A stretch of 64,000 nt of DNA, from contig JABAKD010000002.1 in assembly GCA_012845835.1 (NCBI GenBank), forward strand, positions 27,950,710 through 28,014,709, written 5' to 3'. Below are positions 1 through 64,000 of the stretch, in pieces. This DNA is from Undaria pinnatifida (taxonomy: Eukaryota; Sar; Phaeophyceae; Laminariales; Alariaceae). Below the pieces are notes generated by a model. That model did no database searches. It was not told where the DNA came from and saw only the letters and a program-made list of their open reading frames with translations. Numbering within the stretch: position 1 is the first letter of the stretch; every line of letters starts with the position of its first letter. The position numbers were made by a program, and so were the translations under genes.

Positions 1-125
1 TATATATACGTAAGCTCGCCTGCAAGGGGGTGGGGTGGCAAAAAGCATCAGCCGGCCAACCAGCCAATCAATGCTACCAACACACATGCGTACGATATGC
101 CCAAGTCATGTGGAAAAGAAAATAA

Positions 126-620
126 AAGGAAGTAAGGCAAGGAAAGGAAAAGCGCACCATAATAGCAGATCCTTGAAACTGACCGAAAACGGCATTGGGC
201 ACATAGAAGGCATCAAGTTCATGAAGGGCACAGTGGGGAGAACACAGCAAGGCAAATAAGTCCGGACGGCCTTACGTCAGCAACTTACGGCCATGGGAAG
301 GCACACCAATTCAGGACGATGAGATGATGGCCAGACCCAGACTTCAGGCTCTTGAGCAGGAGCCCCCCCCCCTACCCCCCCCCCCCAAGTCAATTGGAAA
401 GGAAAGGAAAAACACACCATAACAGCAAATCCTAGAAACTGATCGAAAACGGCTTTGGGGACATAGAAGGCGTCTAGTTCATAAAGGGTACTAGGGGGAG
501 AACACATCAAGGCGAAGAAATCCGGGGGGCTTTACGTCAGCTACTCACGGCCATGGGAAGGTACACAAGTGTCAGGACGATGATGGCCAGATCCAGACTT
601 CAGGCTCTTGGGCAGGATGT
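126..620. repeat. Tandem duplication, ~260-bp unit, two copies
   Basis: Two diverged copies of one unit lie head to tail (accat of copy 1 at 156-160, of copy 2 at 416-420, so the period is 260). Both copies share the run from the GGAAAGGAAA tract through the 'cggccatgggaagg' segment to 'cttcaggctcttg', and each ends in a C-tract. No coding signal is convincing in either strand. Confidence 0.85.
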
Positions 621-929
621 CCCCCTTCCGCCCTCCCCCCCCCACCCCCCGCACTAACTATATATAGTATGCATATCATTGTTGGCCTCGGTTGGCACCG
701 GCGCTGTAAGTAATTACATGTATACTGGGATTGTCGTTGGTTGGCAGCGGCGTTGTAAAACATGCCAATCACTGCGTGAGCTAGACAACCAAGGTACCGT
801 TTGTTTGTTTGTTTTTTGGCGGCCACCATGATGGTTATCGAGACTACGACCATACCCAAACTGAGTACACCACCCGCCCCCCCCCCCTTCGCCCCCGCCC
901 CCCTGCCGCCCGCCACGTAGAGATAGATG
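621..929. other. Gene-free low-complexity stretch
   Basis: Contains C-tracts at 636-652 and 883-900, and a pair of short direct repeats ('ttgttggcctcggttggc' near 680 and 'ttgtcgttggttggc' near 732). I see no gene here. Confidence 0.5.
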
Positions 930-2055
930 CCTATGGTGGGTGACGCTGCCGCGACCTTCGCGTGTAGCTCTGCAGCTCTACAGCTCTCCGCGTCATGGCA
1001 TTTCCGCATTGTGCCTCTGTCCCCTCCTCAACCCGTCGAATCCATTTGCCGACCTTCTGTGTTGCGGAGGGGACGTGGGAACACGAAAAATATATGTTAT
1101 GTCAGAGACGTAAAATAGTATCAATGCACTAGGCGCAGAGTATGCAGAGGGAACGTCCGTGGGAGCGGGATGAACGTTCCATTTACAGCGGCCACATCGC
1201 TGGATAATGAAAACTCCGTTCCAGGGACATAGGTCGAACGCAAACTGCATTTTTGCCAGCATCTGGTGTTTATTCTAAACACCTATGAGAAAGAAAAAAA
1301 AAAGAAAAAGAAAAAGGCAAACAACTGTACACCCGTGCATAAACGCTGCTCGCTCCTATACACACGTGGTCCCCCGTGCTTACGATACTCGAAGGCTTGA
1401 TCACGCAGCTGGTAACTTAGAAACTTGGACAATCCATCCATCGTTGAGCTTGGTGGAAATCTTGGAGAAACGACAGGTACTACTGCTGAGTCTCGCTAAG
1501 GTTTCCACCTACACATTCCCACGGCAGCCAGGTGGTGAGAGGAATTTGAATGTCACAGGTCCCGAACGTTGCCTAAGCATCTGTGCCGCCTTAGGGTCGT
1601 TCCTCTAGGACGAAGCTATTATTTCGGTTTTTACCGAAAGTTTCGGTTTTTCCCGAAATTTCATCAAAAAGTGAAGTGCTGTCCGTATCGTTAAGACCGA
1701 CCCTTATGCCACCCTTCGAACTTCATGCCAAATTCCGTAATATCTTCCTCCAGGCGCACCACTCAATCTTTCTCTTCCACCCCTGAGTAGCCCTTACCCC
1801 CAACCAGCTCCCCAAACATCACCCTCCGAGGCAGATTTCCTCCCCCATACGTGCTACAAATCCCGCAAATAGTGTCCTGCGTTCCCGCACTGTCGCCTCT
1901 ATGCTCTCGGAGTGTGTCTTGGCAAGCGTGTCGGCGTACCAGAGGGTGTGGTCGTCGCGCTTCTGTTTCCACCAGCCGAGGCATCGGAGCGTGTGCTCGT
2001 AGTCAGGCTTGTTCGGGCTCCACGTTACGCACACGTACTTGTAGAGTGTATTAGA
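930..2055 (-). pseudogene. Decayed C-terminal tail of a non-LTR (LINE-like) retroelement
   Basis: On the minus strand a stretch at about 2055-1819 reads RRTLFAGFVARMGEE. The reading continues in another frame (1850-1690) as LPRRVMFGELVGGKG and then GMKFEGW. A further piece at about 1010-930 reads MRKCHDAESCRAAELHAK. I associate this order (FAGFVARM, then LPRRVMFGE, then GMKFEGW, then a C/H/A-rich end) with the C-terminus of retroelement proteins common in stramenopile genomes. That is family recall, not a search result. The copy is broken: one frameshift near 1850, in-frame stops, and unrelated A/C-rich DNA (about 1010-1690) between the last two pieces. No reverse transcriptase core is visible, so this looks like a 5'-truncated dead copy. 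Confidence 0.55.
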
Positions 2056-2271
2056 ATCCCGATGGTTTTTATATTTCCACTCTAATGTCGAGTGAAAATG
2101 AAATTACAGCCTTGTTGCCCCCTCCCTTGCCACCCCCACGCCGCGGCGAGCACGGGCCCGCGAGGCGCGAAATGCCGCGTTTCCCGCCCGTGTGGGCCCG
2201 ACCCTCATACCCACGTTGAAATCTGGCGCCGAAACGCTCTGGGGCGAAAAACACGCGAGCCGACCTACGAC

Positions 2272-2332
2272 AGACGACGACGACGACGACGACGATGACA
2301 GCAGCAATAACGACAACGACGACGACGGCCTA
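2272..2332. repeat. (CGA)n microsatellite
   Basis: A near-perfect CGA run at 2275-2296 followed by degenerate CGA/CAA units. Acidic or polar peptides predicted across it are artefacts of the repeat. Confidence 0.8.
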
Positions 2333-2509
2333 CAGCGCCTTTGTTTAATACTACCAGGTATACACAGACTATGAGCATCTCGTGTACATTACAATAATAA
2401 AGACGCCAGATCGTTCATTGTACGCGGCCGTGGACTGGCTGTGTCGAACGTGCCGTTGTTGGTTATATAGAACTTACCCACTGGCCCACGTAGTCACTTA
2501 TATAGAACT

Positions 2510-2681
2510 ATACCCACTGGTCCACGTAGTTATTTCGGAAAAAAGCGGAAATATGAAGCCGGTGTGGTTCGACCCCACGACATACTCGGAGTATATTTTT
2601 TGTTGGTTACATAGTCTATAGAACTACCCACTGGCCCACGTAGTCACGTTGGTGACTACGTAGCTCAGTGGGTAGTTGTTA
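2510..2681. mobile_element. tRNA-like SINE fragment, copy 1
   Basis: Near copy of the block at 3250-3400. It has a T-arm-like stretch (the complement contains GGTCGAACCACACC, a degraded B box) and two facing A-box-like ends, 'CCCACTGGCCCACGTAGTCAC' on one strand side and 'GTGACTACGTAGCTCAGTGGG' on the other, joined head to head. This copy has lost the perfect B box, so it is not a functional tRNA. Confidence 0.55.
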
Positions 2682-3035
2682 TAAGGCTTAGTTTGGGTAA
2701 GCTATTGGTTAACCGTTTGCAAGTGGTCAAACGGACTAATACCCCACCATGGCGTCGTCGACAGACCATGTTTTTTTTGGGTCGTTGGTTCAAATCCCAC
2801 ATCTCCACCATAATAATACCTGGTACACTTTTTCAGACGTTCCCCATGTCGAACTTGAAAAATACTCTCCCCGCTATATCCAGGAATTGAAACGGCTTGG
2901 ACAATTGAAAGGTCCGCCGGTATGTCCGGCCGACCTGCTATCCCGCCGTTTCAGGGGGGGAGAGTGTTATAAGGCTTAGTTTGGGTAAGCTATTGGTTAA
3001 CCTTTTGCAAGTGATCAAACGGACTAATACCCCAC
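2682..3035. repeat. Repeat unit bounded by two copies of a ~70-bp segment; 3' part shared with 15.18-15.37 kb
   Basis: The segment starting 'ttataaggcttagtttggg' and ending near 'ggactaataccccac' occurs at 2682-2750 and again at 2966-3035. Between them lie a tRNA-like stretch (GGTTCAAATCC, B-box-like, at about 2788-2798) and a ~130-bp piece that recurs inverted at 15250-15365. The tRNA-like stretch resembles the one at 17700-17850 (shared 'atggcgtcgtcg'). A SINE-like composite is the simplest reading. Confidence 0.65.
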
Positions 3036-3249
3036 TAATACCTTAACATAGTAGTGCTATTAATATATAAGTGCGATAGTCTAGACTAGACTATACCTGG
3101 TAGCCAACAAAATACTCTCACCGACTTCGTAACAGCGATCTCCCGGCCTCTCCCCCCGCCACGCACTACCGTAGTACTCAGGAGCAAACTATTATAACAA
3201 CCTGCCACGTCTCCAGAGCGCACGCTCGCAAAGACGTTATTTCCTTTCT

Positions 3250-3402
3250 TCTTTTCCCGGAAAAAAGCGGAAGCATGAGGTCGGTGGGATTCGAACCCAC
3301 GACAAATATATATCTTTTGTTGGTTATATAGAACTACCCACTGGCCCACGTAGTCACGTGACTGCGTAGCTCAGTGGGTAGTGCTATATAACCAAAAGCC
3401 GT
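3250..3402 (-). mobile_element. tRNA-derived SINE-like element, copy 2
   Basis: Read on the minus strand it has an A-box-like GTGGGCCAGTGGGTAG, an AT-rich spacer, and a perfect B box GGTTCGAATCC inside GTGGGTTCGAATCCCAC, which can form a T-arm. The A-box end is mirrored by a second inverted copy (3356-3385), giving a head-to-head arrangement. The spacing is too loose and the acceptor stem is missing, so I call it tRNA-derived rather than a tRNA gene. Confidence 0.55.
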
Positions 3403-3409
3403 CGGCCGC

Positions 3410-4640
3410 TCGCTCGCTCTCTCACTCGTGACCGTCGATCGTCCGTTCGCTCGGTAACTTGTCGACCGCCTTCGTTGATAGCGTCCCGTCGCCCCCTCGC
3501 CCGCTCGATCGCGCGTCGCTGTTGCGCAATGTATCTTCGTGTTATCTTCAATACTCGAGTAAATATTGCAGGCTACCTCCGCGCTTGGCCGGACTGCGAA
3601 GTGCCCGATTTTGCTCCTCCCGTCCGCTCTGTCCTACCACACCCCTTCATTCAAGCACGTTCAACACTGCTCAACCTGCAACACGGAGCGCAACAACGAG
3701 ACGAAAAAAGCAACGGTCAGATGCGTCAGTACCGCAGCTTTGTCCCACTTCCCCTTATAAAGAACGCCTGTAGCGCGAGGTGGAAACCCCACCTTTCTTC
3801 GTGCGGAGCAACCAGCAACCACAGCACGGAAACACGCAAACGTACAGTGAAGCTACGGCCATACTCTGTACCGTTGTGTTGGGGGACAAGGGTTTCCTCG
3901 ACCTGCTTTTCAGCACTGTAAGTTTCTCGTGCGTCATTGCTGCCGAACACTCTGTTCTTTCCTCAGGCATGACGACTATATAGGCATCCATAGCGACATA
4001 CCACCCCCTTGCGTTGTGTATGGTTAGCACTGCCCGCGATCGCCGCTCGTCTGTGAATACGCGTGATGAGTTGCTAACTCTGTCCTCGTAGTTAAGCATA
4101 TGGTACATTGTTGCCCCTGCGGCGAACGGTTGCGTTTGAGTAGAGGGATCGTTGTTGCTGATTCATGGTGTGTTGATTCTGTAAGGTATGCTACGCAAGC
4201 TTGCACGTTGCAGTTGCAGTACGTGTCGCCTGTTGCCTCCCCTTTATTGCGCAAAATGTGACTCGACGGCAAGATCATCACTCCGACCTTCCGACACACC
4301 ACAAGCTGCCCCCCTGTAGCTCGTACCTGTGCCATGTCGACGTCCTGTTCCCCCGCCCAGCATCCTTACAACGGATAGAGCGTACGACAGGATGCCAATT
4401 AATCCGTGCACCCACTCATTTGCCGTTCGACAAGATGACAGAAGGCTGACCGGCCACGTTATTTAGAAAAATGAAAAAAATATTACATCTGCAGCGATAG
4501 CCATATAACAGCAATTATTAATAGTCGCCCTGAAAGATGGCTTCCCCCTGTTCTTTATCCTTGTGTGTGTCTGTATGTGTGCTCCGTCTTCCTCTTGCCC
4601 TTCCGCGTTTTTTTTGCTTTTCCACCGCACTTTCTGTCCA
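3410..4640. other. Stretch upstream of the SET-MYND gene; no supported gene
   Basis: Several short open frames overlap here on both strands, but none shows a domain, a signal peptide or exon boundaries that I trust. It should contain the promoter and 5' UTR of the gene beginning near 4.8 kb. No canonical TATA or initiator stands out. Confidence 0.4.
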
Positions 4641-4645
4641 ACCAC

Positions 4646-4695
4646 ATGGATACCGGAACCAGCTGCGCGCCGGGTTGTGGCAAGCACGTACCAGG
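4646..4695 (+). CDS. Possible alternative first exon of the SET-MYND gene
   Basis: An ATG at 4646 opens 16 codons (MDTGTSCAPGCGKHVP) ending at CAG|GTAAGC, a textbook donor in phase 1. The acceptor GTCGCAG at 4790-4796 would join it in frame to codons running into the ATG at 4819, making a 101-bp intron. It is optional: the downstream ATG alone gives a complete protein. The donor lies inside one of the window's recurrent TACCAGGTA motifs, which could make the match coincidental. Confidence 0.3.
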
Positions 4696-4818
4696 TAAGC
4701 ACACCACCGGAACGGGTGTAACCCAGCCCAACTGGGCGCCAGTTAACGAGCGCAATCCGCTGGCACAGCCTGCAGCGAGCAGCCTGGAGTCGCAGGCGCT
4801 GTCTGCGAACGCGGTGCA

Positions 4819-5660
4819 ATGAGGTTCCCCAGCCAAAGTCGAATATCGACCGATGGAGAGTCTATACCGTCCTTGGAGCATCCCAGCAGCTACAGCCGAC
4901 ATTCCGGTGTGGACAGCAGTTGTCTAGCGAACATAAATGGAGACGCAACGGGCATCGCAAGCAGCTCCAGCCTTGGCACCGTCGAGATCTACCCCGAGCC
5001 CTGCAGCAGAAGCAGCCATAGTGACGGCGGTGGTCGTATAGTAGGCGGTACTTGCACGCGCCGCAGGAGGCAGCAGCTAGACCCTCGCTTTGAGGTGAGA
5101 AGGGACCCCGCGTGTCCGCAGCGGGGACGGGGGGTGTTTGCCATTGAGGCCGTGCCGGCCGGGACGGAGGTGATGGTGGCAAGACAGGCAGCGGGCTTGC
5201 CGAGGGACCGGTACCGCGCGGCCTTCTGCCGGTGCTGCTTAAACCTCCTGGACAAGGCAGCGCTCATCAAGTGTCAGCGGTGTGAAGACCGCTTCTGTGG
5301 GAAGGAGTGCGTTATCGCGGCCGCTAGGGAGGGCACCCATGAGACGACCTGCTCGTACGTGGAAGGCCTGGGGGACGGCTGTTTTGATAGCCCAGGGGCG
5401 AGGGACTCCGCCGCGGCCACGGAGAGAGAGATTTTGAGGCTGACGATAGAGTGCTTGGCCAGGAGGCGGGCCGGGTTAAGCGACGAGGAGGAGTGGGCCG
5501 AGATCGAGGACCTAGACTTGGGCGCTGGAGCCACCGACGACGAGGACCCTGGAGTGGATGGTGGGATGTTGGACGTTGCCGCGATTCGAGAAGCCCAGGC
5601 GAGGCTGAATAGAAAGGGATATGAGGTTCCCGCCAGGGAAATTCAAATGGTGCATCGCAG
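4819..5660 (+). CDS. SET-MYND gene, exon 1
   Basis: Starts at ATG 4819. Encodes the disordered N-terminus, the SET N-terminal part, the whole MYND finger and an acidic linker (about 217-250). Ends CGCAG|GTGATT at 5660/5661, phase 2. Confidence 0.8.
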
Positions 5661-8600
5661 GTGATTCGGAGCGATAAGAAGGGGGCAGCGGTAATGAGTC
5701 ACAGCAGCCAAACGGGCACAAGTAATTTTCTTTTGCCGTCCTGTTTTTCGAGTGTTGAGCAGCCCCCCCCCCCACACCCTCCAGTCTTGCGTGGAAGAAT
5801 GAACAATTTGACCGGTTGACCATTGAGTTTCAAATGAGCCTTTTCGTACTGCGGCCCGTACAATCCACGTCTTGCACAGGCCGTTTGCGTAGATGTCGTT
5901 CGAATTGACATGGTATATTAATCTCTACGACGTCGGGGGGGGGCTCCACTGACGTGGTACGAGAGCCGTGGCATTGTTGTTTTCCTATCGTGCTGCCAGT
6001 ACCAGAGATCCCCCCCTCCGGCCAACTGGCCTGGGCTCAAACACAAGCAGGCTTGGACGACCGAGACCCCGAATGGCAGCAAACCATTGACATACACATT
6101 CTCCCGTTGATCCCCGAATCGCTACCAGTCAATCGCAAACAAAAACAAATAAATGTATACCCGGTATATAATACGGTGTGGCCAACACCATACACGTGTG
6201 GCCGCAACGTTCCACCCTCCTTCAAAAAAAGGTGGCGGGTGGGCAGGAGAAACCTCAACAGTGGACCTATCCTCTAGGCCCATCAATCGGCAGCGGGCAG
6301 TGTCGTGCCGCCCGCTCATGTGCCTCTGCTATACTTACACAGCTATGCACAGGAAGCTAGATGCACGCGGCAATAAAGACCACATATTTTCTCTTCTCCT
6401 GGCCTCTGATCATACTAAGCTGCGTCCGTCCGTAGAGCCCATGACTATCAATGGTCAATTCTGTTGTATGTTACTAAAACCTACACGAAGTATCTCATTT
6501 GTTCTGCGAGCTTGAGATATTATGCTGTATTGTATATCTTTCGAATTACCATGTTATTACTATTCTCTACGACGTCGGGAAGGGGCTCCACTGGCGTGGT
6601 ACGAGAGCCGCGGCATTGTCCGCTGCTTCTCGTTTCCTACCGTACTGCCAGTACCCGAATTTGTTTTTGTTTCGGCACGGCGTGCTGATGAGTTCCCTGA
6701 CCAGGGCTGAATACACGTTTCGTCCTTTGCTAACGCTGCATCGCGACGCCCGCATCGCGTCCGTCTCGCTTCCCACCATCCGCTCCCGTTCCTCAGGTTA
6801 CGCGGTAATTTTCACACAGTGCAACCGGAGCCGCTGGGCAGACTGATGCCTCCCACGGTGATCGCCGTGTTTCCCGCGGCGTCTCTGGTGAATCACTCGT
6901 GTGAGCCGAACGCGTGCTGTCACTCACGCCGCGCGGGGTCTCGGGGGCCTCCGCTGGAGTACGTCCTGAGATGCACAAGCGACGTTGCCGCCGGTGAGGA
7001 GGTTTGCGTGTCGTACCTGGCGCACTTCGCCAACGCGGCTACCAAAGAGGTGGGGGTTACTGGTATGTTCGAACCATTATGCGTATGTGTGTTGCGTTTT
7101 TCGCGTGCATTTGTGCGTTCATTGTGTGTTGTATGTTTTGGTTGTGTAGTGTTTGTGCGCGTGTGCGTTGTGTGTTTGTGTGTGCGTGTGCGTGCGCGTT
7201 GTGTGTTGTATGTGCATATTGTTTCTGTGTTTCTACGTCGTGTGTGTTTTGTGTGTGACTGCGTCGTGTGTTGTTTGTGTTTGTTTTATTGCTTGCTGTT
7301 TTTGTGCCCCATTCTCTGAAAAGTCGCTAAGCTGGAACGCCTTGGTGCGGTTTCCCACGGCTGTGATTTCGGGTTATGATGACAGCGCTGTGAGCTTCCG
7401 GGAATAGGAGGTGGAGGTACACGCACTCTCGCTGTTTTCGCTCAGAAAAACTTCCCGCTTGGTGTTATTAGACTTTGGGATGCCTGCAGTCCGCCGCTTT
7501 GCAGCGGCCAACCCTCCTAGCTAACCAACGTCCTCCTCTCCCTGCTCGGTGTTCGCCAAACGATGCGCTGCCGGATTTTGGGTGCTTGTTAATGACGAAA
7601 GGGGCGGCAAGAGTTGCTTGAGAAAGTTTGGGGTTTCTCGTGTAATTGTTCAAGGTGTGAGAACGACATCAGACCGGGCTCTTCGACGGGAGATTGGCGG
7701 GTAACAAAGATGCTCCGGACCATGGAGGATTTGTTGGAGAACGCCGAGGCTCGAAGGTACGGGCACGGAGAACCGTGCTGCGCGTCAGTTGGGTGTCGGT
7801 ATATGTATATTGACTTTTAGTACCGGCACAGATTCGGTTGGGATTCGGAATGAGATGCGAAGATTAACCTTTGACAAGGAAATCAGTGGCATGAAAGGTT
7901 ATCTGCAAGCTTTTAATAATGTGTACCACGTTTGCATCAGCCGTCTACGTTGTCGGGGTATGCTTGAACAGCAGTGTGGAGGTACAATAGGTGGTGGTAA
8001 GAGCAGAAAGGGTTGGAGAACCGCCCGTCACGGAGCCTCCGCACAAGCTAGACGAAGAGCGCTGCAAGGATCGCGTTAACTTGTTTTAGCTATTTCACGC
8101 GTAAACATCCCGAGGACTCATAGCCATGCTCGAAACCTCATGATTTGGAGTAGTACATAATAATCGTATAGGGCGCTTCAAAGTTTGATTTCTTCGCATC
8201 TAACGGTTGTAATAGTAGTACTGGTAGCTTGTAGCCCCGGAGTGATGTATTCCGCGATTTATGTCCTTCAGACTATTTTGCCGAGTCTTCCCTCCTGCAC
8301 CAGCTCTACCGTTTGCAGAGAACCGGCGTGCTGCACTAATGCAATTTGGTTTTGGACGCCTGCTGCTCAGATACCTTACCCTCATACACCCGCCATGTTC
8401 TCCCACGTCTGCAACGTCCCTAAACAGCGTTCGCGAAACCCAGGCGGACCTTAGATGTATCCTAGAGCAAGGACTGCAAGTCCTTCTAGCTGGGCCTGAC
8501 ATATCATCCCGCCTCCAGCTCCAGCTAGCGATGCGCATCGATGAGATAGCTATCCGGCGGCGAATGCACGGCTCCTTGCGCTTTCGTTCCGCGCAAGAGC

Positions 8601-8863
8601 TGGCCGAGAGGTTGGTTCGGGAGGGTTTGGATATTGGCTACAGCGCCGATCTGCGGTTCACGATGCACCGCGAAGCGTTGAGGTGGGCAGCGGACGCGAG
8701 ACTCGACGGGAACTATAGAAGAGAGGATCAGATGATGCGAGCCTCCCGCGATAGCCTTGAAGAGGCGATTCAAGTTGCCATTGTCTGTCTTGGCCACACT
8801 GACCGAAAGACGATGGCGCTGGTGGAGTGCTTACGACGATTTTCTCCGTTGCATAGCGTGTAA
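4819..8863 (+). CDS. SET and MYND domain (SMYD-type) lysine methyltransferase, 4 exons, 561 aa
   Basis: Exons 4819-5660, 6797-7049, 7602-7756 and 8428-8863 join in phases 2, 0 and 2 to give one 561-residue frame. Residues about 86-130 are the N-terminal half of a split SET domain, with GRGVFA at 103-108. A MYND zinc finger follows, with ligands C137, C140, C152, C155, C160, C164, H174 and C178. The SET core resumes in exon 2, with the cofactor-binding NHSCEPN at 313-319 and the SY of the catalytic core at 353-354. Exon 3 holds the post-SET cysteines (CNCSRC, 379-384). A helical C-terminal region completes the SMYD layout. Family members transfer methyl groups from S-adenosylmethionine to lysines of histones or other proteins, in nucleus or cytoplasm. 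The first ~85 residues are Ser/Gly-rich and look disordered. The substrate cannot be told from sequence. Confidence 0.85.
5885..6665 (+). repeat. ~110-bp direct repeat inside intron 1 of the SET-MYND gene
   Basis: Segments at about 5885-6010 and 6520-6665 share 'ctctacgacgtcggg', 'ggggctccact' and 'cgtggtacgagagccg', then 'gctgccagtacc' or 'actgccagtacc'. The sequence just before the second copy (about 6430-6520) also recurs at 61010-61100, so it is a dispersed repeat and not only a local duplication. Confidence 0.7.
6797..7049 (+). CDS. SET-MYND gene, exon 2 (SET core)
   Basis: Acceptor CGTTCCTCAG ends at 6796 after a pyrimidine tract. The first base completes the codon split at 5660. Encodes RGNFHTV, NHSCEPN and VSYL, all SET-core elements. 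The donor is GAG|GTGGGG at 7049/7050, phase 0. A GTATGT 12 nt further on is an alternative that would add four residues. Confidence 0.85.
7075..7315. repeat. GT-rich degenerate tract in intron 2 of the SET-MYND gene
   Basis: About 240 bp of imperfect GTGTGC/GTTTGT repeats on the plus strand. Cys/Val-rich open frames across it are by-products of this composition. Confidence 0.75.
7602..7756 (+). CDS. SET-MYND gene, exon 3 (post-SET cysteines)
   Basis: The exon begins GGG CGG CAA after an AAAG acceptor (7598-7601), phase 0. Encodes RQELLEKVWGFSCNCSRC followed by a helical segment. Donor GAAG|GTACGG at 7756/7757, phase 2. The AAG acceptor is weak but is the only one that keeps frame with both neighbours. 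Confidence 0.75.
8428..8863 (+). CDS. SET-MYND gene, exon 4 (C-terminal helices) with stop
   Basis: Acceptor CTAAACAG ends at 8427, phase 2. The 145 residues after the split codon are helix-rich (RETQADLRCILEQGLQ, SLEEAIQVAIVCLGH) and end with TAA at 8861-8863. This matches the C-terminal helical domain of SMYD proteins by position and character. Confidence 0.75.
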
Positions 8864-11367
8864 AGCGAATGATGAGGGCGGCAGAGTTGGACGGGCGCAA
8901 AACTAAAAACAAAGTGAAGACATTGATGAAATGATGCCATAATTTGGGCAAAATGCGTCCGACTCGCTGTGTGTGGCCCATTGGCAGTACGAGGTGGAGA
9001 ACATTACCGCTGAAGAAAATGGAGTCCACTTTGTGGCCTGCGGCTGTGCGAAAAATTGAGCAACATTACTGCTGTAGTCTCGCGTCGCAACCGTTTCCGT
9101 CGCACCACGATTGGATTACATGTGTGGCTTGACAAAGCGTGATGAATTGCGCAATGGCAGTTCTTGTTTTGGTTCATACCCTCACTATCCGCGCTTGCAT
9201 ACTTCTTTAACCAGCGAGAGCAACGAGATCTCTCCCAAAAACGTCAGGGTCAACAAGGAAAATGCGATGTTACGGCTACAGCAGTGCAGCGTTACAAGTG
9301 TCAGGTTGAAGTTCGAACGGGGGTGTATTTCCGCGGAGTGCTCACGATGTTTGTCCAAATCTTTAACCCACAGATTGCGATTCACCTTCCCGTTTCTGCA
9401 TCCACGCCTCTCGTTTCCTTGTTCTCTCATTGTAACTAAACCATCTTGTCCCTGTACAAGAAACAATTGCCTGAAGCCTGAATATTACACGGACTAGTTT
9501 AGTCTCCATGCTTGTTCTTTAGGGCCTTCTTTGTTGTGGCGGTCGACGAAAGAAGTGAAGTTGATATGTTGCACGAGACAGGACAACAAGGGGAAATGCA
9601 AACGATGGGTTGGTGTTTTTGGTTTTCGGCAGTGCTCCAGAAGAAAAACAAAACAGTTTAGGATAGCTCTTGCGTCAACGACTCTCATACACGGGCCCAT
9701 CCTCAACCCGGAAGATAATCCAGCTTTTCGGTCACCATGATGTAAGGAGTATCGAAGGCAGACATGAAAAATCCTCGGATCGTGTCGCAAGAACGCGTAG
9801 CACCAAGCAAGACTCGCGGCAGCAGCAGTTAGCAAGAAAGCACGAGCACAGGCTGCACACGGCAGCGAAGCCGCGAGCGGTCCAAGCGGCGCTGAGGGTT
9901 GAGGAGGAGAGGAGGCAAAAGAAGGAGGCACGGGTGGCCAGCAGATGGTCGTGGACTTGCAGCGCTTATCCGTGATCATCATAGATGGGCACGAACACGA
10001 AAGATACTCGTAGCTCATCTTGGTGGTTTGGGTGCTTAGTACGGGGCACCTTCAGCAGCTCGGATCCCCCCCCCTCCCTCTGAGAAAACCCACGCGCTGC
10101 CAACTTCTTACTATGTTAATACTAGACGCAGGTGGTGCCAAAGGAACTGAAACTTCGTGAAGGTCAGGAAGACTATGCAACATGGCCAACGGGGTGGATG
10201 CTTTGCGCCGCAGATTGGCCAGAACCGATAATCCAAAATTAGAGGGGTTTCCTTTGGAGTGAACAACTGGAAAGGGTACACCATGAATGGACGCATTCAC
10301 GTTATTGGAATGTTTTGCATGATAACTCTTTGGGGGCTATGCCCCTCTAAAGGAACAACATGTTATATTTGGATTCAATTTTTGAGGCAGGAGCTGTGGT
10401 CATCCACTCAATTAAGTTCTCGGTAAACACGCACCAGGCATGTGTGCTGACAATCCTCAGTGAAAAACTTGGAAGGGACAGGGGACCACCGACGATCATG
10501 CCATAGACTACCATGAGTTCTGGCAGATCATACAAGGACGACCGTGCACCAGGCAGAGCCGCTTAGCCAGTCAAAATGAACGACAACGCTTACTGTTTAA
10601 GCTATTGATACACGTTAAAAACATCAAAGCGGATCATCGTCGTCGTTGACGATAAAACAACGACTTTGAGATACCCGGGGCTTAAGCCGAACCCCCCAAG
10701 AAGAACGTACTGTGCCATTCACGTATCGAAGCTACCTTGCTGTATAGAGTTTGTTGCCGTTATCGTCACAGCCCCCGCCAGCGAAGCAGAATTGTGCGGA
10801 GACGTTACATTCGGTGCTAACATCCCCCACGTTGTAGCTGCTGTCGCGATAGGTCCGAGCAATAGTTCGACAACTCTGGTCGACTGCGCTGTCGTTCCCT
10901 TCTTCTGCTCTTTCCTCCATTCCCCCGTCTATCTCCCATCGCAGCGATGTGGCAGAGGGCGGGCATGCCAATTTTTTTAGGGCTCCTCGCACGAGTTCTA
11001 CCGGTATACCCCGTCCAAAACCCCGATTTTGATGAAAACAATGACGTGCCACCCGATGAACCATCGCAATGACAGGGCACATTCCAAGCATAACAATATC
11101 ATACATATGGGATTGCAAAGCTATTGGGCAGCTCCTAAGTTGAGCAGCGCCGCCAATCGGATACTTATTGGAGGCCAAAGGTACCCCCTCTGCCGTACTA
11201 GTAGCATAGCTGCACTTAACAATGTCCAATGGTATATGCCAGGTATAGTGCTAGAGGTTGTATCTCCCCGAGGAACGAAGCATAACCGTCCAAAACTCGT
11301 CCGGATGGTGAAAGAAACGGCACCAATACATTATTAATGGTGGGGATTGCTGACTAAACCTGGACCC
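8864..11367. other. Intergenic region between two convergent genes
   Basis: The 3' ends of the SET-MYND gene (plus) and the XRCC2-like gene (minus) face each other across 2.5 kb. I see one weak exon-like block (9745-9938) and no clear transposon. It should hold both polyadenylation regions, but I could not identify those sites. Confidence 0.5.
9745..9938 (+). CDS. Exon-like block, coiled-coil composition, unassigned
   Basis: A plus-strand open stretch reads with charged helical character (QQQLARKHEHRLH, then ALRVEEERRQKKEARV) and high third-position GC like the real exons nearby. A GTGGCC donor follows at about 9939. No acceptor or partner exon could be fixed, and the region also reads open on the minus strand, so it could be chance or an exon of an unrecognised gene. 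Confidence 0.22.
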
Positions 11368-11735
11368 TTAGCTACCCGTCGCTTCCCCTTCTCCCATCGT
11401 GGCCGCGGCCGGCACATCGTGTATCCCATCGTCCATGACAACAAAAAAGTGTGCTCTCGGTTCCTCATCCCCCACACCACTCATATTCCGCCCCGGCACC
11501 TTCGACCCCTTACCAAAAGAACCGCCACCACCGCCACCACCACCACCGCTGCCTGCATTTGGGCTAGAAACTTGAGCCGTAAAGAGCGACAACGCGCCGC
11601 CTTCGCCTCCCACGGCCGACTGCGGTCGTAGGGATGGCGGCCGTTTGAGCCGTCGCTGTAAGACAACCCTGAAGGTAACGGCACGTTGCCATGCCTGCGG
11701 GAGGTACTCCCTGTGCTCCGTTTCCACGTTGCCTC
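11368..11735 (-). CDS. XRCC2-like gene, exon 6 with stop
   Basis: Begins GA GGC AAC after a GCGAG acceptor, phase 1. Encodes HREYLPQAWQRAVTFRVVLQ, then a long insert with a nine-Gly run, then HFFVVMDDGIHDV and a short tail; stop at 11370-11368. The (CCA)n/(CCG)n tract on the plus strand at 11521-11550 is the Gly-run coding sequence. Confidence 0.78.
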
Positions 11736-14700
11736 CTCGCGGCAGGAAAAGAGCTGCGGGGAGAAGTTGGTGGCGAACCAGGGGTAAGTGAATGTGCTTG
11801 ATTGATTTAAACCGGCGGAAAGTTAAGCGGAGCAGCTGGGGGCGCGCGAGGGGGTGCAACTGAACAGATGGATGTGCCAGGTGGACGCCGCATGTTGGTT
11901 TATGCCTGCGCACAAGTCTGATGTATGATGTGTGTGACTGCATAGAATCTACGGAGATGGTAGAGTAGAACTATTGATTTGATTGGCGGTCCCAACCTTC
12001 GATGTGTTCGAGTTGAGCCCCCTTTGGCGCAGTGTACTAGTACTACTGCTGCTACTCAGTTTAATATTTTGTTATCTTCGGGTGTGCATGTTCAGAGTGG
12101 CCTCCGGGACTCCAGTACTTCAATATATGTTCTATCTTCTTCTCTTCTCCTCCGCCTGATGGTCCCTCGTCGGGTACCGAGAGCAATCTCCCCGTGAGCC
12201 ACCCTACGCCGGGCATACAGATTGTCGATTACCGCATGCATTGCCTCTGAGCGGTCGGCACTGGAGGGCGTGCCAAAGGTCAGGCACTCAATTCAGAGAA
12301 TACAGCTACTTCTGCAACCATGCGCATTGGGATATACTTCGCCCATTGGTCGTATCTACGCGAGCTGCGGCCAGAGTCAGATCCTAGCAAAATGCTCGCG
12401 TTCACAGATTCGCTAACGTTCAGTGGTCTATTTGTTCCTTGCCTCTTGTTCTCAACGAACCCTATGCCCCTGGATAGTTGCAAGTCCCTTCGCGAAAAGC
12501 CTCTATTCAACGCCCTCTACGAAAACATAACTTTTTAGAACAGCATTTGTGATAAGATTATCTCTTTTTTCCTTGTCCACACGTCCCCTCATGACGTTTG
12601 CCCCTTGCTTTCTGTCTTCCTCCGCCCTCCTTTCCTTTCCCCGTCCTTTCGCAGCTCACCGTTTTTCGCAGCGAAAATAACAACAGGTCGCTCGGCGGCT
12701 AGACGAACCAATGCCTTGACGACCGCACCCTGCATCGACACTGCCTCACCGCCACAGCTCTGTGCCATCTGCAACACGGAAAACAGCAAAGTATTAGCAT
12801 CCCGTAAAGCACTACCCTGGCCATGCACTAGAAAAGCTCATTCTTGGTCAGGGAGGTAGGAACGGTGTGTCGAAGCTTCGCAGAGATTCTCTAATAGCAC
12901 GTACCGATTTGTTGTGGAATTTGTGGTATATTGTTTCGTCGACAATGTGGTCGACGGCACTGGGATGTCAATCGCTACTTATATGAAGTCGAAAACAAGT
13001 CACGACCAATGTTGCGTGCTGTGCTGAAAAGGGGTACTTCAGCACGTGCAGCAGTAGTTGTTGTCGTCACCTTGTCTTGCCAGAAAAACGAACCCATACC
13101 GTCAACGGCAACAACGGCTGGTCGATGCTCGAGCTCGAACCGCAACACCTCGATCGACGCCAGCAGCTCGAACAAACTGGCGGGACGGATGACTCGTAAT
13201 CGCCTCAAGCATTCCAGCAACACCGCCTGCCAACAAAAATGCGAACAAATAATCAGTACCAGAAAACTCGCGACTGACATTCTTTGCGCTGCTTCAGCAA
13301 CCAATCACAAGAGCACAGCTCAATCGTTCCGATGTGTGTGCACTGCCTAACGTGCAAGTTGGATGTCTGTCTCAGCGAAGCCAGGTTTTGCACATTCTCG
13401 ACAGGCGTTTCTCCGCATGCTCGGCGTCTAACGCCACGCCTCTATTCGGTGTTCGTTTCCTGCCGCCGACACCATCTGCCGGTCATGTACGCCGTCAACG
13501 CATAAGACAGAAGGGTGCTCTCTCGAAGGTTCCCCTCGGCACAAGCAACGGCTACACCCGATCCCCATTATACCCCATTCCTACGCTACATAGGGCTGTG
13601 TGTCACCTCCACCTCCCTTTCCAGCTGCTGCGGCCCAGAAATGGCGCTACTCCCGCCAGCCATGCCCCCGGTAGCAGTTTTAACCTGAAACGTGGTGTTC
13701 GTCGTGATTTTTTCCCTGAGAAGCTGCTCCAGCCGTAGCACGCTCAGTCTGCCGTCTTGGACGCGTCCAACCCGCCACGGTGCACAAAAACACGGACGTT
13801 TCATTAAGCATGCGGAAGACTGCGCTAGTGCGAGTAAGCACTGGCCGGCAAAGCCATGATTGTAACGCTGGCCGGCGCAGGCCACGAACGTTTTTTGCCG
13901 ACACGCCGCACTCCATATATAGCAGGCAGTGCAGCACCTCGTATCGTTGCCGACTACTACAGCATTAGGCATGTGAAAGATGGCCGGCTACATATTTTTA
14001 GTCGACAACGTAGCGCAATTTATTTGGGCGAGATGGCGCACAGGTTTTAGAGCACTGCTATTTCTCAAGCGTGTTTTTTCTCATGCGTGTTCAGCTCCGG
14101 TCTCACCGTTGTCGAAAAAAAAGGCCACTTGCTCCTGCCCACCCAGCCAGGCCGGCAGCACGCACCGAGCGACAACGTTGATGAGAACCTCCGATTTCCC
14201 GCAACCACTAGGGCCGTACAATTCTACCACGTCACCGCGTCCCACCCCCTTCTCTCTGTCCGCTCTTCGCCCAGGAACCTAACGACAAAAATAAATGGGT
14301 GAGGAACAGGCGTCAGAGTTTTACCGAAACTTCGTCCTGTGCCAGTATATACCCTGGCATGCGTACAGCAGTATTTTGATAGTTTTCTTGTATTGGCATG
14401 AGAGCGCCAGGAGGAAACATGCGCCAAGCTTGCGACAAGTGGCACATGTTCGCCGGTGTACCAACTCGTTGCATCACCACATGAAGCGGGCCCGATGCGC
14501 TAATGTTTAGTTCAATTCTGGAAGAACGCCATCTTGCTCCTCTCCATCTTGCCAGTGGACTACAGAACGTACTTCGAAGTATATACGTAGACAACGTACT
14601 GCTTTACGTTACGAGGTATACATACCCAGCAGTTTATGTTCATAGTTTACAGCAGGATGCCAGGTGAAAATAAACTGTACGAGTGCGTACATGGAGTTGG

Positions 14701-17700
14701 CAGCAGGAGAGCAGGCTTGGTGCGAAAAACTAAACTCTCCCGCCATTCGTATCCATTCACGACCCGAACACGTGCGGTTTCTTGGGGGCGGTTTCATCTC
14801 ACAAAATTTTGAAATTTTAAAATTCAAACATGTGCAAAAATGTTCGATGTACATTCGTACTGCTGTACGAGTAGTACTACTGGTGCACAGCTGCGGGTAG
14901 GGGACACACGAAAAAAGCCGCAACCCTCGGGTCGCTACTCGCATCATAACAGCATACCTGGCACATCTCATGGGAGGCCAACATTAGTAGTATGTTTGGA
15001 ACAATCTATCGTACGAAGACTGCTGTCTCCATCGGCTACTACAGCTACGATCCATTCGCACAAAGATCCAGATAGTAACACAATGAAAAGATTAATAGTA
15101 TTCCATGCCGTTGTGTGCGCCGGAGAAACTCGTGCCGCCCCGTCGGGACCCCCGGCCCCATTTGTTGAGGTATCAGTGAGGTACTAGTCTGTTTGACCAC
15201 TTGCAAAAGGTTAACCAACAGCCTACCCAAACTAAGCCTTGTAACACCCTCTTCCCCTGAAATGGCGGGATAGCAGCCGGATATACGGGCGGACCTGTCA
15301 ACATCCAAGCGGTTCCATTTCCTGGGGATACCAGGGAGAGTAGTTTTCAAAATCGACATGGGGAAAGTCTGAAAAAGATTATTGTAAAAATTAAAATACA
15401 ATCTAGCTGTGAGATCGAATATTTTGTCGAAACTCATCTTTGCAAGCTGTGTGTGATACTCCGATCGCGCGTATCACGGGTTGTGTGTCCTCATTAAGGA
15501 TATAGGTCGGCGACTCCCCTTGCAACTACAGTGTAGCTATCAGGGTCAACAAGGTAATGTTAGGCAGTCTGTGCGCGGAAACTATAAAACCCGTTTTTGA
15601 GGGGGACAAAATCTGACAGCTGTGGAAGGTAATGCATCAGTTTATCAAGTGAATCCTGTAAGTCGAATAACCGGTGAGGGGAGGACGGAGTTTTTAAGGA
15701 CGTGGGGGCCTAATTTTGGTCAAAAGGGGGGCGGGAGGGGGGGAGGGGGGGGAGGGGACGGGTGGGGCAGCTCAATTTGTGCATGGAAACTTTGTATCCT
15801 TCCTGTGGGGGAGGGGGGGGGAATGTGGCGGGGGGGGGCGGGGGGCGGGGGGGGAGGGCTTTAGGTCGCATAGATGTAGGGGTTTGCTGTACGCGTGGGG
15901 CTGGGTCTAGGCGATGGTGCGGGTGGTGGGAAGGAGGGGGCGTTGGGGGCGCGGGGGGGCGTGGGAATTGCGGCAGCGGCATGGACGGCTCTAAAAAGAT
16001 AACGAGGCGATATCCAGGGCGTGGAAGTTTTTATTACTCTGGCGGATTTCGATACTAGGTAGGGCGTTTAAGCAAGAAAGAGCGAGGAAAAAAAAAAAAA
16101 AAAAAAGGGGGGGCGGGGGGCGGGAAGGGTTTCCAAGAGGTTTAGGTCACATACAATATTAAAATATACTCCAGCTATGAGATCAAGGATTTGGTCGACA
16201 CTGATCTTCGCAACATTTTGTGTGATCCTCCGATCGCGCGTATTAATCATATATGTAGGGGCTTGCTATACGCGCGGTGCTGGGTCTAGGCGATCGTGCG
16301 GGGTGTGGGGAAGGAGGGGGCGTTGGAGGGGGGGAGGGGGGATGAATGAAAGCTACGTCATGGATGGCTAGAACGATAATGACGTGATACCAATTGCCTA
16401 GAAGTGTTTATTACTCTGGCCGATTTCGATTATAAGTGGGGCGTGTGAACGAACTGGGCGGGGAACAAAAGGGGGGGGGGGAGGGCGGAGATGAGTTGGA
16501 GCTACGGCATGGATGGCTAGATGGATAATGAGATGATACCAGCTGGCTGGTAGTGTTTACTACTCTGGTAGGTTTTGATTTCAGGTGGGGCGTTTGAACA
16601 AGAGGGATCGGGGGGGGCGGGGGGGGGGGGGGGCATTTCAATATGTGCGGGAAAACTATATAAACCCTTAAAGGGGACGAATCTGACGGTTGTAGCAAGA
16701 AGACACGCCTTTATATCACCCGCCTGGTAATGTTTATTATTCTAGAAGGTTTGATGTTACATGTAGTATGCAACCCAGTTCTTAGGTGTAGTAAACAACG
16801 TGTTAAAAGCTTCATAATTTGTTATTGTGCATGGATCGAAAGATAGAATATTTCAATCAATAGGTACAATAATGTAGATACCATTATTTTCTGACATCGT
16901 TAATTATAAGAAAGAAGTACATATTGCCAAATACAATAGGCGAGGTGATGTGGTCATGCAATGTCACCGCCATTGAGAACGAAAGGGAGAAAAGCGAATC
17001 GTTATTGTTTTGAAAGGAACGCTTAGTGTACACGCGCTCAATTACGTTACTTCGTTAGTCATACTTCGCTTGGCATAGGTTGGGAGGCGATCATGCAGAC
17101 GGTATGTACGGAATACCCTACGTATTAAGTTGGTAGTGCGGTTTACCGCAATTTTAACATATCTGTCTGTACCTCCTTTTCACATTATTATTGTCTCACA
17201 TATACGATTTTACGCCTATGATTTTTACCGTTCCGATGTGGGGCTCTGAGGTCGCCAACTCTAAGACAGAGATACATCTCACGAATGCACCAAGCGAGGT
17301 GACGTGGGCATGCGATGTCACCGCTATTGAACGCGAGGGTGACTTTACTTTGTTAGGCATATGCTACTGCGTTTGGTAGAGGTTGTCAGGCGATCATGCC
17401 AACGGCCGGAGGCACGAAATACCCTGCGTAATAGGTTGGTAGTGTGGTCTACCGCAGTGTTAACATATCTGTCTACTTCTTTTTCACGTTGTTATTATCT
17501 AGTGTACGATTATACGCCGTGTTTTCTCCCCACTGTCGTCGAAGATGTTGTGGTCCTATAGATGTCGCGTCCATGTCTGGTGCTCTTGTTAGTGGTGCTC
17601 ATGAAAACATGCCCTAGCGCGTAGTAGATGATCGCTGAGTGGTGTTCCTTTCCTGTACATCAAGCCAGGTAGTATATGTCAACGCAACCGCTTGCTTGAA

Positions 17701-18450
17701 AACGGCAAATAAAATGAGGTGGATGTGGGACTCGAACCCACGACCCAAAAAAACTTTGGTCCTGCCGACGACGCCATATTGTAAGGGTATTGGGCCGGGA
17801 CACAGAGTGTCCCCTGAAGGTCTGCCAATTGAGCAGGTTCTCGGAGAGTACTCACTTTCTTAGTCTTTAGGAGAGACGTAGCTTTATTAGTTTCCACCAG
17901 AGCCTTGGATGACCTCTGGGAACGGAGACACGTGCCTCCATTCTATCTCCTGACTATCCCGAAGAGAAAACGCCAACCTTATCATACGAAAACCGGTCAA
18001 CTACCTGTGTCAAATCAGATAATTGCAGGCCTTTCAAGGCCGCAGTACCCGGGCGGCACTGGCATAGCCAGCGGCCATAGCTGCAGTGCAGTCGACGTGC
18101 CAAAGTAGCGCATGCAGAGCTGCAAGAGATTGTGCGCCATCAACCAACCACAGGTAGAGTCGGGAGGCACGACTACCGGGTACATGTGACGCCAAGAGTA
18201 CCTCCTGCACACAGCAGTAATAATGCTGTTCGCAGTGGTACGGAAAGATCAACTTAACAAACTTCAAAATTCAGGCGAATTTTGGACAAAATTCAAAATT
18301 CAAGCAAATTGAGTAGAGTATCCCTCAGGTTGCTACAGCAGCACACCTCATCACCTCGTCAAGAAACGCAATTCCCGTGCGCAGCGGGCTGCGGTTGGAT
18401 CTCCTGAACAGCTCAAGAGCGGTCTCGTCTGCCTTTACGCTCAATGCCAT
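11368..18450 (-). CDS. XRCC2-like RAD51 paralogue (homologous recombination ATPase), 6 exons, 347 aa
   Basis: Exons on the minus strand, in coding order: 18450-18355, 14278-14107, 13755-13613, 13226-13071, 12768-12660, 11735-11368. Phases agree at every junction (0, 1, 0, 0, 1). Residues 54-61 are a Walker A, GPSGCGKS. Residues 174-182 are a Walker B, AVVAVDGMG, followed by SFFW, as expected for XRCC2. The LAAERPVVIFAAKN strand matches the region after Walker B. The C-terminus has YLPQAWQRAVTFRVVLQRR and ends HFFVVMDDGIHDV, both matching the family's last strands. XRCC2 works in RAD51-paralogue complexes that load or stabilise RAD51 in homologous-recombination repair. Length is 347 aa against about 280 in animals; the excess is a Gly-rich insert in the last exon. 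The assignment to XRCC2 rather than another RAD51 paralogue rests on the C-terminal motifs. Confidence 0.87.
12660..12768 (-). CDS. XRCC2-like gene, exon 5
   Basis: Acceptor CCGTGTTGCAG. Encodes MAQSCGGEAVSMQGAVVKAL and RLAAERPVVIFAAKN. Donor CG|GTGAGC at 12660/12659, phase 1. Confidence 0.84.
13071..13226 (-). CDS. XRCC2-like gene, exon 4 (Walker B)
   Basis: Acceptor TTTTTGTTGGCAG. 52 codons run from AVLLECLRRLRVIRPAS through AVVAVDGMGSFFWQDK. The catalytic-type aspartate is D179. Donor AAG|GTGACG at 13071/13070, phase 0. Confidence 0.87.
13613..13755 (-). CDS. XRCC2-like gene, exon 3
   Basis: Begins after CCAAG (phase 1) with DGRLSVLRLEQLLREK, corresponding to the segment after the second core strand. 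Ends GAG|GTGGAG at 13613/13612. GAG|GTGACA, six bases further on (exon end 13607), is an equally good phase-0 donor that adds two residues. Confidence 0.72.
14107..14278 (-). CDS. XRCC2-like gene, exon 2 (Walker A)
   Basis: The acceptor TTTTTGTCGTTAG has a strong pyrimidine tract. Encodes GDVVELYGPSGCGKSEVL and VARCVLPAWLGG, ending VAFFFDN. Donor CG|GTGAGA at 14107/14106, phase 1. An alternative AAG acceptor 30 nt further in is also in frame and would drop ten basic residues. Confidence 0.85.
15176..15370 (-). repeat. Inverted copy of the 2.84-3.04 kb repeat
   Basis: Shares, in reverse orientation, the 'ggtatccccaggaaatgg' region and the terminal 'aagcttagtttggg'-type end with 2840-3035. Lies in intron 1 of the XRCC2-like gene. 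Confidence 0.7.
15371..15760 (+). mobile_element. Dispersed ~400-bp repeat, copy inverted relative to 27.2-27.6 kb
   Basis: About 390 bp here match 27195-27620 in reverse complement (shared 'gagatcgaatattttgtcg', 'cgatcgcgcgtat', 'tacagtgtagctatcaggg' and 'aaatctgacagctgtgg'). Shorter fragments lie at 16145-16255, 16600-16700, 44405-44510 and 50645-50740. A ~50-bp core ('cagcttgcaa..gatgagt..tcgac') also occurs at 33395, 58405 and 59935. The family is mobile in character, but no coding region or clear termini are visible. Confidence 0.75.
15715..16760 (+). repeat. G-rich imperfect tandem array
   Basis: The segment beginning with a GATAA-type motif, followed by 'gtttattactctgg' and ending in a GGGCG(T/C)-containing run, recurs at about 15993-16076, 16372-16456, 16515-16600 and, weakly, 16710-16760. 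Long G-tracts separate the copies. Poly-Gly or poly-Pro reading frames across this region are compositional. Confidence 0.75.
16925..17525 (+). repeat. Tandem duplication, ~360-bp unit
   Basis: Copy 1 about 16925-17215, copy 2 about 17285-17525. They share 'gcatgcgatgtcaccgc'-type and 'aggcgatcatgc' segments, 'gaaataccc', 'ggttggtagtg' and 'ttaacatatctgtct'. Identity is moderate, so the event is old. Confidence 0.75.
17700..17860 (-). mobile_element. tRNA-like SINE fragment
   Basis: On the minus strand: an A-box-like CTGCTCAATTGGCAGACC near 17830, then a long spacer, then GTGGGTTCGAGTCCCAC (B box GGTTCGAGTCC) near 17730. The spacer of about 90 nt is too long for a tRNA. Part of the spacer ('atggcgtcgtcg') is shared with 2749-2820. 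Confidence 0.5.
18355..18450 (-). CDS. XRCC2-like gene, exon 1
   Basis: ATG at 18450-18448 (MALSVKADETALELFRRS), then RTGIAFLDE, the segment preceding the ATPase core in RAD51 paralogues. The donor is GAG|GTGATG at 18355/18354, phase 0. The open frame continues upstream without a stop, so a longer N-terminus is possible, but the upstream residues do not look conserved. Confidence 0.7.
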
Positions 18451-19080
18451 GGCTGGCGATGTGCTGAAGAATGTGCTCGTCAACAGAAGTTCACACGCCG
18501 GATTTGCAAACCTTCGCTGGCGTTTTTCGTAGGGGTTAGGGGTTGGGCGCAGTAGAGTTGTATGCGCGTATGCTTGCACGTATGCGTGGTATGCGCGCTG
18601 ACGTTTGTGTGTGAAAGCGGAGTCTCGGGTGGCGGCAACGACTCGGATCACCTTTCTTTGCAAATACGCCCTTCTAGACAACATAATACTCCCGTGCTCA
18701 CAATTCCAATCGGTGTCAACAACCGTACCGGCATCATCTGCCATGCAGAGTACGGGGATCCCTGGGTCACCCTTTTCTTGTACGCAGAACGCGGCAGGGA
18801 CATACATTGAACGTTCGAGTAAAGGAATAACGCATACCTACGAGTAAATACCTTCCAGAAATTAATGACTGGTGGAGTAAAATACACACCAGGTACAGGG
18901 AAATGAATGTTTTGTTGTTGTTTCCAACCACAACAACATGCAAATCGACGAAACTGATCCAACGCACGCCAGTAGTCTCTGGTTCATTGTCCAAGCTCAC
19001 CTACCGTCTTCTAACGTACCATCAACAACACCTTCACCACAGAGTACTTCGTGTAACGCGAGTGGTTGTCTGCTCTTCAG

Positions 19081-19198
19081 GCGGCTTCTACTCTGCGTGG
19101 CGTATGATGGCTGATACCCTTGGCGATGGCGATTTGTGTGCACGTCTTGAAGAAGTCCTAAAAGATCCTCGGTTATCTATTCCTGGCGGATCCTGCAG
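19081..19198 (+). CDS. Well-bounded orphan exon, unknown product
   Basis: TGCTCTTCAG acceptor at 19080 and TGCAG|GTGATA donor at 19198/19199 enclose an open frame reading GFYSAWRMMADTLGDGDLCA then RLEEVLKDPRLSIPGG. Both edges fit the splice style of the three identified genes (entry phase 1, exit phase 2). I do not recognise the family, and neighbouring exons are unproven. Confidence 0.35.
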
Positions 19199-20132
19199 GT
19201 GATATCGCGAACGATGTGCGTGTTACTCGAACGCAAACCTACACGACGTCTTCACGGGGACATGCGGCGGTGCAGCGTTTTGTCAGGCACGCACGGCGGG
19301 GTGAAAAGGCCCGTTCGCCAGACAAGTGATACGATAGATGTAGCACGCGTTTGGGCCGAAGCATCTATGTTCCCTTTTTACTACTGCACTGTACAGAAAC
19401 ATGCATCCTATTCTATTTCCAAGTTACTTTGGTCCCCGAAATAGGTGTGCAGTGCTATGAAGTCCCGCGAATATTTCGTTAACCATATTGGTTGCTGTTT
19501 TTTTGTGTCGGTCTCTCTCATCCATTCCATTGCTGCTTTGCGGAAAACAACGTTGCGCCACAACCTCGAGCAACATCGGCTGGCGCTTTTCGTCACGGTC
19601 CCTGACAGCATGCAGAAACGACCCCGAAATTGAACGTTTTTTGGTCAAGAAATTGGTCAGGCATTCCACTGCGCCTAAAATGGTTGCGTGGCATGCTCTC
19701 TTCGGCAGACGCGAGTGTTGTCATACGCCCTAAGCGCCCTGCCCGATCCCTGATTCTGCTCGTATCGCGCCTTGTTCCGTGGAATCAACGATCGTTCGGG
19801 GAAGCTCACATTTGACGGCACTCGAGGGGAGAAGTGTGGCCGCGCACAGCAATCGGGCGTGCACATATACCCTGCTTATCATACGGTTACACGACATCTC
19901 GGCGGGACGGCTTACCATGCTCTTCGTGTCCCGAACGTAGTATCTACGATACTCGAGCCCCGGGGTCCAGTCGTGTGCTTCCGGCCAAGCATTGGCGAGT
20001 CCCCGTACCCCAGTCTTCTGCTCTCAACCGATCATCGGTGCTGTTCAGTTATCCCGTCCAAGAAAAGAAACGCGACCTACGACACCCGTCCTCTAAACCT
20101 CTAAAACATTCCTTGTCGCCGGCGAGCCGAGC

Positions 20133-20501
20133 ATGTTCATTTTACGCGCTGGAATCCTCGGAATGTTTATTGAGCGCGGGTGGCAGCTTCCCAGCGGGCT
20201 TACGCACCCTGCCGAAGGGGACATCGACGGCGGCGGCAGTACAATAGTGGGTGGGAATTTTCGACAGGGGCAAGGGGTCGTGGCCCAGGATGTGGATGCG
20301 TTATCCGCGTGTAGTGGGCGGCACGTCGCCTCCAGACATGTGTTCGGAATGCGAAATACTGCTGCTGATGAAATGTTTGTCGTACGTGAGATCACCCCGT
20401 TATCCATGCTAGTCTCGCTTACGCGCGCGCTACATCCTACGGTAGGTTTTGGAGTGGGGGGACATTGGCAGAGCTGCATGTACTTGAAATGTGGGCCTTG
20501 A
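20133..20501 (+). CDS. Open frame of uncertain coding status
   Basis: Reads GWQLPSGLTHPAEGDIDGGG, then VAQDVDALSACSGRHVASRH, with GC-rich third positions. An in-frame acceptor-like CGACAG lies at 20259-20264 and a GTACGT at 20381. The opposite strand is also open but Pro/Ser/Cys-rich, as expected of a shadow. No family recognised. Confidence 0.22.
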   Translation: MFILRAGILGMFIERGWQLPSGLTHPAEGDIDGGGSTIVGGNFRQGQGVVAQDVDALSACSGRHVASRHVFGMRNTAADEMFVVREITPLSMLVSLTRALHPTVGFGVGGHWQSCMYLKCGP

Positions 20502-21769
20502 GCTCGTCCTCAATGCGGTCGCGCCGTCGGCTGTGCTCGCTTTGACTTCGAAGCTCGGTTCGTGGTTGGAGTTTCGCCTGCACATGGAATGTACAATCGT
20601 GTTTCAGAGCTTTTCGGAAAACCGGCTACGATATTGTGTGTCCTACACTGCTGTTGCATTCTATGGCGTGCACATTTTAACCGCCAAGAAAAAGCAGGCC
20701 ACATCAGTCGAGACATACTGTATGGTTTAGCTGAAGGTTGCCTAGTTTCGACCGGGATATACAATATATTTTACTTGGCCAACGCGCTCGAAGTTTCCGC
20801 GCTGTCACTCGCGGTAGCGAGAACACAGCCGCGCGTTCGGCGGCTGGTGTCGTGGCCGGCGTTGCTCGGGGGCTTTTACATGGTAACGCCATTTGAAAAG
20901 CCGTCTGACGCATGATGTGGTTGGCATCGAGGGAGACGTTGTCCCAAATGTGATTTATGCTTGGCTGTATTCGCGCTTGCGGCGAATGTCATTTCCGGAG
21001 CGCGCACGCGTTTGAGTTAACTTTCCTTGCCTGAGGCATGCGAACGTTACCACGACCCTCAGCGCTCTGGCGTACAATTTGTTTGACTGTTCGGTCTCGC
21101 TGCGAGCATCAGACATCTTGCTGCAGTTGCTGTTAGGACGACAGACCGGGTCACCAAAGGGACCTGGTTAGTTTTATTGTGTCTGGGGGTAGAGTTCGGC
21201 TGAAGTCTAAAGAGCAGGTAACCGCTCGCGTTACACGAAGTATACAGTCTACTACTTCGTATAATATGAAGGTAATACTGTTGATAAAACGTGAGAAGGC
21301 CAACCCACAAGGATCACCCTTTCTTTGCAAAAGCACACCCTTCAAGACAACTGCTGTTATCCAGCCTAACAGCTACCCCGCCATCTCCACCGAATCGATA
21401 TCCAAGGGTGATGTGCACACAACCAAAATCCAACAGGTTATTGTCCCTTCCATCCAAGAAGAGGGGAGCGGGAGGCGCAGGACAAAACCAACGCAAGCTA
21501 GGACCAACCTTTCTTGTGAACGGCCCCAAGGCCGAACCGATACATGCCACGTTGGGGGCCAGAAAGTTTTCGCCAAACCGTTTTTGACCGGCAGCGCTCC
21601 TAGACTGAGAAACTGGTGGCCTTCATGTCGTCGGAAGATTGTTTGTGTGCTTCCCAACATAGTTCGCCTGCTACGTTAGCGAGGTAGATACGTATTACGG
21701 AGGACGATAGTGAATAGGACCAAATATTGTTAGTAAAAATAGATTAATATATAGGTAAACCTTTTGTGT

Positions 21770-22080
21770 CCACCGTAGGTCCTATTTACTAGGGTCCCCC
21801 GTAATAGCAATTTTAGGCAAAAAATATTTTTTCAGGATTTCGGGATTCGTCAACCCGATATCGCCGAATGTGTAACCACAACAACAACAACAACAACAAC
21901 AGTTTTGCCAACAGTTTTTTTTTCGGTGTACACCTAGCCCATGGGATTTTGATCGCGGTTAAACTTTTATTGCTAGTTCCTATTCCCCCCCCCCCCCCCC
22001 CCCCCCCCGCGAGAACCAAAGCTACGGTGGTAGAAGAGGGGTCACGTTTAGGAACACTTTGTTTTTCGTAGGGGCCCGGG
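21770..22080. mobile_element. Diverged fragment of the ~270-bp TIR element
   Basis: Shares the core 'gtgtacacctagcccatggg' region and flanking T-rich stretches with 22190-22240. Carries a (CAA)n run at 21880-21900 and a 21-nt C-tract at about 21987-22008. Confidence 0.5.
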
Positions 22081-22437
22081 GCGCGTACTGCGCTACAAGT
22101 AGTGAGCACTTTTTTTGGTCTGAAATGAATGTTTTCTGAATGACGGGCCTCCTTAACCCAAAGTCGTCGGAAAGAGGACATTTTTTTTTCGGCATGATTA
22201 TCGTTGTGTACCCAGGCCATGGGCTTTTTTCATCCGGTAGCAGTTCTATTTTTCTCCATGAAATCGGTTTTGGGTGAGAGGTCTTGACCCCTTTACAACT
22301 GGAAACCCGTTTTCGGGGACAAAATTACTTGGATTTAGTATAGGGAGGGGTTCGGGGGCTCTAAAGGGGTTAAGCTCCCAAATCGAGGGGTAGTATTAGA
22401 AAAAAAGTGGTGCACCCTCTATCATCGTAGCACGCGT
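22081..22437 (-). mobile_element. ~270-bp TIR element carrying a nested insertion
   Basis: Ends resemble the TIR ACGCGTGCTACGATAGAGGT: left 'gcgcgtactgcgctac', right 'atcgtagcacgcgt'. The 357-bp length is the usual ~270 bp plus an 82-bp insertion (22288-22369) and its target duplication. Interior landmarks are the CCATGG core and 'atttttctcc'. Confidence 0.75.
22288..22369 (+). mobile_element. TTAA-target miniature element, nested copy 1 (82 bp)
   Basis: Starts CCCCTTTACAACTGG and ends CTCTAAAGGGG, flanked by TTGA (22284-22287) and TTAA (22370-22373). The same site without the insertion is seen in the 55.6-kb copy of the host element ('gggagctcaagacc' on the other strand), proving insertion. 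Confidence 0.85.
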
Positions 22438-22655
22438 GTGAGGGCCACTCGCGCGCGTGACCCCCCCCGTTCGTTTGCGCGGTATTTAGCTTTCGTGAGC
22501 TGTTCTAATTTTCCGATACACGAAATCCGCGACGGAATGGTAAGCTGCGCCGCGCCAAGAAACAAAACGCCTGAATTCAGAAGCCGTTTTTGTCAGTGAG
22601 GTACAGAGGCACTCATACTAGAAGGCTTCAAGTCTGGTAGTGGAAAAAAAAGCCC
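22438..22655 (+). repeat. Family with GTCACTCGCGCG-type motif, copy 1
   Basis: First of three direct copies. It shares with 23697-23950 'gtgacccccccc', 'gatatgaaatc/gatacacgaaatc', 'aatggtaagct', 'gcgccaagaaa' and 'tttgtcagtgaggt', and ends near 'gtatgatag'. Confidence 0.75.
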
Positions 22656-22750
22656 TGGGTATGATAGATACTACAATACCGTGGGCTTGGTCCGAGGAAA
22701 CAAACAAAAAAAACTAACCCAGGTCCACCTACTGCCGTACCGTGCGTGAT

Positions 22751-22966
22751 GGAAGAGATACTACAGTACTACAGTAGTCACTAGTGCTACTACAGCAGTA
22801 CTACAGTAGTCACTAGTGCTACTGCAGTACTACAGTAGTCACTAGTGCCACTACAGTACTACAGTAGTCACTAGTGCTACTACAGTACTACAGTAGTCAC
22901 TAGTGCTACTACAGTAGTACAATAGTCTCTAGTGCTACTGTAGTAGTACAGTAGTCACTAGTGCTT
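22751..22966. repeat. Tandem array of ~30-bp palindrome-rich units, ~7 copies
   Basis: Every unit contains CTACAGTAGTCACTAGTGC or a one-base variant. Units hold two self-complementary cores, ACTACAGTAGT-type and CACTAGTG, and alternate between 'tactacag' and 'gcagtac' spacers. Confidence 0.85.
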
Positions 22967-23339
22967 CACGGACATATAGGGGTGCTAAACTCGATTTATA
23001 TCGGAACGGCATCCACGCTCAACATTATCGAAGGGAAAAACAATACTTCCCGCCCCCCCCGATACTTTCATGACCATGGAATTTATTATTTCTCAGAGTC
23101 AGGTTTTGGGTCGAGCACAGAGCTCTTCAAGTGGGCAAATGAGCCCCCAGAAAACCATGGGGTCGATAAATACGGCGATATTGCGAGCCTGGGGAGCCCT
23201 GGTATAGGGTTAACCTTTCTAAAACTGAAAAAATACAAATTCCACATTCATTTCAAGTTGTTTGTCCCCAACAGCGTGGGTACAGTTCTGGTCCAGTTGC
23301 AGCATGTACTTTGGCAGTCTATTATACCAGATTGTTTAT

Positions 23340-23600
23340 TTATTTATTTTAATCGATACTTTTACTCTCCAGCTCAACTCGTAAGAGGGTTTACCCTCAG
23401 CGACCTTCTTCTGTGGACAAGCCGTGGTCACACGTGTCTTCCCTTCTCCCCCCTCCCCCCCCGGTATCTGCCTTCATTTTTTGTCGCGCATGTAGGGTTC
23501 AGTGTTTCCACTTTTCAGCTTCTCCTGCTCGTCAATTTTCATCGAATTTGCTAACTCACGATCTCGCGCTTTCTTCTAGAGCAAACTTATTCACGTGAGA
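23340..23600 (+). repeat. Dispersed repeat, copy 1 of 3
   Basis: Shares 'ctggacaagccgtggtcac'-type sequence, 'cttcccttctcccccc', 'tttttgtcgcgca' and 'tcgtcaattttcatcga' with 32945-33185, and in inverse orientation with 53330-53515. Predicted proteins across it follow from the repeat and are not supported. Confidence 0.75.
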
Positions 23601-23696
23601 AAAAATCCCTACGGGCAAGAGTATGCCCTCGGTTCGACTTCAACCTACGGCCTTGACGTCAGTAGAGACGAAATGACCAGAGCTACACGGCAGGGG

Positions 23697-23950
23697 GGTC
23701 ACTTTTGGGGCCCAATTTTCAGTGGCTTGGGGTCATTCGCGCGAGTGACCCCCCCCGCCATTCCTGTTTGCAGTCTTCGGCTTCTCCGCGCTGCATTACT
23801 TTTGCGATATGAAATCGGCAATGGAATGGTAAGCTACTCTGCGCCAAGAAAACCGTCGCCCAGCGTCGTTTTGTCAGTGAGGTGCAGAGTCACTCGTGCG
23901 ACTGGCTGAAAGCCGGCTGTGAAAAAGGGGCATTCCCCTTATCGTAGCCT
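23697..23950 (+). repeat. GTCACTCGCGCG family, copy 2
   Basis: The most complete copy: begins 'gggtcacttttggggccc', contains 'gtcattcgcgcgagtgacc' and ends 'ttatcgtagcc'. Confidence 0.75.
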
Positions 23951-24328
23951 TGGGCATACTCACCTTCTACTCCGTCGGGGACGCCGATTGGAGCACCGTT
24001 GACGATGACAATCGTGTTACGTATCCGCTTTCCGCCGTTGCTGCCTGTGATGTTTTGTACCAGGTTTTCCCTCATCATACCCTCTGGCAGGCGTTATCGC
24101 GTGCCATAGAACAGGGACGCACCCGTCCTATTTTTAAGAAGGCATACTGCAGGCGGGCAGCAAGAAACTAATGCAAGAGGGACGCGCAACATCCAAGCAA
24201 CCCTCGGGTGAGTTGCCTGGGCAGACAGAGCGAGAGGTACTGCTGCATAGCAGCGGTCGGTCCCTCGATCTGTACTGCCTTTTATACCATCCAAATCGAG
24301 TATACGTCGTTTGATGTGGATAGGATTC

Positions 24329-25085
24329 GGTCACCCAGGCTACGGTCCCCCTTTTGGGGCCTTTTATTGCAGTGGCTCGAGTTCACGCGCGCGAGTAACC
24401 CAGTAACCCCTCCGTTTCTTTGCTGTCTTACGTTTCTTGATGTTTTTTTAATTGACGAAAAAATCCGCAATGGAGTGTAATCTACGCCGCTGCAAAAATA
24501 TCGCCTAACGTGTGGTTTTGTCAGAGAGGTACTTAGTCACTCGCGCGAGTACCATAGTATGATATGATATGGTATGATATGGTATGATATGGTATGATAT
24601 GATATGATATGATATGATATGATATGATATGATATGATATGATATGATATGATATGATATGATATGATATGATATGATATGATATGATATGATATGATAT
24701 GGTATGATATGATATGATATGATATGGTATGATATGATATGGTATGATATGATATGATATGATATGATATGATATGATATGGTATGATATGATATGATAT
24801 GATATGATATGATATGATATGATATGATATTATATGATGTGATATGATATGATATGATATGATATGATATGATATGATATGATAAGATATGATATGATAT
24901 GACATGATATGATATGATATGATATGACATGATATGATATGATAAGATATGATATGACATGATATCATATGATATGATATGATATGATATGATATGATAT
25001 GATATGACATGACATGATATGATATGATATGATAGCTCAAACCCGGGTGTGAAAAAAGGAGGGTAGATATCGTAACATCCCCCCT
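24329..25085 (+). repeat. GTCACTCGCGCG family, copy 3, split by satellite
   Basis: The left part 24329-24556 matches copies 1 and 2 up to 'tagtcactcgcgcgagtac'. The right part resumes at 25035 ('gctcaaacccgggtgtgaaaa') and ends near 'atatcgtaacatc'. The satellite lies exactly between them. Confidence 0.75.
24551..25034. repeat. (GATAT)n pentanucleotide satellite, ~484 bp
   Basis: About 97 units of a 5-bp repeat with scattered GGTAT, GACAT and AAGAT variants. The open frames of repeated Ser-Tyr-His-Ile on the minus strand are translations of this satellite. Confidence 0.95.
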
Positions 25086-25202
25086 ACCGCAGCATGTGTC
25101 GATGATGGGGTGACGACGCCGATTGACCGAGCGGCGGAGCAACATACGTCACAGCAGAGCGACGGCGCGATCGACACAGAAGACCCAAGCTTTTCAAAAA
25201 CA

Positions 25203-25255
25203 CTACCGATCGACCTTACCGATCGACCTTACCGATCGACCTTACCGATCGACCG
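25203..25255. repeat. 13-bp tandem repeat, 4 copies
   Basis: Unit TACCGATCGACCT repeated four times; each contains the palindrome CGATCG. Confidence 0.9.
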
Positions 25256-25425
25256 TGCATTATCCGTTATAATAATACTGTGCGTGTTGTACTGTTCTGC
25301 ATACTCGAATAGCAGTATACTGCTATATATAATGCACCGCACTGCTATGGTGCCATTATTATTGTACTTTGTCAAGTTTCCCAGTGACTTTCTCAGTCTC
25401 TGGTCTGTGTCGCGAAGGTCTGTCA

Positions 25426-25800
25426 CTATCTCCAAGTCCCCTGCTTTTGAGTCGTTCGACGGTAGCCCCCCCCCAACTTTTCGTTGACGAAATCGCCGGT
25501 TTTGAAACTAGCTCCTGGCCGTATCTCCTCAAACACGGTGCCCCTTGCCACCCCTACGCCATCGTTCGAAAGCCCTTTGCAAACAAGAAAATATACGAAT
25601 AGTTGTGTGTCGTAGCGTCGCTCCTCTTGTCGAGCAGCCATGAAACGTTCGTTGAATAAAATCGCTGTTTTTGGGGGGGGGCGTATCGTAGAACCAGTCT
25701 TCTCAACGTTATTTTCATGCCTAATTCCGTATTGTTTTAGCCATCGCCCACCCTGTCTTGGACCAAAAGTTAAACCACGATTTGTTAGTTCATCAATCAT
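25426..25800 (-). CDS. Unassigned open frame, 124 codons
   Basis: Minus-strand frame beginning MIDELTNRGLTFGPRQGG with mixed, protein-like composition and no simple repeat. More frame-like sequence lies just upstream (about 25930-25860) but contains stops. It may be a decayed gene or chance. No domain recognised; the overlapping plus-strand frame is also open. Confidence 0.22.
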   Translation of the reverse strand: MIDELTNRGLTFGPRQGGRWLKQYGIRHENNVEKTGSTIRPPPKTAILFNERFMAARQEERRYDTQLFVYFLVCKGLSNDGVGVARGTVFEEIRPGASFKTGDFVNEKLGGGYRRTTQKQGTWR

Positions 25801-26741
25801 CTACGCCATATTGAACGTGAGGGTACAGAACTTCGCTCTATAGCTTCTCGGCCGTCAAGGACTCATCAATTCCATACTGGGTCTGGCTGATTAAATTCAG
25901 GGTCTTGGTCGCGTCTACAATCGTTTATTTTTCGCGTGCTGAACGATAAGCCTTGGTATATTACTTTTTTCGTACAACTAACATTCTGAAAAAAAAAACT
26001 ACAAATTCAACGACACGTCTGCCACCAGAAGAACTGGAACGACCAGTCCGAATACAGAGTACCACACAATACCATCGTACTCTTGCTTTGTACCAGTACT
26101 CCGTAATCGTAGCTTTAAACAGGCAACAACGGCGGCGGGAAGCGGGGCGGGGCGCAGCCCCGCCCGGCTCTCCGCCCAGCGGACAAACCACAAACCCGCG
26201 CGTATGATACGTACGCGTGCCCCGGATAATGACGATTTTCCGTCGACTTTTCATGGGATGAAATCACACGAAGACCACAACCACTACGAGTCGGGTGTAT
26301 ATATCTTGAACTTAGAAGTGTCATTGGGACCGGCGTGCGGAGCAACCCCTGTGGGCGCTGCGAGCAACAAACAGTAAATCCCTGTGTCCCACGCAATCCC
26401 GACATGTGCCAAATCACGCGTGGAAAACGCCCATTAACGGAACACCCTACTAATAAAACGCCTTCTTCGTCTCCCGTCTTGCCCACGCGCAGGAACAGCA
26501 CAGCTCATTGGTAGCGAACGGTGGTGTGGCTTGTTTTGTGGAGATTGCGTTGCCCTTTGGCGTACTCGTCTCACGCCGAGCGCGGGTCGGCATGACGCGC
26601 GAGTCGACGTTTTTCGCCGGGTTGTGTCACTTACGACCCACCCTCTGCTGACCCATGCCGAGAAACGAGGCAGAAAACGTCCAGAAACGACAAGTAATTC
26701 TCAAGTTGATACAAGCACTAACGACACCGCTGTATAATACT

Positions 26742-26995
26742 TTCATCATCATCATCATCATCATCATCACCATCATCATCCATCATCATCATCCACCGTC
26801 ATCATAGTCACCACCATGAGCATCACCATCGCCATCAAATCATCGTCATCATCAGCATCACCACCACCACCATTGCCATCATCATCATCATCATCATCAT
26901 CATCTAAACCACCATCGTCATCTGTGTCATCATCATTATAATCTTCAACATAATAATCTTCATTATCATCACGCCGTCATACTATCGTCTCACAT
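26742..26995. repeat. (CAT)n / (ATC)n imperfect microsatellite
   Basis: About 250 bp of CAT/CAC/CGT triplets on the plus strand, interrupted by short variants. Confidence 0.9.
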
Positions 26996-27194
26996 CATCA
27001 TACCATCGACACACCGGCAATGACATTGGTCTTCATGTATGTGTTGTTCAGCATACAGACACGCGCAGCAGTGTTTAAGAGAGGGTGAAATAACCCTCTC
27101 GAGACAGACGGACCGGAGACACAGACTGGGTTCAGCGTGTTGGTCAGGTTTCATTTGCAAGTATTTCTTGTTATTATATGGTAACTATAATAAT

Positions 27195-27620
27195 GTACGT
27201 CCGCCCCCCCCCCCCCCCCTTCCCCCTCACCTCTAACCCCGCTCGCTTTTGATCAAAACCAGGCCCCCACGTCCTTCAAAACTCCGCACCACCCTCACCG
27301 GTTATATTCGACTTACAGGATTCACTTGATAAACGGATACATTTCCCTCCACAGCTGTCAGATTTGGTCCCCCTCAGAAACGGGGTTTATAGTTTCCGCG
27401 CACAGACTGACAACATCACTTTGTTGACCCTGATAGCTACACTGTAGTTGTAAGGGGGAAGTCGCCGACCTATGTCCTTAATGAAGACACACAACTCGTA
27501 ATACGCGCGATCGAAGTATCACACACAGCTTGCAAAGATGAGTTTCGACGAAATCTTCGATCTCACAGCTGGAGTGTATTTTCATTTTTTATAATAATAA
27601 TGTGTTTCTTCAGGTTTTGG
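27195..27620 (-). mobile_element. Dispersed ~400-bp repeat, inverted copy of 15.37-15.76 kb
   Basis: Reverse-complement match to 15371-15760 over most of its length, including the C-tract at 27203-27219 (the complement of the G-tract near 15725). The pair is separated by 11.4 kb. Confidence 0.8.
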
Positions 27621-29640
27621 GTTTGTTCGTAAACTACTGTGCAACAGCTGCTGCTCTACGCTACGTCGTTTATCAGCTATCAGGTCTGATGGTGGGGAGG
27701 ATGGTCCTCCGGTTGCCTGCGGATAACTGTATTTAGAACGAAAGATGTGCACCTATTAACAATGACTGACGGCAGCGTAGGGGTATGACGGACGGCAAAA
27801 GTTTATACGACAACAATGTCGTGACGGGCGTTCGCTAATGCCGCAACCTCTAGGTTTCAGTGCGGCATCCGCCCTCTGAACGACCGTGACCGATGCTCGT
27901 TTTTTGGTGACGGGCCGTCACCTTTAACAATATAGGCGTTTGCTCAGACCGTCGACGACACAATAACGTTCATGTAAATTAAGCTACTTCGTGCGGCTGT
28001 ACCGTAGACTAGAGGTGCAACATTTTTTTCCCCTCGGGCCCTCGCAATGGTTAATGGTGTATATAGTCTATATAGTCTATAGGGGGTCGTCGCGCGCAGG
28101 TGCTGTTTAGGCACGACTCAAGCAGCACTGGGGTGAACGATTATGTGTCTGATCTCGCGACGTGTGGTCCTCAGAACGATTGACACAGCTCTAGTCTGTT
28201 CGAAGAGCTAAGCGCGGAGCTGGCAGGCAGCTGCTGGGTGACGATGAACCGACTAGCCGACGGGAGCTCAGGGGCGAGGAGCGAGGAGTGAACGGGGAGC
28301 GCTCTTAGAGTAAATCTTCTTTTAGCAACACCGCACCCACCAGGCCATCTCACTACTCATCCAACCAACCGCTTGTTGCAACTAAGCGTACTCGTGCTGC
28401 AAGCGAACCTCAAACACCTGCCCTGTCCGCTTCCGCCATCCAAAATCCTCAACGCGGCGCAACTGTTCCTCGAACCGCAACATACAACATTCAATAGGTC
28501 CGTCGAACCGTTACAAATAAAAAATACGGAGTAAGATACTAGCTTTTGTTCGTATTTTGTATCTTCCAGATATCCCCGGTGATAGCTGTTGCCGTGTGTC
28601 GTTGTGATTGGCTAGAGGGAATCGATTAGTTTGTGCTACGGTTGGGATCCTCGGAAGCGGCGCCGAGGAATCTGCCAACATGTAAACCCAAATCGGATCC
28701 GAAATCTTTAGAAAAATATTATTGGCAATCAATCACATATTTATTATTGGTTCCCAGTCTTTGTATTGGCTAAAAAAGCCAATTGCGCCGCATAAATGCT
28801 GGACTGGACGCCCTACGCCCTAGGCCTCCTTGTGCGAGCCAGGCGAGGTGCGAGAACTGGCAGGCTGCAGAACAAGGAGAGCTGGTGCTGACAAGCGTCG
28901 TCGAGGTTATTGCAGGTGATGCAAACACATACGAGACCGTGGGTAGCTGCAAGCTGTGTCGTCAAAATCTCCCCGCAACGAAACGCACGTGGACTTGACT
29001 CGCGATTTTTGCCCGAAATGCTGCACGTGCATGCAAGTACTCGTAGTAGCCAGGGTGTAGCATGCTGCGATGAGACCCCTCTACACGATACGCATCGTGC
29101 ATACCGGTGTGTAAAGCTGCGTAATCAGCAGTAAAATGGTTTGGTAGCGTTGTCACGATTAAGGGTTCAGGCACGCTCCGATGGAAGATCGCGTGGCGGA
29201 CGTTGGATACGATACCAAATACCACGCTGCTAGTTTTTATCGTAATCTATGCACATGTTGACTATTCGCACTGTGATTTGACCTCATTTCCTTGTTGTCC
29301 TTTGACGGGATTCCCGGAAACCGCCGCCAAGAAGGAGCTGACGCGACTCATGAGACAAAACCGCTCATCACAGCTAGCTAGTGGTAGAGAACGGCATATC
29401 AGGGTAGTGTATTTCGTGAATTTTGAGGCACGTCCCGATCTAGAAGACCGCTATTTATAGTGGATACAGCACCAGCGGCCTGTCAAAAACCAAACGAGTT
29501 CGTTTTATAACACGATAGGTTGAAACTGGAGCTGTGCGTTGCTAATTGTTTTATACAGGTTTGGTAAGGGTGTCAGAACGAAGCTACGTTTCTCATTCCC
29601 AATCCGGTAGGTGAAACATTATTGGGAGTAGACTAGTCTA
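27621..29640. other. No supported gene
   Basis: About 2 kb without clear repeats. One plus-strand piece near 28845-28915 (GELVLTSVVEVIA then GTGATG) looks weakly exon-like but has no partner. A short direct repeat of 'tatatagtc' lies at 28063-28078. Confidence 0.4.
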
Positions 29641-29648
29641 GTGTGTAC

Positions 29649-29866
29649 GATTTTTGTCCAACTAAGCACCTGTACCTTTCCTCTCCTCTCCTCTCCTCCC
29701 CTCTCGCTTCTTTGACTCCTCAGTTATTAGTTCAAAGGAATGACTACATTAGACTATGCATTTTTGTCCAACTAAGCGCACCTGTACCTTTTCCCTCCTC
29801 TCCTCTCCTCTCCTCTCGCTTCTTCGACTCGTCAGTTATAAGTTAAAAGGAATGGCTACATTATGC
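29649..29866 (+). repeat. Tandem duplication, ~110-bp unit
   Basis: Two copies share 'tttttgtccaactaagc', then 'acctgtacctttt', a CTCTC tract, 'tcgcttcttt/cgactc', 'tcagttat' and 'aaaggaatg.ctacatta'. Confidence 0.85.
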
Positions 29867-30154
29867 AGAATACCTGGTAGTGGACAGGACATGACGCTGA
29901 CTGCCGTTCACCCCCAAGACTGGGAAAGAGAAACGCCGTTTAAGCTCTGAGCGCTTCAACTTAAAACCTGAAAAAAATGCACTCCACATCTTGCCCGAAA
30001 CTCGCGGAATCAGAGTTAACTTTTCGCATTGACAATGCCTTCGTCTCGTCGTCCTTTTTTTGCCCATTTCCCCGCACGAAAACTAGAACCTGCGGCGGCG
30101 CCAGGACGGAGCTGGTGCGCTTAATGAGACGGAGGTCGGACTCTGTCAATAGCT

Positions 30155-30340
30155 ATGGGTGCTTGGACATATATCGAATTCGAACGAGCCTTGATATATT
30201 TCACCATATTTTTCCTGACTCTCATTACTGTCTCACATTTCGTTATAAAGTTACTTAAATGGCTTTTCGATTACGTCTGCTGTAGATGTTGCGGTCGTCG
30301 AGAAAGGATAATCGCTCTTGACGACGATGACGGCGATTGA
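30155..30340 (+). CDS. Small membrane-protein-like open frame, 61 aa, unknown
   Basis: MGAWTYIEFERALIY, then a strongly hydrophobic span (about residues 13-37), then CCRCCGRR and an acidic tail ALDDDDGD. This order (membrane span, cysteine cluster, charged cytosolic tail) is typical of single-pass membrane proteins, and the frame is not a simple repeat. It could be a last exon, since AATAG just upstream could be an acceptor, or a short gene. No family recognised. Confidence 0.33.
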   Translation: MGAWTYIEFERALIYFTIFFLTLITVSHFVIKLLKWLFDYVCCRCCGRRERIIALDDDDGD

Positions 30341-30779
30341 CGGAACGCGGAGGCTGGTGTACATGGTCGTATCTCTCTGCCCGTGAACATAAAAAACCTA
30401 TAGCTCTCTAGAACATATAAACAGCAAACGGTTCTTACGTTTAGGGCCATATTTCTTACATGGTAGTTAATTCTTACACTTGGGGATATATAGTTCTTAA
30501 TTCAGGGGGACATGGCGAATCGTTGACGGACACAGTAGTGACATGTTCTTGTATATTTACGGACATGTGTAGTCGTATTGGCCCCAAGTCTAGGGCATCG
30601 TTCTCGATAGTGCCCGTTGAGTAGTGCCGGTTGTCCGCAATAGTGCCCGCGAAATCGCTCGGCACAGATAGGAATAGCCCGTTGCGGCCGTGTGCGGAGT
30701 AGTGTCGGTGGCGGCTATAGTGCAGGTTGTGTTGACCGGCACATACCGGCACTGTTGAAAGGCCCTACTGTAGTGTGAC

Positions 30780-31440
30780 ACGTCTTACAAGTACATTGTT
30801 GAGTAACGCGTTCTTGTGGCAAGTCTGAAATGACGCATTACGACAATGTACGTACGCCTACAGCAGCACCTTGTTTTGAGAATGCCGCGTCACACAATAC
30901 TGTACGCACGCACTGCCAGTGGTCACATGTTAAGTGATGGACCCTCAACAAGCTTGAAGAAGTTGTGTTACAACACAACGCGGTGCATCAGCACATTGTT
31001 GAGCTTGTCGCGAGTGCTTGGCAAGTACGGAATTGTCTACCGCGATACTGCTGTGCGGCGTGTAAGAAGAGATTGCTGAGCTCAGCTCGACCTTGTGGCA
31101 ACGCAGCAAGTCGCATAGCACGATGCTGCACACCTTAATGTAATCACATTTCGGAACGGCGGCGACTTTGTGGCTAGTCTTCGATTGACTAACACGACAC
31201 TGTATGGCTTTCTCAGCACACTATTAAGCAACCCGTCCTTGACAACAAGCCTGAAATTGTGCATAGCGTGGGGCTCCCTTTATAAAGCCGGTAGAATAGT
31301 GCCACGGCTCTCTGTTGTGCCGATAAAATCGTAACTCTCTATTGTAACTCTCTATAGTAAGACCCTATTTTCAATAGTGTCGGTACCCTGAATAGTGCCG
31401 GTATGTTGGGCTGGCTCATACCGGCATTATTGGTGGCTCC
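30780..31440. repeat. Degenerate repeat region
   Basis: Segments near 30794-30845 and 31215-31268 share 'ttgagtaacgcgttcttg'-like and 'aagcctgaaat' sequence. A(T/G)AGTGCC motifs recur from 30570 to 31410. Old and diverged. Confidence 0.5.
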
Positions 31441-32645
31441 CTATAGTAACACGATACGCCTTGTCCGCATTTCGATGAGCAGCGAGACGGGGTGGGGGGG
31501 GTGGGGATGTGACGTGGGTCGACAATGCTTCCAAGCATGATTGATCATCGAAGGAGGGAGGGGGGGAGTGGCATCCTCCGAGCTCGACGGCACACCAGTG
31601 CGACCACGAATAGGACGAGGAGGGAGCGCGCCTTGGGGGATCGGGATGGAGGCTAGGGCGATAGCATAGGACCGGGATCGTGCCCCGGCTGCTTGTTCCG
31701 CCAGGGATGATTCGCGCACGTCGAGTGAGCAACAAATCGATTTTTCGTCGTTTCCTGGGGTCATTGGTTTGTAACAGTGCTCAGCTCTATTTTGGTGTCT
31801 ATCTGTACGGTATACATTTGCATTCAGTGGGGGGTTGTAACATCTCGCCGTCGCTTTACCTTGTATCACAGGTGTCTACTGTAGTTTGAGATCAATGAGA
31901 CCTCCCTGGTGCGATCAGCCGGAGACTCTCACCCAGGGCGGCTACCCCCCCCCCCGTATTTATTCGTCGGTGATCAGACACGGCTCCTCGTCACGAGTAG
32001 TTGCTCCGGTAAATAAATAGACCGTAGGGTTTGCAATCGTAGAATACGAGCGCGCACAACACAATTTTATCGTGTTTCCGCCGATAGTCGCACGGCGGTC
32101 GCCCCGCTCGTTTTAAGTTTAGCACGAGTTATTTCACGGTGTGGTGTGCGGTTCTTGCATTTCAGAAAAAGAAATATCACGATTCGCGGCGTGTTGCGGG
32201 CTTTTGAGTTTAGTTAATTGAACGGCGGTGCTACGGTGCCTTACGGTGCGGTGCGGTGCGGCGCAACGCGGTTTTTTCGTTTTGGGTGTAATCGTACGGC
32301 GCTGCTGTGGTGGAAGTGCGATGCAGTTCGGCGGGGTGGGGACATTATTGTCCGAAAAACGAATGACGCATGCTGGATGTACCGATTCTGTTTTTCGATA
32401 AAATCGTGCGTTCACATGCTGCGACCCGCTACAAGCAGCGCCCAGAGTGGAGTTTTTTTTTTTTGTTTTTTCAACATTTACATGGGGTGGTTCACTGCGA
32501 TTTTCCGTTAAGCTCTTGCCTCATTTGATGCGTTTTTATTCACGGTACACATCGTAGTGTAGAAAAAACACCACATGATTGGGTCTCTTGAAAAGTCTAC
32601 TTTCGCGACATTCACTTTTGAAAAGCGAAAAATAACAAGGCGAAC

Positions 32646-32837
32646 TTGAGTATATATCGGGTTGAAAAATCAGCTGTGCGTCGTCGAGCGGCCAACGAAA
32701 TGAAGGCAAAATTGGCCAAAGTATTCAACATGAAACGCCGTTTTTGGATTCCCTTGGGTTTCTTCTTGTTTCTGAGAATCATTGGGTGTGATTCGACGTT
32801 GAAGTTCATGCTGCACATTGGAGAACGGCAACCTTAA
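32646..32837 (+). CDS. Small basic/hydrophobic open frame, 63 aa, unknown
   Basis: MSIYRVEKSAVRRRAANEMK, then a hydrophobic stretch IPLGFFLFLRIIG. The reverse strand is also open. No exon edges or family evidence; listed as a weak candidate. Confidence 0.15.
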   Translation: MSIYRVEKSAVRRRAANEMKAKLAKVFNMKRRFWIPLGFFLFLRIIGCDSTLKFMLHIGERQP

Positions 32838-32944
32838 TAATTATAACAATAACGTATGAAGTTCCGCGCATACAGGTATGTTCACATAACGTATAATGTA
32901 TGTTTATCTCCGTGGGCCGGTTCAGGTTCGAACCGTATTGGACC

Positions 32945-33185
32945 CCTTCCATTTTTTTTATTTATTTTTTTCCTCACACTTCTACTTTCCAGCTTCTGGA
33001 CAAGCCGTGGTCACAGGGGTCGTCCCTTCTCCCCCCCGGTTCTTGCCTTCAATTTTTATCGCGCATAGGGTTCAACACTCCCGCTGCTCGTCGATTTTTC
33101 ATCGAGAGTTGCCAGCTCACGCTCTGGCGCTTTCCGCAAGTCAATTTGTGCACAAGAAAAAGTCCCAACGATTTTATACGAGTAT
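32945..33185 (+). repeat. Dispersed repeat, copy 2 of 3
   Basis: Matches 23340-23600 and, inverted, 53330-53515. Confidence 0.75.
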
Positions 33186-33479
33186 GCAATCGGCGGAACT
33201 CGAACTCACGAAACTGACCTATACCAGGCTCGAGGATAACCTGATACGCCACGGGGGCGACCGATGCCTTCCATATGCGCCCCCCACGAGTATGTCGATA
33301 CATGTGCGTGCGTCTGCGAGTGGTTCTTTGGCAGCTCATACTCACAATATACTGGTACAACACCCAGCAGGTTAACGTTCAAAAACATTGTCACCCAGCT
33401 TGCAAGAGCTGAGTATCGACCACTCAATGGGTCAAACTCACGGCTGATGTACTTAAAACTGTTTTACTAACAACCTGAA

Positions 33480-34320
33480 TTAATAGGCTCTGCCGTCACC
33501 ACTGCACCCTGGAGCAGAAATGCCGGCATCTATTTATGCAAAACTTGTACTACGTCACCACCACACCCTGAAACGCGATCTAAAGGAGCTCTAGATCCAC
33601 ACCCCCGCTATTTTTTCCTGATCTAGGTATTCTTCGACTCGAGAGCTATTAGAGCCAATCCTGTGACCGCGGACTTGAATAACGACGATGACGAGTTATT
33701 GTGAGGACATTACACCGACACCTCAGGTACTTACCGTAGTTTCGTTGGCATTGAGTCACTTGATTCACGAGTAAGTCCTACTGTTTTCTCCACGATATTT
33801 GCCACACCGCTGCACAGCCTGTGCAGCGACCAGCCGATGCCTTACCCTCCGACGACGCCTCCCACGTTTTCCCGAGTGTATTTGTAGCTCTCCGCTTGCG
33901 TCTCTCTCGTCGACCCTGGCCCCTGCACGTCTGTCCGAGCCTGTTCGTAGCGATCTGATAGTGGGTGTCGGCGATTAGGGGGCAAATTCAAACTTTAAAG
34001 CACGCATTTTTTTCCCGCGCGGTGGTCACGTTCCGATGACACAGGCGCATACAATTTGTTGTTTAACCCTCCTGAAGGCCCTTTAAAGCTTTCGAAGCGA
34101 CCAAAACGACGACGACGAGCGCGCGACCTTACCAAGCTCGGCTACGACAGGACGAGCACGAAGCAGTACTATTAATAGTACCAGGGAACCGAGTCATCCC
34201 TCTATAGTACGGTATAGCGCGGTATAGTGCGGTGTAGAAGTTGCACGTTTTGGGCCGAACGTTTCTGAGCGATCGATCTGATTGGTTGACATTGGCTGAC
34301 CTTCTCAAGTGAAGAGCTAC
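33480..34320. other. No supported gene
   Basis: A direct repeat of 'cgtcaccaccacaccctg'-like sequence near 33495 and 33553, and a (GACGA) patch near 34107. Otherwise nothing is recognised. Confidence 0.4.
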
Positions 34321-34324
34321 CGGA

Positions 34325-34895
34325 GTCGGTTTCATACTTTTACGAGTATATCTGTTTCAGGACGGATTGCGCGAGTAAATGCCTTTGAAGTCATGTAGTA
34401 CCGGGTGAGATATTGAGCTCCTCATGTTTTAAGAGCTCAGAAATTTCTTGGAATCTACTGCGTCCCTAATGTGGGATGGCTGTATATATAGCATGCACCA
34501 TGCACCATGCTGCGCGCGCGTGGTACAGAGCTCCTTACAGGAAGTGTGGAGAGACACTCCCTACCTCGCCGGCAGCTCGGGCTGGTTCGCGAGGCCGATG
34601 CTGTAATCATAAAAGGTCGATTTTTTTCGACATGTCTTTTGCCTTCTGAGGCCTCGAAGGGGGACAGGGGACACACGCTGCTACGGCTACGGTATTTAAT
34701 GGTGCAGCATTTCTTTTCAGAGGCACTCTCTTCCTAGCTTGAGGAGCTCTATGCCCCTGCCCAAGGGCAATCCCACGGTGGGGTAGGGTGCAACATGAGT
34801 CCCTGAGGTCCTCACATGAAGAGCTCAATATCTCACCCGACACTACATGACTTCGAAGGCATTCGTTCGCACAACCCGACCAAGCTTCTATGCCT
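34325..34895. mobile_element. Foldback element, arms ~100 bp
   Basis: The left arm at about 34350-34445 (ending 'gagatattgagctcctcatg') is the reverse complement of the right arm at about 34795-34895 ('cacatgaagagctcaatatctcac'). Related single arms occur at 53560-53640 and 56110-56215. Confidence 0.7.
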
Positions 34896-35183
34896 TACTA
34901 AAAGTTTAGTCCTAACAAAAATGTGTACTCTATCGTGAGATTACTTGATTAATGACTAAAAGGTAGTTCCGCGCTTGAGGAACTCAACCGGCCACGAACG
35001 TTATTCGTTAATCCAACAACTGCAACCCATACCGTGGGATGACTCCCAAAATCTATTTTTGAGTAAACTGAAAGTGCAGTGAGAGCATGAGAGTGTCACC
35101 GACCCATGGCCTATGTACAAAAAGCACTAAAACATTGATTATTACATAACAAGAATGTCCTTCTACCAAGGGTTGCGGCTTAA

Positions 35184-35267
35184 CCCCCTTAGAGCCCTAA
35201 AATCCCTCTCCCCACTCTAATTCCAAGTATTTTTGTCGCCAAAAACAGGTTTCCAGTTGTGAAGGCG
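35184..35267 (-). mobile_element. TTAA-target miniature element, nested copy 2 (84 bp)
   Basis: Flanked by exact TTAA duplications (35180-35183, 35268-35271). The DNA to its right ('gaagccccccggtcattcag') is the interior of the ~270-bp TIR element. Uninterrupted copies at 47.67 and 49.56 kb read 'ggttaaggag(c/t)cccgtcattc' at this point. Confidence 0.85.
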
Positions 35268-35478
35268 TTAAGAAGCCCCCCGGTCATTCAGGAAATGCTT
35301 TCGCCAAAAAATGGAGTGTATCTTAATATCTTTACCGTAGCACGCGACAAGGGTATCACATGCTATAACAAGGCTATATATAGCCTTTTTTCTTCTGCAA
35401 AATATGAACCAACTTCAATTCCAATTATTATTTATCTGAAATGCGGGTACAGCTGTTGTACACGCTAGTTATGCAACA

Positions 35479-35748
35479 ATGGCTTACGATGTGGATCGAT
35501 CCTCGATCGTCATCATCCAACATCGGTTCGAGTTGATTGTGTCATCTCCAGCACAGCTTGAAGGTACAGCTTTCTCCACTTCCCGGGTTTCTACACCCGT
35601 GTCTATGCCGATCCATTTCTGCGGTTCCTTTCGGGTAGTATTAATCGGGCCGGAGAATCAACCCTTCCACGAAAATACCCTCTCCGTAGCTACAACTATT
35701 TTTTCTTGCGCCGGCCTCAAACCCTTGGTGCAGTACACACCGCCGTGA
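35479..35748 (+). CDS. Unassigned open frame, 89 aa
   Basis: MAYDVDRSSIVIIQHRFELI followed by a Ser/Thr/Pro-rich, non-repetitive stretch ending GLKPLVQYTPP. It abuts the CAT microsatellite. No family or exon edges recognised. Confidence 0.22.
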   Translation: MAYDVDRSSIVIIQHRFELIVSSPAQLEGTAFSTSRVSTPVSMPIHFCGSFRVVLIGPENQPFHENTLSVATTIFSCAGLKPLVQYTPP

Positions 35749-35751
35749 CCA

Positions 35752-36205
35752 CGGCTAGATTTCAAGGAAATAAACAAGTATATGAGAACATCATCATCAT
35801 CATCATCATCATCTTCTTCATCATCATCAGTATAGTCATCATCGTCATCATCATCATCGTCATCATTATCATCATCATCATCATCGTCATCATCATCATC
35901 ATCATCATCATCATCGTTGTCTTCATCACCACCACCACGGCTAGATTTCAAGGAACGGAACAAATATATTTGAGAACATCATCATCATCATCATCATCAT
36001 CATCAGCATCGTCATCATCGTCATCATCATCATCATCATCATCAGCATCGTCATCATCGTCATCATCATCATCGTCATCATCATCATCATCATTGTCTTC
36101 ATCACCACCATCACCATCGTCATCATTGTCATCATCGTCATTATCGTTATTATCGTGATCATCATCATCGCCATCTCGTCGTCATCTAAACCATCATCGT
36201 CACGG
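35752..36205. repeat. (CAT)n microsatellite with an embedded duplication
   Basis: Two CAT tracts, each preceded by 'accacggctagatttcaagg' (35747-35768 and about 35933-35954), so the flank and tract were duplicated together with a period near 186 bp. Confidence 0.9.
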
Positions 36206-36607
36206 TTTCAGTCTGCTGCCGTACGATTTAAGAGTTGACTCTTCTGTCGTATGCCCTAAGAATGTACTCTTTGGTCTTCCCTCTCTGGCATTTCATTTCT
36301 TATCTCTAGCATGAATCAACCAGCTTCTTAACTGCTTAAACCGGTCGAACCACCCTTGCCTATAGGAATCGTGAAGCACAAAGCCAGTCTATTTCCACTA
36401 CATCGTGAGGCATAATTTTTGAGGCATGTATTCAGGGTGTACATATACTACTACCTGTACTACGTCGTCCCCATAAAACCTCGGATGGTTGCAACGTCGA
36501 TTCGCGCGTCCTGCGTTCCTAAAAAATGCAGAAACGTGTACGAGAAAACTTTGTGCGATATTCCCTGTATTTCGGCGACAATGCGTGAAATCACAAACGC
36601 TCTTTAA

Positions 36608-36687
36608 CCCTTTTAGAGCCCCCGAACCCCTCCCTATACTAAATCCAAGTAATTTTGTCCCCAAAACGGGTTTCCAGTGGTGAAGGA
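36608..36687 (-). mobile_element. TTAA-target miniature element, partial copy
   Basis: TTAA at 36604-36607, then CCCTTTTAGAGCC through to GGTTTCCAGTGGTGAAGG. The right-hand TTAA is missing. Confidence 0.75.
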
Positions 36688-37400
36688 ATATTCGAGCTTA
36701 CACGGCACCCCTTGGATGGACGCCACCCCCTCGTACTCTACGTCCGAACACTTGCAGACGACTTGGGTGCCGCACTTAAATCCCTGCTCATTTATTTCGA
36801 CGACATAATTTGTTGTGCCGCGCGGGGGGTTGGGTAATAAAAACCGCGACAAATGCGTCAAGAATCCTCTTCGACGTAGTATCGTCTCCCTTCCTCGAAG
36901 GTGGAACTAATTAACGTCTCGAAAAATGCAGTATCGACAGTTAGTTGTGAACCGTTTTATGTCTCCACCCCCCCAGTTCTATCTGTATATAGGGATATAG
37001 TCTATCTAGTGTTTCAGTACAGTAGAGTGTGATGCGTGCTAGGATCGATATAACTTTTTTCGGCCAAAATAATGCGTTTCTGCCCGACGCGGCTACCTCC
37101 TCAGCAACTGATAGTCAATTGGAGAATCAAATAGCGCGCTGCATGTGTTTTGCAAAATATTCTGTTGTTTCATGTGTTTGCCAACCTCTTCGACAATATA
37201 CAGCGTAGATGCTGTTCCGATATAAATCGAATGCCCTTCCGTGTAGCCGATAGCCGTAGTATCTCTCCTACAGTAGCATGTACCAGGTATTCGTTATGCC
37301 CCTAGCGTGCCTAGGTCATGGGACTGTTCATCGGAGGGTACCTTACCGCTTTTTCGACAACATGGTTGATATACTCTTTAAATTATATAGACTATGCGGT

Positions 37401-37420
37401 AACCCTAACCCTAACCCTAA
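37401..37420 (-). repeat. Interstitial telomere-type repeat
   Basis: AACCCTAACCCTAACCCTAA, just over three units of TTAGGG (reverse strand). Similar short arrays lie at 60871-60888 (opposite orientation) and 54131-54145. Confidence 0.85.
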
Positions 37421-37816
37421 CGGAATGCAACGCAACAACCAACCATTGTACGGTTAAAGCCCCTTCTTCTCGTACACAGCAGTGTGTGCGTCAACCATGT
37501 TGTCGAAAAAGTGGTAAGCTCTATCTTCATGGTTTATCGGGTTAGCTGCACTTTCTTATCTTCTCAAAAAAGTCGTTTTTGGGGGCGAGCTTTTTGGGCT
37601 CTTGGCGTGAGAGAGGCCTAAAAAAAACATGATGAACCTTCACCGTACCGTGGCATACCTTTGCGTCGAAAATACTTCTTTCTGTTTGATTCAAGCAGGT
37701 TGTACACTTGCTGTACTTGCGCAGTCGGCACGGATTGGGGCGAGTTGAGCGAGCGTGGGAAGCACGGCATTGTGTTGCCCTAGGCGGTGCTAGGCGGTGC
37801 CAATTCAGGCCGTAAC

Positions 37817-37892
37817 GCGTTTACAACTGGAAACCCTGTTTTTGACAAATTTACTTGAAGTTAGTATAGGGGGGATTTCGGGGCTTTAAAGG
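37817..37892 (+). mobile_element. TTAA-target miniature element, diverged copy
   Basis: Begins TTTACAACTGGAAACC, contains 'acttgaagttagtatag', ends 'ggggctttaaagg'. Neither flank keeps TTAA. Confidence 0.7.
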
Positions 37893-37899
37893 AGAAGCA

Positions 37900-40089
37900 T
37901 GTGTTGTTTATAATTTGCTTGAGACTCAGATCAACGCGGTTCAGTTGAACCCAACAGTCAGAATCGAGCATCGTTAATATCATCATTTCACATCATTTCA
38001 ACTGTCCAAGCGTTCTCGCCGGAACAAGCAGCGTCGCAAGGCAATATTCGCGTCCTTCCTACAACATTGTGCATATAGTATCAGGACACTACATTTTTTT
38101 TCGTCTCCGCGCCGTATTCGCGGGCGTCCTTCATTACATATCATGACACAGTATACTGGATTTCACGTGGAAGCGAGACTCGAGTGTAAAACGCCCCACT
38201 GAGGCCACCATGCCTGCCCTGCGCTGACATACTTGTACTTGTTCCTGCAGCTAGCTGTAATATTGCCAGATAGATTACATGTAGACACAACTCCAGTAAG
38301 AGGGGTAGACACGTCTCGAAACTACAACCTTCATCTCGATCACAGCGCCCCCTCGGCGTAAACCACTTTCTAATGTTGCCTTTCGTTAGAGATGTCTGCC
38401 ACGCATGCTCATATCGGCCGACGAACAAAGGTGGACGCTCGCTCAGCCGAGACACCGGAAGACCGCGCAAGGCCAGGACGACTAGCTGGAAACCGCCTTG
38501 TGATTACCCTATTTATGAGATATCTGGAGCAAGGGTAGACGCCGTCGCCCTTGCCAAAAAGCTCACCCTCCCCCCAGCCGCCGCCTGCGGTAGAGCATAC
38601 GACTACGAGGGATGCGCGATTTTCTAGTCGAATTGCTCCGTCCTCAGGCACACGAGCGTATTGAGTGGACGAGCTACGGATGCGCCGTCCGTGAAACGCC
38701 TGCTTGTTGTTCGAGCTCTTCAGAGAACAGATGACAGATATGTGAATACGAAGTAGTAGTTTTTTAAAAGAAAAAATGGAGGGGGCGGGGGGGAGAGGAG
38801 ACACACGAGGCACGGACTCCTTCTGCGAGTAGACCAAATGTACAAGGAGTGCGCCAAAAATCCCCGTTATCTACTACTAGGGATATATAAGCACCTGTTC
38901 TCGGTCGCTGCAAGTTCCATGCCTCCCTGACATCTTCGGGTTCTCCACCACATTATGACACCGACACCGTACTAGAAGTACAACAGGAGTTGTTACAGCA
39001 GTTGCTGTTTTTTTGTATTGGGGCGAACAAGCTGTAGCAATAGCGAGCATTCGTATCATACAGGACAGAGGTGCTCCAGCAGGGTGGTGTGATGGGTGAT
39101 TGTCGCGAGAACAAGCTGTAGATCTATTAGACTAGACTAGTAATATAGCGAGCATTCGTATTATCATACAGGACAGAGGTGTTCCAGGTGGTGTGGTGGG
39201 TGCTAGGGGTTAGAGTACACCCTCGTCGAAGCACTAATACTCACTGCTGTGAGACGAGCGTACAGAGGAAACGTCGTGTCTCTGGGTCACGAGGCACGGG
39301 CAGGTCGAGCGTTTCGGTTTCGTGGAGAAAGAAAAACATTGATCCAAGAACCGAGACTACCACCGCAAAACCGTCGAAAAAAGAAGCTTTCGCCCGCCCC
39401 GGAGAAGAACCCTTCCCTCAATACTACAGCTGTGAGTACCGCCACATAGTTTTATGACCCGTCCTTACATGAGCTATATGATGTCGCCAACACCCAATAC
39501 CACTATACGAGGGGTACGAGTACCACCGTCGCACGGGCTCATGTTACGTGCATCCTACATGCTGAGCAAACCGATGTTGTACGAGTTCGACGATCGACGA
39601 TGGGCGGGCAGTTACACTTTCGTCTTGTATGCATGAAGCAACGTTGATATTGCCTTTATGATGGTGGCCAAAACGACGTCTAGTTTCTGGTTGTCTGTGG
39701 GCTAGCATTAGGATCTGAAGTCCACACTTACGAGCACTCGAACACCCACACGGCGTCTCAGCGAGTGTACGAATGCGCCTGTTGCACGGCAAGCAAGCGA
39801 CATAAGGCGCTGAAACGAATCTGAGCTCCTCGTAATTGCACCGCATTTTTCGTCAATAGATTCGTAGGCATTGCCCACCAGGGGACAAATTGCATTTTTT
39901 CTACCTCGAGAACCTCAAACACAAACAGCAGCAGCTGGAAACGCGGACACAGACAGTAGCTGGGGGGAGGGAACACTTCGCCAGCATCTAGATACGCTCT
40001 ATAGACGGTCCTCCTTGGCCATCCATAGTTTCTTGAGAGGTGCTGTAACAAACACGTTTTTCAGTCTTTTAGGACGAGGTATTTTGGGC
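37900..40089. other. Region upstream of the ferredoxin-TPR gene
   Basis: No supported gene. A ~90-bp imperfect direct duplication lies at 39023-39202 ('gcgagcattcgtat', 'caggacagaggtg'). A plausible donor (CAGCT|GTGAGT) at about 39432 and acceptor-like TTTTTCAG/CTTTTAG at 40061-40073 could define a 5' leader exon and intron of the downstream gene. This is inference only. Confidence 0.4.
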
Positions 40090-40377
40090 ATGATGGTGCA
40101 AAAAGGTCGAACGTTGCAGTCGGAACAGCTCCTGGAGACGTATCATCTACCCCGCGACAACGACAACACTCGAGGTGGACGGAGCATCTTGCCATCGAGA
40201 AGGCGACCTCGCCAGCCTCGCCAGCTGGGAAGCTTGCCTTTCTTCTCAGCGACGACCCTGGTGGTTCTTTTCTCGCTCGCGCTTGGTTTCGCGGTGACTG
40301 GTCCTGGTGCTTCTGCCTTCTGCGTCATGGCGTTGCCACCGAGTGTGCATGTTTGCACCAACACGTCCTGTCGAAAG
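40090..40377 (+). CDS. Ferredoxin-TPR gene, exon 1 (targeting sequence and first two Cys)
   Basis: The ATG at 40090 is the nearest in-frame start. It leaves ~50 residues, Arg-rich at 31-45, before the hydrophobic core, long for a signal peptide. The true start may therefore be in another exon. Ends AAG|GTATGA, phase 0, right after SCRK. Confidence 0.75.
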
Positions 40378-43300
40378 GTATGATCATGGTATGGTTCGAG
40401 GGTGGATATCGAGATCTACAGCTTGTCTTCGTACAGCTGTAGACTCCGTGCTATGATACTCGTGATATCTGTGCATTAGTAGGTTGCAGTATGCCAGAGC
40501 AGAGGGCACGTATGCTGCTGTCCTATGGGAACATGGGAACCGTGTACAGCTTAGTCTACAGCTGCCGGCGTAGTCTACCCGTAGACCCTTTTCTAGTCAG
40601 TACCAGGTACTGGTGTACGCTATTTCTGGACTGCTACTGTGTCAATAGTAAAGTCTGCCATGATTGAATACTGCTGTACGTAGCACTTTGTGTAGGGCTG
40701 TTCCATTCTGACCGTGGGTGATGCTGATTGATGATGATTGGTCAATATTGACATCTCCCAGCAATGTGTGGGTGGTGAGTACGATTACACAGAAAAAACC
40801 AACTGCTGTAGCATAGTCTACACTGGAATGGCTTGCCGTCATCACGAAAAGCACATAGTCTATACCCAACAGAGACAATCTTCCAGCTACAGCTACCAGC
40901 AGCATCTAAGTTGTGAGTTGGGGGACGTAATCGGAGAGTGTGTGAAACCACACCGGCTTACAGAGTTTGTGTGTGTTTGTTGTCGAAGTACGCTTGAACC
41001 ACACCACTCCACACACCCAGTATTCATACAGGAGGTCATCCATCTATCCAAACTTCACTCACCACACACAAAGTACGCGACAGCAGTAGTAAGAACTCAA
41101 GTGAAAATTGGGTTATTCTATACGATACCAGGTATGCGTCGTGTACAAGAAGAGTCTACGAGTATAGACTATGGATACAACAACGGCAGTAGTAGTAGCA
41201 TGAAGGGTACAACGGGAAAACATCATGTACGCGTGTGTGTGATATGTACCAGTATGTATTAGGTGTGATTTCGATGCAGCCTGCTACTACTGCTGCTGTC
41301 GCGTACTTTGTGTGTGGTGAATGACGTGTGGATAGATGGATTGTTAGATGAAAGGAGAACGTATTCTCGCACTGCTGTGTGGAGTGGTGTGGTTCAAGCG
41401 TACTTCGACAACCAACACACACAAACTCAGCAGGTCGGTGTGGTTTCATACACCCTTCGCGTACGTCCCCCAACTAACAACTTAGCTGCTGCTGGTAGCT
41501 ACTACTGCTGTAGCTCGGTGGTTGGTCTCTGTTGGGGATATGGGCTTTTCGTGATGATGAACAAGCCACTGCTGTATGTAATATTTCAGTGTATGCTACA
41601 GCAGTTGGTTTTTGCTATGTACTTGTACTCGCCAGCCAACAGGGAGATAGACGTCGAAATTGACCAATCATCAATCAACATCATCCACCACCAGAATGAA
41701 ACATTTTCATTCTTCTAGAACAAAGTGATGCCGCCGTGGATGACGTCACATGTCGACCAGGGGTTTGTGGCCAATCAGAAATCTCGTTTCAATAAAATTG
41801 GCCAATCAGAAAACTGCGGGCACCTTTTCTCTCTCTCTTGGCCAATCAGAAATCTCCTTTCAAAAAAATTGGCCACTCAGCAAAATGCGGGCACCTTTTT
41901 TCTCTCTCTCCGTTAATCTTCTTCTGGCAGTACCGTCTCAAAACATGCTCAATCACTGTTTTGATCGTACACACGCAGGTCGGGATCGTGTTTCTCTCGC
42001 CACCTCAGCTTGCTTTCCCTTGAACGCATCCTAAAACTCAGTAAAGTGAACGTCTTACATTGTCTACGAGCAGCTCGTTCGGCCTTGGTATGTCTATGGA
42101 TCAACGTCCTTCGCGGTATTGCCTCGTCCCTGGCTTCATTGCACGCTCGCAATTGTGCGAGTCTCACAGCAGCAGTAGCAGCAGCAGCAGCCTCGGTAGA
42201 CCTTCCACTCAAATTACACTGCTGTGGTTGACGCACACTGTGTAATGTCGCCCCTAAACAATGGCTGATTGGGTTAGAGCTAGAGGTTGGGATTGGGGTT
42301 ACGGTACGGATAGCAGTGACGTTCGTGTCGTACCCGGTGGCCCTCAACCATAGCGTGGAATATGCTGTAAGGTCCCCTTGAGGGTCTCTCTTGCCTTGCC
42401 TAACTTTAACTTGAGATTTCATCGAACCAAGGGCGCCACCTTTGCCTTTGGCTTTCGAAACTTCAACTTGAGATTTCATCGAACCAAGGGCGCCACCTTT
42501 GCCTTTGGCTTTCGACGGCAACCACGTGTACACCATGGCGCTTTAGCTGTTCACTGAATACCATATGCCTCCTGACCTCTACTTGTCTCTCTCCCGCCGA
42601 CCGTCTCAACACCCTCCTCAACACCCCCTCAACACCGCCTCAACACCGCCCTTAAAACCGCTGCAAATGTCAACACCAAAGATGTCGGGAGACAGCACTT
42701 TTACCCCTTGACAGACGGTGTCAAGGCAAATGCCTTGACAAACAGCCTTGACAGCAAAAAACAGGGGACACGATCGAAAAATACCCGCTTTCTGAAAAAC
42801 GCATGGCCATATTATTGAAAAAATGTTTTGTGCAAAACAAGCAAGAAAAACAGTGTGTGCGTTTTGTTTTATACCTTCAGATCTGCAGCAGTAGTAAATA
42901 TCTCAATTGAGCTATGTACAGCTGCCGCACACGCGCAGGGAGCAGGGAGTAGGGCAGTAGATAGCAGCGTACGCATGGAGACATTGGTAAGAGACAAGAG
43001 ACGGCCACGAAACGGTGAATTTCACATGTGTGTTCTACAGAATCTTGATATTTTATAAAAATAATACTAATGTCAAACGCGAACGAGCAACAGCATTATT
43101 AATACATTGGTTGCTCCTCCATGACGTTGGTGCGTACGAAATAATAAGTACATAGTGCTGCTGTACGTACGTCGCATGCACCAGGTACATGTTTGGTATG
43201 CATATGTCTCGCGTGCTGCGTGTTGCGTGGTGGTTGCGTTCGCGTTGTCGTCAGCCGTCATCCTGCCGCCTGCCGACGACCGCATCACAACTTCCACGTT

Positions 43301-46300
43301 TTCAAGTTGAATCAACAGAACAAATGCCAGATCTGTTGCTGGTGCCAACTACCTCTACTGCTGACTACTGGCTGCATATGTCTGGTGCAGTCTGCTGCCG
43401 CGGCCGCTGTGAGGCTGTTGTGCTGCTCGGCATGACAGCACGCACACCCAAATAACAAGTAACATAAATAGGGAGTTTCACCACAAATAATGGAGCTTTT
43501 TTCTACCGGAGATAGGGGTCATATGTCTAGACATGGAGATTTGCCTTAACAGACAGCCTTGACAGACAGACAGCTTGACATTGACATGTCTCCTGCCATC
43601 TTTGGTCGGTCAACACCGTTGCAACACCGTTGCAACACCGCCTAAACACCGCCTCAATATCTCCTCCACACCACCCAAACGTCTAACCACACCTCGACAC
43701 TGCCTCCACACCTTAACTCCAGGCAAGTTCTCGTTGGACGCTGGACACCTTCAGAGCGTTTGCCCCCCCGAACGTCGAGGTCATCGAGACCGGCTGCCAA
43801 GGCAGGTGATAAAAGTGATAAAACCACCGCTTGTCGGCAGCAGTTGTTAGTCCGAGTAGGGCTGTGGGTTGGTTGGGCCTGACGAGTAGATCTGCCATAC
43901 CCAGCCAATTGATAGCCAGTCAGCGACTTTTTTAGTCGGCCAATTCACAGCTCGAGGGATTCGTCGTTACGTAGCAGAGTTTAGCAGGGGCGACGTTGTA
44001 CTCTGTAGGAGAAGCAGCAGTAGCATTTGCGGCACCGTACGTTGAGGCGCACTGCGGCACGTTTTATGCTAATCGTGTTACGATAGATCCCTGCAGATTC
44101 GCGTATCTGTCGCATGTCATTGCGGACGGTCCGCTGTCGCACCCCTTTTTTACAGCCTCTACCGGACAGCAGATTCGCGCCAAGTCCATTCGCAGACGCT
44201 GATCATTGTTTTTGTCCGTCGGCGCACCTCTTGCAACAAGCAGCGCTTCAGGGTGTATTCGTGTTCTATGGGCACGACCGATCGTATGTACCTGGTAGCC
44301 GTTTCGGACTGTGTAATAGCCTCTTGAGCTCTAATTCGGGGACAATGCGGCCGCTCACTCCCCTATCCCCGAACCAATGACGTCCCCTGCTTTATGATTT
44401 AGTATATTTAAAAAATAAAAATACTCTCCAGCTGTGAGATCGAAGATTTCGTCGAAACACATCTTTGCAAGCCGTGTGTGATACTCAGATCGCGCGTATT
44501 ACTGGGTGCGTGTCTATCTCTCCACAATAATATCTCTCCACAAACCCCAGATTTCCTTGGTTCATTATTCCATACCGCAGAATGGTGTCGGCGGCAGGTG
44601 GTAGGCGAAGGCACGTTTTCTGCATCGAAAGTCTCTGCCTGCGTTCACGGCTTGTAAGATTGAATGGTAAAGTCGCCGATCGAATATGTAGCTGGTTGCA
44701 GGGTTCCCCTCCGGGGTTTGGTTGGCTTGAAATCACGGGGATGTCTCGATAGAAAAAGGGGGGGAGCAAATGGCGTTTCTCTGAATATCCGCTATAAAAA
44801 AAAAACTCTTGAAGACTAAATAAAAGTAACATGAGCTATAAAAATCTCTTGAAAACTAAATAAAAAAGTAATCTCGTGGCCAGAAGGCGAAAAAAAACGT
44901 GCAAGCAACACCCGACTATCGGTAGCGCAAACGAGTTTAACGCCTTAACGACGGGAAACCCTTTCTGGGGACACGTTTACTTGAAGTTAGTATAGGGAGG
45001 GATTTTGGGGCTCTAAAGGGGTCAAGCACAGCCTGTTAGTGACTTGTTGTGCTCTGAACATCTGACGAAATTATCGTGGAACCGCAGGTGTGGACAGGGT
45101 CCAAACGTGATGACAAGGCCGCCGGAGGAGGTGTACAACGGAGTGTCACAGCCAGCCACCATCGCTGCCATCATCGAGGTGCGGACGCGCGTACTTTTCA
45201 GAATTTGGGGGGCAGCGTTGCAGGGAGCAGGGTGCCGTCGTTAGCTCGATTATCGGTCAATAAGGAGGCGTGGCAACAACTGTAAAAGACCACGCAAAAA
45301 AAAAAACACAAGCACTACGATAGGGGTGGCGGCTTTTCTTTTTTTGGTTAAAACGTTTTTTAACCCTAAATCATCGGAAAAACGCGATTGTTTCTTGCAA
45401 TATGCTTGGTAGTAGCAGCAGCAGCAGTAGTAGTTGTAGTGTAGTAGTAGTAGTAGTAGTAATAGTAGTTGTTGTTGTGGTAGTAGTAGTAGCAGTAGTA
45501 GTAGTAGTAGTAGTAGTATTTGTAGTAGTAGTAGTAGTAGTAGTAGTAGTAATCGGTTGTGTACCCAAGCCATGGCATTATTCATTGGGTTGGGTTGTAC
45601 ATTCATTGAGTTTTCGTCCGCATCACTGTTGTTTCGGGCGAGGTGTGGAGTAGTGTATCAGTGACTACCCTCAGAAAAAACGGGTGCACCCTTTGCGAAC
45701 TGTTAGTACTAATAGTACTATAATAGTTGGTAGCAGTTAAGTATATTAGTACACTATCTATGAATACCATTAGTACTATCTATCAGCACCAACACTACTT
45801 GTAGCACTATTATTAAATAGTACCTGGTACTAGATAGTACTGCTAGTAGTGTTAGTAGTAGTATTAGTATTAGTAGTATTAGCCATATGCCCCAAGAGGG
45901 CGCTGTTGCGTTTGTTGTTTTCAGTGTTTTTCGGACGTGTTAATAGACACGAACCGGCGGGAAATGTATGTTTACTGTATGTATTTGTATATATACATAT
46001 ATTTATCGAAAAACAACATTGACTCCGTGTACGATTCCCTTATACCTCGTGCATGGAGGCGCGTTGGTAACCCCCGTCCGAGGTCCCTTCGGAGGTCCGA
46101 AACATTTTTTGGGGACACGCTAGGGACAGTTAGTATGTGATAGTTATTTCAGTGGTCAGTGGTAACAATATTGACCCTTTAGAATTTGACCGGTGCTTTT
46201 GAGGACGAACTGCTTGGAATTACCTCGTAGTGCAGTTTTGTTTTTGAAGGAATGTAAACGTTAACCTATCATACTCCCACCCTGCAAACTGCTTAAGGCC

Positions 46301-49300
46301 CTAAAAACTACGCTCTGCCTGTTCAACTTTTGTTTGTGCAGATCAGCTTCGGGTTTCCGGTTTCGGATGTGCTCGTGGGCGCCTTCGGCCACGCGTCGGA
46401 GGGAGACGTGCTTTATCAAAGGGGTTTGCACGCCGAGGCTTTGGCATGCTTCAGCCGGTGCATCGACACCGAGGGTGCATTCAACGGTGCGTAGCGGAGG
46501 GGACGCCTTGTCACGGTTGGTGCCACCCCCGTCCCCGCCGTAGATCTTGACGCAAGCAGGTCTGCTGTTTATTTTTGCGCGTAGTCATTCGACGGCAACA
46601 TCGTATTCAACTAGTCAACGGATAAGCAAGTCGCTAATCATACTTCCTCCATCGCGGGGGCGTGTTATAAATAGGTGCTCAGTGATATGTTTGAGCGATG
46701 TGTAGTAACAATTACCTTCTCGGTGTTGTTATGTTGCTGTCCAATCGACGTACCGTTCGAGCGGCATAACTTCTACCGTTTCGTACATGCGTATTTTTGG
46801 CGTTACGTTTCGGACGACATACGGATCCTAACGTACGATACAAGTATCTCTGTATAATCTGCGATCGTCACTCTCCCGCCCTGGGCATCGCATCACCGTA
46901 CCCGTGGTGTTTATGTCTATGTGCTGTTAGAGCCTGTTAAACGTATCTCCTGGTGCGCGCCTGTGCAAACCTGGTCGATCATACACTGACTGATGCAGTG
47001 CCATCTCGGATTAGCCTAACAGCTATCCCCGCCGACTCAATCTGATCGATATTCATGGGTCACCCACTGCCACATTAGAACAAACATGTCGGCGAAAGAA
47101 ACGCTCTTTTCGTGATTGTGCCTGACAAGTATGCGTGATTGTGCCGAGTTCCTTGCGGGGATAGAGTAGTCGCGCGGCCGCAGCCCGAGGCGCCGGAGTG
47201 TCGGGGGCATTCTTAGATCGGTGCATACTTGTAAATCCCCCAAATCTCTCATGAACCGATCGTAACACCCCGAATGATAGGTAGCTGCCAGCAGAGAGTT
47301 GCGCAAAATCGGGACGATAAACGTTTTCTCATTTTTTTTCCCCCAACACAAGACTAGCTTGGAAGTTTGTTTTTTTTGTCTACCCAGGGCAGAGGTGGAC
47401 GCCGAAAACCCCTGTTGAAAAAAAAAAACACTCAGGCATTCGAAGCGTCTTTCGCTATCGCTAGGAGAGACGCGTGCTACGATAGAGGTGCACCACTTTT
47501 TTTTTCTAATACTACCCCTCGACTTGGAAGCTTAAGATCTCTCCCGAAACTGATTTAAGAGAGAAGAAAAACAAAACTGCTGCTAGATCGGATGAAGAAT
47601 TCCCATGGCCTAGATGCACCGCGCGAGAACCGTGCAAAATCAGATGGCGTAAATTCCGACGGTTTATGGTTAAGGAGTCCCGTCATTCGAAAAACATTTT
47701 TTTCAGACGAAAAGTGCTACCTATATCGTAGCATGCGTCGGGGACATGTTACTGTCGACGAAACTGTGTCCGTCGAATGTCTTGTTTTATGTACTAGTTT
47801 TAGAGTGGGGAGTTCCTTGACGGCTCTCTGTGATGGGGCAGGAGCGCCGTCACCCGCCGTCTTTGATCACGTGATCACAGTTTTTGATACCAGGTAGTAG
47901 CTGTCATTGAGTCACGCTGCGTGGGTACCTCATTTCCCTCAGGTTCCTACGGCATTATGCGCTCGGTATCCCACGCCAAAAAACGAGATATGAGTAAAAA
48001 ACTGTACGCGCCACCTGATGAACAACCCTGACGAACAGCCCCATCGGCCAGGCACACAACGCATACGGTGTAAAGCATCTACGGAAAGTCCCAAAATATT
48101 GGCAAAATATTGGGCATGGTACAGCATTGTTGGTCTAATTGTGTTATAGTGTAGTTGAGGAGCCCCGCCAGTCCCAAGTATTTGGTTCAAAACATTCTGC
48201 CTCTATCGTTGCACCGCTACAGCATATAGTCTGTTCTCGCCCTATGGTGCCCTCACGCCCCCGCGTTGGAGTCGTTTTTTTTACGCCGCTTACCTCTGGC
48301 TGCTGTACCGGTGTTGTTTGATGCCGCCGACTGACTGCTGACCGCTGCACTGACTGCTGATTGTTGCACTGACTGCTGCAGACAATGGCAATGCACTAAG
48401 CGTGGCGAAGGTCAAGCAGTCTAGCGCCATGCGCATGGTGGCGAAGGACATGGGAAGGAGAAATCCGGGCTCTGCAGAGGTCTCCACCGCCCTTGAGGTA
48501 CGTCAGGGCTAGCTGATCAGGGTGCCGTGGGAGGAGAAGGGAAGAAATCTGTGACCACCCGCGGCTAGTTCTGTAGGTCGCTGACGGTAAAACCGCTGAC
48601 GGGTTGAGCCGGAGAGTAAAAGAGAGGATTAAATACATATGCACATGTATGATTATTCATGAGTATATATGAGGGTGCCGAAAATAGGGTTGCAGGTGTG
48701 TTATGGTGCTAGCGATGCTAGCGGTGCACTAACTTGAGCCCAAAACCCCACCGAAAACTGACTTTGACGAAAAAAGGACTCTCGATCCGATGACCCATCC
48801 CATGGTTTATTGATAAGCAGAATGCAGGCCAAGGATCGTGTTTACAGTAGGTGTCCCCGAAACACGCGCACGTCCTGATTTTAGGCGTTGTGATGCACGA
48901 AAGCGTTTCAGCTTAGCGATGTATGTTCGGACAAGAATGGTCGTGCTCGGACAGGAATGCGTAACACACGACGGAGCAGTTTTTGTTCAGTTTTTTTGAC
49001 GCTCCTCGTTGGCGTTTGCTTTGGCCTTTTTTTGTTGGTGCTGTGGAGCAGGATGCCGAGGTTTCGGCCCGAGAAGCCATCAAGCTGTGGCGGGCCAACA
49101 CTTCTGCGTGGCTGCAGCTTTCCGATGTGTTGGTGGACATGGTGAGGGTAACTCCCAACAATCGATACCCTAAGAGTGGTAGTGTGCTGTTTTTCCAGTT
49201 GCCTTCCAACAATGTACAGACACATGCTACATCGTAGAGGTGTACCATTTTTTTTTTCGTTGTGTGAAGTTTATTGATCACTTGATGGGCTCTATACACC

Positions 49301-52221
49301 GCGAGTAAGCTGAAAGTGCAGCCCGATTTGCCAAATCAATGTCTTGATTACTTAAAAAAACGTGCATATTACGAATCAAAAGAATGACATCAGTAATGAA
49401 ATTTCACCGATTTCGTGAATAGGTTAATGTTCATGTTGCGCAACGAGAATGGCATTAATGAGGTTCCGACGATTTTATTGATAGGTTAACGTTCATATTG
49501 CACAACAAGAATGACATCAATGAAATGAAATTTGGACGATTTTGGGTTAAGATGGGTTAAGGAGCCCCGTCATTCAGAAAAAATGTGTTTGCCCAAAAAG
49601 TGCCAAGATCTATCGTACCGCGCGTCTACAGATGCTACAGATGCACGGTGCATGCTTCGTTCCAATATAAAGCTATGTATTGCTCATGTCTCTCTACCCA
49701 TGATATAATACGTGCTTGTGATCCTATGTACCGATGTTTATTGCTTGCGCCATAGGGGTGTTTATTGGTTGGCAAGGATCCAGATCTCGCGCTGTTGAGG
49801 TTTCAGAACTGGCTGGGGCGGGCTTACTTGCAGCGTATGTGCCACGGTGTGCGGCTTTAATTACGTATGTGTGGATACCAGTCCCTATTCCCTAGATTGT
49901 ACAGCCTCCTTATCACTATAATCCTTCAAGATCATCCTGGCATCCTGGCTCCTCGAGGCAGATTCTGATGTGTTTCCTCGTCGTTGACCCTCGAGCGTGC
50001 GGTTGCACACATAACCCACTTCGGTGTGTCTCCACACTAACACCTCCATCTGAGAAAGAGAAACCTGCGAAGGGACCACCGTCTTACAATTGGCGTCGTC
50101 GGCAGGACAATGGGGACTGGTATCCACATGTGCAGTATTCAATTTCTAGTGGTATTTCGTGTGCCTTTCGATAATGTGCAGTGCAGAATCCATGCACGTA
50201 TAAAACAAATATTCATGTATCTTTCCGGCGGTACACAACGAAAAAAAAAATGGATTGTTGTGGCCTACATTTTGTGATTAGTTTATTTTTTCATCACAAT
50301 GTGACAGACGTTTGCTCTGACTCGCCATCAGACAGGGCAACCGTTTTTGGATTTTAAGTTTGTGTGTGCAGCCGTCTCTGAGCTACTGTACGATAGCAGT
50401 GTCGATAATGCGATCCACAATACATAGAATTGCGGCCCACGGTTAGGCGACGCAGCACATGAACAAACTCATAACCGGTACCTAGTGTATACCGCTGCAG
50501 CAAGCGCACGCTTAGCGCCGCGGCAATAAGGGAGTGACAAAGTCTGTATACACAGCTCTGGTTCTTGGAGCCGCCGGTGCCGCCGATTAGTTTTTGTAGA
50601 TAAATAATCATGCAGTCTCACCTGGTTGTAGACACAGCTATTTTATATATTTGCTCTAAGAACGTCAGCTGTGAGTTCGACAATTTTATGGTCGATACTC
50701 ATCTTTGCAAGCTGGGTAGTACACCGGTCGCCCGTTTATAGTAAGTTTTCATGAGGCGAAACCTAATCAATCGTAATAATGGATATTTAAGCGTGCGATG
50801 AACCATGAAGACATTAACGTGTTAGGTGACGTGAAAATTATTATTAATTGCATTTTGTTTGTGGGTTCCGCCAATGTATTGTTTTGCCGATAAATAATCA
50901 AACAGTCTCGTCTGGTGTAGACGTAGCTGTTTTATTTTTGGGTGCCGCCGATTACTGTTTTGTCGATAAATAAACGAGCAGTCTCACCTGATGTATACGT
51001 AGCTATTTCGTCAGTGGGTGCCGCCGATTTGTCTTCGTGGATAAGTAATCAAGCAGTCCCACCTGGTATATTCGTAGCTTGTTTTTTTTGGGTGCCGCCG
51101 ATTATTTTTCGTCGATAAATGAGTCAAGCAATCTCACTTGGTATACGTATACGTAGCTATATATATCATTTAGGGGGCTGTATAGGCCTTGGACCAGATT
51201 CCACGAAATGATTGAAGTATGCTTGACGTTAACTACCCATTTACCACTGCCAAAAACTATCCTGCGCTAACTGTAAATAGCTTTGTTCAAAAAAACAACG
51301 TGGGTGCAGTTGGGACGGGGACTTCCATCATAAACCCTAGCCCTCACCACTATCACCCGGGTTTTTTCTCGGAGCGAAGACGTGACGAGGAGTTAAGTGA
51401 ACGTGGGCTTTCAACCTTTTTGTTGAGAACGGGGCCAACTTTGTTGAAGCCAGGCCAAATGGTAGACTTTACTGTTTATGGTGTTGTTGTACGCCAGGGT
51501 TATTGACGCATGTCTTCTGTGGCCAGCCACGGACAAGGTTATGGCGTTGGAGTTAATCTGAGAACAGGATTGCCGACGTTTTATCTGCTCGCCCATTCAC
51601 CCCTCTGCGCCGCCTCCCCCCCCTCCCCAACCCCCCACCCCGACAACAACGGCGAAGGCAGCGTTCGTTTGGATGTTTACAACCCTATCCCCGACCGGCT
51701 GTTTTTTTTTTTTTCGAATTAATCTGTGGTGAGGAGTTAGTGTCGGCAATCAACCATTTTGTCCAACATGAGCCGAATCATAAACACTACCAGGTACCAG
51801 GTATTATGAGTAGTCTAAAGCAGTGAAATCTGTTGATCGTTTTGAAACAACCATGGGAGTGTGTTACGGCGGCCGGTCGCGGGAACGCAAAAAAGTACGG
51901 TGGGTCGTGGTCTCATTCGCGGCGCATCGGGCGCAGAGAAGTGGGGGGTATCTATGTGGGTTTCGGCATGAACGTTTCATTACGCGGACGCTTTCATTCG
52001 CGTGAGAAGAACGCCATTATACTGTTGCTTACAGACGTACTGACCGTTCATTCGCCCCCCCCGCCCCTCCCGGTCCGGACGACGGCAACGCTTGTTTCGG
52101 TTCTTTTTCCCAGGGGCGGGCCGACATAGCCTTGGAGCTGATGGCACAATTGAAAGCGGAGTTTCCGGACGCGAAGTTCGAGGCGTCGGAGAAAGCGGCT
52201 CGGATACGAAACAGCCGGTAG
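40090..52221 (+). CDS. Thioredoxin-like [2Fe-2S] ferredoxin fused to TPR repeats, probably plastid-targeted; 8 exons, 330 aa
   Basis: Exons 40090-40377, 43723-43805, 45088-45178, 46342-46486, 48382-48497, 49052-49141, 49777-49848 and 52114-52221 (phases 0, 2, 0, 1, 0, 0, 0) give 330 aa. Residues about 51-73 are a hydrophobic signal segment ending GPGASAF (71-77), the ASA|F cleavage site of stramenopile plastid preproteins. A thioredoxin-like [2Fe-2S] domain follows, with cluster ligands C89 and C94 (VHVCTNTSCRK) and C121 and C125 (GCQGRCGQGPNV), the usual CGxGPN signature, and YNGVSQPATIAAIIE at its end. From about 172 the protein is helical with TPR character (YQRGLHAEALACFSRCID; NWLGRAY then DIALELMAQLKAEFP). 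Family members bind a [2Fe-2S] cluster for electron transfer or redox sensing, and the TPRs suggest a protein partner. Exact function is unknown. The transit peptide after ASAF is unusually short. Confidence 0.85.
40704..41698. mobile_element. Large foldback: ~400-bp inverted arms, ~190-bp loop
   Basis: The left arm 40704-41095 pairs with the right arm 41283-41698. Landmarks are 'tgattgatgatgattggtc' and its complement, 'aaccaactgctgtagcata', 'tcacgaaaagc', 'ttgggggacgta', 'gtcgaagtacgcttgaacc' and 'aagtacgcgacagcag'. Identity is high with small indels. It lies in intron 1 of the ferredoxin-TPR gene. Open frames on either arm are mirror images of each other. Confidence 0.9.
41767..41908 (+). 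repeat. ~71-bp tandem repeat with CCAAT-like motifs, 2 copies
   Basis: Each unit reads 'ttggccaatcagaaatctc', then 'aaaattggcca.tcag', then 'tgcgggcacctttt' and a CT tract. Three GGCCAATCAG and one GGCCACTCAG are present. Confidence 0.85.
42402..42515 (-). repeat. 57-bp tandem repeat, 2 copies, open on the minus strand
   Basis: The two units are nearly identical and a multiple of three long. On the minus strand they encode two copies of SKAKGKGGALGSMKSQV within a longer open frame (42536-41949). No partner exons were found on that strand; inside intron 1 of the ferredoxin-TPR gene. Confidence 0.8.
42590..43660. repeat. Inverted repeats flanking ~0.8 kb, with outer CAACACCGC arrays
   Basis: The left arm at about 42670-42740 ('caccaaagatgtcgggagac', 'gtcaaggcaaat') is inverse to the right arm at about 43530-43610 ('gtctcctgccatctttggt', 'atttgcctt'). 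Outside each arm lie short arrays of CAACACCGCC-type units (42605-42660, 43612-43665), both in the same orientation. Confidence 0.65.
43723..43805 (+). CDS. Ferredoxin-TPR gene, exon 2
   Basis: Acceptor TTAACTCCAG ends at 43722. Encodes ASSRWTLDTFRAFAPPNVEV then IETGCQG, carrying the third cluster cysteine. Donor GGCAG|GTGATA, phase 2; the split codon is Arg124. Confidence 0.85.
44405..44512 (+). repeat. Fragment of the ~400-bp dispersed repeat family
   Basis: Shares 'agctgtgagatcgaagat', 'gtcgaaac.catctttgcaag' and 'gatcgcgcgtatta' with 15400-15480 and 27520-27590. Confidence 0.75.
44941..45021 (+). mobile_element. TTAA-target miniature element, 81 bp, intact
   Basis: TTAA (44937-44940) before and TCAA (45022-45025) after. 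Starts CGCCTTAACGACGGG and ends CTCTAAAGGGG. Only 66 bp upstream of exon 3 of the ferredoxin-TPR gene, within intron 2. Confidence 0.85.
45088..45178 (+). CDS. Ferredoxin-TPR gene, exon 3
   Basis: Acceptor GAACCGCAG ends at 45087. Completes Arg124, then CGQGPNVMTRPPEEVYNGVS and QPATIAAIIE, the C-terminal half of the thioredoxin-like [2Fe-2S] fold. Donor GAG|GTGCGG, phase 0. Confidence 0.9.
45309..45698. mobile_element. ~270-bp TIR element copy with an expanded TAG microsatellite
   Basis: Left end 'gcactacgataggggtggc' resembles the TIR. The interior has 'ttaaccctaaatcatcgg' and 'gtgtacccaagccatgg'; the right end is worn. A (TAG)n tract at 45412-45550 sits in the position where other copies have short T-rich DNA. 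Confidence 0.65.
46342..46486 (+). CDS. Ferredoxin-TPR gene, exon 4 (first TPR)
   Basis: Acceptor TTTGTTTGTGCAG. Encodes a linker and ASEGDVLYQRGLHAEALACF, a TPR-like helix pair. Donor ACG|GTGCGT, phase 1. Confidence 0.82.
47470..47738. mobile_element. ~270-bp TIR element, full length (269 bp)
   Basis: Terminal inverted repeats: left ACGCGTGCTACGATAGAGGT, right end 'ctatatcgtagcatgcgt'. The interior CCATGGCCTAG core and 'ttaaggagtcccgtcattc' are shared with 55565-55836. No coding capacity. Confidence 0.8.
48382..48497 (+). CDS. Ferredoxin-TPR gene, exon 5
   Basis: Acceptor CTGACTGCTGCAG. Completes Asp203, then NGNALSVAKVKQSSAMRMVA and so on, ending STALE. Basic helical composition. Donor GAG|GTACGT, phase 0. 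Confidence 0.8.
49052..49141 (+). CDS. Ferredoxin-TPR gene, exon 6
   Basis: Acceptor GTGGAGCAG. Encodes DAEVSAREAIKLWRANTSAW then LQLSDVLVDM, a TPR-like helix pair. Donor ATG|GTGAGG, phase 0. Confidence 0.82.
49222..49626. mobile_element. ~270-bp TIR element, copy with an internal ~67-bp tandem duplication
   Basis: Left end 'acatgctacatcgtagaggt', right end 'ctatcgtaccgcgcgt'. Inside, 49385-49545 repeats 'gaatgacatcaatgaaat'-type units about 2.5 times. Confidence 0.65.
49777..49848 (+). CDS. Ferredoxin-TPR gene, exon 7 (boundaries uncertain)
   Basis: DPDLALLRFQNWLGRAYLQR is the first helix of the last TPR. Start: AAG acceptor at 49774-49776 in phase 0; TTTCAG at 49801-49806, also in phase 0, would give a shorter exon. 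End: GGT|GTGCGG at 49848/49849 is the only GT donor that keeps the TPR frame of exon 8. The better-looking GTATGT at 49835 is phase 1 and breaks it. Confidence 0.6.
50575..51160 (+). repeat. ~73-bp repeat, 5 copies
   Basis: Units start near 50575, 50863, 50938, 51017 and 51090. Each reads 'gggtgccgccgatta', then 'tcgataaataa', 'caagcagtctcacctggt' and 'gtagct', with small changes. Four are tandem and one lies 215 bp upstream. All in the last intron of the ferredoxin-TPR gene. Confidence 0.85.
51219..51506 (+). CDS. Unassigned open frame inside the last ferredoxin-TPR intron, 95 aa
   Basis: MLDVNYPFTTAKNYPALTVN through LRTGPTLLKPGQMVDFTVYG. Not repetitive and reasonably protein-like. It directly follows the 73-bp repeat array. 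No domain recognised; could be a remnant of an inserted element. Confidence 0.22.
   Translation: MLDVNYPFTTAKNYPALTVNSFVQKNNVGAVGTGTSIINPSPHHYHPGFFSERRRDEELSERGLSTFLLRTGPTLLKPGQMVDFTVYGVVVRQGY
52114..52221 (+). CDS. Ferredoxin-TPR gene, exon 8 with stop
   Basis: Acceptor GGTTCTTTTTCCCAG ends at 52113. Encodes GRADIALELMAQLKAEFPDA then KFEASEKAARIRNSR and TAG. It completes the TPR begun in exon 7: Tyr288 followed by the conserved small residue at the right distance, except for a three-residue excess at the junction. Confidence 0.78.
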   Translation, partial: GRADIALELMAQLKAEFPDAKFEASEKAARIRNSR

Positions 52222-53050
52222 CACAACATCACCACCAAGGAGGGATACACCATCACAATGCCGCCGGCAAGAAAAGATATACCTGGTACCGCTCTGGACA
52301 TAAATATAGAGACCTTCTTGGAGCAATAATATGAATCCGAATGGTCCTTAAATTTCCGTCCAGAACCTAGACCGAAGTTTAGAGGCCGTTGAGTATTGGT
52401 ATGAGAACCAAACGGTCCTTGAGAATCGTCCGCGGGTGTATGTTTATTACAAGACAATTTTCGTGCGGGCTGGGATATCCTCGGATCACATATAGCCTCG
52501 TCGTGCGTGCGGCGTAGGTTTGGCACGCCGCCTGCTTGTTGCCCCTCGGTGTACTCGAGGGAGCCAATCCGCGGTGCAGCCCACTCAATCGCCATCGAGT
52601 TTTTCGAAGAGCGATTTTACGTTTCCTACCGACATACATTTTGTGGGTCGCACGTTCGCCCTCGAGGTTTTCGAGAAGCGAAGTTATAAACATAACTAAG
52701 GTTACTTTATGTCTAGAGTGGCCGCTAGGACAAGCCCAAGCAGGCCAGCAGCCGGCTTTTAGCGCCAGAAGCTAACAGCAGGCGATGATGCACAGCACGA
52801 CTCGCCCCCAGTAGGCGGCCTTCTAGCGCCAGCAGCTGAGGTCACGTGCGCACGGAACGACTAGGCCGTGCTTCGTCAGTAATGACAGCGATTATTCCCC
52901 GTTTTTTTGGGTCGCATTTCGACCAAAGACACACCCAGCGGTGATACTGGAATGGCAGCAGAAGAATCCCGCTTCCCCTAGTAAAGCTGCTCCCTTCACA
53001 CACCCATCACAGCCACGGGTGAACATGCACAACCCGCTTCGCCGACATAG
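52222..53050. other. Downstream of the ferredoxin-TPR gene; no supported gene
   Basis: Presumed 3' UTR and intergenic DNA. A short imperfect duplication ('agcgccag.agct') lies near 52760 and 52817. Confidence 0.4.
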
Positions 53051-53273
53051 TAGAATGTGGGCAAAAAGGCCGACCTTTATGAGCACCTTTTGGAGCGTCC
53101 AATGTTACAAACAGTGCGAATTTGCCCACGTTCGGTGAGCTTGGCGTGATTCTAGCGTCCAAAAAGGCGCTTTCGAAGGTTGCAGTTTGGAGTTACTCGT
53201 CGTTCTATGGATTTTGCAGACCTTCCAAAAGGTGCGCAGAAGGTCTGCCTTGTGCCCACGTTCTACACAGGTG
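53051..53273. mobile_element. Small foldback, ~45-bp arms
   Basis: The left end 'gtagaatgtgggcaaaaagg' pairs with the right end 'ccttgtgcccacgttctac'. The arms continue through 'ccgacctt..gagcaccttttgg' and its complement. Confidence 0.8.
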
Positions 53274-53329
53274 TCGGCGAAGAACGGGGGGGGTCCCGTC
53301 CACCCACGAAGAGAACGATGGCCGAAGTG

Positions 53330-53515
53330 TGCTTTTGAAAAAATGCGTTGTGAGCCATCCCACGTTAGAGGTGAAAAATCGACGAGCAGTGGGATTGCTG
53401 AACTCTAGCGCGATAAAAATTGAAGGCAAGAACCCGGGGGGGAAAAGGGACGACACCTGTGACCACGGCTTGTCCAGAAGCTGGAAAGTAGAAGAGGGTG
53501 AAAAAAAGAAGAAGT
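53330..53515 (-). repeat. Dispersed repeat, copy 3 of 3 (inverted)
   Basis: Reverse complement matches 32985-33110 and 23410-23560 ('aaaattgaaggcaagaaccc', 'gtgaccacggcttgtccag'). Confidence 0.75.
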
Positions 53516-54002
53516 AGAAGAAAAAAAGGGGGGTGCAGCATCAGTCCCTGATCCTTGAGCTCCCAACATGAGGAGTTCAACATCTCAACCGAAAAATGAC
53601 TTCGAAGGCACTCGTTCGCGCAACCCGGCCAAGCGTCGATGCCCTTGTCTCAAAACAATGCTTTATCGGTAAAATTTATTAGACTAACCGTTAGCTCCTC
53701 ACCTGAGGTGGAGCTCACCCGGACAGAAACCGTTGGGTATTAAAAGCGCCGCCCCTGCGGTGGGGTGTACCGGCGTTTTCCTGAGGAGAATGATGGCCGA
53801 TGCTTGCTTTTGGAAAGAGTGCGTTCTAGTGCTTTGTATGAGAGATTTTTAAAGTACCGGCGTTTTTTACAGAGCTATCGGTGGGCACGGTGTACGGTGT
53901 GTGCACGCCCTCCCCATGGTGCTCCAATGATGCCCTCCCCGAGATCACCACACAAGGTCAATTATTAACCCCCTTCATTCAGTAGAGCTGCGTTCAGGCA
54001 CG

Positions 54003-54802
54003 TAGGACGCATCCTACGATGGAGGTAGCACGTTTTCGTCTGAAATGGTTTCTGAATGACTGGACTCCTTAACCCCGAAACGTTGCAAATCTTGGCCATT
54101 TTTTCTTTTTTTGCTTTTCACAACCATGGACCTAACCCTAACCCATACGAAGTACCGGTCGAGAAGTGCCCTCTCTTGGCGTCCCACTGGGGTGAAATGG
54201 TTGAAAAAAAGCACCACATGGTGTGTGTATCACTGCAAAACCGTCTGAAATCTAGGCCATTTTTTTTTTTTTTTTTTTCTGATTTTTGTTGTGTGCTACC
54301 CAGAGGCCGTGGGACGTTTCATCCGGTAGCAGTTTTATTTTTCTCCAAATCAGTCTTTGCCTTAGAGAGATCTTAGGCTTCCACATTGAGGAACACCTCA
54401 GAGAAAAAATGGTGCGCACCCCTGCACATCTATCTTTAGCACGCGTCGTTGGCGGGGACAAATTACCTGGAAGACGCGTGCTACGATGGAGGTATTGAGG
54501 TATACCTGGTATAACTTTTTGGCCAAAACATTGTCTGAATAATATGAAGGGTCTCCTTACATTTTATCAATCTAAAATCGTCGGGGAAAATGCAAGTATG
54601 CTTGTTTTTCAAATATTTTTTTGTTGTGTGCCCCTAAACAGCCAAGGGATCTTGGTTCATTGCCTTGCACTTTCATTCTATGTTCAAATCGATTTCAGTT
54701 TTTTTGGGGGGGGAGGGGAGGTATGGAGCGCCGCTCGTGAGGAAAAGTCAGAAAAAAAAATGGCTTAAACCCTCCAAGATGCCGTATCATCATAGCACGT
54801 GC
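54003..54802. mobile_element. Two diverged copies of the TIR element, adjacent
   Basis: Copy a about 54003-54449 (left 'gcatcctacgatggaggt', right 'tttagcacgcgtcg'). Copy b about 54472-54802 (left 'acgcgtgctacgatggaggt', right 'atcatcatagcacgtgc'). Both share 'gtgtgcta/ccc..gcc..ggga' cores with the 47- and 55-kb copies. A CCTAACCCTAACCCA stretch lies in copy a. Confidence 0.6.
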
Positions 54803-55564
54803 CGAAAGTAATTAGACTAGCGATCATGGATCATGTTTGCACCGTTAATAGTAGCAAAAGGCTGAAGACAAGATTACGTCCTTATTTATTTTTTTCAGGG
54901 CCATATTGTCCCTTATTATGCAGCCCATCTATATCCATCCACCATAAACACGACCAGTGCGATTTTATCAAAGGCTTCCAGGAAGAGCGTACAACAATAC
55001 GAGTATTTGCGTGCTGCAGGCGTGTCTTACAGCTACTTACATATAGCAGTTCTCGGACACGTCCTCTACCGTAGCGGCCCGGGCTGCGTGGTGTGTGTGT
55101 AGTCGAGATAGATGCTGTATTCCTCACTTACTTTCTACTGTGTAGTGTCGCCTTTTTTGGCCTCTGAAGCCGGACAAACTCATAAAGTAAACTGTCAAGC
55201 ACGAAAAAAAACTCGTACGAACGACCAGTAAATTTGTCAGGTTTGTTTCTTATTTATTCCATCAGACAGACGGACGGACACAAGAGACAGACAACTTTTC
55301 AGCTTCCGTTTTAGAGACCACATCTTGACGTCCACAGTGAGTAGGGAATTTGCCTTTGGACTTACGAATGTGTAGTCTTCCAAAATGTGGAGAACGACTT
55401 AACTACTACTCGTGTCCTTTTTCGGCGGTACGTCAAGCGCTCTCATCCGTCTGGTGTGAACGCAAAAGTGTAGTAATGTCAGTAGTATTAATAGTATAGT
55501 ATACTAGATGCATGCATGCTGCGCGAGTGTCATACACCTCTTCTTGGTAAGGCACAGCCCTCAC

Positions 55565-55836
55565 ACGCGTGCTACGATAGAGGTGCACCACTTTTTTTTC
55601 CAACACTACCCCTCGATTTGGGAGCTCAAGACCTCTCCCAAAAACTGATTTGGAAAAAGATAAAACTGCAACCGGATGGACGAAAAAAGCCCATGGCCTA
55701 GGTACAGTACACAGCGAGAATCATGCCCAAAACAAAATGGCCTGTTTCCGACGATGTTGGGTTAATGAAGTGAGCCCCGTCGTTTAGAAAACCAATTCCA
55801 GACCAAAAGAGTGCTACCTTCTATCGTAGCGTGCGT
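55565..55836. mobile_element. ~270-bp TIR element, full length (272 bp)
   Basis: ACGCGTGCTACGATAGAGGT at the left and 'ctatcgtagcgtgcgt' at the right. Best-preserved copy with 47470-47738; the uninserted 'gggagctcaagacc' and 'gggttaatgaagtgagcccc' sites are seen here. Confidence 0.82.
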
Positions 55837-55904
55837 CCTGACATGACAAACAAAAAAGAGCGTCTCGTTCCTTAATCTATTACCAAGAGCAGCCTGTTTT
55901 GGGC

Positions 55905-56490
55905 GCGTGCTACGATGACAGGAGTCTAGTGCTCACGTTCGAGTCATCTCACAGTGGGGGTTGCACTTTTTCTGGGCCATGTGTTTTTTCTGACCTTCTG
56001 ACCGGTTGAGCTCTTCTCCAGCGAGGAACTTACCGGTTGGTCCGGTAATCTTCCGGGTAGATTTGCTGTTGTAGGACGCTACCACAGTCTGTAGTAGTAG
56101 CGCGTACAAGTGTTGGTCGGACTGCGCGAGAGCGAATTCTTTCGACGTCCTGTCTTGTGGGTCGTAGATGAATGGGAGCTCACCTCATGTGTCAGGAGCT
56201 CAGAAACTCCCGCAGCATAGCCCTAGCTGTCGTAGGATGACTACTTGTGTTTCTAAAGAGGCATTTTGTTTTTTCTGAATGACGGGGCTCCTCAACCCAA
56301 AATTGTCGGAGTGAAAAAGTCATGATTGTTTTGAAAAATACCGTTTCTGTGTAAAGAATACATGGCATTGGGCAAAATGCGATTGTTCATCGGTAAAATT
56401 GATACCTGGTATTCCTTTTCGTCATAATCAGTTTTTGCCGTGGAGGCAGTGGAGGGGTACAGAGCTCCTCAAGTGCCGAGCCTCAGACAA
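55905..56490. mobile_element. Mosaic of TIR-element and foldback fragments
   Basis: Starts with a TIR-like 'gcgcgtgctacgatgacagg', passes through a piece of the 34-kb foldback arm (56110-56215), then TIR-element interior ('ctgaatgacggggctcctcaaccc'). Confidence 0.55.
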
Positions 56491-56797
56491 CTAAAGATAA
56501 ACCTCTGCCGTGGCTTGTGTCTTTGCTTCGTGTAGCCAATCCCATATATAATCGTCAACTTCATTCGCTATTTTTTTCCTCTCAAGTCCCAATACGGTTA
56601 ACAAAAGGTACCAGGTATAAAGAAAAGTGGTATGGGCCTCCAGCAAATGAATGGTGTAAAAAAAAAATGGGACAAAAAACTACTCTTGAAATAAAGGCGG
56701 TCAAGAAATGGCTTGAAACATATCGGACAAGAAGAAATGACTGATGCAAACACAGGCCGGGCAAAGAAATGACTGAAAACAAAGAACGAACAAGAAA

Positions 56798-56986
56798 TTA
56801 CTCGAAAATGGTTACATAAAATAACCCGAGAATGTCCACAAGGAAAAAAAACGTAAGGAGGTCAAACATGCGATCTGAATTGCCGCCATAGACCCCTGTG
56901 GTCACTATTGATAGCGGTAGCTGTCGTGAGCCAACAAACGCGCTAGTCGCAGCCAGTATCAGTACACAACTTAGGACACCACACAC
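56798..56986 (-). CDS. Signal-peptide-like open frame, 62 aa, TSAF motif
   Basis: MCGVLSCVLILAATSAFVGS looks like a signal peptide ending at TSA|F, similar to stramenopile plastid presequences. It is followed by about 40 residues with a second hydrophobic stretch. It may be a first exon whose partners I could not find. Confidence 0.28.
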   Translation of the reverse strand: MCGVLSCVLILAATSAFVGSRQLPLSIVTTGVYGGNSDRMFDLLTFFFLVDILGLFYVTIFE

Positions 56987-57659
56987 ATCTGGCAGCCTGC
57001 ATGGCTAAGAGGGCAAGGATTGAGCCATCAAGCTCGGCGCTAATGAACCCCTTCCCCCCCGCCCATCCCCTCCCTCAGAAGGAAAACCTGTTGCGTCGGC
57101 CGGTCACACGACGGGATCCCCGCTCCCCCCGCTCCTTAGAGGCAAAGCCTGCGTCGGTCGGTAACATTACGGGACCCCTCCCCTCCACCTCGCTCTCGTG
57201 ACGCCGCATAAGGTATGAACAACCCTGTCTACTCGCGTATTATGGCGTTCAAAAAATGGACGACGGGGAGGTGCCGAGAGGTAAAAACAGGGCGCCATCA
57301 CGCCAACCATTATTGTACACATACGACGCCAATGACTCCGCGAAAACTACTGCATGCCGCGAGCGTTCGACACTCCGCGCCACCTCTCTCCACCTGTGTG
57401 TGGTGGCGAGGAGGGTGTCATATTTTCTATCCAAACGTGCCTCACCTTCCATGTACGATTTGCTTCCCATATCACGTCTTTGCCTCCCATCCCATGTCTT
57501 TGCTTCCCATTCCATGTCTTGGGCGCGGAAAAAGAAACTTAATATCATACCCCACGCGCTTTCAACACAACGAACCCAATATACAGACATGAGCACGGTA
57601 TTCGACCCATCCACCACGAAAAAAAACAGCACACACATGAAATATGACACAACCCATAC

Positions 57660-58140
57660 TGCACCCCCTGCGTACTCGATTCCCACCCGCCAAAATCTTG
57701 GGGTACTAGAACAAAACAAAAACTCCGCCGCTGAGAACAAACCACTGAATAAGGAGACACGTTAGACGCAGCCCATTTTTGGTACTCAGTTCCTACCGGT
57801 CGAATATTGGGAAAAGAAAAAAAATCTTCCACCGACGAGAAAAAAAAAGTACCGAAATAGAACATCAGAAACATCACAGGTGCGTGGCTTTGGATGAAAG
57901 GGACAAAAAAACCCGGCGTACAGCACTCTCTCTCTCACTGCGTACTAATTTTTCTACCGCAAGTCTTATCCCGCCAAAGTTTGGGACGGGAAAAAAAAAA
58001 ATCCCCTGCCAAGAAAAAAGTACCTAAGGAGGCACACGGGACGTCCAAAGTTTTTGGTACAGAAACAAGAAAACGCTCCCGTTGCTCAGAAGAAAGTGCC
58101 CGAAGACACGCATCAGAAAACATCGGAACACATCAGAGGT
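57660..58140 (+). repeat. Degenerate ~100-bp tandem repeat, ~4 copies
   Basis: Units at about 57660-57765, 57780-57870, 57935-58040 and 58045-58130 share a 'cccgccaaa.tttggg' core, then an A-tract, 'cgctgagaa.aaagt.cc' and 'acacg'. Confidence 0.6.
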
Positions 58141-58754
58141 CCGTGGTTTCATGGGGAGGGGGGGCGCCGGGGCCATACCCCCCCGTAGAGCCGTCGTCCA
58201 TAGGCGGCTTCCCCCAGCCCTCGTAGCCCGGACCAGCTCCCTCGCCGTAGTTGTCTAAGCGCGGTGCTGAATTTGCCACCCCGCGTGCGTGCGCAGAAGG
58301 AGGGATGCGAAAAAAAAACATAGCGAGGAATTGTTGGAACGCAATAAAACAAAACATGAAAATACACGTGAAATCTTAAACACGCGCGAACGGTGAATCC
58401 TACTACGCAGCTTGCAAGCATGAGTATCGACCACTCAGTTGGCCGAACTCACATACCACGTACATACTGCAGTTTTAGGGAAGAGGACGGCAACATGCGA
58501 ATATCGCGTACTCCGCGGCAACAGATTCAGGGCGCGCGGGGGGGGGGGGGGGGTTCTTGCAGAACAAATCGTAACCGTATCAAGACAACAAAACCTGCCC
58601 ACTTTACATATAGTTTTACCCGAAAAGGACTTCGCAGCGTGTGCAGGAAAGGAATGAGGCAACGTTAAGGAAGTTTTGGGTGAGTCAACTCCGCCCGACC
58701 AATGTTCAACTACAGATACAATTAAAAAGAAAGAGGCGAAACGAAGTATGGGCG

Positions 58755-59375
58755 GGACCACAGGCCGGCGCAGGAGGCCCCATCCAATCCAATACTTACA
58801 TTAAATGATACCAGGTACACGGTAGTGAGACAGAATACAACAGTAAAATGGCGATCCAACCGTTATGCTCAAACTTGTCACAAATAATGGCACCATAGAA
58901 ACATATCGAAATGTCTCGGAATTTGCATTGCAAAAGAGGTCAGTTCTTTTTTTCGCTCATGAAAGCTCGGGAGTGGACCTGGTCACATTTCTTGAGACCA
59001 TCCCACCCACCCGGCGGTAGGATTATTAATAGCATCCTTATACTTCGTTACCCAGATCATTTACAGGTACTAACTCCGCGCAGAGTATGGGATACGCTAG
59101 TCCACTCAGCGCGGGGGGAAACACCAGACGAGACCTCCTGCCCAGCGCAGGAGGCCTCGTCCAATCCAATACTTGCATCAAAATAACGAATTATCTGGTC
59201 CAGTGAGCGACCGCTGTCCAGTTGTAAACAACAGCTCTGTCTGTTCGCGTGCGTGTTCTACCAGCCTGCCAGCACCGTCCCCTGCGGTATCCACTTGGTA
59301 TCCCCACAAGCGCAAACAACCAAACAATGCCAGCTGCTGCTGTCAAAAGAAAATGATGCACGGTAGTGAGACAGA
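58755..59375 (+). repeat. Local duplication of two short segments
   Basis: 'gcgcaggaggccccatccaatccaatact'-type sequence occurs near 58769 and 59145, and 'cacggtagtgagacagaa.acaaca' near 58816 and 59349. Confidence 0.75.
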
Positions 59376-60111
59376 ACACAACATAAATCTTATCCTCCGG
59401 CATACCAAGTATGTGGGTAAAAACGAAGCCTACGCTTACCACAAATCCACAAATCCATAAAAATCCACACATATCACTCTGCCAATGAACTTCTAGCACT
59501 ACTGCTGTTTTTAGCAAAAACATTAAATACAAGAGGGTGCTTTCCCCATCTGCCGGAGGTTAAAGAAACAAAACAAAAACAAAAAACAAGAGGGTGCTTA
59601 CAATACTTACGGGATGAGCGGTTACCTGGTATATGATACGTATCGTGTGTCAAATTAAGTCTGCCGACGGCTTCACACGGATAATTTGCCGTTGAAATCC
59701 GCAAACGCGCAATAGAATGATGGTTGCTCGCTTTCGAAAGGGGCGCTGACTACCAAGGGTGGGTTTTATAAATTTCAGCTTTCGTACCTCTCCATACGAG
59801 TCATACATTAATAGTACCGGAGCGCAGAATGATGATGGACCGAAGTCTCCATTGACAAAACCCAGAGGATTCATAAATCTCCAAAGGGCAGTCTTCTAAG
59901 AATAAAAAACGCGCCACCGGTGTATCGCGCAGCTTGCAAAGATGAGTATCGACCGTTGAACTGATCGAACTCATACCTACCAGCAGCTGACGTGTGCATG
60001 ATATTTAAAACGTTTCAAAATACAAAAAAATATATAATTATAGTTATACGTATATATTCCCGCTCATGTTGGTCGTTTGGGGGTTGCGTCGCCTTCGTTC
60101 GACCCAGGCTG

Positions 60112-60420
60112 CAGGCGCGCGATACGGTAGAGGTACATAACACCTTAACGCCTTAACAACTGGAAACCCGTTTGGGGGGGACGACTTACTTGAAATAAGT
60201 ATAGGGAGGGATTTGGGGGCTCTAAATGGCGATGCGGTAGAGGTACATAACACCTTAACGCCGTAACAACGGGAAACCCGTTCTTGGGGGACAACTTACT
60301 TCAAATTAGTACAGGGAGGGATTTTGGGGCTCTAAATGGGTATCATCTATAACATAACCCGTTTTTGGGGGACATCTCACTCGAAATTAGTAAAAGGAGG
60401 GATTTTCGGGCTCTAACCGG
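60112..60420 (+). mobile_element. TTAA-target miniature element, 3 copies in tandem with TIR-element ends
   Basis: Copies begin at about 60149, 60259 and 60355; the first two are each preceded by 'gatacggtagaggtacataa' or 'gatgcggtagaggtacataa', a worn end of the ~270-bp element. The period of the first two is 110 bp, so a composite of both elements was duplicated as a unit. Confidence 0.8.
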
Positions 60421-60870
60421 TTCACCATACCACAAGCAAAAATAAAAGTTCCTTCCACAACAAACGAAAGTGCAACTCGCCAAAAAAAAAAAAACACACA
60501 TTCCGACGATTTCGGAGATAAGGAGTCCGTTTCGTCAAGAAAATAGATAAGCCACATTAACAAGTGCTGCCTTAATCACGTAGCACTCTTCAATTCAACA
60601 CTAGCCGAGGAGGGCATCCGCTAGCAACCACAGTGGGTACCCCGATTCAAGTGCGCCCAGGATAAAAGAGCATTCGGGGCTTGAGCGCGGTAAAATCGGC
60701 ATGTCCCGCCTATGCTATAAGCTCTATATTTCCCACTACACATAAGAGCAATGTGTAGTTAAGAGCGCTTGTTTCGGCTTGTCCAGTGATACACATTATT
60801 AGACATTTCCAACCATTTTACCCCAGTGATGTCATCAGGGGGCATTTCGACCGGTATAGTATTTCCTATT

Positions 60871-60888
60871 GGTTAGGGTTAGGGTTAG
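60871..60888 (+). repeat. Interstitial telomere-type repeat
   Basis: GGTTAGGGTTAGGGTTAG, three units of TTAGGG on the plus strand. Confidence 0.85.
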
Positions 60889-61011
60889 CTAGCATGGTTG
60901 AAAAAGGACAAAAAAATCACAGGGCGTTCTTACATCGGGGTACCCACTGCTGAAATATTACTACTGTACAGCAGTTTGCGTGTAACGTTCAATGGCAAAC
61001 ACGGCGGTTTT

Positions 61012-61110
61012 ATGTCCGCCTGTAGAGCCCGTGAATATCAATGGCTAATTATGTCTTCTGCTAATATCATAAAAGCGATACCTCATTTGTTCTGCGAAAT
61101 TGAGAGAGTA
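61012..61110 (+). repeat. Dispersed repeat shared with SET-MYND intron 1
   Basis: 'gtagagcccgtgaatatcaatgg' and 'cctcatttgttctgcga..ttgaga' match 6434-6520. Confidence 0.7.
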
Positions 61111-61959
61111 TGCTGTTCATCGCGCCGAGAGAACAGGGAACAAAAAAACAGGTATGGTTACTTCGTTACGGGTAGTTACTCGTAGTAGCAAGAAACCAGC
61201 CGTACCAACAAAAAAATGTCTTTTAAGCTAAATGGGTTCCCTATCCCCGGCATGAAAAAAGTTCTCAACACAATGTGGAAACCCTTACATAAAACGGGGA
61301 TGGGCACGATTTATCCCCTCCCGAGGATGGTACTGACTAACCCCTGGTATATGGTGCCTTAATTTCGCGTTTATAGGAAACTTTAACTGCTGAAAATCAG
61401 CAACTACCTGAACGCGATTTCATACGTATACATTATCGAAAAAAAAACACGAAGGCCATCACCCAAGCGGCGTCTGCAGGAGCACCACCACATTGACCCA
61501 CCATCATATAGCTCCTCCCTGGACAGAGCCCCCCGCCGTTGCACCAGGAGGTACAGAAACGGAAGCTGCCGGAGCCGAAAAATCACACACGACACCGTAC
61601 AAGAGAGGTCCAACAGGTGGTTGCGGGGGTCAATGCCACAAGAGGGGGGGGATGGCACATGGACAACGGTGGAAGGACAGATGCCTCTTGTCAGTCTTTT
61701 ACCGGCGGGTAATGAGATCAAAGTCAGGCGAGGTACGGTATGGGTGGGGGTCTCACACGCGCATACTAGTCGCGGGCGTAGCAAGTCGGACAACGGTAAA
61801 ACGTTCTTCAGCAAACTTACACCCCTTGGAACACTCGATAACTAAGCAGAGAAAGAGGGTGCCATATGCACCACAGGAGAGACCCGGAAACGCACGAAGA
61901 TACTGCCAGAACAGCACGAGATCCACATAAACTGGGGCTCTACCTCACGGTAGGCCGAA

Positions 61960-62960
61960 CTTGACGGCTGTTTATTACCGGTACCTGGCAGTTCGGCAGT
62001 GAGGTGAGGCAAGCACTAAAAACTGAGTCAAGCTTTATAACCCCCCCCCCCCCCCGCAAACACATGTCGAGCCACAAACGCGCCAGGGGGGTGCAAAGAT
62101 TGCGGAACTCCGCAAAATTATCGCAAGGGGCTAACTGTATTAAATTGTAATACTTGTTCTTACTTTTCTCGTGTTTATGGTCTGGCTTGTTTTGTTGTGT
62201 TCTCGTACCCGGTACGCTAGCATTTCACTTGCCTTGCCTTGATTCATTGCGATTGGATGGTTTACTCTGTTTCACAGTCTGTGACCACATAATAATAAGT
62301 TGTACAAGTATCTCTCTAAGATGAAGAATCGGCACGGACTCTGGGTGTACTGATGATGATGTCGTTGAGTACATAGAAAGAACGGTTTGATGTGAAGACT
62401 AGTGAAGACAACACATACTTAGCCAACTAATAACTATTCGGCGACTTGCTACCAAGTCTGAGTAGAAATAAGTAACACGTTTACATTGAAGCCACGTTTA
62501 CATTGGCTCCTAATATTAATAGTGACTTATATTTAGACCCAGACAGGTATTACTTGGGAAAGCCTACCAACTGATCTTTTTTTAAAAATGAAACACAATG
62601 TGAGCCACGATTACACCAATCAAGTACATGCCAACACGCAATTTTTACCGCAAGCAACTACAGCAGTATCATAGCAGTAACTAGCGATAATACCATAATT
62701 ACTCGGCGACTTACTACTAGTACCTACCAGGTACAATACTATTGGAATAGTCAACCAACTCAAAGCCCCGATGGAACAGGAAAACAGAGAACAAACAAAA
62801 CACGGGAAAGGGAGAAACCGAAAAAGTGTCATAGACCCAACAACCAAAATAAACAGGGAAAAGAGAACAAGACGAAGAAAATAGGAAAACCACAAAAACG
62901 CGTCACAGACCGAATAAAAAAAGGGGAAAAAAAAGAGCAAAAACACACACAATGGGGGAC
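61960..62960. other. No supported gene
   Basis: A 16-nt C-tract at 62041-62056, AT-rich DNA, then an A-rich stretch (62750-62960) whose minus strand gives a hydrophobic but spurious frame. Confidence 0.45.
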
Positions 62961-62997
62961 ACTAAAAACAAAAGACGCGGGCGACGCCTGTCCTAAC

Positions 62998-63114
62998 CTG
63001 TAGCACCCAAATGATGGATGCGAACGCGGCGACGCCTCTCATGGCAGATCTGTTGCTGCAAGAGTACTGGTCGTAGTCTCCGTCATAATCCGTGTCGCAG
63101 CCCGCCAGTTGCCC
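62998..63114 (-). CDS. Well-bounded orphan exon of a membrane-like protein
   Basis: Minus strand: acceptor GCGTGTGTTCAG at 63115-63117 and donor CTACAG|GTTAGG at 62998/62997 enclose 39 in-frame codons, GQLAGCDTDYDGDYDQYSC then SNRSAMRGVAAFASIIWVLQ. The cysteine-containing acidic loop followed by a hydrophobic helix suggests an extracellular loop and the start of the next span in a multi-span protein. The rest of the gene should lie on the minus strand, upstream beyond 63.1 kb or off the window, and downstream below 63 kb. I did not find it. Confidence 0.45.
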
Positions 63115-63577
63115 CTGAACACACGCGAAGAGCCAGTGCAGTTTTAATTTCCGACAGAAACCAATGTTCGGGGTTACTCTATAGCGCCGGTATGTGCCAA
63201 CGGGAAAAACCGGGCAACATAGCGGCAACCGGCGATACTCCGGATTGGGAATATATGGTCTACAGGTTTTAGCATGGAAATGAAAAACTGGGCCAAGCGA
63301 TTTCACTGGCACTATAGCGGGCAACCGGCGCTACGCAACCGTCGCTGTAGACGGGCTACTGCCCTATTAGCAGTAACAGTTAGTAACAGTTGAAGCGACA
63401 GAAAACAAACTCGGAACAAAGCGTTCACATCAAGGAGCGGTAATGTTTTCGACGAGTTAAGTGTTTCGAGGCGAGGACAAGACTGGTTGGAGCATATGGG
63501 TAGGGCGGATCGTCCCAGGAAAAAAAAAAAAAAAACGAGATTGTGTTGGGGTGAGTAGTCGACGAACGCAGCGTGCG

Positions 63578-63682
63578 CAATCACCGCGCACGCATACACA
63601 CGGCAATAAATAATCGGGTACGCATACACACGGCAACGAACCATCGCGTACTCAATACACACGGCAACAAACTATCGCGCAA
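63578..63682 (+). repeat. ~31-bp tandem repeat, 3 copies
   Basis: Unit with 'cacacggcaa' and '.atcgcg' at 63597, 63628 and 63659. Confidence 0.85.
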
Positions 63683-64000
63683 GAACACAAACGATGAAGA
63701 AAACACTGCAACAAAACACGGCCACGATAAAAGGCTCCACGGAGCTTTTTCCGCACTTCCGTCCCTGCCCTGCGCCCGCACCAGTCATGTCTCGTCTTCG
63801 AATGCCTTACGGTCAGCGCCACGACAATAGCCCTTGTAGCGCTGCACCCCCGTATCGGGAACATTTTACTCGGAGTTAGAGTTAGATAGGTTTATCTGTA
63901 CAGTGCAGTAGCAAAAGGGGTCCAAACGCGCATCGAAAGAAAAGGAGGAGGCGCGATGGCCGACAAAAAACAAGCTCGCCCAACCCTCCGCTGCGCTCAC

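Follow-up and report, generated by a model that had tools for sequence, protein, structure and literature searches.

A nine-base near-palindrome, TACCWGGTA, recurs in a 64-kb stretch of the Undaria pinnatifida genome (hereafter the window), and the question is what process wrote it there so often. All 20 start coordinates given in an earlier note on this DNA are exact matches. The sequence reads TACCTGGTA at 2817..2825 (within a copy of a ~290-bp repeat), 3094..3102, 29871..29879, 44289..44297, 45821..45829 (a GTA-rich stretch whose partner copies are uninformative), 52280..52288, 54503..54511, 56403..56411 and 59623..59631. It reads TACCAGGTA at 2352..2360, 4689..4697, 37281..37289, 40601..40609, 41126..41134, 47888..47896, 56609..56617, 58809..58817 and 62725..62733. 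The remaining two copies have one TA in common and form the double TACCAGGTACCAGGTA at 51788..51803. One hundred dinucleotide-preserving shuffles of the window gave a mean of 0.38 matches and a maximum of 2, which bears out the reported over-representation.

The genome-wide count that the earlier note had called for was made over 511,146,479 bases in 68 contigs, with the pattern read backwards as the control. There are 85,263 copies of TACCWGGTA compared to 3,475 of the reversed pattern, a density of about one per 6 kb, and ten 10-kb loci chosen by place (four adjoining the window) had 25 copies between them (100 kb in all). The window lies above the genome mean (20 versus 10.7, P 0.007), as would be expected of a window picked for the motif. 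The absence of copies between 4.7 and 29.9 kb is real, with a post hoc P of 0.015 at genome-mean density, and no meaning is read into the distribution along the window. The three single-mismatch sites singled out earlier exist at 18887, 43179 and 51060, 1-2 bases from where they had been placed, and such sites are in excess as proposed (58 versus 28.1 expected in 164 kb).

Comparison of the flanks confirmed that the copies share no surrounding repeat, and a dispersed repeat family was rejected as their source because the flanks are unrelated. A weak symmetric preference, of the sort that a transposon's choice of target would leave, is present around the TA, at +1 and +6 to +8, when the flanks of 53 sites are symmetrised over both sides: A occupies +1 in 4% of cases versus 20% at all TAs, and T occupies +6 in 51% versus 26%. 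Unrelated flanks and a strong genome-wide excess are also what a functional or selfish palindrome would display, that is, a protein-binding or modification site maintained or amplified through selection or biased repair. HIP1 of cyanobacteria is such a highly iterated palindrome, short, greatly in excess and set in unrelated flanks, and TACCWGGTA resembles it in these respects. It differs from HIP1 in being a 7-bp insertion at TA where this can be tested and in nesting with a second type of scar. An iterated palindrome of the HIP1 kind would be expected to arise by base change or to be conserved in place, whereas at the few sites compared TACCWGGTA came as an insertion unit, of 7 bp in L009.

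Partner copies reveal what stood at a site before the motif. The three tandem copies at locus L009 read GTGCGTACGTTGG in two cases and GTGCGTACCTGGTACGTTGG in the third. Two of the three are without exactly 7 bp at a TA, which makes this one clean empty-site set: a single TA stood there before the event, and the scar added the core and a second TA. The partners of window position 2817 lend support without being clean: of the 14 rows shown, those of L028 and L030 lack 7 bp at the site and another 1-2 bp close by, and the remaining 12 have a gap of 10 bp. A differing partner copy was available for 4 of the 65 CCWGG sites in the DNA examined and for none of the other 61. Besides these two sites, the four include L014, where the comparison is too loose, and one site in a microsatellite. 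Where empty copies exist the motif was absent before the event, which at those sites excludes the pre-existing insertion target that had been among the options first offered, together with a protein-binding site and a mutational hotspot. The excision footprint, also among them, is the option supported, by the exact 7-bp empty copies at TA, the A/T-only centre and the nested scars. The clean insertion unit at L009 likewise argues against a functional or selfish site, and a protein-binding site stays a candidate only; nothing found calls for one.

TACCWGGTA is very probably a footprint left on excision by a cut-and-paste transposon of the TA-targeting IS630/Tc1/mariner/pogo-like kind. Such an element would insert at TA and duplicate it. 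As the element leaves, its transposase would cut within it, a few bases from each end, so that both flanks carry identical 3' overhangs. Overhangs of CCWGG (5 nt), or of CCWG (4 nt, then filled in), would pair save at the centre, where A would face A or T face T, and end joining would then yield TA-CCAGG-TA or TA-CCTGG-TA, a net change of TA to TA-CCWGG-TA. The CCWG(G) ends and the overhang length are inferred from the scar, and the ~82,000 copies beyond the control count may stem from one family.

A palindromic core with an A/T centre is expected of an excision footprint. A screen of TA-bounded palindromes singled out two cores, CC-W-GG (53 versus 1.17 expected) and G-W-C (49 versus 10.86), both A/T-centred. 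The G/C-centred versions numbered 6 versus 1.04 for CC-S-GG and 6 versus 7.24 for G-S-C, and the raised count of TACCSGGTA is ascribed to decayed scars. TAGWCTA, the second scar type, is in similar excess genome-wide (107,556 versus 41,033 in the control). The TAGTCTA at 40856..40862 belongs to one arm of an inverted repeat and is a gain of 5 bp at TA compared with the opposite arm; the one at 2612..2618 is a weaker case, its partner copy being without 7 bp and not 5. A site of this type at L016 3693 and its partners are separated by substitution and not by insertion. The third and weakest type is represented by TACAGTA at 55703..55709, a 5-bp gain at TA relative to three of four partner copies. 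The TACWGTA excess in the screen (42 versus 24.7) is a weak scar signal because TACSGTA is also raised (28 versus 17.9), some copies belong to an array at 22759-22965 of the window and the L018 2626 site and its partners differ by substitution.

The overlapping pair at 51788 and 51795, pointed out earlier, is one of 3,654 doubles with a common TA in the genome (control 2). Hybrids TAGWCTACCWGGTA, in which TACCWGGTA and TAGWCTA abut with a common TA, occur 770 times compared to 1 in the control. Independent hits would give about 395 to 661 hybrids, so the observed number is 1.2 to 1.9 times the expectation. This abutment, and the TA-x-W-x-TA form common to two unrelated palindromes, make a functional or selfish site very unlikely. 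The homotypic doubles exceed the ~486 expected under independence 7.5-fold, an observation outside the prediction of a simple excision model. Slippage fails as an origin of single scars in unrelated flanks and of doubles with unequal centres (16 among the first 50 listed), and it may explain part of the doubles with equal centres.

Transposases of the IS630/Tc1/mariner/pogo kind are encoded in the genome, none of them tied to the CCWGG scars. The pogo-like DDE_1 domain (PF03184) has 82 matches and PF13358 has 8, 7 of them above the cut-off; PF01359 has no match in this genome, and the control genomes gave none either. In one DDE_1 family with CAG ends at TA (family A), six ends of three copies read TA followed by CAGTAGGGGTCC, and one copy directly adjoins a TACCTGGTA scar. 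An element with CCWG(G) ends appeared neither in the loci examined nor in the 7 readable continuations of 1,223 genome matches. A TA-CCAG-ended candidate at window 40894-41497 was dropped since its inverted repeat runs on past those ends, and the DDE_3-like family L023, which terminates in TGGTCCGTGCACAAC at TA, does not match CCWGG. For TAGWCTA, a start of family L041 at TA followed by GTC would fit and was rejected, as all four other copies examined have common upstream sequence. L011 and L014 contain an element whose ends read TA followed by GACGTATTTAAGCC, which fits TAGWCTA; both lie within one larger duplicated stretch and therefore count as one insertion.

The missing CCWG(G)-ended element leaves room for a TA-targeting transposon with other ends, whose scar core would owe its form to processing of the ends or to a fixed fill-in, and footprints do vary in the systems described in PMC9976928 (Passer) and PMC1925063 (Stowaway-like). 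So many copies of one symmetric, A/T-centred product accord with direct pairing between self-complementary ends, and we consider the end-processing origin unlikely.

The abundance of scars with no element in sight would also be expected if TA-bounded internal segments were removed in the sequenced life stage and not by ordinary transposition. Ciliates remove TA-bounded segments by programmed DNA elimination. According to PMC7058681 a single male gametophyte clone supplied the sequenced DNA, which would suit such a process. The scars decay by substitution (a one-mismatch excess of 30 versus 44 exact copies) and hence are inherited, doubles and hybrids need successive events, and the genome contains transposon families that have TA ends. 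Programmed elimination is thus extremely improbable.

Excision by a TA transposon is a mechanism of known kind; the scar number, the 5-base core and the 7.5-fold self-abutting excess are unusual. The Sleeping Beauty/Tc1-type excision footprint reads TAC(A/T)GTA. In Sleeping Beauty, as set out in PMC7827188, 3-nt overhangs give rise to the footprints, and the flanking TAs, a core derived from the element's own ends and an A/T centre from a mismatch between two identical overhangs are matched here. The Undaria scars differ in a core of 5 bases versus 3, in numbering tens of thousands and in that the element was not found. The pogo-type (DDE_1) transposons such as Passer share with this genome the presence of DDE_1 transposases and a TA target set in palindromic, AT-rich surroundings, but the footprints described for Passer are 0-4 bp (PMC9976928), and CCWG(G) ends were shown for none of the Undaria DDE_1 families L039, L040 and L041. 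Stowaway/Osmar5 elements of plants likewise leave short terminal fragments between two TAs at empty sites, with 1-4 bp end fragments in the footprints (PMC1925063). The footprints described there are several and variable at single loci, whereas one uniform palindrome prevails genome-wide here.

TACCWGGTA occurred in no paper of the open-licence literature searched, and searches there for brown algal or Undaria mariner elements, excision scars and genome-wide footprints returned no report of such scars. The main text of a paper on brown algal (Ectocarpus) transposons uses the word "excision" 0 times (PMC12477816). One possible, still tentative history is a TA transposon, vanished or nearly so, whose staggered cut was unusually long (4-5 nt), that was excised heritably tens of thousands of times and that tended to re-insert into its own scars, hence the surplus of self-abutting scars beside hybrids that little exceed expectation. 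If this is true, the genome keeps a decaying record of cut-and-paste activity without the element. Cut-and-paste transposons are usually counted by their remaining copies; here it is the departures that survive, and the scars serve as an odometer of transposition. They also amount to a large natural supply of insertions of 5 and 7 bp, which in coding sequence would shift frames, and might furnish markers for kelp phylogeny.

The window (GC = 0.492) holds 20 copies of the palindrome TACCWGGTA, all at the coordinates reported in the earlier note; 100 shuffles give a mean of 0.38 and a maximum of 2. The genome-wide count recommended there (511,146,479 bases, 68 contigs) bears out the excess, with 85,263 copies of the motif versus 3,475 of the reversed pattern. 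An excerpt of the published Undaria pinnatifida genome description gives 511,280,173 bases and a GC content of 50.14% (PMC7058681). The window and ten loci chosen by place (164 kb) hold 45 copies versus 1.10 expected, 25 of which lie outside the window in 100 kb of place-chosen loci.

TA-x-TA palindromes with half-cores of up to 5 bases were screened against a third-order Markov expectation in 183,192 bases (overlapping loci trimmed), a set that includes the window and eight short loci picked for carrying the motif. CC-W-GG tops this screen (53 versus 1.17 expected), followed, AT-repeat palindromes aside, by G-W-C (TAGWCTA; 49 versus 10.86). The S-centred versions number 6 versus 1.04 (TACCSGGTA) and 6 versus 7.24 (TAGSCTA). 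The C-W-G class (42 versus 24.7) is weak because C-S-G is raised too (28 versus 17.9). TAT-S-ATA is also high (71 versus 25.5), an excess attributed to TATGA arrays. At 24558-25034 the window carries one such array, in which the 5-bp unit TATGA is repeated about 95 times (93% match). If two overhangs that are identical and nearly self-complementary are joined with a single A.A or T.T mismatch, the product would be an odd palindrome bounded by TA and centered on A/T. Sleeping Beauty, as described in an excerpt of PMC7827188, nicks three nucleotides inside the element and leaves a footprint from 3-nt overhangs, whereas the scar here has a 5-base core.

Repeat copies were used for empty-site comparisons. 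A differing partner copy was found at 4 of the 65 CCWGG sites. Sampled locus L009 has three tandem copies at 190-base spacing, reading GTGCGTACGTTGG at 2330 and 2520 and GTGCGTACCTGGTACGTTGG at 2710; their flanks are identical and the difference is exactly 7 bp gained at TA. Partners of window site 2817, inside a roughly 290-bp repeat, have a 7-bp gap in 2 of the 14 rows shown (each also lacking a further 1 or 2 bp close by) and a 10-bp gap in 12, a difference attributed to variation in the neighboring ATA run. This repeat (2667-2968) belongs to an often tandem family for which a first look across the genome gave 2,607 candidates. The alignment at L014 2687 is too loose for use, and window 45821 lies in a microsatellite. 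Among 68 TAGWCTA sites, 5-bp gains occur at window 40856 and L033 684; the gain is partial at L007 584, L016 3693 is a substitution, window 2612 has a 7-bp difference, and the L013/L014 sites are loose. The two arms of an imperfect, roughly 0.7-kb inverted repeat at window 40840-41560 are distinguished by a TAGTCTA scar. Among 57 TACWGTA sites, window 55703 has a 5-bp gain relative to 3 of 4 partner copies, and L018 2626 differs from its partners by substitution.

The two TAs of each scar would offer two targets for further insertion. Doubles (TACCWGGTACCWGGTA) occur 3,654 times genome-wide (control, 2), a 7.5-fold excess over the ~486 that independence predicts for 81,788 above-control scars in a genome with ~27.5 million TAs. 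A hand count of 50 listed doubles, all within the initial 13.1 Mb of a single contig, gave 34 with equal and 16 with unequal centers (p = 0.015 versus equal odds). Unequal centers speak for separate events, and the surplus of equal centers may reflect 7-bp slippage. Hybrids of both scar types (TAGWCTACCWGGTA) number 770 (367 + 403; control, 1) and cannot arise by duplication of one unit. Independence predicts 661 using the sample-based TAGWCTA scar number, or 395 using the genome-wide excess (107,556 minus 41,033 reversed). A simple excision model does not predict the 7.5-fold excess of self-abutting scars.

Scar flanks (53 sites, both sides pooled) have A at +1 in 4% versus 20% at all TAs, T at +6 in 51% versus 26%, and A/T more commonly at +7 and +8. 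Passer is described, in an excerpt of PMC9976928, as using TA in a palindromic, AT-rich setting. The excess over expectation is 30 for one-mismatch relatives and 44 for exact TACCWGGTA copies, which suggests a mean divergence of ~8% under a simple decay model; the scars are therefore old on average.

DDE_1 (PF03184) has 82 matches in the genome, and three ORFs from these loci were confirmed as matching PF03184. DDE_3 has 8 weak matches (7 above cut-off), and the Transposase_1 profile matched neither this genome nor the control genomes. The pogo-like (DDE_1) family A, represented by L039 (G000 C35:9100000-9103600), yielded 194 candidates at first look. Identity is 98-100% in the 39 other best-scored rows, which mostly span 0.8-1.0 kb and therefore suggest recent movement; these rows stop at L039 3504-3521, mostly 3506 or 3507. 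TA followed by CAGTAGGGGTCCCGG is present at six ends of three copies with unrelated flanks, and the flanking TA of one copy (L042) is part of a TACCTGGTA scar. By the overhang rule, family A should leave TACWGTA. A second TA-flanked family (L019-L026; for example, L023 1-2031) has ends TGGTCCGTGCACAAC, ~1.75 kb common to four copies at ~99% identity, and a long open frame, reported at 771 aa, whose only match is a weak one to DDE_3. Inverted repeats TACACAAGATAACACACC at L040 2906-2998, near a DDE_1 gene, and at several places in the unrelated L032 are perhaps another such family.

Neither the sampled 183 kb nor the continuations read beside scars revealed an element with CCWG(G) ends. TACCWGG without a following TA occurs 52 times in 183 kb (~42 expected at equal base frequencies), several in shared repeats. 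TACCWGGTACCWGG without a following TA, beside existing scars, has 1,223 matches (639 + 584; control, 12) versus ~250 expected by chance; our guess is that most of the remainder are decayed doubles. The seven continuations that could be read among these matches all differ. The source element is rare, extinct, or missed by the small sample. Among the origins proposed in the earlier note, the excision footprint is favored by the 7-bp gain at TA in L009, the A/T center, and the doubles and hybrids. The scar is of a known kind, unusual in its 5-base core and its numbers; transposon excision, recorded across the whole genome, is the best reading of the motif.
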